A DNA stretch of 64,000 bases from Hymenopellis radicata (Eukaryota; Basidiomycota; Agaricomycetes; Agaricales; Physalacriaceae), in contig JADNRX010000246.1 of the NCBI GenBank assembly GCA_015501595.1, positions 19,793-83,792 on the forward strand. Direction: 5' to 3'. Below are positions 1-64,000 of the stretch, piece by piece; position 1 is the stretch's first letter, and every line of letters starts with the position of its first letter. The notes under the pieces are model-generated. The model saw only the letters and a program-made list of their open reading frames with translations, searched no databases and had not been told where the DNA came from. The position numbers and the translations under genes are program-made.

Positions 1-37
1 TGCGATTGCCTGAGATTTAGCTCTGATTTTTACCTAG

Positions 38-2700
38 GTGTCCGCTTACGAATTTTATTGGTCACTTTCGCGATTGACAGAGAATCTAGGGACTCACGCG
101 CCACCTGTGAGTTCCTTAGTCAGGCATCTAATCGAAATCTAACTGTTTCTAGAACCGTTATCAGCCCTTTTTACGCATGATCCGACAGTGGCGCCACCTC
201 AAGCTCACGAAGCGTATGGGTCGCGGTAATGAACCTAGTGGCCGCGCTGGAACTAAACTCAATGATCTGGTGATCAAGTGTCCAGCCTGTCCTCAGCCGG
301 GGATCAATATGCCTGATATCGCTACAATCCTGCCGTAAGTCATATATGATTCTACTCTTTCGCAAGTTGTACATGATCTAACCTATCTATTCTAGGGAAA
401 AGCGCTGGCTCTATCGCCTATTTCTAGCCATTGACGCCAACTTCCGCCTCAAGCGCCTCAATGTCTCCAGTCGGGAGCGTGATCCAGCTCTCAATAACGG
501 AAATGCCTACTTCGTGGAGGATACTCTGTTTGCGGCTTTTATCAAGACATATGAGAAGAGGGTTGCCGACGAGACGAGTTCTTGTAACAAGCATGACGCA
601 CTGGAACTGGCCAACATTCGAGGTGGGAAGGGGACAGATTCTAGTGGAGTCGGGGCAGTTGTTTGCAGTCGCCATGACATGAAGCGCGGGACGGCGGTTA
701 TTAACTTGAAAAAGGGTGAAAAGTAAGTTCTCTGTCGTATTTATTTGTCCGTGAGCTGACAACTGTCAGATACATCTACATGGATTACGCTGTTTGTCTC
801 GCATTGCGGTCAAATGCACCACCTGACATTGTTCTCTCGTACGACATCGCTTGTCAGTGGCGTAAGAAATTCGGTCTTCGTATCGCTATGTATCCCGAAT
901 GGCTTCGACCACCGCAACCTGCTGCTTCCATTACGTATCTCATTCCGAAGTTTCACCTACCTGCTCATATCGCTCCTTGCCGATATCTATATTCCTTCAA
1001 CTATACCCCTGGAGTTGGCCGAACAGATGGTGAGGCTCCCGAACGTGGCTGGGCAGCCAGTAACGGAGCGGCGGCCAGCACAAAGGAAATGGGACCTGGC
1101 TCTCGTCTTGACACCCTGGACGACCATTTTGGTGACCAGAACTGGCGAAAGTTTGCTTGGATGCGTGAGTCATCACATCGGTCATATATGACTTCTTACT
1201 GATCATGCATGACTTGTAGCCCACAAGATTCTCAAGAAGATTAAAGAAGCTGTTAAGCAGCGCGAAGAGCACGTTGTTGGCTTCGTCGGGTTTGAGATGT
1301 CAATCGAAAACCAGGCATCTATTCCTGAGTGGCGCAGGGCTGTACTCAAATGGGAGCAGGATCCTCATGGTGTTGGCGCCAAGGCGAACCCGTTCATACC
1401 TGTTGTTCGACGTATGTCTTTCTCTTTCAATTTTGATGAAGTGACTTACCTATGTTCTAGAATTGTCTGATGCCGCTGTCCGGCTACAACTTGCCCAGGA
1501 AGAGGCGACACGTACAAGTGACATCCATGTCCGACATGATGTTGGACCATGTGACTTCCTAGTCCAGGGATTACATTTAGAGGACATGCAGTAAGTGTGA
1601 AATCATGTATGACTTACCGCGTGAGCTTACGATTCAAGCAGAGTACGACTGAAGAAGGAAGTTACGAACCTCGGTAATCATCCCACGGACCGGCAAAAGG
1701 CGAACATCCAGCAAAAGTGCAATTGCCTGCGCCGACGTATTGAGGCCTGGTTCACGATTCAGGGTGTTTACATGCCTGCTTCGACTGTTCAGCGTATAGC
1801 TCTCGCCACTTCGTCGACGCCCGTGCAGGCATATGATGTCCCTCTCTTGCTTCCTTCAGCTATAGCCTGCATTCGGACAGATCTTGATCGAGTACTTGCT
1901 CACACGGAACGGCGTCTCCGCTTTGGACGAGCACAGGACACACTTGGGATGATCCGCGAAAACATCCTAGTCCGTGGAGGCATGTATCGCGTGAAGGAAA
2001 GAGAGGTTCGTGGACAGGCAATGGTGACGCGTGCTGCAACAGTGCTAAACCGCATCGATGCTCATATCGAGGACGGCTTCCAGGCATATCAACGCCACTG
2101 GAATGCGCTGGAGAAGCTGTCGGTTCCTCTAGAATGTCTCGATCATCGGATGTCGCTTCGTGCCCTGAATAAGACCGATATGGTCAACATCGATGATTCT
2201 GATGGATCAGAAGGACGAAGGACATTATCGTGGATATGGATGGCCAATGTTCATTTGGCTGGCTCTGCAGGTCTCCAGGATGGTGAGCTTTCCCTCCATA
2301 TGATTTCCCTGTCTAATGTACTTCTACAGCACTGCGAATCGAATGGTGCAAATCCCGAGCACGCGCTCGCCGCTGGCAGGAGGATGCCGAGCTGCAGCGC
2401 GTCGAAATGGTCCGGTACCTGGAAACGCTGTCATCTGAGATTGCGATGTGGGAGACTCGTGCTGCCGGGGAGGGTGCCGAATGTACCCGGAATATTCCTG
2501 GATTTGTAGAAGGAGCAAGGGCATATGCTCTGCGCCAAGCTGCGCGCAGACGAGCCATGCATGCCAATGCCCAAATCCTTTTTTCCCGCGCACCAGGGGA
2601 TCATGCTGCGGTTATCGATGCGACTGGGGATCCAGCACTGGATTATCTTGATGTTACTCAGCATGTAGATACGCTCTCCATGTATTCACCTACATCGTAG
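38..2700 (+). CDS. KDZ-family transposase, 5' end outside the window
   Basis: Exons 38-106, 153-334, 396-722, 770-1164, 1220-1411, 1461-1590, 1642-2282 and 2330-2700 join into one open frame of 769 codons with GT-AG introns of 46-61 nt. The first coding exons lie left of the window. Hallmarks of Kyakuja-Dileera-Zisupton transposases appear in order: a CPACPQPG cysteine motif at the end of the second visible exon; AIDANFRLKR in the third; DIACQW, PKFHLPAH and GRTDGEAPERGWA in the fourth; and the family's basic, Trp-rich C-terminal part (ALRIEWCK) in the last. These enzymes excise and integrate large fungal DNA transposons. No terminal repeat or target duplication can be assigned because the left end is missing. 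The frame is intact, so the copy could be functional. Confidence 0.9.
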
Positions 2701-2997
2701 CTATGTATATTTTGATTTATGTCGCACCCTGTTATTAATCCCGAAATGCAATAACCGATCATGATCAGAGGAAGCAGTTCTCGATCATGATCATGCGCAG
2801 AAATGAAATCAATCGTCGTCTTGCTTTGCCAGATGCTCTAGCCTGGAAATGTGACCCGATATGGGGAGGGGGCGCGCGGGAAGCGCGACTCGAGTCGGGG
2901 AGGAATCATACATGGCTGGCAATGGTCATTGCCTCTGGTGAGAAGTCATGTACAACTCGCATTTCAGCACTGTAATTAGACGGCTGCTTGTATAGAA

Positions 2998-4159
2998 TAG
3001 TGAATAGCGCGGGTGTCCCGAGGGTATTTCGGTTGGGACCCCTACCCGTACCCTCGACTTACCCGGTCCCGCAGTGCGGGTGCGGGTTACCCGCCAGAAT
3101 CGTCCCGGGTTGGGCTCAGAACTCCTCTTCGTGCCCGCCGCTGACCCCCGAGCAATTGCGCAGGGGTAGCGACGTGCACGATGCACACGACGCACACAAT
3201 TGATGCCCACCCTGTTGTATGACAACAGGGAAGGGACACAACGGTGGTACATCATGGGGAGAATATATGGGGGAGATTGGGGAGAACGGCGCGAGAAGAT
3301 GGGACGAGTCGAGGCAGAGCGCGGCGACGCAGGACGGGAGAGGTAGACATAGCTAAATGAACATTAGAATTAAACAGTCAGATAAATGCGCACCGTTTTG
3401 GGCTGGATGCGTCCGCGACGCCGTCCAGCCCGCAGATCCATCACATCGTCGCGGCGCTCACTGTCCAGCGATAAGCCGGCCTCATCCTGAGGGCTTGGGC
3501 GCCGTGTATCCTTGTTAAAATGGCGCCGTCGTATAGACGAGTGCCGTGGGCGTGGCGCTGTCGTGTAGACAAGCAACACTACGAGCTCGTGCTCGCTATC
3601 CAATAATATAGTGGCCTCGTCCCGAGGGCTTACACGTCGCGGAGGATCGTTGGATTGGTGTCGTCACGAAGACGAACACCAGAATGCGCCCCGGAACATG
3701 TCCGAGGGCGCAGCGGCCGGCGCAAAGCCAAACCGCGTCCGGAGAGCGAAGGAGAACATCAAAAAGAAGTTGGAAGAGCCCCAGAAAATGTTCTGAGACC
3801 GACAAGCACGACACGAAGGTCGTGCTGTGGTGGTAAGAGGGAGAGAACGGAGATCTGAGCGGATCGATCGTTATCCGGCAACTGCCGGGACGATCGGCCA
3901 GCTCGGCGATCACGGAAATTCTTTCGCCACGTCGTTTCTCAATGACTTTGGGCTCGTTTGAGCCCAAATAAATTCGATAATTTATATAAATATATATATA
4001 CTCTAATTGCATTATCACATGTGGTCCAACTGGACTACGGCACGGGTAAGAACGGGTGACGCGGGTCAGAGCGGGTTCTCGGACCGAGACCCCTACCCGG
4101 ACCCTGACCCACCCGCATCCGTGACCCGGACCGGGTGCTCCGACCCGGGCTATTCACTA
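2998..4159. mobile_element. hAT-like non-autonomous DNA element with 8-bp target duplication
   Basis: The left end begins TAGTGAATAGCGCGGGT and the right end is its near-perfect inverse (ACCCGGGCTATTCACTA). The 8-bp sequence GTATAGAA flanks both ends, at 2990-2997 and 4160-4167. Both subterminal zones are packed with GGGTC/GACCC-type short repeats, common in hAT elements. The 8-bp duplication and a terminus starting TAG.G fit the hAT superfamily. The 1.16-kb interior has only short frames without transposase similarity, so the copy is non-autonomous. It lies between the KDZ gene and the NRAMP relic. Confidence 0.8.
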
Positions 4160-4559
4160 GTATAGAACCTAGGGTTCTAATGAGAGGAGATCATATACGG
4201 TTAGGGCATTAACGGGTGACGGCAAGAGATGGTATGAGGGCGATGAGGCGGGTCGCGAGGCGACGAACCACAGGCTATAAAGAAATATGTTAGTGAGATT
4301 GGCAAGTAATTCAAGGATGGACATACGCTCACGCGCCACTGCAAGAATCCTTCTGAGACAGCTTGCCCTGCAACTGTCGCGATAATAGAGGAACTCTGGC
4401 CTGCAGCGAGTAGAGCTACAGCGAACAATGTCGCAGCCGAGTGCCCGACCAGGTCTCGGATGAGATCGTAAGCATCAAATAGACTCGCAGCTCCGTCGCG
4501 ATTCAAGTCATTGAAGAAAAACACTGAAGCCGCCAGGATCAAGATTCTCAGATGCCAAA

Positions 4560-4812
4560 GAATTGGGCGACAGATGTTAACGTCCGTTACGTCGGCCTTC
4601 GCGACTCCTTGCCCAAGTTCTTACTCTACGACTGTCGCTCGACATGAGGATCGGGAAAACAACACGCTGTCCTTCGTTTCGGCTCACATCTACCATGGCA
4701 TCATCGACATCGTCTCGTCGCTTCTTGGTTTCGCTTTATTAATCAATTCATTGTACGTCTCGTTTGCGCTTCTACGATCCCTTCCTTACTTTTCGCTCCC
4801 AGCATCAGGAAT
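4560..4812 (+). pseudogene. Inverted internal segment of the NRAMP pseudogene
   Basis: On the plus strand, about 4686-4752 reads HGIIDIVSSLLGFALLINS, the NRAMP segment that should directly precede the ILILAAS exon found on the minus strand just to its left. A GT donor (GTACGT) follows INSL at 4753, and the minus-strand exon starts after an AG. The inversion breakpoint therefore seems to lie inside an intron. The upstream plus-strand sequence has an in-frame stop. Confidence 0.6.
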
Positions 4813-5433
4813 TGCCCCACTGGCAAATAACAGCAAAAATCATACGAAAAGGTAGATTAACCTTGAAATACCGGAATTAAGATGTTTCAATAGATTTGCT
4901 GGTTTTGCAAATCTTCGGTATCCCCCCTATTGCTCAAAGTTGATCTTAGCTTCGAAAAGCTGGGATCAGAGCTCTTAAGAGCGAGGTTTGACTGATTGTT
5001 TAGATCCCGGGAGCACACGAATGGAGAGTAAAAACACATCATATTATGGGCGACTACGGACACAGAGGCTACAATACGGTATAGGTGTGACACTACAGAC
5101 AATACATATCAAACAGAGCCATAAACACCAACGGCACTCGACGACAGGGCAGCACTGTGGTAGAAGAGGATCAGCAGAGTCGGAGATGAGGTAGCAAGAG
5201 TTGACATACAAGCAAGTCTCCCAGCACACCGCATTGGCACGGACGTTGCGTCGCAAGCGCAGTACTCTTAATGAGGTTCAAGTCGTCGTTGGCGTATTGG
5301 GCGTTGTCGACGTAACCTGCGCTCCATGTACCGTTACTGTAAAAAATGTGAGTCTACTTGTGTTGTGCATAAGCAGCAGACGACGTACCAACAAACGGCG
5401 ATCGTTCCAGCTCATGACTCGTCGTCACGTTGG

Positions 5434-6029
5434 TCATAATTGCGCGCGCGCGAAAGCAACTGTCGGGTATGATTGGTCTAGATATCGTTTAGTTTTGTGA
5501 GTAGACGAAGGACAGTGCACGTACGGCGGCTTGAGCAGCACACATGTTAATTTGCGAGTTGGATGGGTTGCTCAGCCCCTCCGAGCAAGCCAGTTCAGAG
5601 TCCGTGGCGAGATTACTGGCAGTACGTCGTCCTGGAGATGGTTGAGGTGCATCATACATAAGGAGAGGGGGAAAATACCTTTGTTACTGACTAACGGACG
5701 TCACTCGCGAATGTTGAGGTCTTTGACTCGTTGACGAACTTACCTTGAAGCGACAGGCGCCCGTTGGAAAATGGCTGTAAATACTAAAGACAGCGTTAGA
5801 ACAAGGTTGTGCAACCGAGGAAGGTGAAAAGACGAGACGCGGGCCCACGGAATGTGCAGGTTGGTTCGACGAGGAGAATGGCAGAACAAACAAAAAGACG
5901 CACCTTGTCGTCCGTCATGGTGTCCAAAATGCTCTTCACAGCAGTCATCGATGATAGTAGTCGCTGGATACGCAAAGTCGTCGATGTCGGCACGGCTTGT
6001 TCGGGGTCGTCGCGCGTCGTGGTCGTCAT
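5434..6029 (-). other. Unrecognised spliced reading frame inside the NRAMP relic
   Basis: I do not recognise the product. A minus-strand ATG at 6029 opens a frame ending ...SILDTMTDDK, followed by a GT donor. Next come an exon reading YLQPFSNGRLSLQ, a 12-nt micro-exon, and an exon reading LATDSELACSEGL then NPSNSQINMCAAQAA. The joints keep phase. The most consistent stop is at 5434, but a later plausible exon near 5290 (NGTWSAGYVDNAQYANDD) suggests the 3' end may be different. It separates the N-terminal and C-terminal parts of the NRAMP relic, so it may have arrived with the rearrangement. It could also be a fortuitous open stretch. Confidence 0.3.
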
Positions 6030-7025
6030 CAAGTCATGGCAAGAGGGAAAGAAGAGTTGATTATGGTTCGTTTTGATGCGGGCTGATCGGTCCATCGGTC
6101 CGTGACGGAGTTTCAAACGGACTTCACGATTTCTCGTTTCGATCATCTTGCTCACTGCCTCCATCGACGGCAACAAGACTAGCACAGCTATGCCAACATT
6201 CCAGAACTCACACATATCGATCAATAGAGCCGCTGGAGCCCAGATACATCAGTTGAAATATTTCACTGCTGTCCTTGTTCGAAAGTATCCCAATCTTGGC
6301 TTTTTCAAGCTAAAACTTCCATTTCTTCAAATATTGACTTTTTTATCACATTTCTGGAGAAATTTGCCAGTGGGGTTTTTCCTGATGACAGAGGTCTTCA
6401 CCATCTTCTCGGACGGGGCCAAGCCTGAAGCAGACAGCTTGCCTGTGTCGTTGTCCGCAGGCCGAGGTTTCAAGTTGGCAGAGACGCGGTCCTGCGTAGC
6501 CAACGCCGAACCTAGAAAAAGACTGTGCGGCATGACTGCCATTCATCAGTGGGACCTTGTGCCGATTCTACCTACCTACCTACCTGTCGCTCCTATGATT
6601 CCAACCGCTAAATTTACTATCAGTACGAATATATTCCCATCATTGCCGATTACGCACAGATGTACAGCCCTCCAGACTGAAAGATGTATTTTGAGGGTAC
6701 GAATCCCAGGAAGGCATCATCCCATCGGACATCTACTCGCGAGATGACAATGCATATGCAAAGCAGGACAGCGAGAACCTTGTTCAATTTAGTACAGCCG
6801 GAGACTGTTAACTGACCAACGCAGCTATTAAAAACTCGAATAGTTTCACCGGTCGGCCACGTAGAGGGTCTCCAAGGGCAAGAATGAAGATCACATCAAA
6901 AGCAGTGATCACAACACCATGCCAGAGCTGCAGTCGAGGAAAGAGCATGCATAATGCTATAGCCGACCCAAGGACTTCTGAAAGGTCATTGGCAATGATG
7001 GCCACCTCAGACAGTGCGTTGTGCG

Positions 7026-7050
7026 GTTATTAACGGTAACCGTTAATAAC
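7026..7050. repeat. Palindrome at the edge of the NRAMP relic
   Basis: GTTATTAACGGT and its reverse complement are separated by one base. The region to about 7350 continues with short inverted and repeated motifs (CAGTAAACCC...GGGTTTACTG, several TTTCGATAC/GTATCGAAA copies). This looks like the remains of a small structured element that cut off the NRAMP 5' end, but no target duplication was found. Confidence 0.45.
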
Positions 7051-7427
7051 ACACCCAAAATGAGGGTATATTCCGCCGAGGTTACGAACCACCTTTGGGA
7101 ATATACTGTAGGGTGGCGCAGTAAACCCTAGGTTTCGATACACCTCGGGTTTACTGCGGTTTTTAACAGTATCAATACAGTATCGAAACCTCGAGGTATC
7201 AGTACAGTTTCGTACCAACACGTGACAAATTCACGTGATGGCGCGCTGGCACTCAGGCAAGCTGAAAGTGGCGGGATAAGGGTGAGCAGAGGGGGGCGGA
7301 GCATTGCGCCACATCACGTCGTAAAAGCACGTGCCGGTATCGAAACCGGTTTCAAAACCAGGGCCTCGGAGTCCCTGTCATATCAAGATTTTCAAAAGCT
7401 ACAAAAATAGTCGATATGCATGTTCTA

Positions 7428-7512
7428 TTCCCGCTAGCCGGATTGAACGACTGACCTCACCATGTTGTAGTTAAACTACGAGTGGTGCGCTCTACCACTG
7501 AGCTAAGAGGGA
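7428..7512 (-). tRNA. tRNA-Thr (anticodon CGT) with intron
   Basis: On the minus strand the sequence folds as acceptor TCCCTCT / AGCGGGA, D-arm GCTC AGTGGTA GAGC, anticodon stem CACCA/TGGTG with anticodon CGT, and T-arm AGTCG TTCAATC CGGCT, ending in discriminator A. A 13-nt insert follows the base after the anticodon, the normal place for a nuclear tRNA intron. The acceptor stem has one mismatch (position 5 against 68) and starts with T rather than the usual G. It may be a slightly worn copy. Confidence 0.75.
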
Positions 7513-7615
7513 CAATAGTTGCACCTTTATGTATACTTCCGTTCAGCCGGGCACACATCCGCCCAAGAATATACGAGACGACCTTCTTAAATACAGCAAT
7601 AGCTTGCCGCCATAA

Positions 7616-9526
7616 CTATCTACGGTCAAACCTTCTTAACAACATACTTATCCCACCCGGAAAAGCCATATTCGACTTTCTCAGCCTCTGCATCTCCTTC
7701 TCGCGATCCGTCAGCTCCGTCTTCATTGTCATGGTCAGCTTCTGCTTGCCCTTCTCCGTCACTTCACGATGATGTTCCCATAACGGCACATCACTCGTTG
7801 GAAGAATACAGATCTTTAGTTTTACCGAATCCGCTGGCGTCTTGGGGAACGGTATGGGTTTCGCGGCCTTCGGCTTCGGTATCCGAGAAACTCGTGCAAG
7901 TGCTCGAGGTATTGTTGGTCGTCTGAAGACGAGGACGATGCAGGTAGGGGTGGCGCAGTGTTGGGAGGCAGTAGAGCCATCAGCTCACTTTGCGCATCCC
8001 GATTACTGGGTTGAAAGCGGAGGATGGTACGCAGATCTTGAAAATGGGTTAAATGAATGCAACAGGGCCAAGCGAATGTCGAAACCTTTCATAGCATCGT
8101 CCGTTTTTCCAAGCATTTGACGAGCTTTTGCGCGACGGAAGAGACCTTTACTGCTCCGATGTTGGCTTAATGCCTTGGAGCAGGCCTCTTCGGCCTCGAT
8201 CCATCTTGGAAAGTACATCAGTCAAAAACACGAGTCAAAGCAATGGACACACTTCGACAGTTTAAGATATGCCGCCGCTATGTTAAGTTGAAAATGTGGA
8301 AGCTCAGGCTCAATTTTATGAGCAGCCTCGTAATGCGTGATCGCCGTGTCGAACATAGCGCGCCTGAAGGCAATGTTACCTTGTTCCTTCTCATGTTCAG
8401 CGCGCAGGAAACGCCATTCCATGATTTCCCCGATAGTCATGGAAGGATCAATGCCTTCCTCGAGCTCGTCGGGTCCATACCGCGGAAATCCAGCTCGAGT
8501 TCCCATATGTCCTCTTCCTCATCAGTCTCCCATCCGAATATACCACTGCCTCGTCCATCCCACTCTCTATGTTTGCCGCTCCGTACACCGCTTTCTTCCT
8601 CGTGCTCTCTTACCGTCTTTTCGCAAACATCCCCAAGGTGGTCGGTCGAACAGCCGCACTCACACCACTTGTTAGACAGTTTATCCCGAAGAATTTGCCC
8701 GTAGCCACGAATGTCAAACTCTTTAGCCACACGCCAGAGCGTCTGAACAATTTTGTCATACCCTAAGCGCACCTTCGGGCGCCAATCACTTTCCTCACGC
8801 CATTCCAAAGGGATCTCGCTCCAGCGAGCATATTTCGTTTGACACGCCTCTTCAAGTGTGTGCTGGCCCGCCGCAAATCCACCCAAATGAGGCGGTTTGA
8901 GTAATGTCGGAGACGCCATAGACTCCAACGCGGCCAAGTGTGCTTTAATGCCGGAAATATATGGCAGTAATCGCATGGAGTGGAGTCCTTTTTTCTGACA
9001 GATGGCTACGCCGTTCGACATGGCCTAGATTGGATCACTCACGACAAATGCTAGAGCAAACAAGGCCGAGACTCACGAAATGCCGAAGTGCTGTATAGGA
9101 CCACAGCAGGCTCTTGGTGGCCACACGCTCACCGGCCTGCCTAAGATCCATGCCGATGACGGTGCGGAAAAAGTCCTTGATCTCTTCAGAGTCAGCGTTG
9201 TGCGCGGCCCAGCCTGGTCCTGCGAGCGTAACGCACTTCATGACGAAGGTGGGGATGTACACGACAGAGATGTGGTGCAGGCGCGTCGAGAACAGCCGGG
9301 CAATGTCCTGTTCGTATCGGAGAAGTAGGATTCGCGCAATAGCACGCTCCAGTTCAGACACAGCAGATTTGGCCTGGGTTAAGCTGCGGTCCCCGTGTGG
9401 GTTGGGCGTGTCATGACGCCGGTTGTGTGTATGTTTCGGAGAATTCCCAGTGCTGTTGTTGCCCTTTTTCGAGTTTTTGGGAGCAACGGGTGGCCTCTTT
9501 TTAATGTGCGAATATTTAGCAGGCAT
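7616..9526 (-). CDS. TPR-repeat protein, two apparent single-base deletions
   Basis: Exons 9526-9077, 9024-8253, 8204-8086 and 8036-7616 give about 588 codons if two missing bases are allowed. The N-terminus is basic and Ser/Asn-rich. The middle (KKGLHSMRLLPYISGIKAH, LKPPHLGGF, EIPLEWREESDWRPKVRLGYDK) is a conserved-looking fungal region I cannot name. The third part has tetratricopeptide helices (GNIAFRRAMFDTAITHYEAA; EAEEACSKALSQ; GLFRRAKARQMLGKTDDAM), typical of co-chaperone-like adaptors. The C-terminus is Lys/Pro-rich. Frame breaks lie near 8480 and 7883, each repaired by one extra G on the coding strand, and coding character resumes at once after each. The exact function is unknown. Confidence 0.65.
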
Positions 9527-9864
9527 GGTGTCGCCTAGGACGGTCGCGGTAGTAAGAGAACAGCTTTTTGACAGAGTGAATGACAACGCACAGTCAATAC
9601 GATAGTTCCTCTTCCGAAATAATTGGGTGTAGACCAAGAAAGTGTGTAGAGTCCAGTAACCAAAAATAAGAAGCCGTGGCTCGACGCCAAAGGCAGTCTG
9701 TCTGTCGACGAGGTGGCGGGAATATGGAAACCGATTATCCCCTGTCTATGATCACGTCAGGGCCATTAGCTCACGAGATTCACGCTTTGGCCGGAGTCGC
9801 TCAAAATGGAAAACAAAGCAAGTAGTCCTCTCATAAAAACCTCTGTTTCCTTCATGACAGCAGT
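9527..9864. other. Intergenic, nothing recognised
   Basis: Contains the 5' flank of the TPR gene and the 3' flank of the F-box gene. No gene, RNA or repeat was recognised. Confidence 0.6.
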
Positions 9865-11389
9865 CTATGTATCACGGCATGCCATGTTATACAGCTCCCA
9901 GTCTATGTGCGCCTTTCCTTTATCTCCCAACCCCTTCAAACAGTCACTGTACACCCACTCGGTGTAGGACGCGAATTCCTCAGAAACTGAATCCCTTGCG
10001 GGTGGGAGTGGCGATATCCTCACGCTCTTCAATGCCTCAAACTCTGGGCGACACAGTGCTGCATCTAATCTCTGCCAACACAGTGGAACTTCGTCTCGCT
10101 CCGCTATAAACCCACTACGCATCGTAAAGCCTAAAGGATGCAGGCACAGCGTCATGTTCTCCAAAGTCGAAGGTTGCTGGACAGCTTCAAATATTTCAGA
10201 CCACCATTCCAGGATCGCATCCGACGAGGCGAATACGAATGGCATGTAACTGCACCGCAGAGTCTCCAGATCGGGGAGCCGTAGGTGGATCTCTGGAAAG
10301 CCTGCACAGGATCAATACCGAGACTATAATATCCGGTTCAGAACACTCACCTAACTTTATGTTAAGGTCCAGTAACTTCACGGAGCTCGCCGCAATGTCG
10401 AGAAGAGATTGGATCTTCTCCAATCGTGGCGTACTGCATTCTGCGATGACGATCCAGATGCCATTCGATTCATCCAGAGTTACTTGGGAATCCGGGCTCA
10501 ACAGCCAGTCCAAAACGATTTCGTCAGACGTGTCGGCTATCTCAATCATCAAATCCATTATGGTGGCTCTGTCTTCCTCTGCGACCACCGGAATGTCGAG
10601 AGGCTCGTCGTCGTCCTGATCATCGATCATCGACGCCTCGTTCTCTGTTACCTCCGGCTCACCCGTGTGCCCCATTCCTGCACCTGTGACCTCTACTTCA
10701 TGATTTATGATCATGTCCTCAAAATCGTCTTCCGACTCTTCATCGCTGAGATCACCCACGGGCGTGCCGATATCCAACATCAGCCCCTCACCCTCGATGT
10801 CCATACAGTCAAGGATGGTGAGCTCCCGGAGCGACAGGTCAGTGAGCTTCTTTCCCGGGCTCAGGACAAGACTCTGCACCTGCGCCAGGTTCTGGAAGAC
10901 ACATTTCTGCAGCTGCAGCGAGCCCACGCTTCGCGCGACAGAGAGAAGCGCCCGGTGGCACCGCCCGCGCTGCTTGAAGATGGGCCAGACGAGCTTCTCG
11001 ACGATGAGCTCCTCGACGTTGGCCATCATCTCGAGAGCGCGGACGAACGCATCGTCGTCATACGCCCACAGCGTGCCGCGATTGACCATCTTTATGCCAC
11101 GCCGGCTCGCGTTGGCGACGTACAGTGTGCCCAGACCCTCGACGATCGTCAGGTTCTTCACGAGACTGGGGATGTGCGGGGAGAGCGAGACGAAGCGCTC
11201 GCACGCAAATGTGTTTTCCTCATCCAAGGTGACAGAGTTGAACTGTCTCGCTTGGCTCCGCATCCGCATAACGCGCGCGGTGAGAGAAAGCGATGGCAGG
11301 CTTTCCGGGTCGCAGAAATCGATAATCGCTTCTGTGATCTCCTGCGGGAGCATGGGGTTTACCAGGTTGGTGGTCTGCATCGAAGGCAA
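9865..11389 (-). CDS. F-box-type protein
   Basis: Exons 11389-10351 and 10301-9865 are joined by a 49-nt GT-AG intron (phase 1) and encode about 491 residues. Residues 14-50 (LPQEITEAIIDFC...LSLTARVMRMRSQA) look like a degenerate F-box, the SKP1-binding module of SCF ubiquitin ligases. The rest resembles the weakly conserved leucine-containing repeats usual in the large basidiomycete F-box families. An acidic, low-complexity insert lies near residues 215-265. The substrate cannot be inferred. The gene is intact and the opposite-strand open frames over it are shadows. Confidence 0.65.
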
Positions 11390-12023
11390 GGCGTGTACCT
11401 TTCTAGCCTTCCTGGACGGTGAAGTTAGGACACGTTGTTACGTATGTCTTACATATCATGATTGGATCACATTTGCTCTGAGTCGACGGAGGCTTTGTGG
11501 GGGTAGAAAGCCTTTTATGGACGAGTTGTTGATTCTACAACTCTCCCACAGGCTACAAATGCGGTTATCCCTGATAGACAGTTGCTTGGTATTTGCAATA
11601 GCCAGCTCGTACATGATCGTCCATAGCGTTACACTCACAGAATGAGCAGAAGCTTCAAGCTCTACGAAAGTACCAAGGGTACGCGATCTGAGCTAATCGC
11701 ATCACTGTCTTTGACAGGTTTCTTCCAGACGACCGCCTAACCTGAAAGGCCTGCCGGTGTTTAATCTCTTTCGATTCTCAGTATTCATGTCGATTCATGC
11801 CGAGCGATGATATATTTTTTTCCTGCGACATCCAATATAGCTTCCTCTTCTCATGGGCAGTTTCTACGAGTGTGTCGTCGTCGAGGCGAACGTCCTTACA
11901 TTCAGCTTCCATCAGTCATATCTCGCACAGCAGTGCACTCCACATACGCGTAGAATCGATATGCAGAGCTGGGGTGTTCTATATTAATGAAATAACATAC
12001 TTTTACTCAACCTACTCTATAAT
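11390..12023. other. Intergenic, nothing recognised
   Basis: Separates the F-box gene and the 3' end of the TypA-type gene. Only short, low-quality frames; no repeat or RNA found. Confidence 0.6.
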
Positions 12024-14209
12024 CTATTTCTTCCCTTTCGTTACCCGCTGTCTCTTGGTCTGATCCATAATCAGCTTCCTCAGCCGTATATTCTTCGGCG
12101 TCACCTCAATCAGCTCATCGTCATCCATATACGCAATACTCTCTTCGAGGTTCATGATACGCGGCGAAGAGATGACGATCTTCTCGTCTGCGCCGGCGGC
12201 TCGAATGTTGGTAAGCTGCTTTTTCTGGCACGGGTTCACGTATATGTCCTGCGACTTGGAGCATTCGCCGATAACCATGCCGGGGTATACGTGGGTGCCG
12301 GGGTGTATGAACATGGTACCACGCGCCTGAAGTGGCGCGATGGCATACCCAGAAGACTCGCCAGCGACCATGGCAATGAGAGCACCATTCCGTCCAGTGT
12401 CAACAGCGCCCTTGTGGGGGAAGTACCCCTTGAAGATGTGGTTCAAAGTTCTGTAATAGAGTTTAAACGACCTTGAAAAAAAACTGGAGAAAGAAAAAAC
12501 ATACCCTTCACCATGGACGTCGTTCTTGAACTCTCCAGCCATGTAGCCAATGAGGCCGCGGGCAGGAACGTCCATCTCGATCTTGACAAAGCCAGGTTCC
12601 GTATTCTCGTAGAGAAGCATCTCGCCCTTGCGCATGGTGAGTTTTTGCACGACCGTTCCTGCGTACGCCTCGGCAACCAGGATGGAGCACTCTTCAACGG
12701 GCTCTAGCATTTTTCCAGGGTTTTCGGGGTCGGGTTTCATGACGGCCTTGGGCGGCCCAATCATGATCTCAAAACCTTCGCGGCGGAGTGTCTCAAAGAG
12801 GACACCAAGATGCAAGACGCCACGTCCGCGAAGCTCGAGTGATTCTGAGGTTGGTCCAGGAAGAACTTTGAGCGCAACATTGGTTTCGGCTTCCTTGAAC
12901 AAACGGTCCTTGATAAGTTGACTGGTGAGTTTCGTACCCTCCTTGCCGGCGAAAGGACCGTCGTTGGGGTACACGAAGATACTGATCGTGGGCGGGTCGA
13001 TGGGCGTGGTCTTCAATGGCTGAGGACCTTCTTGGCCCCATCCGTCGGGAGACACGAGGCTGACATTGACACCGCCGTTCTTGATACCAGCAATGGAAAT
13101 GATCTCTCCAGCGGCAGCAGAATCCAATTCGACTCGGTCTAGACCGGTACGTCCAAATATCTTTTTAACCTTGCCGTCTCCGACCTTGTTCCCATCGGCA
13201 TCCAAAGCGTGAATGTTGTCACCAATTTGCAAAGTACCGCTCTCAATACGGCCCAGATAGAGAATGCCAACGTATGGGTCGTGCTCAATTTGCACAGTGA
13301 GCATGGAGAAGGGCTTGGTGCGATTGAGATGGGTGGGTGGAGGAACATGGTCCATGATCAAATCGAAGAGCGGGGTCATGCCGGTACCGTCATGGGGAGG
13401 CTCCTCCGCACCTACTGCAGGTGCTTCCAGCTTCGCCCAACCCTGCTTGGCAGACGCGTAAACAATAGGATATTCCATCTGGTCGTCCGTTGCACCCAAA
13501 GTCGCAAATAGATCAAAGAGGTCACTCTCGACCTGGGGAATACGTGTGGTGAGTCGGTCGGCCTTGTTGAGAACGACGAGAGGCCTGTTAAATATAAGCA
13601 TTTGAGTCTAGTTTGGGAAGCGGAAACCTAACTTGAGACCTTTCGCTAAAGCCTTGGACAGAACGAACCGGGTTTGTGTCATGGGACCTTCCGTAGCATC
13701 GACAACGAGAGCGACACCATCAACCATGCTCATGATACGTTCGACCTCACCACCAAAGTCGGCGTGTCCCGGAGTGTCGACAATGTTAATGAGAGTACCC
13801 TTGTAGTTGATGCTGGTGCATTTACTGAGAATAGTGATTCCTCGCTCCTTTTCCAGGTCGTTGTGGTCCATTAGCCGTGTCACGAAGCCACCGTCAGTGG
13901 TGCTGTCGGCAGTATTGCCAGACGCGGAAGAAGAGGTCGGCGTCATCATAACCTGTTCAGTCGCTGTCAGACGCTTTAGGGTCCCCGACTGGCGCAGAAG
14001 TTGGTCGACAAGAGTGGTCTTTCCATGGTCGACTGGTCATTTGTTAGTGACGACAACCCACGTCAACTATGCTACATACCATGGGCTATAATGGCAATAT
14101 TTCTGATATTTTGCGTGTCTGTAGAGGTGCTTGCATAGCGCCTGAAAGCAAAGGCCACGCGAGGAAGATTAGAGAAAGAATATGATAGACGGAATACGGG
14201 TCTCAACAT
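12024..14209 (-). CDS. TypA/BipA-type translational GTPase, probably mitochondrial
   Basis: Exons 14209-14080, 14032-13633, 13584-12505 and 12450-12024 give 678 residues without a break. The first 27 residues are Arg/Ser/Phe-rich with no acids, a good mitochondrial presequence. G-domain motifs follow: [16 protein letters not shown] (P-loop), RGITI (switch I), [14 protein letters not shown] (G3) and NKAD (G4). Then come the domains shared with EF-G and LepA and the TypA-specific C-terminal domain ([41 protein letters not shown]). TypA/BipA proteins bind ribosomes and act in translation under stress or in ribosome assembly. In fungi the organellar copy is nuclear-encoded. It is divergent from SPT7, with about 180 bp between start codons. 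Confidence 0.92.
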
Positions 14210-14385
14210 CGCATGGACGCGACGGAGGAAGAAAACTTATTGAGATTCGTACAATAAATATTTTACCAAAGACTAACTTTAAGAGGAAATTTATCACATG
14301 ACTGTCTCACATTTTGCGCCAATCCATGTACCCATAGCAGGAATCGGACTTTGAAATCGCATGTACTTAAACGGCCACCACGACT

Positions 14386-16659
14386 ATGAATGTGAGTTCC
14401 GCGCCCACTTCTCCCCTTTCTGTTTTCATCATGCTCTCCCGCAGAATCTTCTCCGCACGCTCACTCAAACGAATATCAGCACTGACCTCAGGTTATTACT
14501 GACTAGTGTTAAGGACAGTCGGGCAAGTCAATTAATTATTTTGTGTCGTCTCGGAGGCTGATTTGTGGCGTAGGCCGCTGACAAGGGTGACAAGGCAGAA
14601 CCATTCTACGAAGCTCTTGAAGGCGTTCTAAATGAACTCCGAACGGTGACTTTGGTCAGTAAAGTCGCGTTTGGCACGCGCGCGTCCTCTGATAAATGAG
14701 ATAGGACAACCATGATGCGGAAGCATTCCTCAGGCCCGTGTTGAAGAGTGAAGTCCCCGACTATCACCAAGGTCGGTTACGTCTTTCAAAACTGTTTCCC
14801 GCTTCTCACCGAACTCTAGTGATATCGCAACCCATGGACTTCCAGACGATGCAGAGAAAGGTCAAGAACAAACATTACTCCAACAAGCACGAGTTCAAGG
14901 CGGACCTCGAGCTTATCTGGAGGAACTGCTACACCTACAATGCTGTCGAGGGACACCATCTACGCAAATGCGTCGATCGTCTCAAGGTCAAAGCACAGCA
15001 CCTTCTGGCCAACATCACAGACCGGAAGGACCGCATGGACCCACACATACCCATGCCGAAGCACCAGACACCGAGGATCAAGATAAGCATGACACCTCAG
15101 AGGAGTGTTCCGCGCACTTTTGAGGATATGCCGGCTCTGGTGCGCACACCTGAAGGCATGGCGAAATTTGCCAAGCTGGAAAGAGGTGTGGCCGAGGACG
15201 ATAACGAAAGGCGACCTCGAAAACGAATCAAGCTAGATCCAGATCAGGAAACCCTCGACGCCTGGTGGTCAACAGCACGGGAGCCAGAACTGTTGGCGAA
15301 CGGGCTTCCCCCATCGTTTCGTTCGTCTCGACCCAAGCGAAGAAAGCGGAAACCGCCACAGCCCGGAACAAGTTCAAGTTCAGGCGGATTGCTGAAGTTG
15401 ATGAACAACAATATTCGGACTATGAAGCGTGTAAGACGAACACATACCAAGTTCTCAGCTTTGAACGAGGAGGGTGGCGAAGAAGTAGATGAGGTGGTTC
15501 CCGAACTGGATGAAGTGGATGATCGACCGTGGACTAGTGAGGGCGAAGTGGGGCAAGAGGGTGCTGACCAGTGTGTGACCTGGATGACTAGGAAAGTGCT
15601 TGAGCATACTGGATTTCAAGGTATACCCTTCTCTTGCGCGCCTTATGTTTGGGACCTCACAAAATCGCTACAGGAACGTCCCGAGCTACATTAGATGTTC
15701 TATCTGGAGTAACTGCCGAGTATTTCTACAACGTCGGGCGCACGATTCGATTTCTCAGCGATAAATTCGGCGGTACCATGAGTCCCGAGGTGCGTTGATT
15801 CTTTCAGCTGCCGTTCATTACTCATGCAGTTTTAGGAAATTATTCTACATACATTATTTGAGAGTGGAGTTACAAGAATTCAAGATTTAGAACGCTACGT
15901 GAAGGACGATGTGGAGCGCTACGGCTCTCGCTTGGGTGATTTGGAGAAGAAACTGGTTGGGGCATATCGAGAGGCGACATCTGGTGGGCCGGAGCTTGAA
16001 GACGAAGGTCTCTTTGAGGAGGAAGATGAAGACGAGGCCGGAGTCTTAGCCCTGTTAGTGGCATCTTGTTTCTGCGCGTCTCTTACTGATGTTTCTTCCC
16101 CAGTGGCGACTTTGCCGACACGTTGGCATGGATTACCTTGGTTTACGGGAACTAGGCATAGCGGAGGAGCTTGGTATTACGAATCTCACCATTCCCAAGA
16201 AGCTGCTCAGAGGGAAACGGCGGGCCAATATCGCGAACGCTCCCGTTCGTCCTGCTTCTCCACCTCCCCCATATCCCCCGCCACCCCCTTCGTTCCCATT
16301 ACCGCCAGCCGCATCGACGACCAGATTGGTCTTCTCCGCGATCGCTTTAGGAAGAAGCTACAACCAATATATCCAGTGTTGGATGCGAACGGAGTGCCCG
16401 TGGTACAGGAGCCTCGACCGGATCCCAACAAGGACGAGGAGATTCCGGAGGACCAGCCTACGCCTGCGCAGATGAAGATGGGTCCGATAGGGCAGATTGC
16501 TAGTTCCTTGAAGGGAGGTGGGAATATGCCCAAGAAGGCGAATGGGGAGAAGAAGAAGGGCGCGGGCTCCGGAACGGGGACGGGGACGGGAAAGAAGAAG
16601 AAGAGTGTACCGCCGCCGCGCCAATGCCGCCGCCTGGTGTGATTGTGGCGAAACCTTGA
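14386..16659 (+). CDS. SPT7: SAGA complex subunit SPT7 (bromodomain and histone-fold)
   Basis: Exons 14386-14391, 14445-14522, 14574-14654, 14705-14771, 14820-15620, 15674-15789, 15836-16053 and 16104-16659 total 1,923 nt; three missing bases restore 642 codons. The first coding exon is only ATG AAT. The second intron has a GC donor (GCAAGT). A bromodomain covers VPDYHQVISQPMDFQTM, FKADLELIWRNCYTYNA and LRKCVDRLK, and binds acetyl-lysine. A histone-fold region follows (GVTAEYFYNVGRTIRFL), then a Pro-rich tail with YLGLRELGIAEELG, SRIDDQIGLL and Lys-rich runs. Frame breaks fall at about 16125, 16289 and 16614, all in G/C runs. SPT7 scaffolds the SAGA histone-acetyltransferase coactivator. Confidence 0.82.
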
Positions 16660-17783
16660 TGAAGTGGATAGGATGTGTATGTTGTATTTTACGAGGACTT
16701 GGAATGTTACCTGTACGGTGAAGGCCTGAGGACTTGGAGACCGTGAGGCCGAAGTTGTCGATGACCTGCAGTCTGTTGCCTGGTAGTCTACTAATGCGCG
16801 GGCATAGGTATTCTGAAGTCCATGGGTTGCGTCCATGACTTAACCCTATAAAAATGGACTTGAATTTGACGCGAGGATATAAAGCTCCTGACCCAGATGG
16901 ACTTGAGAAGACGCAGATCGACGCAACTATGATACAGGGACCTGAAGCAGTCTTAGTCTAGGGGCATGGGTTTCGATGGCATGCCACCGCCGGTCCTTCT
17001 GCTTGCTTGGTGCTACGTGTTGCTGGGTGTTGTGGTTTCTTATATAGGCTTCCCTCAGCATGGTGGCTTGGTCCCCTTGGATCTACCGTAGGATGGCTCA
17101 GGTTGTTTTGATTTTTCTTGAGTCTCCGTGTCCGAGTTGGGTCCGGGTCCGGGTATGACTTCACTGCTCACACTGTGGTGGACGAGGCGGCATGTTGTGG
17201 GCCACATAGGCCAGGAGTATAATACATAGCTATGTCCTCTAGCCCTCAAGTACTTAACATTATATCCAAGTTGTGTTGAAGCCACGAAAACTCATCAAGA
17301 CGCTGGGGCCGGGTAGATCAGTTGGGTTAGGGTTACATCACCGAGACCTCCCATGCAGCTCGAGGCGGCGTACTTTGAGCTAAACCGACTGGGATAGGCA
17401 TACATGCATGTGTGTACTACTTCCTGGCCACTTAAAATTATATCCAACTGTGTCGTTGAGGCAGGAGAACTTGCACTTGATCACCGTAACGTACTCAGTC
17501 ACATCACTCATGGATGCAACACTTCTGCTAATGATCAGAACTGTCAGCAGTAATGGACGCAGCACGTCAACACGATAGACGCAACCTTCACTACTTGTGG
17601 ACGTCGGTACCTATCTAGATGGACGCAAGCGACTTCTCAGATGGACGCAGATGGACGCAAATGGACGCAGATGGACGTGACATACAGATGGACGCGAAAT
17701 ACAGATGGACGCGACATACAGATGTGGGTTAAGGTTAGGCTATGCAGCTGGACTTCAGATGGACTCAACCCCTCTGTCTCATA
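16660..17783. other. Gene-free stretch with an ATGGACGCA minisatellite
   Basis: No coding gene recognised. Scattered copies of ATGGACGCA/ATGGACTTGA-like words start near 16850. At about 17636-17715 they condense into a tandem block of roughly 8-18 bp units (AGATGGACGCA and AGATGGACGCGACATAC variants) just outside the Copia LTR. Confidence 0.6.
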
Positions 17784-18084
17784 TGTTGGAAGTGTAGTCG
17801 TTCGGCCGATAGCTAGTGAGGCGCGCATGGATTGCGTGATCGGGACACCGTATATAGACATAGCTTATTTCGCGTTTCCTTTCTTTTCCTCAGCCTTCAT
17901 CTCTTCGGCTGAGGTATGTCTGTATCCGTATATTACTGTTCTCATTTCTCACTCGTACTTACAGCTCTCGTCTCGTACATACTTACTTACTCGAGCTCTA
18001 GGTACTGTGAATTTATCAGCCTTCATCTCTTCGGCTGAGCTCTCGTCTCGTACATACTTACTTACTCGAGCTCTAGGTTCAACA
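17784..18084 (+). repeat. 5' LTR of a Copia-type element
   Basis: The 301-bp block begins TGTTGGAAG and ends TTCAACA, the TG...CA terminal inversion of LTRs. It is followed at once by a primer-binding site and gag. An internal direct duplication (CAGCCTTCATCTCTTCGGCTGAG and CTCGTCTCGTACATACTTAC, each twice) lies between 17893 and 18078. No second LTR occurs in the window. Confidence 0.8.
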
Positions 18085-20135
18085 GGTTATGGGCCCCGGC
18101 TCTGCCTAATTAACCACCGAATATCAAGACTCCGGAATCATCATTTTATTCTTCTTCATCGTCGTCGCCGCCCGCAATCATCGTTCATCGATCCCATCTC
18201 GATTACCCGATCATCGCTGACCGACCACCATGACCGACCCCGACCCACAAACGCAACAGCCGCTCGCCGACGAGGAGGACGACGAGGAGAGCGAGGAGGG
18301 TGATGTCTTTGGGACAGAGCCCGACGAATCCGCTAGTCCGTCATTCCGCTTCGGGAGAACTGGCTGCCCATGACGGGTGCTCACGCCTTGTTCCCCACGC
18401 ACGAGCGCACCGCGTTACAGGGCAGGAAAATTATATGCCTTGGAGTGCACTTTTCGAGACCGCAGCTCGTACCATTCAGGACTCGATGTCCTTAGAGGTC
18501 GCATGCCGCGCCCGCACCCGAGGAGAAGACGTTTGTCTCCTGGATCACGGTCGATGGCTACCTTTCGTCGATGATGATGCAATGCGTCAATCCGTCGATG
18601 ATTGTGAAGCTCGTGGGCAAGTCAGCCGCCGCTGGATGGCGTACTCTTCGCAACGAGTACGGGCAGCGTGGTTCTGGTTCGCTTATGATTCAATTCAAGC
18701 AACTTACCCGCCCGTACAAGTCTGGAGACGATCTGGAGACACATATTTCGTCGTTTCAGACCGCCATTCACAACATCGCGACCGCCGGCTTCGACATTCC
18801 ACAACTCTTCGCCGCTGCCATCCTCATTACCACTCTTCCTTCCGAACCCGACTCTCCCGAGACCTGGTACCAGTTCGTTTCTGGTTCAAGTTTACCAGGA
18901 AAACGACTCTCTCGACGACCGTTTCGCAGATTTTAAACCTGCAACGTACTCGCGCCGCCGGAAACTCAAAGTCTGGTGGTGTCAGTGTCGACGCCGCTGC
19001 ACTGCAAATGGAGCAGAGCTTCGCCGCCAAGGGGGAGTACTACTGCACCAACTGTTTCACTCCTGGTCACACCGCGCCGTACTGTCGCAAAAGAGGGAGG
19101 CGGGAAGTTCAAGTCGGGTCGAGGTGGCAAAGGCAAGGGCAAGAAGAAGAAGGGCAAGGAGAAGGCCCACACTGCGGAGAGCGAGGGGGAGGAAAAATCA
19201 TCGACCTCAACGAACTATGTATCCGACGGCAGCCATGTAATTAATTTCTCCACCTAATGGCAGCTGCATATTTTACATCTTCGTGTCCCCTCCAGTCTAC
19301 GTTCGAGCAAGCGTATCCAGCTGGTACGACTTCCGGTAGACCTCCCATTATCATTGATTCCGGGTCTACGGCCCACATCCATTCTATCCGTTCCGACTTC
19401 GCGTCTATTCAACATCCATCTGTCACGCAAACTGTGACTGGCTTTGGAGCTAGTTCTATGAAGATTGCGGGTCGTGGTACAGCTGTGTTTCTGGCGCGTC
19501 TTCCAAAGCGTCGCCGGGCGCGTCTATTTCTCAAGGACGCCGCCTTCGTTCCGGATTCCAAGCCGACGCTTATATCAGTACCGCGCCTCGACGAAGCAGG
19601 ATGTTATACTGTCTTCGGTGCCGGGAAATGTGTCGCGTTTGAGAAGAACGACTCTGGTGCCTTCATCCAGAGACTCCTTGATGAGGAGGATAACATCGTT
19701 CTCACCGCTACGAAGGACAACACACGGCTTTACTCTCTTGACTCTGCACCTCCTACCACTGCGTACACCACTTCTCCATCGCCACCGCCGCTCTATTCGA
19801 AACTGGTGCAGCTACATCGCGAGCTTGGTCATCTCAACTATGACGCTTGTCGACACCTGTACCGTTCCGGCCAGCTGGATGGACGCACTGTCAAATTGAC
19901 GAACGAAGAATTGGCTGCCGAACCACCGGTCTGTGACGCCTGTGCCCAAGGCAAGCTGACCCGTGCACACTTTCCTGAGTCGGATTCCAATGCATCAGAG
20001 CCACTTGATCTGGTCCACTCGGATTTGTGGGGCAAAGCGCCCGTTCGGACTATTCAAGGGCACCATTACTATGTCATCTCGTTTCTGGATGACCACTCAC
20101 GCATGGCTTGGGCATATTTTCTCACCAACAAGACA
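18085..20135 (+). mobile_element. Copia (Ty1-type) retrotransposon body, 3'-truncated and frameshifted
   Basis: Directly after the LTR, GGTTATGGGCCC is complementary, with one mismatch, to the anticodon arm of initiator tRNA-Met. This half-tRNA priming is known in some Copia elements. Gag starts at 18230 and is broken by frameshifts. Recognisable parts are NEYGQRGSGSLMIQFKQLTR, FQTAIHNIATAGFDIP and a CCHC knuckle (CTNCFTPGHTAPYC) near 19050. From 19257 a clean frame carries the aspartic protease motif DSGST, the pre-integrase zinc region (HRELGHLNYDACRHL, CDACAQGK) and the start of the integrase core (HSDLWG, FLDDHSRMAWAYF). It stops at about 20135, with the rest of integrase, reverse transcriptase, RNase H and the 3' LTR missing. 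Confidence 0.88.
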
Positions 20136-20432
20136 TCAGGAAAAAGCCTCCCAGGTATTCTGGGGAAAATCCAGCACTAATTGGTACTATTCTCAGGAAT
20201 CATGCTATTCCTACTAAGATCCACGAAATAGACACCATTAGGGCAATCTTACTGGCAGCCCGAACTAATCTGAATAAATGTTTACACATTGCATGACAGA
20301 AATTGCAGTGCCCAATGAATTTGTGAAATTTGCAGGTAAATGATACTAGTACGGTCGAAATATTGTTACTGTATGCTCCAAACTCACGGGAAGAAGGGTA
20401 CTACTCGACGTTCACTCTGGAGGCTCGGTCCG

Positions 20433-21425
20433 TTATGACGACATGGTGGTAAGGATTCTGACGTCTTGCACGCCCAACGGCAGAGAGACGCTAACAGTCG
20501 CATTGGTCTGCAGGATGGTAAATATGTGCTGAAATTTTCACCGCCAACAGACATACGGTTTGGGAGAGAATCGTGCCCATGGGTCGTGGTTGGTGTCATC
20601 GTCGTCGTCGTCCCAGGGAACAGCAGCGAGTCGAATCTGTTGGGGTAAGGTAAGTACTAGGGCATGCATGAAAAGAATAACAGACTCACGAAACAGCAGT
20701 GAGGGCAGCACGATAAATCAGGCCCTTTGCATTCTCCGTATCATCGGCTCGACCATTGAAGGCGCTCATCCCGCCGGCCCCGACAGTCATCACAACGCGA
20801 GGACGGATTCTCTGGCGCTTTGACAACGACGTGACCATGTTAAGCGTGTCAAAGACGTCGAAAGGAGATACAGAGGTCGTGATGAGCAAAGACTACAGCC
20901 TACAATAGATACTTATGTTAGAGTCAAACTTAGGTTGGGGATAAAATACGCACCAGCTGCAGATGATGGACTCCCCGCCGGCTACATGGGGTCTCTTGTC
21001 GGGGTTCACAATAATGTCGCACCTGGAGGACTCCGCCGACGCGCTACACGAGAATATAAGTGAATGTCACATCATGCAAAGCGGGCAGTGCACCTTTGCG
21101 TGCCTTCATACCCACTCCCGGCGCCAAACCAGTGCAGTGTCCCCGGAAGTGATGCGGCACTTGCGTCAGGATGACATGTGAAGTCAGATGTGTCTGGAGC
21201 AGAGAGACGCCGGCGGGACAACTGAGAACACACGGCGCAGGAAATGGAGATGGTAGTAGAGTACCAGACAAGAAATTGTTCAAGTCCAGATCGACCGACA
21301 GTCCAGATGCATGTGGTCCGTGCGTGGGTGCGAAGCGCTCACGTGCATGTTCGACTTCGAGCCATTTTTTGAACTCCGCCTTCACGACCTTTCCCTCTCC
21401 CCGTCACACTACATCTGCCACAGCG
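20433..21425 (-). CDS. Unrecognised spliced gene, 5' end uncertain
   Basis: I do not recognise the family. Minus-strand exons join in phase. They read AEFKKWLEVEHARERF and SGLSVDLDLNNFLS, then TLHWFGAGSGYEGTQR, then CDIIVNPDKRPHVAGGESII, then SPFDVFDTLNMVTSLSKR and VVMTVGAGGMSAFNGRADD, then AAVPWDDDDDDTNHDPW, and finally TNATVSVSLPLGVQDVRIL, ending at a stop at 20433. Introns have GT...AG ends and normal fungal lengths (about 45-80 nt). The first exon has no clear start codon, so the 5' end may be lost or lie in an unrecognised exon. It sits between the truncated Copia element and duplicated debris and may be a relic. Confidence 0.4.
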
Positions 21426-21699
21426 GCGCTGTTCGTTTATACCTGGCCCGTCTGCTAATGGAGAGCTCGCATTGTGGTCACTATGCGTAGCACGAGAGTT
21501 CGACCCGCTCATTGCCATGGGTTGCTTGCCGGTGAGTACTGGTCAACGAGTCTGTTCTCCGCAACCGTGGTCATGAGCCGTTCAGCTCCTGATCATGATG
21601 TCTATTTTCTGGTGGTAGGAACATTCTTGGGTGCGTTTCGCTATTCATTGAGCTCTGACCGCCTCCAAGTCTCCTATTTTATAGGTATTCAATGTGCCT

Positions 21700-22690
21700 G
21701 GTAATGGCCGTCACATATTCTGGCTCTCTACTCATTTAGGTGCGTGTCCCCGCACACCGTGAACCCCCCGCTAATAATATTCCAGGCTTCCGCAATCTCA
21801 TTGTGCAACGCTCGTCCTTTAATGAGAATGAGATTTTTCGAGACGGACGTGCGTTGTGCTTGTGCCCACGCTATCTTCCACAGTCTGACCCTGATCTACA
21901 GCAAAGGTTCCCAAGCACTCGCATATCTGCTCCTCGTCGCTGCCGTAAGTCGGGAACCGTTCTATATGGATCCGGCTGGTATGTGGCTCGCTGTCCGGAT
22001 GTCTGTACTATCGCAAGCGATGCGTGGTGCCTCCGTGCAAGTAAATGTTCGTCTCTTCCACGTTCATTTATTGATGTCCTTCTAGTTGCCCCTGTCCTCT
22101 GTGTCCTACATTCTGTCACCCCACGCTCGATCTTCCGGTGCGATCCTACTTATTCGCCATTCGGACTCTACTCACAAGGATTGTTTTTAGTCTTGCAAAG
22201 CGCACCATATTCTGGCCGTCTACTCTCTTAGGTGCGTGTCCTACCTACCTCTTAGCCCCATGACTACTCATATTCCAGATTTTCACGTCGCTGAACGCTC
22301 GACCTTCAAGGACACACTCACTTGTCGAGATGAATGTCCATGGTGCTTGTACTCGTGCTGTAACGGTCGTCTGACACTGCTGTACCCCGAAGGCCCTTAA
22401 GCACTCTCACGTCGGCTCTTCCGTAACCGTCGTACATCGGTTCTATTTGGATGTGACTGACTCTCTGTGCTTCCATGCTGTCCCGATGGAATCATTTCGC
22501 AACCTGACAGACCTCTGGCCACTCTGATCATCGTCGACGGGGTACTTTGCCGAGAAGTTTAATGTTATCCAGTCTGTACTATCGCAACCGGTACATGCCC
22601 CCGAGCAGGTATGTGTTTGTCTCTTCCATGCTCATTTGCTGATTGCCTTCTAGTCACCCCGGTTCTTTGTCTTCCGCATCCTGTGGAATA
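21700..22690 (+). repeat. Diverged direct duplication of about 490 bp
   Basis: Two successive blocks share the same series of words. ATATTCTGGCTCTCTACTCATTTAG then GTGCGTGTCC at about 21714 matches ATATTCTGGCCGTCTACTCTCTTAG then GTGCGTGTCC at about 22208. Later pairs are TCTGTACTATCGCAA at about 22002 and 22575, and TTTGTCTCTTCCATGCTCATTTGCTGATTGCCTTCTAG (22617) against its diverged counterpart at 22049. Both contain intron-like GT...TTCTAG signals, so a short exon set was probably duplicated. The coded product is not recognisable and frames are broken. Confidence 0.5.
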
Positions 22691-24039
22691 TGGAGATAAC
22701 CGCCGCTATGGCGTCTTGGCGGATTTGTATGGTGTCTCGTGTTCATGCTCTCGTACTAGCTCGTAGCTACGTAGTACCTCGTAGTTAGACTGTGTAGTGT
22801 ACTCATTTGCAATATTATGCCCTGTGGCACATTGCTTACTATCCTCTGCAGTGGTCTGAGCTGGGTACAGGTCCCTAAATTGGTGTAATGGGCTGGGGAT
22901 ATGATACTAGTTTGCTAGAGATCTTTGAGAAGTGGTTGGAAAATGTTGTGCTTTTCCCTGATAATCGAACCAAAAGAGCCAGGGGACCTATTTAAAAAGT
23001 AAACATCTGACAAATGGTGCTATTCTTTCTAATAGAGGCAGAATAGCCAGATTAGCACTATTCTACGGCTATTCTCGAGATATTACCTGGACACCTTTTT
23101 CCTGATGTAAACAGGTTGAAACACCAACATGTTCACCCGCGGTTTGAATCGGCTTAGTGAAAATCGACCTGCCCGACCTTCACAAGGACCTCAATAGTAG
23201 CGAATATAGCATCGATAATGGGCTCCATACACACCGGGGCAAGATGAGGAATGTAGGCGCTGCCCAGAAGCTCCCCCGCTGTTGCAAAGGCGTTCCTTTG
23301 CTTTCAGCAGCCAGAGCGACGGAAAAGCACCGAGGTGATCTAATCGTCGAACGATAATCGGACCGACTTGCCGATTGCGCGCGCGTGCACCTCCACTCAG
23401 CGCGCGCGCATCTCATTGCCTACTTTATGTGATAATGTCTATTCCACCTTCGACTTACGTGTTTGGGTCTCAATGTGGTGAGCGCTCTACTGCCGTCAAT
23501 ATGCGCGGGACATTGGAAAACATGCGCGCGGTGTCCCCACCAAAGATGTGTGAGCCAGGATTTTTTTGCCATTTTGAAGCTCATAGAAGCACTGGTAACT
23601 ACTTCCATCATGCATGACTCAGAGGACAGTGTTGCCTCTCAGATTTACTTTTGATCCGACGAGGTTTCATTGCGGTTCAACCACGACGACTAGCGCCGGA
23701 GGCTATGATTCGCGCTACACGTAAAACACAACCAAGTAAGAGAGGAATCGTAGGGTATATCCTGAGAAAGGAAAGTGTGTATTTTGTATGTGTCCTTCTG
23801 CGGAGACACGTCGAAGTTAGACAAGGCTTTTGCACGGCGAAAGAACGGAACGCACGCATAAAAGGCAGATGGAGAAGGATGAAACGATAAAAGGTTCAAA
23901 GAAAATGCGCTATCGCACGGATGAGCTCAGGCAGTAAATAGAGGGTATAGGCACGTACAGGGATAAGTTACCGGCGCTCTCTTGTGGAACGAACAATGGT
24001 TGTAGTGAAAGGGTACGATTTCTGGTGGCGCGGATGATG
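22691..24039. other. Gene-free stretch, nothing recognised
   Basis: Short frames only. AT-rich at 22900-23130; CG-dinucleotide runs (GCGCGCG) at about 23380-23410. No repeat termini, RNA or conserved protein was found. Confidence 0.5.
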
Positions 24040-24233
24040 GTGACGCGTGTATAGGAGGGAGAGCTGCGTTGGAAACCGCACGTTCGATCCCGGCATCCTG
24101 ACGCTCAGCGTCTACCGGGACATCGTAGTTGGGCTGTGGCTGTGCTGGCGTGCAGCCACGGATAGCGGACACGGTAAAATCGCGGGGCCGGTGAAGAGAT
24201 AGACCTATCAATGCTACCAGACAACAAGTCCAT
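24040..24233 (-). pseudogene. Relic of a pheromone precursor gene
   Basis: A minus-strand ATG at 24233 gives MDLLSGS, the MD start of fungal pheromone precursors. In another frame further on, YDVPVDAERQDAG closely matches EVPVDAERSDAG of the intact precursor at 25.0 kb, also at nucleotide level around the GTAGACGCTGAGCGT core. No CaaX box follows in any frame and the two halves are out of frame. It is most likely a decayed duplicate of the neighbouring precursor. Confidence 0.4.
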
Positions 24234-24248
24234 GTCAGCGTAAGGCGG

Positions 24249-24943
24249 CGACGAGGGAGAGAAAAGTTTGGCATGGCAACACTGGCTTGGAGTGCACCTC
24301 GACCTCGATGCCCTCGAACCGAGAGCCAGCCGTGCTCTGACCGGCCGTGAAGCAGGAAATGTAGGCCAGAGCACCTTCAGCCCTCTGGAAGCAGAAGATG
24401 CGATAGCCGGGGTCGGGTTGGGACTGGCGATGTTGGAGGAGGGAGTGGGGACAGCCGTCTACCGATGCTGTGAGACGTGCCTCCATGTCCTTCAGCATCT
24501 TCAGGCCACCCTCAGAAGTTGCATCCCACTACCTGTCCGCTGCTCGAACGAGCCTTCGTACCCGAGACAGGATCGGGTGAGACGGAGGCGCGAGGAGGTG
24601 GTCCCCCCCATCGCGAGAGAGGGAATGACGACGAGAGCGGGTGATGCCTGTAATGGCGGGGCGGGGAGACGGATCTGTCGCGCACGGAAGAAACCCGTAG
24701 GGAGGGCTGGCGGCCACGGATGAGGAAATCCTTCGAAGTGTCGAAGTGGTTGGTGGCAAGGGTGGAGACCGACTTGACTTGCGCCTGCAGGGACCGGATG
24801 TCCGTCTCAGCGTGAGGGACATGGGGCTCGAGACAATTTGTCCCGTCCGCCACCTCCTTCGCGACACGGGAGGGTATGAATGCACGCAGACAAGCACTGC
24901 AACTGCGAGAAGTCAAAAAAGCGAATTCAAAGGCGCAAAACAT
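24249..24943 (-). other. Unrecognised open stretch between pheromone genes
   Basis: Two minus-strand frames follow each other. The first (24943-24512) has a hydrophobic start and then helix-prone and Arg/Ser/Pro-rich sequence (TDIRSLQAQVKSVSTLATNH; SVSPPRHYRHHPLSS). The second (24498-24249) continues with LKMLKDMEARLTASVDG and PDPGYRIFCFQRAEGALAY. They could be exons of one gene or one gene with a frame break near 24505. No known domain is recognised. Confidence 0.3.
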
Positions 24944-24952
24944 TCACCTACT

Positions 24953-25096
24953 TCAAGCGATAGTGCACAAGCCATCAGCTAATCCAGCATCTGAACGCTC
25001 AGCGTCTACAGGGACCTCGCAAGCAAGATCGACATCGATTAATAGTTGCATATCAGTCTCTGACGCGAGGACAGCGAGATTGACGAAAGAGTCCAT
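24953..25096 (-). CDS. Lipopeptide mating pheromone precursor (CTIA)
   Basis: A 47-residue frame starts MDSFVNLAVL and ends DGLCTIA before the stop. It has the full signature of agaricomycete B-locus pheromone precursors: an MD.F start, a small acidic pro-region, a Glu-Arg processing site (VPVDAER, residues 31-37) and a C-terminal CaaX box. In this family the CaaX cysteine is farnesylated and the last three residues removed, and cleavage near ER releases the mature peptide. Here that would be about ten residues ending in the modified Cys. The start is fixed by homology to the MD.F consensus; an in-frame ATG further upstream (25153) is ignored. An ACAATGGGA motif lies about 115 bp upstream. 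The class is firm; which receptor it activates cannot be read from sequence. Confidence 0.9.
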   Translation of the reverse strand: MDSFVNLAVLASETDMQLLIDVDLACEVPVDAERSDAGLADGLCTIA

Positions 25097-25212
25097 GGAG
25101 AGCTTGACTAAGTCGAGCTGTTGCGTATGCAGAGGCGGGGTGACGGATGGCAAATATCCATCCCACCGATCACTCTATATATCCAAAGCACGAGAAAAAG
25201 TCTCACAAAAGA

Positions 25213-25220
25213 ACAATGGG
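25213..25220 (-). promoter_or_regulatory. HMG-box-type motif upstream of a pheromone gene
   Basis: ACAATGGG is read on the plus strand, about 117 bp upstream of the minus-strand pheromone start at 25096. The ACAATGG core recurs upstream of the other pheromone and receptor genes. Confidence 0.4.
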
Positions 25221-25260
25221 ACACGAGGCAATCTAAGTCACGCCACATTGTGACATTGCT

Positions 25261-26118
25261 TTGCATTCCAGAATCTATCTGAATTTATCCATCATGAGGG
25301 GAGCGGAGATTTGGGCAGATCCGAGAACGATGCGAGGCAAAGAGCGCCGAAAGGCGGCCCGTCCAAGAGACGACGGCTCTCCGGCGCCCGTGCTTGCCTT
25401 CGGTGAATTGGCAGATTGGGCGCGGCGGTGGACCAGCCGCCACGTCCTCAAGCCTCCAGGTGGCATGGGAGCAGGCAAAGACGACCAGATTGAGTGCTGA
25501 GAATGTTCGACTCCGCACCAGGTTGGCATCTTCGGAAGCTCATCGTGAAATCCATATTTGGATGTTCCTACACCATCCTTTCCAATTGAGAGAACAAGGT
25601 ATAATCGGATCGATGCTTTAGGCAGTCCGGCGAGCAATCGTTGCGTGGCATTGACATCTAGCACGGCGGGGGGACTTGTACTTATCATCATGATGAGGGC
25701 GAAGGAGTTAACTAGATGCCGCTGTGCCGGGACCAAGCGGCGTCAAATAGACATCAACAACGTGACATGCCATTGTGCTGTCACGAACAAAGGCTTTCTT
25801 GGATGACATCGTTTCATCCTGGACTTCCTTGGGCTGTTGCATATCATGGATAAATCGGCATTTCCTTTCATGCGCAGTCTTTCACCGTTCGCTCTTCCTT
25901 CCCCTTCGCGCTCCTCGCCATGGTATGAAGCGTGATGGATTATCCAACCAAACCTAACCAAACACCAAACCACTTCCTATTGTACACCCGGGACCAAACA
26001 AAAGGCTTTTTGCGTTAAAAGCAAGCCACTCGTTACCGGTATGCCCCCAGATTAACATCACCCCACGGACATTCACCTTAACTTATCGCCCACACCGCAC
26101 AACCCACGTACCCTCTGA
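25261..26118. other. Intergenic between two divergent pheromone genes
   Basis: Together with 25097-25260 this forms a bidirectional promoter region for the pheromone genes at 25.0 (-) and 26.1 kb (+). Frames here are short and unconvincing. A CCATTGT (ACAATGG on the other strand) lies at 25770-25776. Confidence 0.5.
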
Positions 26119-26259
26119 ATGGACGCCTTCGTCGACTTGACGGAATTCACGTGCGATCCTGAGACGCTTGCATCGCTACCATTGTCTGCCTCCGACGTCC
26201 CCATTGACTCTGAGCGCTCGGATTCGGGCGAGGTCCATGCGTTGTGCGTAATCGCTTGA
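26119..26259 (+). CDS. Lipopeptide mating pheromone precursor (CVIA)
   Basis: A 46-residue frame begins MDAFVDLTEF and ends HALCVIA. It shows the MD.F start, the Pro-Ile-Asp-Ser-Glu-Arg processing region (VPIDSER, residues 27-33) and a CVIA CaaX box, all diagnostic of basidiomycete mating pheromone precursors. Predicted mature peptide: about ten residues after ER, ending in a farnesylated Cys. Its pro-region (VPIDSERSDSG) is clearly related to that of the 25.0-kb gene (VPVDAERSDAG), and the two genes diverge from a shared intergenic region. They are probably sisters from a local inverted duplication. The frame is intact, with no intron. Confidence 0.92.
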   Translation: MDAFVDLTEFTCDPETLASLPLSASDVPIDSERSDSGEVHALCVIA

Positions 26260-27521
26260 TGGTATGTTCTTCTTGTGTTCATATCACTTTCATGTATTGA
26301 CTATTTACTTCATCAGCAAGCGCACCAACTACTTTATTCCCTCTCTATTCTCCGAACTCCTCCATCCTCGCGTCACCTCTCCGCCCACCATATGCCCCTT
26401 TACCACAAACCGTTGTTCGTTCCGCAAGGGAGCGCGCCCCTAACTTATACCTGTGCGTCCTTTCAATCTAACCCCCTCACGAACGCCTGGATCATAACCC
26501 GCGTAGTGCCTTTCTCCTCAACCTCCTTTGCTTTCATCTTTCTGCGTTCAGCCTTTTTGTACGTCCTCTCAGGTTCGGTTGTTGTGGATAGCGCTAACGC
26601 AAGTGTCATAGACGGACTACATACAAGACACAAACACACACACATTCTTTTCGTAGATAGATTGATTGTACTTTACCTGCCATCCTTTCTCCTTGTATGT
26701 ACTTTTATACACGACGGCGCGCATGCACAATCCCGAGTGCTAGTCGCTGGCACCGAATCAAAGAATGTACCAACACTTTTCCGCCGAGTACTCGAGAGCA
26801 GAGGAAGCAGACGAAAACTTCTTCAGCACTTCGGCATAGGTAGTCCGTGAGCTCTCGTCCAACTTACTAGGGCGTGAAAGGGCAGATGAGCATGACTACC
26901 GATGAGCCATGTATGTCGTCCTGCAACTGAGGTGATGGGTATTCAATCTCACGTCAGCCTCCCCACGGGCGGTGAAGCATGAGCGTGTAGTCCTCGAGAC
27001 GGGAGGAAGCTAAACTGACTGCCGTTGACATACGCTTGTTGGGCGAATCCCGCAGGCGCGTATGAACTTTTAGGCATAAAGCACTGGTACTACATAGTGC
27101 AGCACAGGTAGGACACAATTGTCGACTCGACGGCGAAGAGAGTGAGGCCATTGAACGCAGGTGCCCTTCGCAGTCGGTATTTCCAGTGTACAGATAGAAC
27201 ATCATTGACAGTTTCAGCGCTAAGGACGTACGGTCGGCGGTCGGCTTCCTTCCAGTTCGGAAGCCTTTGGACACGGATGAAGAGCCGAGAAAGGGGACAT
27301 TGACAGACGTTGATCTATATCGGAGAGCACATGTTTTCATCCGATGAACATCTGGCATAAGTATCGCTCATGCAAGAGCGAAGAGTCGGAGACGGAAGCT
27401 ACCCGGATCCGCCAAATGCCGATAAGTATGTAATCAGGGGATCATCATCATCATCATCAATTACTCGGCACGGACCTATCTAGATCGCCGGACGCTAGGC
27501 TACAGCACCATAATACTAATA
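26260..27521. other. Gene-free stretch downstream of a pheromone gene
   Basis: A plus-strand open stretch (26275-26850) and a minus-strand one (27358-26954) have no recognisable domain and poor coding character. A (CAT)n microsatellite lies at about 27446-27460. Confidence 0.5.
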
Positions 27522-27890
27522 GGAGGCCATGACTCGCCCACCGCGCGAGATTTTCGGCAACGACAAGGCGCGGAACCTCGCTCGTATGTTTCAGCATTCC
27601 GGTTTAGATGAGGAGAACAGTGCTGAACATTGAGTTTGCGCGGCCGAGGCCCGTTCACCTCATCCCCATGTCAGTGCCTAACTACGGACGCCACCCTCGA
27701 AGAGCTAGTTGACCGCATGGTAGAACGGAACGGAGCTGTTTCTGACAAAAAGCACTTTGAGGGATGTGTAGAGAGGGCAATGGAGGGTGGGCCATTGGTC
27801 GGTATCACCCTTGCGAACGGTATTCTTCTGGATCTGACAAGCGTGTCGCGCATCCGTCAGGGCATTATACGGAGATGTAAACATGTGCTA
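27522..27890 (+). pseudogene. Inverted partial copy of the MYND gene's last exon
   Basis: This block is nearly identical, in opposite orientation, to the last exon of the MYND gene at 37565-37955. It shares MTRPPREIFGNDKAR, LEELVDRMVERNGAVSDKK and GCVERAMEGGPLVGITLANG. It differs by small deletions (about 11 bp after GAGGAGA, and another before the TCGAT/GTCGAT region near 27840-27855) and by scattered substitutions, so the frame is broken. No upstream MYND exons are present. Similarity starts at AGGAGGCCATGACTC and ends just after the stop codon. Confidence 0.85.
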
Positions 27891-28749
27891 GCAAGAACAT
27901 GATCCAACTGTATGTCGTGTATGAGTCAAAGGGCCTCGATGGGGCATAGCAAGTAATACTTCACCTGCGAACACAACTTCAAACTCGGTCATCGCCAGGA
28001 ATTGGTGGTTTCCTTGTTGTTTCGTTGAGTACTGTATGTCCGCGATCATCAGATTGTCGTAGCCACCGGCCCACCTTCAGGGTTCTTCTCAATTTCTGAG
28101 ATTTATTTCATTGTAGTCTAGGGGCATTCAGTTCCTCAGAAGCAAACATGTACTCCAAAAGAGGTAGACTAAGTACATCCTCTCGCGCATTACCGTGACG
28201 GTTGATAACTCAAACAACAAACCCCTACTAAGATAGGTTTGACCACCGGCATATTAGTTGAATGGAAAATGCGTAACCTCCATGTAAATGGACCCTACTA
28301 GTCAATTGGGCGAGGCTCGAGTCCGTAGCTCGTATACTTATCACACTGCTCGATGCCTCCAGGAAACGCCTTCAGCGAAGATTCAAGCCGTGCTCAGGCC
28401 TCCCTCTCTATCCCTGATCTCGCTCTGACCGACATCAGACTGAGAGAAACTTCGACCGACGTGATTTGGGGGTAGTTACACTAAGTATATGTTTAATTTA
28501 CCGAGAGTGCACGGGAGGCCTACAACTAGTACAAGAACTCTGCGTAGACCTCGGTGAAGTCTACACAGCCTGAGTAGGTCTATAGGAAGCATATGATTGC
28601 GCCTTTTCACTCAAGGATTCGCAAAAATGTAACATGACTGTTTCTTGAAATTCATATATATATTCATTCGCCCATGTTCGTGCAGTCTGAGTCGCTCGCA
28701 TTACATTTGTACAGTTCCACCTCATATTGTTGAATCCAAAGTCATAAGT
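27891..28749. other. Gene-free stretch, nothing recognised
   Basis: Moderately AT-rich with no open frame of note. It may hold the 3' flank of the OPT gene. Confidence 0.5.
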
Positions 28750-31700
28750 CTACGTGACTGGCAGTTTTCCCGTCGAAGGATAGAAGCCTATTAAAAGTCA
28801 TGTTAGACCAGAACTTGGGCAGCATGGGGAGGAGACATACATCGTTCGACCGAGTCCGCGTTGTTGCCCCACCAGGCGGGCATCGAGATAGTCTTAACAG
28901 CGCTGAAGGCGATGAAAAGGATAAGCATATTGCTGACGGAGATCGACATCAGGACAGAAAAAGAGTGAAGGCGAGGTGTTCTCACAAGTTGTACCCTGTA
29001 TCGCAGCAGCACCGGATATATAGGCGTACTTCTTCCAGAAGTTGTACCGGTCTATAAAGCGTAAGAAGCGACAAATGGTCGGCCAGTAGACCAACTCACA
29101 TCGCTTGAAGTACAAATGGTTAACAGTTCCGAGTAGGAACAGGGTGAAGAAGGTGTTGGAGATGTTTCCGTAGCTGTTAACGCGATGAGAAATGGAGACA
29201 GTCGTGGATGTGATGATTACTAACAAGTACTCAAACTTGTCTGCGAAGATGGGAACGCTAACGCGGTTGAAGCCCCACTTCGGTCGGAGGCGATGACCGA
29301 CATACAGTAGGCACGGTACAATCGCGCCAACGAGAAAACCGTACAGCTATGAAGTACGGCACGTCATGATCAATAACAGACAGTCTTCATTGCCGAGGTG
29401 GTCACCTACCATAGGCGAATATATCGGATCGTTGAACAACTTCTTCGGGCCAATCAAGGCAAACGAGATGCTTTGATTGTTCAACGAGATAACTGTTTGA
29501 CCCTGAGAGAACAAGTAAGTCTCCGCTTGGCATTCAGGATGTCGCGATAAGGCGTACCGTCCACTGATGGTTCGGATCAGATTCTTCGCCGGTTAAGATC
29601 TTGCCTTTGGTGGCGCACACCCAGAGGATCGTCGCATAACTGAACGTTGTAAGCAAGGTTAGGTGGTTGACCGTATCACACGTACTTGACGGGTACCCCG
29701 ACCAGGATGCCCCAAATTTGAGCGAGCATAACAGCTCTGGGTGGGACGTGATAGTAATGTCCGCTATCAATGCAATGAGCAGGGTATCTAGAGACCAATG
29801 AAGACGACATACAGTTTCATATCGGAGAGCATGCTCTGGGCCTCGTACCAGCCTGAAGCGAATTTCAATATTAGGAGATTATGGCGAAGGAGCAGCATAC
29901 ACTGTCCACTGATAACACGATAACTTAGGGCTCCAATAGGGTGACGCGAGCCGCCCGCATTGATAGCATATCCGTAGAAGAGTTCGTTGAAGTAACCGAC
30001 CTGCATACCGTATCCGGACACGGCGTAGATGTAACCTAGAACCGTTTGTATGACTGGAAGGATTGAACGGAAGCGCAGAAACGTACCCATAGGTACAACG
30101 ATGAGCGCGCCAATTGCAATTCCGATAAACAACATGTAGATTGGCATGTACACTGTCAAGGCGTTCAGAAAAGCGCAAAGGATAATCATATTGCGTGACT
30201 GACAAACTCCCTTCGCCGTGAGGACAACTAGCACGATTAAAGAAAAACTATATGACAGTGAGTCGGAATCGGAGATGAAGAGCGACAAGGAACTTTACGC
30301 ACAAGAACAAGGCAAGGTTCCACCAAAGAGGAACTACGGGATACTTGCGAATCATTTGAGTGAGCTACATATCAGGACATCAACGACGATCAGTATAGAG
30401 TAGTCGAGCGCGAGGACAAAAGACGGACCATATCATTATGCGCATTGCCGCTCTTTCTCTGCGCCTGGAACGTCCTCCAGATGGTTGGCCCATGGAATAG
30501 CGCACAGCCCACGAACGAACCGACATAGGCAACGTACGAGAAGAAATCTACATCAGATTAGAATCGGCCTATGCTACGCGAATGGAGGTGCTCACAGTTC
30601 CACCTGAGTTGCGCACTCATCATCGGCGGCCCAATCTCATTGAAATACGTCTCGTTTAGAGTATAGTCGGGCAACAGCAACTGCGCTGTCGGATATGTAC
30701 TGCCGTTCCTCAATCGCAATGACTGGCTCTGTACGGCGTACTTGTCCGACTCCCATACTCCTGTGAGGTGCGCGATGGGGATCAAGATCCATGCGCCAAT
30801 GATTCCCGCCGCAAAGATGTTCACCTGCGCCCAATAGGGGTAGTAGATAAACTGCGAGCCAATATTCGACCAGTCAAGGGTGATGTTCAACACACCAGCG
30901 CCTCCCAAACCAGAACCGAGGAACTGCGCAGTAGGGTTGCGGCTGAACCAACAGAGGAGAGCGAGCGACGAGAGGAAGGGGAAGACATACTACAAAGCGA
31001 GGGTGAGGGCTTGTGGAAGGAAGACCAGATGACACGCACCTCCGGGAGAAATTGCCAACAGAACAGCGCAAGGATGCCGTACCAGAAGATGTTCATTTGC
31101 TTGCTCGACGTTTTCGATTTCTCAGCAAGAGATCCGCGCATGGCCTTGAACACGGCCGCCTGCTGCAGGCTATGGAAAGGTAAGTAGATCGACGAGACAG
31201 AGTAAATGGCAACTTGCTGAGAGGAAACATTGTGGTAGGGTTTTCGATCAAGAAGATTCGCGCGAAACTAGCGAAGGAGAACCCCATAAACACGGCGGCC
31301 CACATGAACAAGATTGCAAGCCAGCCATTCATAGGTGCATCGTAGAAGACAGCCAGCGGCGCCAAGACGTAATCGCCCAAGTTATTGGTCGCACCGGTGT
31401 TTGCACTGAAGGGAGATGTTGAGGAATACTAGGTAACTGTGCAGGAGAGTGAATGACATACGCGAGAACAATGGCAACATGTTCCTTGACATTAAATGGT
31501 CCGGGGTTGAGCTGGAATTTGAACCGTCCGAAGCCAACTTCTTTCTCAGGAAGACTTGCAGCGAGAAGGCGTCCAAAGTACAGAGAGGCAATCTGCACGA
31601 AGTAAACTAGAGACAAATTTGAACATCAATGAGAGCTTCGAAACAAAGTGTAGCTTACTGGAGTAAGGGATGTACGTGGTCTGCATGCGGAAATCAAATC

Positions 31701-32127
31701 AGAAATGACATATGGAAAGGCGGAGAAACAGCGCTCACACGGAAGAAACCCATTTGCGTCAGCCAAGCACCGAGGGCGGTGAATATCGCGGAGAGAACAT
31801 AGAATCGCCACGTGAGCACGGGCATATCCAGGTCGTCCTCGAAGTCACACAGCTCGCGCACGATTTGTGGGAGAACGCTATAGGCCGGGTCGGCGTCATC
31901 ACCTACAAAAGACGATAAATCAATCCATCACCTGTGGCTTGAAGACTACACATAAATAGACGTTACACACCTTTGATATCTAAGACATGGTCGTCAAACT
32001 CGTCCAAGGGTCTGTCCTGCTTGTGAAGTTCTCCACCCGCCTCTGCAACATCTACCTTCTCATCCAGGGAGCTCTTCTCGCTGGATTTCTCGTGAGGCAG
32101 CGGTCCCGTGTATGGAACGTCGTCCAT
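28750..32127 (-). CDS. OPT-family oligopeptide transporter
   Basis: About 15 exons read along the minus strand. The N-terminal tail is acidic and soluble (start chosen at MDDVPYTG, 32127). Many membrane segments follow with family landmarks in order: FRTTYIPYS, QIASLYFGRLLA, NPGPFNVKEHV, ANTGATNNLGDYVLAPL, GGAGVLNITLDWSNI, GCALFHGPTIWRTF, VPLWWNLALF, GYGMQVGYFNELFYGYAIN, SRHPIG.LSYRVISG and, at the end, SMPAWWGNNADSVERC. OPT proteins import oligopeptides or metal-chelating peptides through the plasma membrane by proton symport. Two exon joints (near 31195 and 29000) work only if one G is added, matching other single-base losses here. The stop at 28750 follows a strong GTATGT donor after VERC; a read-through alternative ends at 28803. 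Lying inside the mating locus, it may be a passenger. Confidence 0.85.
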
Positions 32128-33824
32128 AAGGACGGGGTTGGCGCCTTCGCACGATAGAGCAATGTCGCTGCCATCAGACGAGGCTAAGAGGGGTGGAAGG
32201 AAGCAGGTACCCTTGAGCCGCTCGCCGATATACAACCAAACCGCCAAGATACTTATATCGCGAAGAGCTGAGATAGTGAGCACGCGCCATATGATGATAA
32301 GGGAGGGATGCCATACTTTGACGGCAGGATCAACATCTTATCTTGCGCAATTCTATGCTGCGTCGGACCCAGTAAGACGCCTTCAGCGTGCGATAAGTCG
32401 CATGAGCAAGGAATATTTTCGACCACGTGCATCGTTCTGACCTTGTTCTGAGCATGTGACATTCGCGATCGACGCGTCTTATCGTCAGATGCCTTTACGA
32501 CACACTGTGGATTGGTTCACGGTTGAAAGGTAGAGACAGATGTGTATGCGTACACTAGTATTGGGCATCTAGAGCGTAAACGTAGACATAGTAGCCCTCC
32601 TTCCGGAGAGATACTGATTCGCAAAGGAGGCGCAATTTGACGTCAATGATGAGTTTAGAATCTGTCTTCAAGGTACACAGGGCAGAGTATATCTCTCGGT
32701 CCACTGCTGTGCCACTGGGCTATTGTTCTCAGGCTAGTGATCTCTTCCTAGACTCCAGATTCCAACTTCGTGAGAACCAATGGCTTATCATGGAATTGTG
32801 AAAGGCACGGGAAGGAAATGTGCGCATGTGTTCTTGGCGGTACAGGCCTTCCCCGTCTGGGACCGGGTAGATCCCCGGGCAATCAGCAGGGCTTATGGTA
32901 GTCTTATGGTAGCTCTTATGGTGGGTTACGGATCACGGAAAGCGAAAATGCATCCGTGAATCACGCGTTGTGGGTGCTCAGTGTTCACTGCTCGTTGACT
33001 GACGTGCTGCTTCAGACCATCACCCGACTCTCTTAACGGACTGGTTCCCTCTGCCGCTGACGACTCCAGCATCATCGGTGTCTGCGCCAATGAGGACCAC
33101 TCTTGGTGGACAAGGATCCAGGTCTATGAATACTACACTTGAAAAGAATTTGAAACCATAAATCCGGCTTATTGGGATGACTGCCATGGGGTCTGGTAGT
33201 CGTCCGTCACTCATCAAGTAGTGTATGCAGGCGACGGCAACTTGAGTGCCCACTCAAATGTGACATTGCTTGGTGACCGCGAGCGTGTGGCGGCACGCGA
33301 GCGCGGAGCCACGACTGGAAGTCAGTACTCCTGGAAACACCATTCGAGAAGTACTAGTCCGCCCTACGAATTTCCCGCTGACAGAAGCCTCATTGTTCAC
33401 TAAATCGGCCATGCCAAATATTCGTCTTGGCGCTGAGTTTTCGGAGCAAAGATGTTTCGTTCGTAGTACATTTAGACAGATAAATAGATATAAATTAGAG
33501 GGGGATCGCGTCGCAGCATCGGGACGGCGCCCAGGCGTTACGGGTGTACAAAGAGAGTGAACAGGCGAAAGCATAAAGGGGAAGGGGGATATGAATTCAA
33601 GGAAATATGTCAGCCAGATCAACTGGAAGAACGTTGCGCTTTGCGCAGCCTGTAAAGAACATGTGAGCAGTGAGCCTAATACAGAGAAGGAACATGCACG
33701 TACAAGCGTTGGCGAAGACGAAGGAAAATAAATACAACGTGTGCAATAATGTACGTGAGCGTCTAGAGGCAATACATTATGAGCGTCATGCAGGCCAATG
33801 GGTGGAGCGACAAACAAACCTTCG
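32128..33824. other. Gene-free stretch between OPT and a pheromone gene
   Basis: No gene, RNA or repeat recognised. A long minus-strand frame that overlaps 33254-34249 is a shadow; it runs through the pheromone gene in another frame. Confidence 0.5.
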
Positions 33825-33974
33825 CTATGCGATGACGCACAAGTTCGAGTAGTTTCCCTCCGGAGCGTCGGCATCCACGACGAGAGGCACTGAGCGCTCG
33901 GCGTCCATTTGAGACGCGACATAGAGCGTAACTGCATCCTCGAGCGGTATGAAGAGTGTCTCGAAAGAGTCCAT
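33825..33974 (-). CDS. Lipopeptide mating pheromone precursor (CVIA)
   Basis: A 49-residue frame starts MDSFETLFIP and ends YSNLCVIA. The MD.F start, a Glu-Arg site (MDAER, residues 23-27) and a CVIA CaaX box identify a mating pheromone precursor. If processing occurs after ER the product would be about 19 residues, longer than the ten or so predicted for its neighbours, so a second processing site nearer the C-terminus (for example around DADAPEG) is possible. It lies about 440 bp downstream of the receptor gene at 34.4-35.9 kb on the same strand, the classical pheromone-receptor pairing. An AACAATGG motif is about 180 bp upstream. Confidence 0.93.
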   Translation of the reverse strand: MDSFETLFIPLEDAVTLYVASQMDAERSVPLVVDADAPEGNYSNLCVIA

Positions 33975-34153
33975 GGCACTGAGTGTAGTAGCGGCCTTGG
34001 GTGATGAATGGTTGCTAGATACGGAAGGCCAAGGCGCAAAAGCGACGATGAGTGGGGGGGCAAGTCAACTGCAGAGGACGTAGGCTTCGATGTCTGGGGG
34101 GATGAGCCACTCGACAGCTCGTTTATAACAAATTGCCAGATCCCCAATAGGCC

Positions 34154-34161
34154 AACAATGG
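34154..34161 (-). promoter_or_regulatory. HMG-box-type motif upstream of a pheromone gene
   Basis: AACAATGG lies about 180 bp upstream of the minus-strand pheromone start at 33974. A second, weaker AACAATGAG follows at 34169. Confidence 0.35.
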
Positions 34162-34416
34162 CGCGACGAACAATGAGTCTTTGGCGGAAGGAAAGCCGAT
34201 TTACATATTGATCTCTTATGTAACTAGTAACCCCATTTGGTCCTTCCATCAGGCGGAGGAGTGACCGTCGACATGAACTGTTCGTCTTAATTCAGTCATG
34301 CATTGTCCGAAAACTAAGAATACAAATAGAACATACAATCGTGTACAATGAGAACAAAGACGAAAGGATGGTCATGAACGTGTCCGTGTCAGCATCAAGC
34401 GACACTCGTAGTAAGT

Positions 34417-35884
34417 CTATCGTGTAGTGGATTTAGAGAAAAACGAAGGAAATGACATAGGTCTCGATGAATGTGAAATGGGTGAGAGGTCAGGTGATAT
34501 ACGACGAAACTCGCCCAAAGAAGGGTGTGTAGTGGCGCTGTCCAAGCCATAATAACTAGGACATATGCTTTCCTCGTCATGCATATCCTTCCCCATCTTT
34601 GGAGAAGGACATGAGAACTCGGAGTCGACAGCGGTCGTGGTTGGCGTGGTTGGGGCATCAGGCTTCGAGTCTCGCAAAGAATTCGCGGACAGATTTGGGA
34701 GTTTAATGATATTATTGTCGCGTCGAACGCTGAAAGATAATGAGAAGGGAAGCCCGAAATAGCTCGAACACGTACTAGGATGGACGAAAGCTTGCGCCTG
34801 CCTCTCTCAGTGGTTCTGCAGGTCGACGCAGCACGACACGATTAAACCAGCGAAGACACGAAGCATACTCTTTCATCGCCTCCCGCCCAAAGGAAAAGAA
34901 GGCGAAGAACAGCACCGACGAGATAGGGAGCGTCCACCAGATCGCGTACGTGAGGCGATATATGTTGTCAGGTATAAGAACTTGAGGAAGTTGGCGTATA
35001 CGGCCGAAGTCCGTATGCACGTCCTCCCAGCTGATCCAAGGACGAAGACCGGTCCTCATCGTGAACCACATGTTGAGTGCGGTAATGAGGACGGACCAGA
35101 AGATCTGCACAATCGACATCGACATGAGACGGAAGTAGTGACCCGATGTAAGCGCAGAGTTCTTGGACTGTAGATGCCGCGCAAATGTTATTCTACGTAT
35201 CCAGAAATGATGCAGTGCCATGGCTGGCGAAAATCAGAAAGGATTAGGCCGACAGTGAATCAACACAGACCTGAGTAGATGCCAGAGGCGACGGATACCA
35301 CTAAAGCGGGCACCCAGAGGATACAGATGGAGGCAATGGAGTTGTATATATGGGGACGGCAACCGAAGCCCTCGATGATATCGAACCGATGTCCTTGGAC
35401 GACGTAATCTAAATGCCAAATCAGCCAAGAACGAATGGAAAGAGCGCAAGGCATACGAAGGGCCATGTAAATGATAGGAAGTATGAAGCACAGAAGGAAG
35501 TTCCAAATCTGACGACGGCGTTTGTCTGCCAGAGACGTCTGGACCTGGCGCGTAGACGAGACTTGCTCAAGCTGAATGCACAGGCAGAGGATCGCAGCCG
35601 GCAAAGCAAGATCGCTTCCTATCCCAATTTTGGTGGCTGAGTGAAACATAAGGATTGCGAAGGAATAATGTGAAAGGTTACTCACTAATATCACACCAGA
35701 CAGGAATCTTAACGATGACATCGTCACCCCACACGATAGCGTTGACACCGTTAATCAGGTTGCCGAGAAACAGCCAGACAGTAATGGCGATGGTGGGAAC
35801 AGTTCCCGCTCTCCAGTGCCAGGGTAATGGCGCAAGGACCAAGAGACAGCATATGAAAGAGATGACTGGGAACTCGACGTGCAT
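34417..35884 (-). CDS. STE3-type mating pheromone receptor (first copy)
   Basis: Exons 35884-35686, 35636-35457, 35408-35271, 35223-34776 and 34729-34417 give 425 residues with GT-AG introns of 46-49 nt and no breaks. It is a seven-helix receptor of the fungal Ste3 (class D) family. It opens MHVEFPVISF, then LPLPWHWRAGTVPTI, INGVNAIVWGDDV and IPVWCDI. The family signature VVQGHRFDIIEGFGCRP lies in the third exon, followed by RHLQSKNSALTSGHYFRLM and a long cytoplasmic Ser/Pro-rich tail in the last two exons. It senses farnesylated peptide pheromones from a compatible mate and signals through a heterotrimeric G protein. Pheromone genes lie on both sides (33.8 and 36.4 kb). A GGACAATGGG motif is about 113 bp upstream. 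Confidence 0.95.
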
Positions 35885-35996
35885 AGTGGGCTGCAGTGGG
35901 ATGGAAAGCAATGTTGCCGCGTGTGGTTGCAAAAGGAGAGAATGTATCCTTTCATCTCCATCATTTTTATCGGCGAACGCTGATTGGCAAAGGAGG

Positions 35997-36006
35997 GGAC
36001 AATGGG
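35997..36006 (-). promoter_or_regulatory. HMG-box-type motif upstream of the first STE3 gene
   Basis: GGACAATGGG lies about 113 bp upstream of the receptor start. The same ten bases recur upstream of the pheromone gene at 59.1 kb. Confidence 0.45.
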
Positions 36007-36267
36007 CGCGTTGTTTGGTTGCTGTTTGGTTAGCGATTTTTCGAACTCCGCCCTTTATCCCCGGCACGGCAAGCAGCATTACCGGCCGAACAGCGCCAGC
36101 TCTGTGAACCCAGACGGCCACCAACGACCTACACAGCGAGTGATCGATTTCCACAACTCCTAGCGGTAATAAGGGCAAGTCCTGGATGGTGGACTTGGTC
36201 AGTCCACTTCAGAAAATGCAACATTCATGATGACGCACAAACACTTACGAACTTCCATGTGCGAAAG

Positions 36268-36276
36268 CCATTGTCC
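36268..36276 (+). promoter_or_regulatory. HMG-box-type motif upstream of a pheromone gene
   Basis: CCATTGTCC, the reverse complement of GGACAATGG, lies about 130 bp upstream of the plus-strand pheromone start at 36404. A TATATAAA box follows at about 36291-36298. Confidence 0.45.
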
Positions 36277-36403
36277 TTCGGCAGGAGGGTATATAAAGCT
36301 TGCTATGTTGCCTCATGTCCATTCAAACATTCAAACGCCCTTTCACCATTTTCGACGGTAGATCCGCCATCCTCATCATAGCCCTCCACGTGTTACTATT
36401 ACC

Positions 36404-36544
36404 ATGGACTCCTTCCAAGACTTCTCCGTCGCTGCGTTTGCTGCGACGATGGAGGGTATCCAGTCTCTGGATGCTATCGGGAAGACACCTCTCGATGAGG
36501 ATCGCGACCAGGAACTATATCAGGCCACTTGCACTATTGCCTAG
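36404..36544 (+). CDS. Lipopeptide mating pheromone precursor (CTIA)
   Basis: A 46-residue frame begins MDSFQDFSVA and ends QATCTIA. MD.F start and CTIA CaaX box are canonical. The processing site is Asp-Arg (LDEDR, residues 30-34) where its relatives have Glu-Arg; charged variants of this pair are known in the family. The predicted mature part is about nine residues ending in farnesyl-Cys. It is divergent from the receptor gene at 34.4-35.9 kb (520 bp between starts) and lies between that receptor and the MYND gene. A TATA-like box and an ACAATGG-core motif are in the upstream 140 bp. Intact, no intron. Confidence 0.92.
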   Translation: MDSFQDFSVAAFAATMEGIQSLDAIGKTPLDEDRDQELYQATCTIA

Positions 36545-37564
36545 GGCGACTCAGCCCTCGTCGTAAGCTCCGCCTTGAGTAAATATGTTCATGTCTGACT
36601 ATTCTCATAGACTACCGCGACACACGTCACGGGTTAAATGTGTCCTTCCCTCAATTCTTGTACGTGTATCTGCTCCTCGTTGTCTTTGGAAGGTCTAAAT
36701 CTCATTCAAGGTCCACAACCATGCCAAACCTTCGCAGTTGATCTGCGAGAGCCCCTTTACTGCCGCCATCGGGCCTACACGAGCATTTATTACGTCTCCC
36801 TCTTTATACTCGTCCCTTCCTTCTGTTTTTCCGGGACTACCATGTCATCGCGTTCATTACCCCTTCTCGATGCTGCTCTTATTGGATGATGATGTTGTAC
36901 GATACCAATCTCTTATTTATTCGTATCTATTTGCTATAGTTATTCGTTTGTACTATAAATGTCGTTCTATTTCCTCACTTAGCTCTGCTTTTTACCCAAG
37001 AATGTCAGACAAATATTGGCCAAATCAGTCATAGAGTCACACTTGGAAATTGCCTGGTTCCACTGGTCTCCGAGGACCTGAGAATTCGAGGAGACTTTCA
37101 GGATTGAGTATCAGCTTTGGACATCTACGTGCATCTTCCTTCCGTGGACATCATAATCATAGTGCTTCTATTTCAAGAGAACGCGATGATTTCGCCTTGC
37201 CAGGTCCCTGTAACGGATACTCCGTCTTGGGACCAAGCGAGCACGACTAAGTCCTATATTCGTATGAAAGTGGACCTAAATGCGCGACATGGTGGTAAAA
37301 GAAAGAGTAACAGTACCGTACGTAATGGGTCAGGCTCCCATAAGGGGAATGCCCCCTTACAGTCCCGGCGGGGGGTGGAGTAGATTTTAGGTGGATATGG
37401 AGTAATATATGCATCTTTGGAGCGCGTGCTAGCTCTCCAGTACTCCCCATTTACTACTGGCAATGGCAGGCTTGAAGCTTGAAGTGGTAGATTCATCTAA
37501 AGTAATACTTACTACAGTTCCCCACGGAAGCCTTTGCTTTATATACGACATACGTGGTTTTTCA
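36545..37564. other. Intergenic, nothing recognised
   Basis: 3' flank of the pheromone gene and of the converging MYND gene. Only short frames; no RNA or repeat recognised. Confidence 0.55.
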
Positions 37565-39614
37565 CTAGCACATATTTACATCTCCGTATATCTCAACAGG
37601 ATAGATGCCCCGCCGGATGCGCGACACGCTGGTCAGATCGACAAGAATACCATTCGCAAGGGTGATACCGACCAACGGCCCACCCTCCATCGCCCTCTCT
37701 ACACATCCCTCAAAGTGCTTTTTGTCAGAAACAGCTCCGTTCCGTTCTACCATGCGGTCAACTAGTTCCTCGAGGGTGGTGCCCGTCAAGTTAGGCACTG
37801 ACATGGGGATGAGGTGAACGGGCCTCGGCCGCGCAAACTCAATATTCAGCACTGTATTCAAGGGGATCTCCTCATCTAAACCGGAATGCTGAAACACACC
37901 AGCGAGCTTCCGCGCCTTGTCGTTGCCGAAAATCTCGCGCGGTGGGCGAGTCATGGCCTCCTCAACGGTCGCATACAAGGCTGCGGCATCTCTTGGTGAG
38001 ATTGGCAGTAGCTGCGAGCCATCTGGGTGGTCGAGTTAATACAAACGAGGACCGACGACGAAATAGAACCCACTGAGACGAGCAGCGTCAAGCCTGGAAC
38101 AATGAACCTTATGACCTCCCCGAGACCAATGCTCTTTCTGGCACGCGTGCGAACAGTAGATGGCGAAAGAGCAGCCCAAGCACTGCTGCAGATCGGCTTT
38201 GGTGCAGCGTCGAGTGCCAGACTTGCAAGGACACTAAATATTGATGAATGAGTTGAGTGGCGAACGGATAAAGTCGCTCACGTTTCGGTTGACACAAGGA
38301 CACCGTGTAGAAGAGACATCGTGACTTTTCATCCACTCGCGTCTCGTTCGGACTAGCTTATCGAGCTCTCTGTAAGCTTCCAGCACAGGACTGGACCCAT
38401 CCGCCAAAGACTGCCGCTCGATAAGTCGTACGGACTTTCTGAAGAGGGACAGCAACGACCGATACATAACGAAGCCAGTAAGGGTTGCGATGATGCTGAG
38501 GAGGGATTTCTCCAGCTCATCGGCACTTACACCCGCTCGCGCGTAGACGTTCGGATGACGCGAGATTGGTTCAACACGAATGACAATTTCCAGGATGTTA
38601 GCCTGCAGGATGAGTGCCACGCTGTTTGCGTGAGCCTGTAAGAGAAGCGCGTCAATTTCCCTCATAACACGCGAGAGAATGCGCGGGCATGATTCACGGT
38701 CGAAGTTCAGCACACGGTGTGCAAGGCGGCAGAGCCACGTCAGAGCGTTGTGCGCCAAAAGAGCGCGGACACAGATAGGGGAACAAATCCTGGGGATGGC
38801 CATCGCCTCCAACACCATGGCTATCACACCTTCAAAGTCCTGTGGCGCTGGCTCGTTGACTAAGGAAACGACTCCTTGAACGGAGGCTTTGGCAACCTCT
38901 ACCGGCCTCTTCTGGACAGCATGGAGCACGACGCTGTCCTCACTAGACCCGAAGGAAGGCTGATCAACCTCCTTGCCGAACATGGACAGAAGGATAGTCG
39001 CCAACGCCACTTGGGATATATAACACCCCGCCGCGGACACGCATATCCAACAATTCATGAAAAAAGGGACAAAGCCCGGCGCATCGCGAATCCGACAGTA
39101 CAGCGACGGATACTGCGCAAAGGCATGGATGAGGAGAGAAATGCACTCGATGAGGTCCTCAGAATGAGCAGACAGACTCGTGAAATCCGCCGAAAGGATC
39201 CCCATTCCCTCGAGAAGAAGATAAAACCACTCTGTAAGAGTAGGGAGTATAGAGGATAAAAATGGAAGGAAATTTTGACTGGGATGTAGATCCTCGTCCA
39301 GGAAATACTGGAGAATTTTGAGCGAGGGAATGGCATTCAGCACAGGCAGGGAGTCCATGCGGGCGTCCGTGAATGTTCGGGCAGACGCCAGCGATTCACT
39401 GGATAGATGGTGCACGAGGACCGGCATAACGTCCGAGAGAGAGATACCAGCGTTCCGTTTCATACACAAATTATGGAGCTCGATGGTGGCCGAAGCATCC
39501 CCCTGCAACGATTTTGCCTAGGGCAATTTAGGCCCGCAAGCTCACACTAAGTAAATGCAGTACCTTCAAATCGTTGAATTTTTTATGGGAAAAGGTTCGC
39601 GTTTGATGGAACAT
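37565..39614 (-). CDS. MYND zinc-finger protein (first copy)
   Basis: Exons 39614-39564, 39517-38282, 38233-38074 and 38022-37565 give 634 residues with no break. A long helical N-terminal half (residues about 20-420) of unknown function is followed by a MYND finger, CPCKSG...CLGCSFAIYCSHACQKEHWSRGGHKVHC, whose Cys/His spacing is canonical. MYND domains bind proline-rich partners, often in transcriptional repressors. A C-terminal domain of about 150 residues follows (EELVDRMVERNGAVSDKK). The second copy at 61.7-63.7 kb has the same four exons, with a third exon of exactly 160 nt in both. Large MYND families are usual in mushrooms; a mating role is not known. Confidence 0.85.
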
Positions 39615-39837
39615 CTTGCAAACACGTTAACACAAGATGGGAGCGAGGAGCAAGGCGAGGCAAGTCGCGAAATACATGATGATGTAATGTTTTCTCACGA
39701 CCTGTGCGTCAACACTTGCATATAATACGCACGTTAAACATACACCACCACCACCACCACACCACCATCGACTTGCCATCGACCACCATTTATGCCACCT
39801 TTGCCTTACCTGCATTTCTTTGCGCGTTGAAGGCCAC

Positions 39838-40035
39838 GACCCGAGCTCGATAGGCGTGTGCTACGTTCTGCTGTGACCCGAGCTCGATAGGCACAAGCAT
39901 TTTTTGTCCTTAGGCTTTGGTCAGACTACAATGGTCTCGTGTTTTGAGGACGTTGAAAGCTACGACCCGAGCTCGATAGGCGTATGCTACGTTCAGTTTG
40001 ATAGCCACGACCCGAGCGCGAGAGGCGTGTGCTTG
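39838..40035. repeat. Imperfect repeat of a GACCCGAGCTCGATAGGC unit
   Basis: Four copies of ACGACCCGAGCTCGATAGGC, some extended by GTGTGCTACGTTC, lie at about 39836, 39874, 39962 and 40005, with spacers of varying length. An AC-rich (CAC)n run lies just upstream at 39746-39775. Confidence 0.6.
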
Positions 40036-40499
40036 TCTTACCGTTACCCGAACAGAAAATTGATAGGCAAGCCGAAAATGTATGCTGATTTTGTGCAACA
40101 AACCATGCCCCGAGCATGTAAGAACGACGATGTTCTATTTCCTCTCTCTATCCTGCATCCTGTCTGTTTTTGGGGACCATAAATTTTTCGGTGGCTGCTC
40201 CTGTACAGTTTGGCGGCGATTGCCGGTCGACGAAAGTATGCCGAATAAGCCGAGCTTTTCCTCTCGTTTGAACTTCCTATCTCCTTGGATGCTCCTGCCG
40301 GACCTTGAAGTTCTACCGCCGTCGGCGTACGGTGAGCTCGGCTTCCTGGAATGGTAGAGAGCGCAAGAGACGTACGGGTGATATCTCACGATGTTATCGC
40401 GTGCGCACCTCTTGCGACCAGCCGGTCCCGTGGGCCAATTGGCTGTGTAACAACAACAACAACAACCACCATCTGCAAAATCCGAACAGCCTCAGATAT

Positions 40500-41190
40500 C
40501 ACTTCATCGACTTTGGATGCTTTTATCTCCCGCCCGGTCTGCTAACTCTTCGAGCCCGGCAGTCTGCAGTCATCGGATCTTCTCTGCGTGCGGCGTGCAT
40601 TCCGAGTCTAACTCGTCAGTTACTCGTCTCGGGTCTCGCCCGCCATAACATTTCCACAAACGGCTGTTCCTCATGGGGACCTTGTGCCGATTCTACCTAC
40701 CTACCTACCTCGTCCTTCCAAACCATCTCCCGCTCCGGCCCCCCATCCACAGGCCATGTGCCTTCATCAATCGGGAGCTGAGAATCTGTCACACAGTGCA
40801 CCTCGTCCATCGCATTCTAGTCTTTTCACGAAATCTATGCTTGAAGTTCAGGTATACTTCTGCGGCATAGTACTAGAGGATCTCGCTGCCTCTCATTCCA
40901 AGCGTACGTATCTCACCGGATACTAGGCTCGATGGATGGTCATAGCCCACCTTCTTTTTTGGTCTTTGTCGCTCGGGCTTATTGTTTCCAAGTTGGTTAT
41001 CCTGGGGTCTAGTTCGAGGCCGTCTGGTCCAGCGGATCAGTCACATACTCATGAGATACTTGTCTGGAGACTATACTTTTAGTGGTCTTTCTCTTAGTCT
41101 ATCCGGGAGGACGCATATAAGCAACATCTTGCAAAGGTTGAAGGGCGGTCGAGGCTCGTCCACGCGACGCGACGTGTCTTGTCTTTAGAC
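40500..41190 (+). repeat. Member of the dispersed repeat family also at 55.1-55.6 kb
   Basis: Long stretches match 55110-55550 in the same order: GGATGCTTT.ATCTCCC, AGTCT.C.GTC.TCGG, CCATCTCCCGC, GTGCACCTCGT.CATCGCA.TCTAGTCTTTTCAC, TCTCATTCCAAGC.TACGTA.CTCAC.GGATACTAGGCTCGAT and CGAGGCCGTCTG. A tRNA-like A-box word (CGTCTGGTCCAGCGG) lies at about 41022, suggesting a tRNA-derived module. Confidence 0.55.
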
Positions 41191-41865
41191 CACCACTATC
41201 TCCCGCTAGTTTGCATGAACGGGTTGGGCCGTCGGCAAGCGCGGCGGGTCCGGGGCAACAACGGGTGATTAAGTGACTCAACATTGTTATTTGTCATCCT
41301 CCGACAATAGTCGCCGACCGATGGTGGCTTCGCCACCATCGCTCGCTCCTGTTGTCTCCGTTAAGCTGCATAGATACAAAAAGTACACGACAGGTTTTGA
41401 TGTGGCAGTCAGGTACCTGGGCTGAGCAAGTAGTCAAGTTGGTGATTGATAACACAATGAAGGGAGGGTATACTCGATAGCGAGAAACGTAGTGATGTCG
41501 TCCTGAGAGATATGGTCGGCGAGGTTAAGTCTGAAGATGTTGATGTCTGATCTGGAGACAAGTAGTCAGGCGACGAAGGCCTCCGCCGGTCCTGCACTTG
41601 CGCACGGGCTTCAAATGTTAGGGACACTGCTCATCCAACAGAGTATCGGATTTTTCTCCACAATGATCCCAGGCGAATTGCGCCTGGTCAATACTTGTGA
41701 CCGTATAATAAGCTCGTTTGGTGGTCGTGAGGGCTTCGAGGGTCTCTCAGCCGCGTGGCGTGGCCCCAGACGGACCACCGAATGAAAAAGACCCGCCTTA
41801 GCATCAATTACAACGTAACGACGAAGTAGTGCCAACTAGCGCAACCTGAATCACCTCTCAACCCC

Positions 41866-42205
41866 ACAATCAAGCAGGGATCGCTCGTAGGCCACAGTGA
41901 CAACAACGCAGATAAAGACACGGGCCATCTTCGCGTGACCTATCACCACAACTTGTAAGTCTTATTAACACTTGACGAGACGGAACCTTCGCGTTAAAAA
42001 CCTTTGTAAGCTGGAACTTCACCGACATCCCCACCTCCGGCATCAACAGCCACAAGGGCGCCCAGGTCCTCGTCGAAAGCAACATCTTCTCCAACGTCAC
42101 TTTGGCAATCGTGACCGACTTGGATTCCGATGACGACGTGGAACAAGACAATGTTTTCATAGACTCCGACTCGAGGATCACCCACAGACTCACGGATCGT
42201 TGATC
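41866..42205 (+). pseudogene. Pectate lyase (PL1) relic
   Basis: The frame from about 41873 reads SLVGHSDNNADKDTGHLRVT then YHHN. This is the PL1 active-site strand, with the WK(A)SLVGHSD and LRVTYHHN motifs of secreted pectate lyases. After a broken intron region a second piece reads DIPTSGINSHKGAQVLVE then SNIFSNVTLAIV, the following parallel-beta-helix turns. No signal peptide or N-terminal part is present, a stop follows at about 42203, and the catalytic Arg region is incomplete. Confidence 0.7.
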
Positions 42206-42443
42206 ATTTCGTACAACTACGAGTGAGTTTCCATCGTCACCGACGTTCACATGTTGATTAGGCTTGACGACACTGCGAATTTGGAGGACATTTTGAGCGG
42301 CAGTACAGGTGTTGATGTAGTGGGACGAAGACAATGAATGGCACGGAGACAGCTGAATGAAGAATCATATAAGATCGAGCTTAACATCTGAGGATAGCAC
42401 CTGGTGCAATACGAAAAATCCCTTTCGCCATCCACCCGTTCGA

Positions 42444-43975
42444 CTAATTAACCTTCCAAGCCCAACAAGGTCTGATAGGGTCAGTCTTCTGGTGCAGTGC
42501 GCCAGTCCAAAGACCCATGAATCCCATAGCGCTACCTGCTTGTCCCATCTGCACACTCTCCGTGATCCATTCGGGATCATCTGTATCCGGCTTAGCTGAG
42601 GTCTGTAACTTTGAAAGAGAGGGTTACTACAACGAAAGAGCGACTTGCATACCTCAACTTACAAGAGTCCATCGAACGATGCCGCCTCCAATCATTCTCA
42701 CAGTACCCCATATCCGTCGCTCAGCAGCTTCATCCATAGCACTTCCAGTGCGATTGCCCTCCACCTCAATGATAAGAAGTACATACACTAACTTGTCTTG
42801 GGGACTCAGTTTGTCAAAGTCGGGAGGCGCATCAGGAGGCGGAAGATATCCGGAGACATGTAGATGCATGGGGAAGACGCGTATCGTTCGCGACTGTAGC
42901 GTGCTGCCGTGGGAGAAGCGGCTGCAGGACCTTGCAAATTGTGTACTACATATGTTGTTAGAGTTGATTCTGATAAACTGGAAGCAGCCTACACAGCAGC
43001 TGTCGGTAATCCGTCCCACACACTATTCGTCTAGTCACGACGTCACAAACGTGTGGCTTTAGTAAAAGAGAGATCATACCTGTACTCTCCTTCAACGCCT
43101 GCCCAATCCCATCCCTCATCTTTCTCTGTCTCTTTCTCTTTCCCGTTACTATTCTCTCCGGTGAGGTAATTCCATTTAGTCGCTCCGCCCATATGTAGCA
43201 CTTCAAGGCCTCGAAGTGCTTTGAGCGCCTCTCATCGTCGGGCTCGGGAAATACATACAACGAATGCGCGCTCGTTCATATTCTCTTCGATGAGCAATCG
43301 TGCAGCGGCTAACAAAGTATAGTCTGAGACTATATTGTGCGGGAAAGTGAACCGTCTTCATTATCATCGCTTTGAACTTCGGTATTGCTCTCAGTATCAG
43401 GGGCGATGTCATCAAGATCGTCCGGCTGCAGGCGGATGCCATATATCTCGAGAGCAGCAGCAGGATTCGGAATAATCTCTTCCTCTTCCTCTAAGGGCAT
43501 GAACGGACCCCAGCATCTATTCGGGGCCAAGTATCGCATGTCGTATACAATAACTTTGGCAAGGCGACATGAGTTTTCCTCCATGTAATGTGGGCCGTAA
43601 AGCCACTGCATCCCTGGACTAGCCCTGCATTGCACTTCAAACGAGGGGCTATCGCCAATGAGAACAGAGTCAATCCAAACAGAGTTCGGAGATGTAGCAG
43701 TCCTCTGTGGTCGAGGAAGCGGAACGTGTCCATCGGTTTCGATGTGCTCGTAAGGTGGAAGTGGAGGCGCATCAAACGTGGCCGAAACCAAAGCAAGTGT
43801 GCCTGGTGTACCCATGTGAGCTTTGTATGCTGCCTCCCAGTCGTGAGGAGTATGGTCGGGAAAGCCGAGTTTGGTCGCGAACGCTCTAGGATCGTCGAAA
43901 GCAGCCAGGAATATCTCCCTCCATAGATGCGAGCAAAGGCCAAGCCTCAGGTAGCACTTGGGTATAGTAGCAAAG
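42444..43975 (-). pseudogene. F-box-type gene, 5'-truncated with lesions
   Basis: Minus-strand exons at about 43975-43259, 43228-43080, 42930-42663 and 42602-42444 carry a basidiomycete F-box protein. The end of the F-box (KCYLRLGLCSHLWREIFLAA) is first, but no start codon or first exon is found. The C-terminal part is typical of the family: FPMHLHVSGYLPPPDAP, WGTVRMIGGGIVRWTL, PEWITESVQMGQAGSAMGF and a WAWKV end. A single missing base lies near 43352. The gap between the first two exons is either an implausible 30-nt intron or an in-frame TGA. It may be an F-box pseudogene, or a gene whose breaks are partly consensus errors. Confidence 0.6.
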
Positions 43976-44082
43976 ACAAGCGAAAACAGGCGACTAGCCG
44001 TCCTCGTGCGTGAAGCAACTCAGGTAGTCAAAGGGCAAAATACATGGCACACTGGGAAACCACATCAGCAAGTTGCGAGGCC

Positions 44083-44112
44083 CGTATTTGGCGTAATTGT
44101 ACGCCAAATACG
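44083..44112. repeat. Perfect hairpin palindrome
   Basis: CGTATTTGGCGTA and its exact reverse complement are separated by four bases. Further CGTAAT/ATTACG words continue to about 44215, so a small foldback element is likely. Confidence 0.55.
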
Positions 44113-44454
44113 CGATTTATGCGATTACACTTTCCCGTAATCCTACAAGGTACATGCGTAATTGATATGCTCCACGCGTGGACTGCTATTACGCGTGATT
44201 ACACTTACATTATGCCTGGTTTCCCGGCCTCGCGGTTATTCATTTCTTGTTCAAACGATATGAAAGAAAACGCAATTATATTATACTACTAGTACATGGG
44301 TGTAAGGATGTGATACTACAGATAGATGTTCCCAACCCTTTGGCGCCGGTCTGCGGTAGACTGTAAAACATGGTCAGCGCAATCCTTGTAGCAGTCGGCA
44401 GGTCACATACCACTTGATGTGAAGTGATCGCACCTCGCCCAGTTTGCTGTGAAT

Positions 44455-44775
44455 TCCTCGTACACCTTGATGTGGTCCTAGTACGCCCCTCGTACGCCTC
44501 GCTGTAGTCCTGGTACGCCTCGCTGTGGTCTTCGTACGACTGTGGTCCTTCTACGCCTCGCTGTGGTCCTCGTATGCCTCGCTGTGGTCCTCGTAGTACC
44601 CGCTGTGGTCCTCGTACCCGCTGTGGTCCTCGTACTCGCTGCGGTCCTCGTACGCCCCACTTTGGTCCTCGTATGCGCCTCGCTGTGGTCCTCGTATGCG
44701 TCTTGCTGTGTGGTCCTCGCACGCCTCGTTGTAGTCCTCGCACGCCTCGTTGTAGTCCTCGCACGCCTCGCTAGT
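44455..44775. repeat. Minisatellite with CTCGTACGCCTCGCTGTGGTC-like units
   Basis: About 15 imperfect tandem units of 15-23 bp. It reads as an Arg/Thr repeat on the minus strand and an acidic-free Val/Leu repeat on the plus strand; neither looks like a real protein. Confidence 0.8.
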
Positions 44776-45289
44776 TTGGCCATCGTGGTCTTGCGCTTCC
44801 TAGAGGGAAAAAGTCTATGGTCCTTGAAGTCGATCCAGCCTGTCGACGTAATCAGCCCCAAGGAGGAGCAGCCAGATGAACGACCCAGAGGGAGATGGAG
44901 GTGGCAGCAGGTAAAGAGCGACTTGGCGGACTTCGAAAAAATTGAAACCAACATGGCGTGATTGATGACGTGATCGCATACAAAAATCAAAACGTTAAGT
45001 TCCGACTTCCGAGTCCGCGCCCTCACCCTTGTCCTGTTCCAATCGTACGTGCTCTGCCTCTTGCACTCAGTAATGTCTGCCTCGTGACTGGACTGGCTAC
45101 TGCAAGGGCATGCTGCATTCTCAATCCTCCAAGTCGCCTGCTCTAGTACTTACTGCCTCCGGGGCGGTCCGGCTGTTTACTACGTTAAACCTGCATCGGA
45201 GGTCAACACCAGTCAATCCTACTAGTTTCTCTCTTCCTGTTACTGTAAATGGTATCATGTTATGCACACAGTCTATGTGGTGCAATCCT

Positions 45290-45374
45290 GTAAGTGCGTA
45301 TTAAGCCGTAATCGTGTAATCAGGCGTAATGCAGGTAAAATCATGATTTTTTTTACACCGAATTACGCACTTAC
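45290..45374. mobile_element. 85-bp foldback MITE-like element
   Basis: GTAAGTGCGTATT at the left and AATTACGCACTTAC at the right form an 11-bp perfect terminal inversion. CGTAAT words inside resemble those near 44.1 kb, so both may belong to one family. Confidence 0.5.
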
Positions 45375-45611
45375 ACTGCTTATGCCCAATTATGAGCCTC
45401 CGAACTTCCTGATGCATGTATCAAGGCCTAACTGTCTTGTTGTACACCACCGTGGTCTGGCCGTGGTCGGGTGAAGAACAGAGAGGAATGTCTCAGCCAA
45501 ACATGTACAATTAAACATTTCCTAAAATGGAAATCAACACAAGCTTGCAAGCATTCTGAAGACAACCGGACATACATTACTGTCAGATATACATCAGGAA
45601 AACAGCCAACA

Positions 45612-45646
45612 CGTCTTTTTGGTCTTGCGGCAAGACCAAAAAGACG
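45612..45646. repeat. 17-bp-arm palindrome
   Basis: CGTCTTTTTGGTCTTGC and its exact reverse complement are separated by a single base. Confidence 0.75.
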
Positions 45647-46298
45647 CAAAATATGTGAAAGACGCGAAGTCTTGCCGGAGCCAGGTCACGATTCTTGTCA
45701 AGATCAGAAAAGTCTTGACAAGACTGACCTGGTCTTCGGAAGCCTAGCTTGTCTTGTAAGAAGACCTCAGCAAGATCTCAGAAAGACATTTTCAAGCGGG
45801 TTCAACAAGAGATGCATAACATGTTGACAGACACAGATAATAGGTAGGATAAGCAGCTACGTAGATTCGATTTGACTCAGAAGTGTCCTCCCTTACTGGC
45901 AACTGGAATACTAGTACTACCATCCTGGGAATCCCCATGCTCCTCATCGCCCCCGACGTTGCCCCTCATCACCTTCAACATTATCCTCACTGGTGAAGTT
46001 AAGGTTGTCCTTCGAGTCGATGGGCACAACCTCGCTTGATGATGCTATTGCGGGAGTTGTTAGTTCTAAGACTCAAGTCAGCACAAGAAGCCCCTCTAAG
46101 GAGTGAACGCAACACATACTGTCTTGGCCAACATCATCCCGTCGTGTCAAATGTCCATGTATCGTCTATTACTGTCCACGTCAGCTCGAGTGGTCGTCCA
46201 CGGTAGCGCAGGTCGGCGAGCACAGTAGTGTCGTCGCTAGGCCTGTCCGGGTCTTCTTTCAAGCCTGGTCGTCGTGTGTGTCCTCGTTAACCATGTAC

Positions 46299-46446
46299 TG
46301 TACTATTACGGGCTGGTCTTCGCATAACGCGTAACGGGGGGGTCTTTTGATCTTATCGGACCCCGCCGATCGCCTGGAAATCCTAATCGGGTTTCCATCA
46401 AAATTTTTTTTGAAAAATCTGTGAAGACTTGGCCGTAATAGTACAG
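46299..46446. mobile_element. Tc1/mariner-type MITE, 148 bp
   Basis: The left terminus CTGTACTATTACGG is the perfect inverse of the right terminus CCGTAATAGTACAG, and both are flanked by TA (46297-46298 and 46447-46448). A TA target and CTGTA.TATT ends match the larger element at 51.5 kb. No coding capacity. Confidence 0.7.
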
Positions 46447-47199
46447 TATAGCTGGGTCGTTGTCCGGTTCACATTTTGGTACTGGTCAAACGCGGGTCAT
46501 CGGTGTTTGGGAATGTGCTGTCAGTGCGTTGGTAGAATACTGCGTCGACCTGAATATTTTCAGTATGGCATTTAGACATTTGTCTCGGTACTCACGGCTA
46601 CACGCTCAGATTTCTGAGTACCGTCGTCCTTCTTTCCTTTCCCCTTCTTTTTGGATGCTCTTGATGATCCGTCTCCTCCTGACAATCCGCGATACGTGGA
46701 GCCCGGAACATAAAAGTATGAAGGATGCTTTGATAATGTGCTGAATGAGTGGGCGATGGGCTGAGTACGACATGGCGAGCGTCGCATAGTGTTTTATGAG
46801 ATTCTGAGCGTGTAAGGACATGAAGGACGACATGGACAGGAATCAGTTCGAGGAAACAGCGTAAAGGTTAAATAGTCGCAAAATTCGGCCCTAGCAGAGA
46901 CTCGATGCCCACTACTCCGCCGAGACTGGAGTTCGGCGGGGCAATAGACGTGGAACCTGAGTGTAAGAGATAGAGCGTGCGTCGGCGGAGATGCCATCTC
47001 TTCGTCCAGATCTGTGTCCGACTCGTCGTTTCCACATCCAAGTCGCGCTGCGTCGCACAAATGGGCGTATACGTGTGCATCGCTGATGGCGTCGGCGTGG
47101 GATACAACAGCGTCTCGAGGGGAGCAAGGCGCACGCTGGTGGAAGGAGAAGAGAACAATGGCGGACTCAGGGCGGACTTGGAAAGTAGAAATCGAACAC

Positions 47200-50100
47200 G
47201 CAACAGTAAAGATATACTCGTAAAAGGCCCCGTCAGTTCCAATGATGTTACGCATCTGATGGTGAATCTCCAACTGCCCAGTGATGACAGCGCAGCGTCA
47301 AAGTGCACGCGGTTCTGACCCTGCCTGAGCCTGAGCATCGTTTCCCGCGATTACCAGGCTGGGAGCGCTCGGTCACTGCCAACCTTGACGATCACGATAT
47401 ACCTAGAACAGTATCTGAGTACTTCACCCACGAGTATTTGGGAAATGACTTACGGTATGATGTGTCCTTCAAACTCGTAGAGACCGGAATACACCTTTCC
47501 ATAGTTCAACGCCTTCGATGCCGCTCCGACCGACTTGAACAGCAGCGGGTCCAGATCGAGCTTCAGATCCATACCAAGGATATCCAGCACGATACGAGGC
47601 GTAGTCCGGTCGTTCCCGCTTCCAATAATATTCCCGTCGCAGATGATGAAGATGAGCTTCCGTTTATCGTCGTAATTCAGTGCCGCAAGAGAGTTCACCG
47701 TGCGGCGCAACGAGTCCTCGCCCTCGGTATAACACGGTACCTGGCAGATGATGAACTTGTCTTGCAACTCGGGATTACGCTTGCCGCCGAGTTGAAGCGC
47801 AGCCAGAACTGTGAAGAAGAGACATTAACTCGAGGCTATTCAAATATAAATGAAACGTACACCATTCAAACCCATAGACGTCATCATGATAGCCGAAAAG
47901 ATCAGCAGCATGTAGTTCTGAACCTGGCATCGGGCAGTTTTGCGAAAGTCGGTCATCCCGACGTACTTAGAACGTGTTGTTCAAACAGTTCATGTTCTGG
48001 GCCTGGTACGTCGAGTTCAAGCCGGCAAGGGCCTCTTTCAACGGCTTGGTCACATCTTGCCCAGACTGCTGCTTAAAAACATCCTCAACATCGGAGGACA
48101 AGAACTTGTAGTCGGTACTGGTCGAGAACGTCGTCTGAGTGCTAAAGTAATCCGTCAAGTCATAGACGTTATTCTCGTAAATACCCCAGATCCTGGAGGA
48201 CGTGCAATAAGGATGATGGTCAAAACGAACTGTAGGGAACGTACTTTTCCATTTCTTGGCTCTGAGCATCCGCTTCGATGGTCGATGGATCCCAGACGAG
48301 CGGCCCCTTGAGGTACTTTTTCATCTTTGGCTGGAATGTGTTTGTATACCAATCCATATTTGCCAGCTGGCTGTCAGTATACGACGTGAGCTTGCCCGAC
48401 GTGTGATCCGCAGTGGGCGCAACGTCCGTAAAGTTCTTGGGTGTGATCGCAAGAATATCGTCGGACACCAGCCCATCGCACCGAAACGTCAAGGGCACAG
48501 GGAAGTAATACGTCATATCCGTGCCAGCCAGCGACTCCAGCGTATCAAACCCGTTACTGGCCATGCCTGTAACATCGCTGTAGTCGCCTTGGACAAAGTC
48601 GGTCATGTCGTAGACCTTGCCCTGCACCGACACTCACCAATCGTTGTTGGCGGTATGCTGAGCCACCTCGTTGGTCGCCCATGCATTGTCGTATTTTGGA
48701 CACAAGAGCTTGCCAAACTCGACGATATAGAAGATGATGATGCCGTTGAAGAGGAGGATGAGCCAAAAGATGGTGAGCTTTTTCGCGCCACGCGAGGGGG
48801 ATATCTGGGCGCTTCATGCGACCAATGATGCGAAGCGCGAAATTCGGTATGAGCCACGTGCAGAGCCACACGATGCGTAGCCACCATCGCCGTGTCCGCA
48901 AGGTAGGAACCTCCTCCACCACATTGGGAGCATCCTTGACGACGACGAGTCCTTCCTTCCCAACTAGAAAGTGAATGAGAATACTGACCAAATGAGGAAA
49001 ACAAAACTTACGAGCAGTATATGCAGGCGCGTCGCCATGCTGACTCTCCTTCACATACCATTGAGTCGAATCATTCCACCCATCGTCACCACCACCCCGT
49101 GAGTCAGAGCCCCTCGCTCCATCTGCCATGTTGGGGGTATGTAGCCCGCCCTGGGCATATGGCCCGACATTTGGATCCCGATATTGTGTCGCATTGGTCC
49201 CCGTCCTCGTCAACAACAAATCATCCGCACTCTCTCCCATAAGGCCCTGCCCTTCCCGGTGCGTATACTCCGTCCCGTCATCCGGCGCCACGCTCCCATC
49301 TTCATCGTCAGCCATCATCCGCCTCGCGTGTTTCACATGGGCGCGTAAAGGATCTTCGACCATCTTCCATTGCGCGCTGTAAGACAGCCAGATCATCCTA
49401 TGTCCGAGCGCAAAGTCTACGCCCTCCTTCCATCCGTTCGCACGAGCACATTGGGTAACCCGCTTAGTAACGGAACCCGCGGCATGGTTGGAACATAGCG
49501 CTCGCAAAACTCGTAGTCGGCGACGTACTCTGCCGAGCGCCAAGATGCCAATCCGGGAGTAAGAAGGAGCAAATCTGTACCTTGACACGGTGCTTGTCGA
49601 AAAAGTTGGACGACCCAGAGTCGTTTGGACGTATACACGAGAGTGTCGACAAGTGGGCATTCTCGATCGTGGAGAGGAGGTTTGATAGTGCAAAGTTGAT
49701 CTGAGGGGTATGTCTTCTGGCGATCGAGTTTGGGGGCTTCCTCTGCAGGAGGCGAGTATGAGGAAATGGTAGTGGGAGACCAGAGGGGAGGAGAAGAGAC
49801 CTGCGCCTGGACGACGATGCTTCTCGGCAGCTAAGGACGGCCCAGAGAAGAGCTTGGCAACGAAAGCCTCGGTCGAGTTGCGAAGTAGAGGTACAAATGC
49901 CGAATCCAGAAGATCTGCATCCTTCTCAATGAAGCGGGTTATGTCGTACGACACTTGGCCGGCGTAGAGGTTGATACCGAAAAGAGTGCGATCCGCCTGG
50001 CCGCTGACACTGGGGCTGGCAACGAAGGATGTGTGTACACCAAACTTGGTCGCCAGGTCCTGCAGGACTTCGTTTCGGTGGTCGTCGCCTTTGCCGGATT

Positions 50101-50450
50101 TGAATGACTAACACCCCTTGGCGACGACACCCAAGCGACCACCCGGTTTCCGCTGGACCCGCTGCTCAACTTGGGGGCCTCTAAGCAGTCCACGCAGGCC
50201 ATGTTGTCCATGGTCTGGATCTGAGGTAGGGCAATAACACTATCCTCGAAAATGTATCGCTGGACGTAAGAGTGTAGGATATCCTCTGTAAAATTGATGG
50301 CAAACTCGTCAAATGCGTTCTGACCGTAAACAGCGACGAGTGGGGCTTGGCCTCCCAAGGACGTGGACTGAATGCCGGATGCACCACAGCTCTGGAAGCC
50401 CGGCTGGTCTAGGATGACTGGCGAGCCGAGTCGGTGGGATTGTCGACCGC
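47200..50450 (-). pseudogene. Chitin synthase with myosin-like motor region, both ends lost
   Basis: On the minus strand the sequence starts inside a myosin-motor-like domain (LDQPGFQSCGASGIQS; NAFDEFAINFTEDILHSYVQ) without its N-terminal part. It continues through VSYDITRFIEKDADLLD, a charged linker, membrane segments (LLFNGIIIFYIVEF) and a cytochrome-b5-like region (VYDMTDFVQGDYSD). It then enters the start of the glycosyltransferase domain ([72 protein letters not shown]). It collapses at about 47210, before the catalytic acidic motifs and the QRRRW box, so it cannot make chitin. It corresponds to the motor-bearing chitin synthase class of fungi. Confidence 0.8.
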
Positions 50451-51420
50451 GGCGGGTTTTAATCCAGAAAAAGCATGGCTATAACGCCTGCGGACCTGCT
50501 GGAAGTCGTGTCATAGGCCCGTCCACGCCGTGCGAACAGAGGATGTACATGGCATCACGGCATGGTTGAATCTGGCGCTAACGGGAGAGAACATCATCCT
50601 GAAATGTAGTAGACCGGTAATGGTGTACGCGGATTTGGTGGGGGTAGTCTAAAATATGAACATTGGGTAAAAGAAGGATAGAAAATACACACCTGGCTGT
50701 CGTCGCCGCCGGCAAACAATGACAATACACAACTCCAACCCATCTAGTACCCTGTCCTAGCCTTATCTGTCCCAACCTTGACTACTACGCATCCGCCTTG
50801 CGAAAATCGACCTTGAGGACATGTCGGCCTTGAGAATGAAAGCTGACGCTGACAGATTCCAACAATAGTCCCGTTGATAACAGATCTATCGGGCGCAGAC
50901 GTGATGAGTGCGGAGAAGATTGTAGTGGTGGTGAAAAGGAGAGTGGGACTGCCCGATTTGGACAGCCCGCACTAACGATGCTGTCGACGGCGGCGGAGAA
51001 GACTATGAGGCGGAGTAAAAGCGGGAGTGCTAAGGATGATATCAAGAGGGGGCAAGGCGACGAGTACCTCGAATGATGAAGGATAATTTAGCGAGAGGAG
51101 GAGGTGGAGAATGCACACAGAGGATCGGGGCGGTCGCTAGCTTCACTAAAGGGCAAGAGAATAAAATAACAAAGAATATACATTCAAAGAAACATGCCGG
51201 TACGCAAGAAAGAAAGAGAAAGCTACGTAGGAACGGATACAAGGGAAACGGACCCACAGGGATCCACAGCGTGACAATTACTAATGCGGCGACACACGCA
51301 TTAGGAAATAAAAGAGATCAATTTGGATATATTTGGTATATGGCGGTGCCTGCCCTATTTTGCCTGCACCCTACAACCGTGTAAGCCGAGCAACAAGTTG
51401 CCCCGGAACCATACGAAGAC
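50451..51420. other. Gene-free stretch, nothing recognised
   Basis: No gene or RNA recognised. The chitin synthase homology stops abruptly at the left edge. Confidence 0.5.
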
Positions 51421-51424
51421 TTCC

Positions 51425-51930
51425 ACCAAGCCTACACACTTGGAAATCGAACTGACGGCGTGGCGGCTGGTTGGTACTGTAGTATTTCGACCATAGATTC
51501 ACAGGGTGTGACCTGTGACCTCATGAACATGTTAAATAACATGTTCATGCTGGCCAAAAGTGTGTGACCTAAAAAAATTATGTTCATTGAGATTTTTAAA
51601 TTTCTGCTTTTTTAGCTTAATTTTACCTATAAAATAGATGCAAACAGCAGAAATAGACCATTTTCATCATAAATAGAGTAAAATAGAAGAAAAAACTACT
51701 AAAATTAGGCCGAAGAAGCAAAATTTAGATCAAGTCAGATTTGTGACCGATTTTAGACATGTTCACAGAGCCCTGTGACCTAGTGACCAACTACAATTAG
51801 GTTCGCATCATGAGGCCTTGTGACCTGTGATGCGAACCTATGGTAGTAATACTACAGTAGAGCGGTTAGCCGTCAGTGTTGTGGAAGCAGTAGGATTTTT
51901 TTCCTCGGGCCTTCATCAATGACTTGACGT
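51425..51930 (+). repeat. tRNA-derived SINE-like repeat split by a MITE
   Basis: If the element at 51477-51857 is removed, the flanks read ACTTGGAAATCGAACTGACG, then GCGTGGCGGCTGGTTGGTAG, then AGCGGTTAGCCGTCAG and a T-run. This matches 57663-57730 over its whole length. TGGCGGCTNGTTGGTAGAGCGG resembles a tRNA D-arm and pol III A box. Confidence 0.6.
51477..51857. mobile_element. Tc1/mariner-type MITE, 381 bp, inserted into a SINE-like repeat
   Basis: Termini CTGTAGTATTTCGACCATAG and the inverse of CTGTAGTATTACTACCATAG match at 17 of 20 bases. TA is duplicated at 51475-51476 and 51858-51859. The uninterrupted target sequence exists at 57.7 kb, which proves the boundaries. Inside, a 13-bp-arm palindrome (CATGAACATGTTA, 51522-51549) and repeated GTGACCTGTGACC words occur. 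AT-rich, no coding capacity. Confidence 0.85.
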
Positions 51931-53400
51931 CTACTAGCCGTCCCTGTGAGTGAAACAAAAGTTTATCTGATGCACTTTTCCTGGCTCCTCTTGCTTTTCT
52001 GTGACGTAGATAACTTCAGAGTAAACAATACTTCAAACTTCAGTCTCCAGCCCGCGCGCTTCGATGGAGCACATTTAGCTTACTGGCTACTGGGCTCGTT
52101 ACCACCCAGCCTAGGCAGGTACTGTTTTGGTCCTCGCAACCTATGGAGCGTCATAATCTGGTCTTTCACTCGCACATTTTTCCCGGGTCCGTCTGGTCGA
52201 GCGGAGAGCCCCATGTGATTCAACCGATGTTGAGCTTTGATCCCCCCCCAGCTTCTGAAAGTGGGGTCTACTAGTGTTAACGGCTTGCTCTCATCATGAT
52301 AAGGAGGTTCGGATGTATAAATGTAGATGGTTTCTCGCATCAGCAAAGTCACCCGGCAACTTTTCTGGACTTTTTTCGACTTTTTTGGGCTTTTTCCGTA
52401 CGGAAAAGTCGACAAGCGACAAGTAAACCAGCCATGTCTCGAGAGGCCACAAGTTCAATTCCCGATCGTCTCTCTCATTTCGACATCTTTTCCATTCCGT
52501 GTCTCATAGTACCTACAGCCATGTATCATACATTTCTACACTAAAATGAGTATTCTAGGGATACTAGAGCCCACTGAGGTGCAGCGCAGAGGCCTGCATT
52601 TACCCAACACTGAGCCAAAAAGTCCCAAAAAGGCAACAAGTCGTAGGTCATCTTGCTGATGCGGACCTGCAACGCCGCCGGGTGCTGGGGGGATAACGGT
52701 ACGCGTCCGCGCTCTGAGGTTGAAGCGCCCGGCATAGGCACCATTCTCGGTCGTTAGAAGGAACGCCTGACTCGCCAAGTGTAGACGTCGATTCGGATCC
52801 TCTTCTACCGCAGACAGATCGTCGAAGGGTCTGTACCGCGATGGGCAGAGTCGGGTTCATTTTGTTTTCCATGTCTGGTCAATCTTTTGCGTCCACTCCT
52901 GGTGTCGTCGGGAATTTGAAGTGCGGTGTTGAACGTGTTGTCGTGGTAGGAGAAGCAGCTAGAGTCTTCCTGCTCGGTGTTAAGCCTACGTAGCTCACCG
53001 GGTGCTAGGCTTGTTGCTCGATTTGGATTGCTTCTTTGGTCTTAGATCTTGTGTGTGTGCTGTAGTACTCATCCTTCGAGTATGGAGCGGGGTCGTCTGG
53101 TCAAGCGGATGAACCGCGTACTGTCCCAGTGCACTATTTGTGTACTGGCATCTTCCTCCTGGAGTTCTTTCCTTCAAGAGGGCTCTCTCGTTATCCATGG
53201 AACAATGAGTGTTAGCTATGTCGGCCGAGAGGATTTCTGCCGCTCACATCAGACGTCTTATCTGTCGACCTGCACTATGTCACCATACCAGGACTTTTGG
53301 TGAACTTACATCGTGGCTAGTTGGTAAAGCGGCTAGCCGTCGATATATCGATCCTTAAGGAGTTTTTTCTACTCTCCACCCGAATGTAAGTTTCCTCGAT
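51931..53400. repeat. Mosaic of dispersed repeats with tRNA-like modules
   Basis: Holds GTCCGTCTGGTCGAGCGGAG (about 52189), GTCGTCTGGTCAAGCGGATG (about 53093) and CGTGGCTAGTTGGTAAAGCGG (about 53312), each with a pol III A-box-like core. It also holds ACCGCAGACAGATCGTCGAA (about 52809) and AAGCCTACGTAGCTCACCGGGTGCTAGGCT (52983), shared with copies at 55.1-57.4 kb. No protein-coding gene recognised. Confidence 0.5.
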
Positions 53401-53897
53401 GGAAGTTGACTTGGTCTACCGGTGCTCTTCGACCGTAACTGCAATGATCATCTCTGGTCGAAGACATACTAGTGGCGGCAATACTTGCGCTGTTCGACAA
53501 GATGTCACTCTACTACAGCACGGCCGGTAACCAAGAGAAAGGGTAAAAAAACACAAGAATACAGATTTGGCATGACTGTTCAACGTTCAGCGAGTCAAGT
53601 ACAGTGCTATGGTTCTTGGAGTAGAAGAACACGACGACCAGTGGAGGCAATTGCCAGGCCGGACGAAATGCTCCGGCAGGCATAATGTTCTCACGCCACT
53701 ACCGTGATTTTTCGTTTTGGGCCGTTGTGTCCCTCCCACACCCCTTCAAAGACGAAGCTCTTCAACGGAGAGTATGACTCTGAAAGCACGGGTATTACGC
53801 GACCCACTGATGACGAGCTCGTGATAGATCATTCCTACCCAGGGCAGCCGGACGCGCGTCTCGGCATCAAACCCCACACCTTCGTCTTCCTTCTCCC
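53401..53897. other. 5' flank of the SDR gene, nothing else recognised
   Basis: Short frames only; no recognisable gene or repeat beyond the tail of the mosaic to its left. Confidence 0.5.
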
Positions 53898-54978
53898 ATG
53901 CCCTCCTACTTTCGTCTCTTCAATCGCCTCATCCTCCTCTCCGTCTCCCTACTCGGCGTCTCCATCCTCATCCAGCACTTCGAACTGATGCCTTCCTCTT
54001 TGCCTACGATACGCGCAAGCAACAAGGCGATTCTCTCTTCTCTCGCGTCCGGTAAAGTGGGAGCAGACGTGCCAACGGCGGTGTTCGTGGGAGGTACTGC
54101 TGGCATAGGGCGCGCTATGGCTGAACGTCTCGCGGCGCATACAGATGGGAACGTGAACATTGTTATTCTTGGACGGAACGAAGTTGCTGCACGTCAAATC
54201 CTTGATTCATTCCCCATACCCTCTACGAAGCCCATGCGGGAGTTCATCAAAGTGGACTTATCTCAGGATGTTGCTGGCCTCACCTCTGTGACATCCCAGC
54301 TTCCTTCACCTATCGATTTCCTGGTACTCACGCCCGGGTATCTGGCGCTTGACGCTCGCACGGAGAATAAGGAGGGGATTGATAAGAAGATGGCTGTCAA
54401 CTACTATGGGCGATGGAAGTTCATATATGATTTGACCAGCAGGGGCAAGATGCGCGAGGGAGGGAAGATTCTGTCGGTTCTCGCAGCGGGGCACGGGGCG
54501 AACATTGGGAAAGAGACGGTGGAGGATTTAGGGTTGAAGAAGCCGGGAGCATATGGTATTTCGAGGGTTGCTGGGCTGACGCCGACCTATACCGATCTCG
54601 CGTTGAAGGTGCGTTCTTCCTTCCTCTCTTCGTTCGCTGCTGATCCCTCTCCAGACATTCTCTTCTCTTTATCCTAATCTATCATTCACCCAAGCCTACC
54701 CCGGCGGGGTACGCACCAGCATCTTTTCCTCCTCCACCTCGCGCTCCATTCGATGGGCTAGTCCGCTCCTCTATCTCGCGTACCCGTTCACGTTTAGCCC
54801 GGCGGAGAGCGCCGAGTACCTGTGGGGCGGGTTACTCTCGGTTGCGAAGGAGCCGGGTGCGCATAGGATTGGTAGCAAGGGCGAAGATTTGGGAAATAAG
54901 AACTGGTACGGTACGGAAGAAGAGGAAAAGCGTTTGTGGGAGCATACGAAGGAGACTGTGGGGGTTACAAAGGTCTAA
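53898..54978 (+). CDS. Short-chain dehydrogenase/reductase (SDR)
   Basis: Exons 53898-54608 and 54655-54978 are joined by a 46-nt intron in phase 0 and encode 344 residues. The nucleotide-binding glycine motif is present (VFVGGTAGIGRAMAE), followed by NIVILGRNE, the strand ending in DFLVLTPGYLAL, KMAVNYYGRWKF (NxYY region) and KILSVLAAGHG. A late YPGGVRTSIF segment is typical of a fungal SDR subgroup. The first start adds a 30-residue hydrophobic leader; the second ATG (53988, MPSSLPTIRASNKAI) matches the usual start of this subgroup and may be the true one. A textbook catalytic YxxxK is replaced by a variant (YGISR), so activity is uncertain. This is the only clean non-mating gene in the repeat-rich zone. 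Confidence 0.82.
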
Positions 54979-55084
54979 TGTACGGTTAAGTTTCGTGACC
55001 GGACATGTTTTGTTGATTTTGACCACCGTGATTTAGATAACGTTCTCGTGTAACACAAAGTACAGTAGTATCTATTCGCCGTAC

Positions 55085-57760
55085 ATACGCCACCACCATA
55101 TCATTGTATCACCTTTGGATGCTTTCATCTCCCCCATTCCGACTCTTCGACACCAGGCAGGCTACAGTCTTCGGGCACGTTGCACTGCTCGTCCTTCCCA
55201 GCCATCTCCCGCCTCGACCCCCGCCCACAAGCCATTTACCTCTGTGAAATAAGCAGCCAAGTAGTATATGTTCCGTGGTGCACCTCGTTCATCGCAGTCT
55301 AGTCTTTTCACAGGCATACATGACAATCCGGAGCGTAGAAGACGGCGCTGCGTCTCATTCCAAGCCTACGTAGCTCACGGGATACTAGGCTCGATACCCC
55401 ATTTTTGGTCTCCAATATCACTCGATCTTGGTTAAGTATTCGAGGCCGTCTGCCAGTGGTTAATCCGAGGATCCGAAACCACATACTCATTGGCTTTCAG
55501 ATACTTTGTTTTCAGTGGTTTTGATCCAGTGTTGGGGAGGACGAGTTCCGATCTTCCTTCTACGTCAACAAGGACAAGCCATCCACATGTCACGTTGCCA
55601 TTATGAGAACGAGGTCGTTGGATCCCCCAGCAGAACTTCGGAAACCCAGGCAAGTGTTGGCACCCTTCTTCGAACGTGTCCTGACGCTAGAAGGACCCCT
55701 TGTCGAGCGTGCTGTGAACCTAGCATCGGTTCCGCTTCTCTCTTACCGCAGACAGATCGTCGAAGGGTCTGGACCGCTTAGCATAGACGGCGAGCGGCCA
55801 CATTTTTCCATGCCTCAGTGGTCACTCTTGTGCAGTCACTCCTAAAGTGCGTGTCGGAGAAGCAGCTAAGTACAATCCTCAGGCTCCTGCTAAGCCTCGG
55901 GTGCTAGCCTTTCGGACGCTACTGATGTCGTCTTCAGATTTTTTTTGCCATCCGCTTTGATTGGGACTCCCGAGTCCTTGGTTGTTCAACGTTCGACCCT
56001 AGTGGTCTTTCGTGGGGGGTTGTAACTTGTCTGGTCAAGCGGATATCTTCGCACTGTCCAATAGATGCTATATAGAGTATGCAAGGGAGGTAACTATGAG
56101 AAGCCAAGGGTTGTGAGTGTGTGGGTAAAGGCTGGTGAAGCCTTCGGGCCCCAACGACTTCCTGCCAGGTAGACGCGGTCAGCTGCGAGGGTGGGCGGGA
56201 CCAACCTCGTATATCGCGTCAACTGAGGGATAGACGTTAGAGCCATGGGTGGAGAACGATGGTCTCATGGAACCTGCATGTCTGTTTTGAGCATGTTAAC
56301 ACAATCCGTTGTGTCCCAAAGACATGAAGGTCTATAATAAAAGGGAGGGAAGGGTGGGGAAAAGAGCGAAAGCCGGAGCCAGTCGACGGTGTGCTGTTCG
56401 AGCGCGCACCGTCGACGTCGAGGTGATGACGGTAACGAAAGAGGAAGGAGTTACCGCATCACGTGTCGGTGCGAAGACCTCAAGCTGCTTCATACTCGTG
56501 CCTCGTACATCACAGCTCAACAAACTTCCTTTGAATGCGTCGAATTGTTTTTGTACTCGTATTGAGGCTTTTATTATGATCCAGACCACGGCCGAGGTTC
56601 ACTGCATCCGAACGTGGCTTGTAGACTGGTGGTTGGACATACACCGTGGCTAGTTGATCAAGCGGCTAGCCGGCGGTGACTTTCGAGTAGTGCATGCCTT
56701 TTTCTCTCTCCAATTGCTCTGTTTCACGCTCCTCTTGCCTTTGCCGCAACGCCTGATGAACTTCTCTAGTAGGTCGACTGATGAAAGGGGCCGACTTTGT
56801 CTACCGCTTCAGCCCGTGACACTGACCGCAATGCTATTTTGCACCGCCTCGCGCGTTTCTCGCCGGCGTATCTGGTCTAGCGGCTAGTTACCCCCGTGTC
56901 AATGGAGTCCTGAATCAAGATAACTTCTTTTCCTCCTCGTCCTTGTTTCGCGAGGAATTATAACCTTTTGGTGAAGGAGAGTATAGATCAGGCTGTGCTC
57001 TGCATGTGTCCATATCGTTGTATGTGAGCGTAATGAGGTCGCGCTGTAGGAATGAGGTGTCCGAGTCGTCTCACAATGTGTCCGACGAGCTTCAAGTTGT
57101 CACCCTCCCAACCGCATTCAGAGTTCATCCCTCGCTTTTTTTTGGTGAGCGTGTCCTGGCGCTAGAAGGCACTTCTGCCAAGGTCGAGCAAACTGACCGT
57201 AGACAGATCGTCGAACGGTTTGTGGTTGGCAATTCGGAGTCTAAGATGATAATTTTTTCTTCACAGTGCTTCTGAGTTGTTCTCATCTCGCCCTAGAAGA
57301 AGCATAATCCTTCGTCTCTCTCGCTGGGAGCCCTCCCAAGTCTACGTGGCTTAGTGGGTACTAGATTTGATTTCAATGCATCTTGAAACTTTTTGTCCTT
57401 GTTCCGCGAATACTTATCGGCGGGTACTGATAAGCCTTCTTTGCTCTATATCGCTCGGCCTTGTTGTTTCTTTGGTTATCCCTCCCGGGTGTACTTGGTC
57501 CGAGGGCGTCTGGTCCACCGGAACAGCCACATACTCATTACAGCGAACAGCGATTTAATTTTTAGTGGTCTGTTTTTATTCGGGAGAACTATTGAAGTAC
57601 GTGTCCACTTGTCTTGTCTAAAGTTGTCTTTCGACCACCACCACCACCACCAAGACTTTCATACTTGGAAATCAGACTAGAGACGTGGCGGCTCGTTGGT
57701 AGAGCGGTTAGCCGTTGATGCTTCTGGACGGTACTTTTTTCAGGACTTGACCCACTGTAC
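55085..57760 (+). repeat. Tandemly arranged copies of the dispersed tRNA-module repeat
   Basis: The same ordered words recur at about 55.1-56.1 and 56.9-57.75 kb: AAGTCTACGTGGCTTAGTGGGTACTAG-type, GAGG(C/G)CGTCTGGTCCA.CGGA, CACATACTCATT, TTTTTAGTGGTC, CGTGTCCTG(A/G)CGCTAGAAGG, and CCG(C/T)AGACAGATCGTCGAA. tRNA-like heads lie at about 56033, 56645, 56868, 57505 and 57688. Copies are 80-90 percent alike by eye and no open frame is shared. I read this as a nested or tandem array of SINE-like elements rather than a gene family. Confidence 0.5.
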
Positions 57761-58604
57761 ATCCGCATCTACATGGCCAACTAAGTATTCGGATCTGAGG
57801 TTGGCGGCCTCGCCCGGACATTCGCGTGATGCGCGCGCCTCGGATCCAACCTACTTAAGAGCATGGACGCGTAGTCGATTGATAATATAACACCTACTTT
57901 CACGTTCGCCGTCACAACAGCGTCAGCCTTCAAATTATTCTTCCTCTGGGGACAAAGACAAAGCTCCAACGTGCGAGCGAAAAGGCTTCCGTGATTCCAT
58001 CGAGACGCGGCAGGTCGACCGTCCAGTTTGAAATATCATAAGTTCTTCTAAATCAAAACTTACGAAGAAAGGTGCATTAGCAAAAAGAACTGTTCTTCTG
58101 ACAGAGGGAGCGATCTGGCTCCACGTCATGTCAGTCCTGCTATCCTGGATTGGACAAGACTCGGCGGGATGTTCAAGGCGCTGACAAGGAAGGTCGTGGT
58201 GGTCGAGGGTGCCGCGGTCCCTGCACTCCGTAGCGCATGGGCCAGGGTAAAAGACATGGGCCGACAGCGCGCGCAGCGGAAAAACGGGAACAGCATCAAA
58301 TGCGGACCTGTCAGCGCCAGCATACTTGGCCCATGGGACATGACTCATGAGTATGGCCTCACCAACGTCGTTACCGAGGCACCTGCAAGGCTTTGGGCTG
58401 TCCATCAACTGTCCATGCAGACTAGTCCACCGAATGTTCAAACTGTGAATTGCGGAGGGTCATTGTACACTGGAATTTCGATCGTTGAGTACATCGTAGA
58501 GTAGGTACCAGACCGCGTAACGTGTAAAATAACGATATTCGATGAATGTCTACATATACAACATAGGAAGGAAGGCGAAGGAATAGTGTCACAGACAGTA
58601 TGAA
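57761..58604. other. Gene-free stretch, nothing recognised
   Basis: A minus-strand open stretch at 58441-57935 has no recognisable domain and is not supported as a gene. Confidence 0.45.
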
Positions 58605-59056
58605 AAAGAAACCAAGAGGAAATGAGAAAGGAGAAAGGTATGGTAAGTCGGTGAGGGGGAGGGGGTGTCGCGGGGAAAGAGCATAGGAAAGGATCGGAGA
58701 CGAACGGCAAGTGGATCGCGCAACTCATCAGCACGACGACGACATGAAAGAAAAACACTCATCGTGTTAGGATATAACAGCGCGTGAAGAGGAATGCAGT
58801 AAAAAAGAAATCAAGAAAGGTCGGTGAGGGAGGGGTGGGTGGGTGTCGCGCGGAAAAGAGGATGACAGTAAAAAATAAAGCAAGAGGAAATGAGAAAGGA
58901 GGAAGGTCGGTGAGTGAGGGGGTGGGTGTCGCGCGGTAAAGAGGATATGAAAGGATTCTTTGGGAGACGAACAGCAGGTCTGCGCAACCTCATCAGCATC
59001 GACCGACAACCAAGAAAGGAAAAAACACCCACTCGCGTCTCATGATATAACACAGT
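58605..59056 (-). repeat. Duplicated 3' end of a pheromone gene with C-rich spacers
   Basis: Block 58605-58770 and block 58876-59056 share GAGGAAATGAGAAAGGAG(G/A)AAGG, GTCGGTGAG...GGGTGTCGCG, GAGACGAACGGCA/GAGACGAACAGCA, CGCAACTCATCAGCA/CGCAACCTCATCAGCA and a terminal GATATAACA. A third copy of GTCGGTGAGGGAGG...GTGTCGCGCGG lies between. In the left copy the last residues read AVIS instead of CVIS, so the prenylated Cys is gone. It is a truncated, dead duplicate of the pheromone gene next door. Confidence 0.6.
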
Positions 59057-59168
59057 TGTATCCTTCGCTGCCATCGCGGACCTCCTGGTCCACGGGCGCC
59101 AGATGTATGGGTATGGCGACGTCAACGTCTAATCCCGGTCCCCACTCTATGGTGGTAAACGCGTCCAT
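59040..59168 (-). CDS. Lipopeptide mating pheromone precursor (CVIS)
   Basis: A 42-residue frame starts MDAFTTIEWG and ends EGYNCVIS. MD.F start and CVIS CaaX box mark a mating pheromone precursor; Ser at the last position also favours farnesylation. No Glu-Arg pair is present; the charged processing region is probably QEVRD (residues 28-32), giving a mature part of about nine to twelve residues. It lies about 800 bp downstream of the second receptor gene on the same strand, repeating the layout seen at 33.8-35.9 kb. GGACAATGGG occurs 232 bp upstream. The gene is intact, unlike its truncated duplicate at 58.6-58.8 kb. Confidence 0.9.
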   Translation of the reverse strand: MDAFTTIEWGPGLDVDVAIPIHLAPVDQEVRDGSEGYNCVIS

Positions 59169-59967
59169 CGCATAAAGGTGATGATAACGATAGCGGACGG
59201 GATGGATGGAAAGCAAACCCTAACGGTCGACTTTCGCAAAGATTGGGAGGGACGGAAAGCAAACCCTAACGATCGACTTTCCAAAGATTCAAAGGTAGGT
59301 GCGAGTTATCGCTTCACTGACACCAAGAGCCGCCTTTATAACTATTTTCCCCCTGGCCGCATTGTCTAGAAACCAAATATTGTGGTACCAAATGTAAGAG
59401 GACAATGGGCGGAGTTTCAGAATGAATGCTTACCTTACTTAGGGGTACTTGCCATTTTGGAATATGTGGGTCCATCGTCCGATTCGTCGGGGAATTCATT
59501 GCTAGCAAGCCATCAATGGAAGTCGGAAGATAACATGGTTTATACAAGTTTTTATTGTCTTTTGTCTCGTAGGTATGTAAGTGTACATTGTTGTATTGTA
59601 AATCGTTAACCGAAAGCCAAGCCTGTGGCCAAAGTAAAATGTGCAATGAAGACGAAAGAAGAGAGATAATGATAGGGGAAATATAGATCTGCATGATGAT
59701 AAGCAAAGAGAAATGAGGCGCTGTGAGATGGAAAGAACGTAACAAACGAAGGGAAGGGCGTAATGTATCTTGACAGTCGTGCGGGTGAAGGAGTGTGAAG
59801 GCGTCAAGCAAGCGTCAAGTACAACATAGAGAAAAGACACGTGCGTAAGAAACTGCTATAGCTTCCTAGAAAAGTCCGTATGATGATGATACGGGTTGGG
59901 ATATGTATACGGGCGCTCCCGCCTCGGTGACCGGGAAGGAAGCGCCACGAACACCGGTACCAGCGAC
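59169..59967. other. Intergenic between pheromone and second receptor
   Basis: Includes a short direct repeat (GGAAAGCAAACCCTAACG.TCGACTTTC at 59209 and 59257) and the regulatory motif at 59400. No gene recognised. Confidence 0.55.
59400..59409 (-). promoter_or_regulatory. HMG-box-type motif upstream of a pheromone gene
   Basis: GGACAATGGG, identical to the ten bases upstream of the first STE3 gene (35997-36006), lies 232 bp upstream of the pheromone start at 59168. Confidence 0.45.
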
Positions 59968-61328
59968 TCATCGCGGCTGGGGTGAGAGTGGGAGGGGTGG
60001 TAGGCGTCGGCGGAGCGACTTCTGCGTCGCCTCCGAGCCGAGGTAGGTCGTCTCCGTCTCTGAACGAAGATCGAAGTCTGGTTCGTCCAGTGAGGAGTGG
60101 TACTTCTTCGGTGTAGGCGGACGGGGCGGGGTGAAGGTCGATGTAGGTGACACAATACTGGGGAGGGAAATGCCGTCCTTCTCGATACCAGCGCGTCGGG
60201 AGCCTTGTTTGAGACCTTTCCTGGACGGGCCGGTATTGGCCTGCATCCTGAAGACGTTGCGCTTAATCCAGACCCAGCACTTCCTATAATCATCTACCGC
60301 CTCCTTTCCGAACGCAAAGAATGCCACAAAGACAAAGGTCGACATGGGGATCGCCCACCATGAGAAGTAGTACGCCGTGCTCGTCTTGGGTGACATCGCG
60401 AGTAGCACTTTGGGAAACTGAGCGGCGCGCGCGAAGTTAGAGTGCACGTCCGCCCAGGTCGTCCATGGGCGCAGGGGAATCGCCATGGCGGTATACCACA
60501 GCGTGTAGGATGTCATGATGATGGACCAGGTCATTTGGAAGATGGACATGAGGATGAGTCGCAGGTAGCGCGAGGCGGTGAGCGCGGATTGGGGGGAGTT
60601 GAGGTGTGCGGCAAACGTCGCTCGGCGGATCATGAAGTGACGGAGGGCGCAGCCTACATAACGGTTAGTATGAGTGTCCAAGAAAGTGTATGGAAGGAAG
60701 ACATACCTGCGTAGATCAAGCAGGCAAAGGCCATCACGATGGGTGGGATCCAGACAATGAAGAGAGCCGGGATGGAGTAGTAGGTTGCTGGCCTGCAGCC
60801 ATATTCTTCGATGATGTCGAAGCGGTGGCCTTGGACGATATAGTCTGAAAGGAAAGTTAGCTGGAGGGAAAGGAAAACGGAAGAGAAAGGACCCACGGAG
60901 GACCATCATGACAACGGCAGCGCCAGACACATAATAGCTTCGAATATCATGCGGCGCTTCCTGTCAGAAAGCGTGGTCTGGGCGTAGCGCACAGAAGACA
61001 CTTTTTCGAGATGTATGCAGATGCACAGGCATCCTGCCGGGAGCGCAAACGTCGAGCCGATGATGAGCTTGGTAGCTAAAGCGCACTATTAGGACTGGCT
61101 GGCAGGCATGCAGGGGAAGGAAAACGCACTGATATCGCACCACACTGGAATGAGCTCTTCGGCGGTGTTGCCCCATACGATCGCGTCGATGCCATATATC
61201 ATGTTCATGAGGAACAGCCAAAATATGAGGGACAGCGTCGAGACATTACGCGCCCGCCAGTGCCACGGAAGCGGGAGGAGCAGGGTCGCGGCGGCGATGA
61301 ACGCAATAGCGGGGAATTCGGGACGCAT
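59968..61328 (-). CDS. STE3-type mating pheromone receptor (second copy), one apparent missing base
   Basis: Exons 61328-61130, 61075-60897, 60844-60707 and 60653-59968 encode about 400 residues if one base is added. It starts MRPEFPAIAF, then LPLPWHWRARNVSTL, IYGIDAIVWGN and IPVWCDI, with the receptor signature YIVQGHRFDIIEEYGCRP and a long Pro/Ser/Arg-rich cytoplasmic tail. Exons 1 and 3 have exactly the lengths of the first receptor (199 and 138 nt). Exon 2 is 179 nt against 180, and the frame slips beside 60912, where one extra G restores LPLVMMVL. Start 61328 is chosen over 61349 by alignment with the first receptor. Three upstream motifs of the pheromone-response type lie within 160 bp. 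As written the frame is broken; see the findings for why this may be a consensus error. Confidence 0.85.
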
Positions 61329-61444
61329 CGCGATTCTTGTTTTCGTCAAAGGAAGAGGTGAATCTTAGAGCTAGGCTATGGAGGATGAAAGGCCTCCATG
61401 TGCAAAGCAGCAGAGTTATGTACCCCCATGACAAATTTTCGGAC

Positions 61445-61453
61445 GGACAATGG
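61445..61453 (-). promoter_or_regulatory. HMG-box-type motif upstream of the second STE3 gene
   Basis: GGACAATGG lies 117 bp upstream of the receptor start; a reverse copy follows at 61477-61485. Confidence 0.45.
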
Positions 61454-61459
61454 AGGTGT

Positions 61460-61468
61460 ACAAAGGGA
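61460..61468 (-). promoter_or_regulatory. Exact pheromone response element ACAAAGGGA
   Basis: ACAAAGGGA on the plus strand is identical to the pheromone response element bound by the HMG-box regulator Prf1 in Ustilago maydis. It lies 132 bp upstream of the receptor start, between two ACAATGG-core motifs. Confidence 0.5.
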
Positions 61469-61476
61469 AAGAAAGC

Positions 61477-61485
61477 CCATTGTCC
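61477..61485 (-). promoter_or_regulatory. Second HMG-box-type motif upstream of the second STE3 gene
   Basis: CCATTGTCC, reverse complement of GGACAATGG, 149 bp upstream of the receptor start. Confidence 0.45.
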
Positions 61486-61687
61486 TGCCAATATGGAAAT
61501 GTCACGGCATCACAGTGTGACTCGGATCACGGACCGCCCATCCGCAGTCTAATCTTGTGTTTTTATTTCTACTCTGCACTTTCCAAAGCAGCCTGTTTGA
61601 ATAGACGAAATTTACTGGCAGCTCACCGACTCTGGTGGCTCATGACTTTACAATAATTGAATGATCTATTGCATCGACACCTGGCAG

Positions 61688-63735
61688 CTAGGAAGGTGTG
61701 TCTTCAAATATTTCGACAGGATACAGGCTTTTCGATATGCGACGGAAACTGGTAACCTCAATGACAACACACTTTGACATGGTGATCAGCACAGGCGGAT
61801 CATGATCATCGCCAGTGCGCGCTCGCGCGAGACACCCCTCCCAATGTGCCCGATACATGAATACTTCCGATGTCAAGGAAAGAAATGAGGCGAGGCGAGG
61901 GAGAGGAACGACGAGCCGAAGTCAAAGCGGAAAACGACATGGCGATTCTCCGCAGGCCACTCCTTCCGAAGGTGGTATGAGTCCGTCGCCGAGTCTGGGG
62001 GGGTGAACAGGTCGGGACGGCCAGCCATTTCGTAGCGGATTAGAGCATATATCATCTCCGTATCCTTCGGAGAGACTGGCAGTAACCTTGTACCGCCTGA
62101 CAGGTTTAAGAAAGTGAGGTGAGGTTGATGACCTCAGGAGATCGACATACCTGCCCGAGCCGATTGGAGTCTTGCGCAGTGAATTCTGTGGCCGCCCAGT
62201 GACCAATGCTCCTTCTGACATGCACGGGAGCAATATGTGGCGAAGGAACATCCCGTGCACTTCTTCATAATGGTAGGACATAAGACACTGCTACTTGTCT
62301 TACAAGGACACTGTGAAATCGATTTATGTCAGCCGCACCACGCGGTCAACAGAGAAACCACGTACAGTTGGATTTACGCAGAAGCAGCGCCTAGCTTCCG
62401 AGCTTGAATATCTGTCGATCCAGTCTTCTCGGACGGTCAATGCATCAAGAAATTGGCGATATATTGTTTCAACTTCTCCACCGCGCTGAAGTCCGCCACA
62501 TAGGTGCATATCCTCAACATCATGCACAGATCTTCGTATGAGAGGAAGACACGAGCGGAATATTAGACACCATTTGAATTGGGATATTATCACGGAGAAC
62601 GTCGTGTGCCGCTCGTTCGCGAATGAATCTGTCGAGCGAAAGACGTCGGTAGAGTAAAGGAATGGTTCGAGTCGAAAAAGACTCTCGATCAGATGATGCC
62701 GGAGTGCAATTCGGAACCCGTCGTGGGTGTGGCCTATGAAGACACCGATTTCCTGGGCTATCAGCAAGATGATACGCCCGACGATGTCCATTTGATTCCG
62801 CGCAGCCACGATCTGCATCGTCGTGAACCTACATGCCAGGACGCAGAGCCATCGTAGAACATCGTTTGCTATCATGGAGCGTCGCGCGTCGTCATTCCTT
62901 CTTCTTATCCGGAAGACCATAGCTAGCGTATGGTGGAGCCAGACAAGGTTTGCCATTAGCAAGTCCGAATCCAAACTCTGAACAAGAGATTGGACGACTG
63001 CTTTCCCAACATCAATAGGCCGTGCCAATATTGCCTTGTAAACCCCTTTTTCGGATACTGGCAACTCGGGCTCATCTTCTTGGGATAGGACACCCAGGAG
63101 ACCACCTAGAGGTATCGACACATGATCATGGCCCAGATCCGATGCCCAGATCCACGTATCCCGAATGAGAAGTATGAGTTGATTGGATGTGCTAAAAACT
63201 GAAGAAATGCTCGGTAAGGAGAACAAGGCAAGGAGGAGCAGCGATATATCGCGCACGACCACAGAGTGGGACGCGGGAAAGGGTGTAACCGAGCGATCGT
63301 TCGGGATCTCCATGCAACGAAAGAGGAAGGAGACCCAATCTTCGAGGAAAGGGCAAAGGACGCAAAGACGATCCAACACAGACGCGTCTGGCGCTTCCTT
63401 CCCAAGGAAGTGCGTGAGGAGCGTCATTGTAGAAAGAGTATTGCGAATTTGAGGTGATTCCATCCGTCCATCGACCTCGGAGCTTGAGGGCGGCAGAGTA
63501 TGAAGGTGGCGTTTTACAATAGGCATAATCTCGGCCAATGTACCGACCTCATGGGCTCGGCACATCAGGTCTAGTTCAGACGTGGCCGAAGCATCACCAA
63601 CAAGAGATTTTGTCTATCCGCGAGCGTCAATGGAAGGACGACATGAGAAGATTCGCTCATGAAGCTCACCTTGAGGGCGTTGAAACGCTTCCGATGGGTT
63701 AATAGGGACTGCGGCATAGCGAACGAGCTAGACAT
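61688..63735 (-). CDS. MYND zinc-finger protein (second copy), one apparent missing base
   Basis: Exons 63735-63670, 63613-62366, 62310-62151 and 62096-61688 give 628 codons if one base is added near 61890. The first exon ends KRFNALK and the second begins KSLVGDASATSE, matching FNDLK / KSLQGDASATIE of the first copy. The MYND finger reads CPCKTSSS...CTGCSFATYCSRACQKEHWSLGGHRIHC. The C-terminal exon ends SFRRISKSLYPVEIFED, matching SVSRIRRGIYPVEIYGD of the first copy. The 160-nt third exon has the same length in both. The start could be 63735 (MSSSFAM) or 63717 (MPQSLL). Position directly upstream of a STE3 gene, as in the first copy, shows the pair was duplicated together. Confidence 0.8.
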
Positions 63736-64000
63736 ATGCAGCGAGGTGCGGCAGGAAAGTATGCAGCACAGTCGGAATTTTCCCAAACCGAGAAGACGAT
63801 TTTCGATCGGGTTTTTTGGCGGCCCGGAGAAAATCCCACGCCACAAGCGCGTCGACGTTCCGAGCGGAAAGCAGATTTCTGGTGGTCTATTCTCATGGCG
63901 GCACGACAGACTTCGTCGGTGGGATGATTAACGTAGCCAAGTCGTCTTCGCTTGTCCTCGTAGTCGTACCCACATTGTGGTTTACAAAAGCATCGTCGGA
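63736..64000. other. Window edge, nothing recognised
   Basis: 5' flank of the second MYND gene. No gene recognised. Confidence 0.4.

Follow-up and report, generated by a model that had tools for sequence, protein, structure and literature searches.

Does a 36-kb stretch of a Hymenopellis radicata contig hold a B (pheromone/receptor) mating-type locus, and would both of its receptor genes be functional? The stretch covers positions 24953-61328 of the window, which is the whole 64,000 nucleotides of DNA analysed. Its left edge is the precursor gene P1 and its right edge is the start codon of the receptor gene R2. Because these 36 kb hold five predicted precursor genes together with two members of the pheromone-receptor gene family, the stretch is very likely a B mating-type locus. 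Such a locus would provide markers and targets for the breeding of edible mushrooms of this group.

Pheromone precursor genes

The earlier note on this DNA had described five short frames with an MD.F start and a CaaX end. All five are present where it had placed them, with an MD[AS]F start and lengths of 42-49 aa:

24953..25096, minus strand: P1, 47 aa, MDSF...CTIA, ER 15/14 residues from the C-terminus; PF08015 20.1 bits, just under the cut-off
26119..26259, plus strand: P2, 46 aa, MDAF...CVIA, ER 15/14 residues from the C-terminus; PF08015 26.7 bits, over the cut-off
33825..33974, minus strand: P3, 49 aa, MDSF...CVIA, ER 24/23 residues from the C-terminus; PF08015 weak, 13.2 bits
36404..36544, plus strand: P4, 46 aa, MDSF...CTIA, DR 14/13 residues from the C-terminus; no PF08015 match
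59040..59168, minus strand: P5, 42 aa, MDAF...CVIS, EVR 14-12 residues from the C-terminus; no PF08015 match

The Pfam profile PF08015 (Pheromone) has a cut-off of 22 bits. Over the whole genome it gave four matches at E <= 10, with P2 alone over the cut-off and the three weaker matches on contigs C236, C705 and C158. The cleavage motif is an acidic/basic pair that normally precedes the C-terminus by about 10-15 residues; it is displaced in P3 and incomplete in P5 (EVR only). The scan that returns the five frames in the window gave no hit under its strict CaaX criterion in 60 first-order Markov simulations and one under its loose criterion (mean 0.017).

The suggestion that these genes may be unannotated is supported by a protein database search (about 5.8 billion sequences) with a seven-row precursor alignment that included all five, which yielded ten candidates, none of them at E <= 10. 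No entry for the five precursors or for R1 was found in the searched protein database, in the case of R1 among the matches listed (best 120 of 520).

Receptor genes

The two receptor genes belong to the STE3 family. The spliced gene finder used here left R1 unmodelled and captured R2 in part; both were then modelled by hand and checked against relatives:

34417..35884, minus strand: R1, STE3 family, 425 aa; PF02076 309 bits; intact; borders set by hand
R1 exons, minus strand, five, spliced by hand: 35884-35686, 35636-35457, 35408-35271, 35223-34776, 34729-34417
59968..61328, minus strand: R2, STE3 family; two frame breaks, one at the fourth helix and one in the tail
R2 exon pieces, minus strand, as assembled: 61328-61130, 61075-60912, 60844-60707, 60653-59968

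Two seven-helix frames with the signature VQGHRFDIIE had been proposed. Both genes are indeed STE3 genes carrying this motif, and spliced R1 covers positions 1-292 of the 292 in the PF02076 profile, whereas the frame of R2 is broken twice. The locus therefore has at least one open receptor frame, R1.

R1 shares 84% identity over 321 aa with the Mucidula mucida receptor P0001, and no database entry exceeds this value among the best 120 of the 520 listed. The two Mucidula receptors are 78% identical to each other. R1 is thus closer to one of them than the pair are to each other, as would be the case for old balanced allele lineages; the Mucidula pair could, however, be paralogues rather than alleles. 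A search of solved structures with R1 gave only two matches, both to an unrelated protein at E about 0.5.

Receptor phylogeny

Two trees, drawing on 31 and 37 of 193 fetched proteins, place R1 and R2 in two different groups of mating receptors. R1 is grouped with Coprinopsis cinerea Rcb2.42 (support 99/98 and 98/98), and R2 with Schizophyllum commune Balpha8 and BBR1, C. cinerea Q875K7 and Flammulina F1CZK6 (99/96 and 98/96). The receptors differ from these group mates at roughly half of their residues, with 52% identity between R1 and Rcb2.42 (P0067) and 55% between R2 and Balpha8/BBR1 (P0154, P0162). Four receptor-like genes of the H. radicata genome and the receptor on C125 fall outside both groups in both trees. 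For C614, C1040, C802, C741 and C456, the tree rows were put together from separate HMM matches. C857, a near copy of C802, was left out of both trees and C741 also out of the second, and neither tree includes receptor-like proteins of other species.

These placements bear on the reading that neither STE3 gene serves mating, both being receptor-like instead, and that the five short frames are chance occurrences or unrelated CaaX proteins. STE3 receptor-like genes are described as frequent in Agaricomycetes in the available text of PMC8161036, and STE3 matches occur on seven further contigs of this genome, two being 96% alike. R1 and R2, however, both sit among known mating receptors, the chance expectation for the precursor frames is close to zero, and receptor-like genes are reported to lack precursors in the accessible parts of PMC5100862 and PMC8161036, to which C125 may be an exception. 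This reading is accordingly very improbable.

Organisation and extent of the locus

The precursors P3 and P4 lie within 0.6 kb of R1 and P5 within 1 kb of R2, while P1 and P2 are 8-9 kb from R1. P1-P4 and R1 may form one sublocus, and P5 and R2 another; a difference at either of the two would then be enough for compatibility. From these genes we infer how the precursors would be processed, which receptors they would address, that the locus would be allelic, and the role it would have in mating. The precursors are predicted to be farnesylated at the CaaX cysteine, then trimmed, cut at the upstream acidic/basic motif and exported. Peptides from one strain would serve as activating ligands for the STE3 receptors of partners that carry another B allele, and the resulting G-protein signal would lead to nuclear migration and clamp-cell fusion.

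The earlier note inferred that the window spans most of one locus, which the present data do not demonstrate. The contig ends 2.7 kb past the R2 start codon, which leaves the right border out of view, and a further receptor with two precursor-like frames is located on C125. A search of the assembly for a second B haplotype found none. C741 was considered for this role and rejected, as its receptor is diverged and the 19.8 kb scanned around it contain no precursor.

Neighbouring genes and repeats

Several further features accompany the precursor and receptor genes:

12024..13949, minus strand: TypA/BipA-type GTPase, left flank; PF21018, PF00679
27521..27961, plus strand: inverted partial copy of the 3' part of MYND-finger gene 1; 85% over 471 columns
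31093..31428, minus strand: OPT oligopeptide transporter fragment; PF03169, E 5e-7, 65 of 623 profile positions
37565..39463 (extent inferred from open frames), minus strand: MYND-finger gene 1, 5' of R1 and on the same strand; zf-MYND 3e-7
61873..63565 (extent inferred), minus strand: MYND-finger gene 2, 5' of R2 and on the same strand; zf-MYND 9e-7

MYND-finger gene 1 has copies on C47 and C1294, with 80% identity at the DNA level. In MYND-finger gene 2, the first part is open over 62324-63565 and the finger follows from about 62265. The R1 cluster is flanked by an inverted repeat, with its left arm at 27521..27961 and its right arm at 37500-37962. A separate element at 27.5/37.5 kb was rejected as an explanation, since the repeat is accounted for by the 3' portion of MYND-finger gene 1. 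The OPT transporter fragment is probably a relic. The BipA exon 12024-13607 has itself as its sole DNA match in the assembly. CLA4 kinase genes are known neighbours of the B locus in some species. A search for the CLA4-type kinase domain (PF00786) gave eight matches in the genome, none of the eight on the locus contig; in the Flammulina draft, too, CLA4 and the locus were on different contigs, according to the available portions of PMC5100862 and PMC3140503.

Comparison with known B loci

The PR-a/PR-b subloci of Flammulina velutipes resemble the arrangement in H. radicata. As described in the accessible text of PMC5100862 and PMC3140503, they likewise comprise two receptors and precursors at two subloci, with three precursors of 46-54 aa and CaaX ends. 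The Flammulina receptors also fall in both main receptor groups. The subloci are 177-181 kb apart in the Flammulina reports, compared with about 25 kb between the receptor start codons in H. radicata, which has five precursors. In the close relative Oudemansiella raphanipes (= Hymenopellis raphanipes), the available part of PMC9961838 reports that the B gene order differs between two compatible monokaryons and that blastp placed seven STE-like proteins on one contig; it mentions neither precursors nor a broken receptor.

S. commune Balpha/Bbeta shares with H. radicata two receptors, precursors and a MYND gene, the latter flanking brl1 upstream of bar in the accessible text of PMC8161036. While that report gives one MYND gene beside brl1, H. 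radicata has one 5' of each of its two receptors. No STE3 match beyond R1 and R2 was found on the locus contig, which, unlike S. commune, thus has no brl-like neighbour. The interpretation as a pheromone/receptor locus stands on the two mating-group receptors, the adjoining CaaX precursors and the MYND neighbour as reported for the S. commune B locus. Counting against it are the two breaks in R2, the failure to find a second haplotype, the weak or missing PF08015 matches of P3-P5, the irregular cleavage motifs of P3 and P5, and the lack of a PF00786 match on the contig.

The broken frame of R2

As assembled, the frame of R2, the receptor of the second sublocus, is not open and would not encode a seven-helix receptor. 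The first break is at the fourth helix; the second, between 60019 and 59996, is in the tail. The one deposited receptor protein found for this contig, P0121 of H. radicata, crosses the first break via an implied 32-nt intron. Its model at the fourth helix is implausible: the anchor motif was found in 185 of the 193 fetched proteins, and six of these 185 deviate at the tested positions, five through substitutions and only P0121 through a stretch of unrelated sequence. Single introns of the GT-AG, GC-AG and AT-AG/AC types with at least 30 nt were listed from exon 2 to the VQGHRF frame. A rescuing intron was rejected, as the in-frame candidates drop fourth-helix or second-loop residues conserved in relatives or need a non-standard donor. 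P0121 is itself a two-intron solution, a kind outside the single-intron listing.

It is slightly more likely than not that R2 is whole in the living fungus, in which case the breaks would be residual single-base assembly errors and both subloci would have working receptors. Single-base errors or differences do occur in the assembly: C857 lacks 19 single bases relative to C802 over 4,656 aligned columns, one of them inside its receptor gene, and C802 reciprocally lacks seven. Past each break in R2 the sequence stays conserved, with 84% identity to residues 223-265 of P0178 beyond the stop, and R2 is located 2.7-4 kb from the contig end. The 14-genome project used Illumina and PacBio data with Quiver among its methods, the choice for individual strains not being stated in the available text of PMC8480192. 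Against assembly error, the contig has other frames that are open, namely R1, both MYND genes and a BipA exon of 527 codons, and one of the open MYND genes lies closer to the contig end than R2 does. Single-base indels are also fewer in two further near-identical contig pairs (7 in 5,946 and 3 in 1,406 columns).

R2 could quite possibly be a recent pseudogene instead, in a haplotype that keeps its other receptor and in which P5 still signals to partners. Two frame breaks fall within about 1.2 kb of coding sequence in R2, whereas R1 and the MYND frames nearby are unbroken, and the loss of one redundant sublocus of two would be tolerable. The conserved sequence past the breaks, however, leaves little time for decay, and error is the simplest reading of the single-base losses in C857. 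Given these missing bases, error and decay are both possible causes of the breaks in R2. If the break is real, the R2 sublocus of this strain would send signals without receiving them. Whether B haplotypes with two subloci, one of them deaf, occur in nature thus turns on the cause of the breaks.

A further receptor cluster on C125

The most unusual feature is on another contig, C125, outside the window. The C125 receptor, which lies outside both mating groups, is flanked by two precursor-like frames near a contig end. Comparing the final 3 kb of C570 with the initial 6 kb of C125 gave no overlap. It is a tentative and rather doubtful proposal that H. radicata has a third, private pheromone-receptor pair on C125 with two lipopeptide pheromones of its own, perhaps for self-sensing. 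If true, at least one "orphan" mushroom receptor lineage would have a genetically linked ligand, and the C125 cluster would break published statements that receptor-like genes adjoin no pheromone genes.

The mating-type region

By its gene set, the region is likely a B mating-type locus, which is a kind of locus already known. The earlier note had claimed such a locus, and the expected genes are indeed present, but one receptor, R2, has a broken frame as assembled, and the contig stops short of the right border. The window covers positions 19,793-83,792 of an 83,792-bp contig, so that both end at the same point; the right border of the locus would lie beyond it. The genome comprises 75.5 Mb in 1,405 contigs, and from the accessible text of PMC8480192 we infer that strain IJFM A160 is the source of the assembly. 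Searches of the literature on mating type and pheromone receptors of Hymenopellis and Physalacriaceae gave no published description of the H. radicata B locus. For the close relative O. raphanipes, the B locus has already been published, according to the available part of PMC9961838. Pfam models were compared with 22 distinct stretches among the 154 window frames of at least 100 codons, and with the five precursors.

Features of the region
19245-20180, retrotransposon piece (Pol_BBD, gag_pre-integrs, rve), left of the locus
24953-25096, minus, precursor P1
26119-26259, plus, precursor P2
27521-27961, inverted partial copy of MYND gene 1
33825-33974, minus, precursor P3
35884-34417, minus, receptor R1, five exons, 425 aa, introns of 46-49 nt
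36404-36544, plus, precursor P4
37500-37962, 3' end of MYND gene 1
47450-50211, degenerate gene model; 48554-50107 matches a myosin head
59040-59168, minus, precursor P5
61328-59968, minus, receptor R2

Pheromone precursors

All five precursor frames, P1 to P5, are present as described earlier. In A1, an alignment of P1-P5 with two frames of contig C125, the columns in which all rows agree are M1 and F4, a proline, and, at the CaaX end, the cysteine with the isoleucine two places past it. Under a strict precursor criterion, none of 60 Markov simulations of the window yielded such a frame; under a loose one, it occurred once (mean 0.017). Under the Pfam pheromone model P2 passes and P1 falls just short, P3 matches weakly, and P4 and P5 have no match. 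Published Flammulina precursors also score as weakly as E 0.45, as the accessible text of PMC3140503 indicates. Searching A1 against the protein database gave no match at E ≤ 10, and ten candidates with shared words.

Receptors

The claim of two seven-helix receptors with the VQGHRFDIIE signature holds for R1, where PF02076 is covered completely (1-292 of 292, 309 bits); R2 carries the signature in a frame broken in the assembly. R1 has one unusual donor, GTCTGT. Its best database match is P0001 of Mucidula mucida (84%), followed by P0002 (77%), and as nothing closer stands among the best 120 of 520 matches, R1 itself seems to be absent from the deposited proteins. R1 is closer to P0001 than P0001 is to P0002 (84% vs 78%). 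These identities are consistent with allele lineages that predate the genera; P0001 and P0002 might also be paralogues.

Two IQ-TREE trees, with 39 and 44 rows, agree in their groupings. R1 neighbours Mucidula and Armillaria and, more distantly, C. cinerea Rcb2.42. R2 neighbours Armillaria nabsnona and Mycena, with Flammulina F1CZK6, S. commune Balpha8 and BBR1, and C. cinerea Q875K7 further away. The receptors of contigs C802, C614, C1040 and C456 form a clade of their own; that of C741, which has a very long branch, was omitted from the second tree.

The C125 receptor (8590-6666, minus) falls outside both mating groups, that of R1 and that of R2. In the comparison it shares 29-36% identity with R1, R2 and five known mating receptors, and 32-37% with three receptor-like ones. 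Two precursor-like frames ending in CIIA lie on either side of it (5620-5745, minus; 9041-9205, plus). The same scan of the other six STE3 loci and remaining stretches, 141 kb in total, found no such frame, nor did 20 simulations of 170,589 bases; looser CaaX frames do occur in the scanned stretches, none with an MD.F-type start. In this the C125 receptor would differ from the receptor-like genes of Flammulina and S. commune, which reportedly lack accompanying precursors (PMC5100862 and PMC8161036, in their available parts).

Frame breaks in R2 and haplotypes

Exon 2 of R2 contains a stop within the fourth helix, and the downstream helix and VQGHRFDIIE lie in a different frame. Among the possible single introns listed, no ordinary one spares the fourth helix. 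A search with R2 pieces returned P0121, a deposited H. radicata STE3-domain-containing protein, whose model reaches VQGHRF by placing out-of-frame sequence where the conserved second-loop and fourth-helix stretch should be; it implies a 32-nt intron (60992-60961). The second break is in the tail, where sequence beyond the R2 stop, in another frame, matches residues 223-265 of protein P0178 at 84%.

We lean slightly towards assembly errors as the cause of these breaks. Contig C857, compared with C802, misses 19 single bases in 4,656 aligned columns, one of them within its receptor, and these are probably residual assembly errors. However, R1, both MYND genes and a BipA exon have open frames on the same contig as R2. 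Single-base indels are also rarer in two further contig pairs (7 in 5,946 columns and 3 in 1,406). In the reverse direction, C802 lacks 7 single bases present in C857.

Some near-identical contig pairs, among them C874/C261 (RPB2-family, 97%), C47/C1294 (97%) and C802/C857 (96%), suggest that the assembly is a partly resolved dikaryon. PF00786 matches in the genome likewise come in pairs with equal or near-equal scores. A second B haplotype nevertheless did not turn up: apart from dispersed repeats and short matches, neither the two receptor clusters nor the P1/P2 region recurs in the DNA of the assembly.

MYND genes and flanks

Both receptors have a MYND-finger gene directly 5' on the same strand, and the long first parts of the two genes are 27% identical. 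In S. commune, brl1 is flanked by a MYND-type gene, upstream of bar, according to the accessible text of PMC8161036. By analogy with this gene near bar, the MYND neighbour of the receptors may be old. The family has three more matches elsewhere in the genome (C47, C1294 and C1395). The inverted partial copy and the 3' end of MYND gene 1 bracket the 10-kb R1 cluster, which includes an OPT transporter fragment, and might serve as a substrate for inversion.

In the left flank lie a BipA-type GTPase, of which a second copy was not found, a bromodomain protein, and a transposable element that we take to be copia-type. The gene model with the myosin-head match is, we presume, perhaps a chitin synthase relic.
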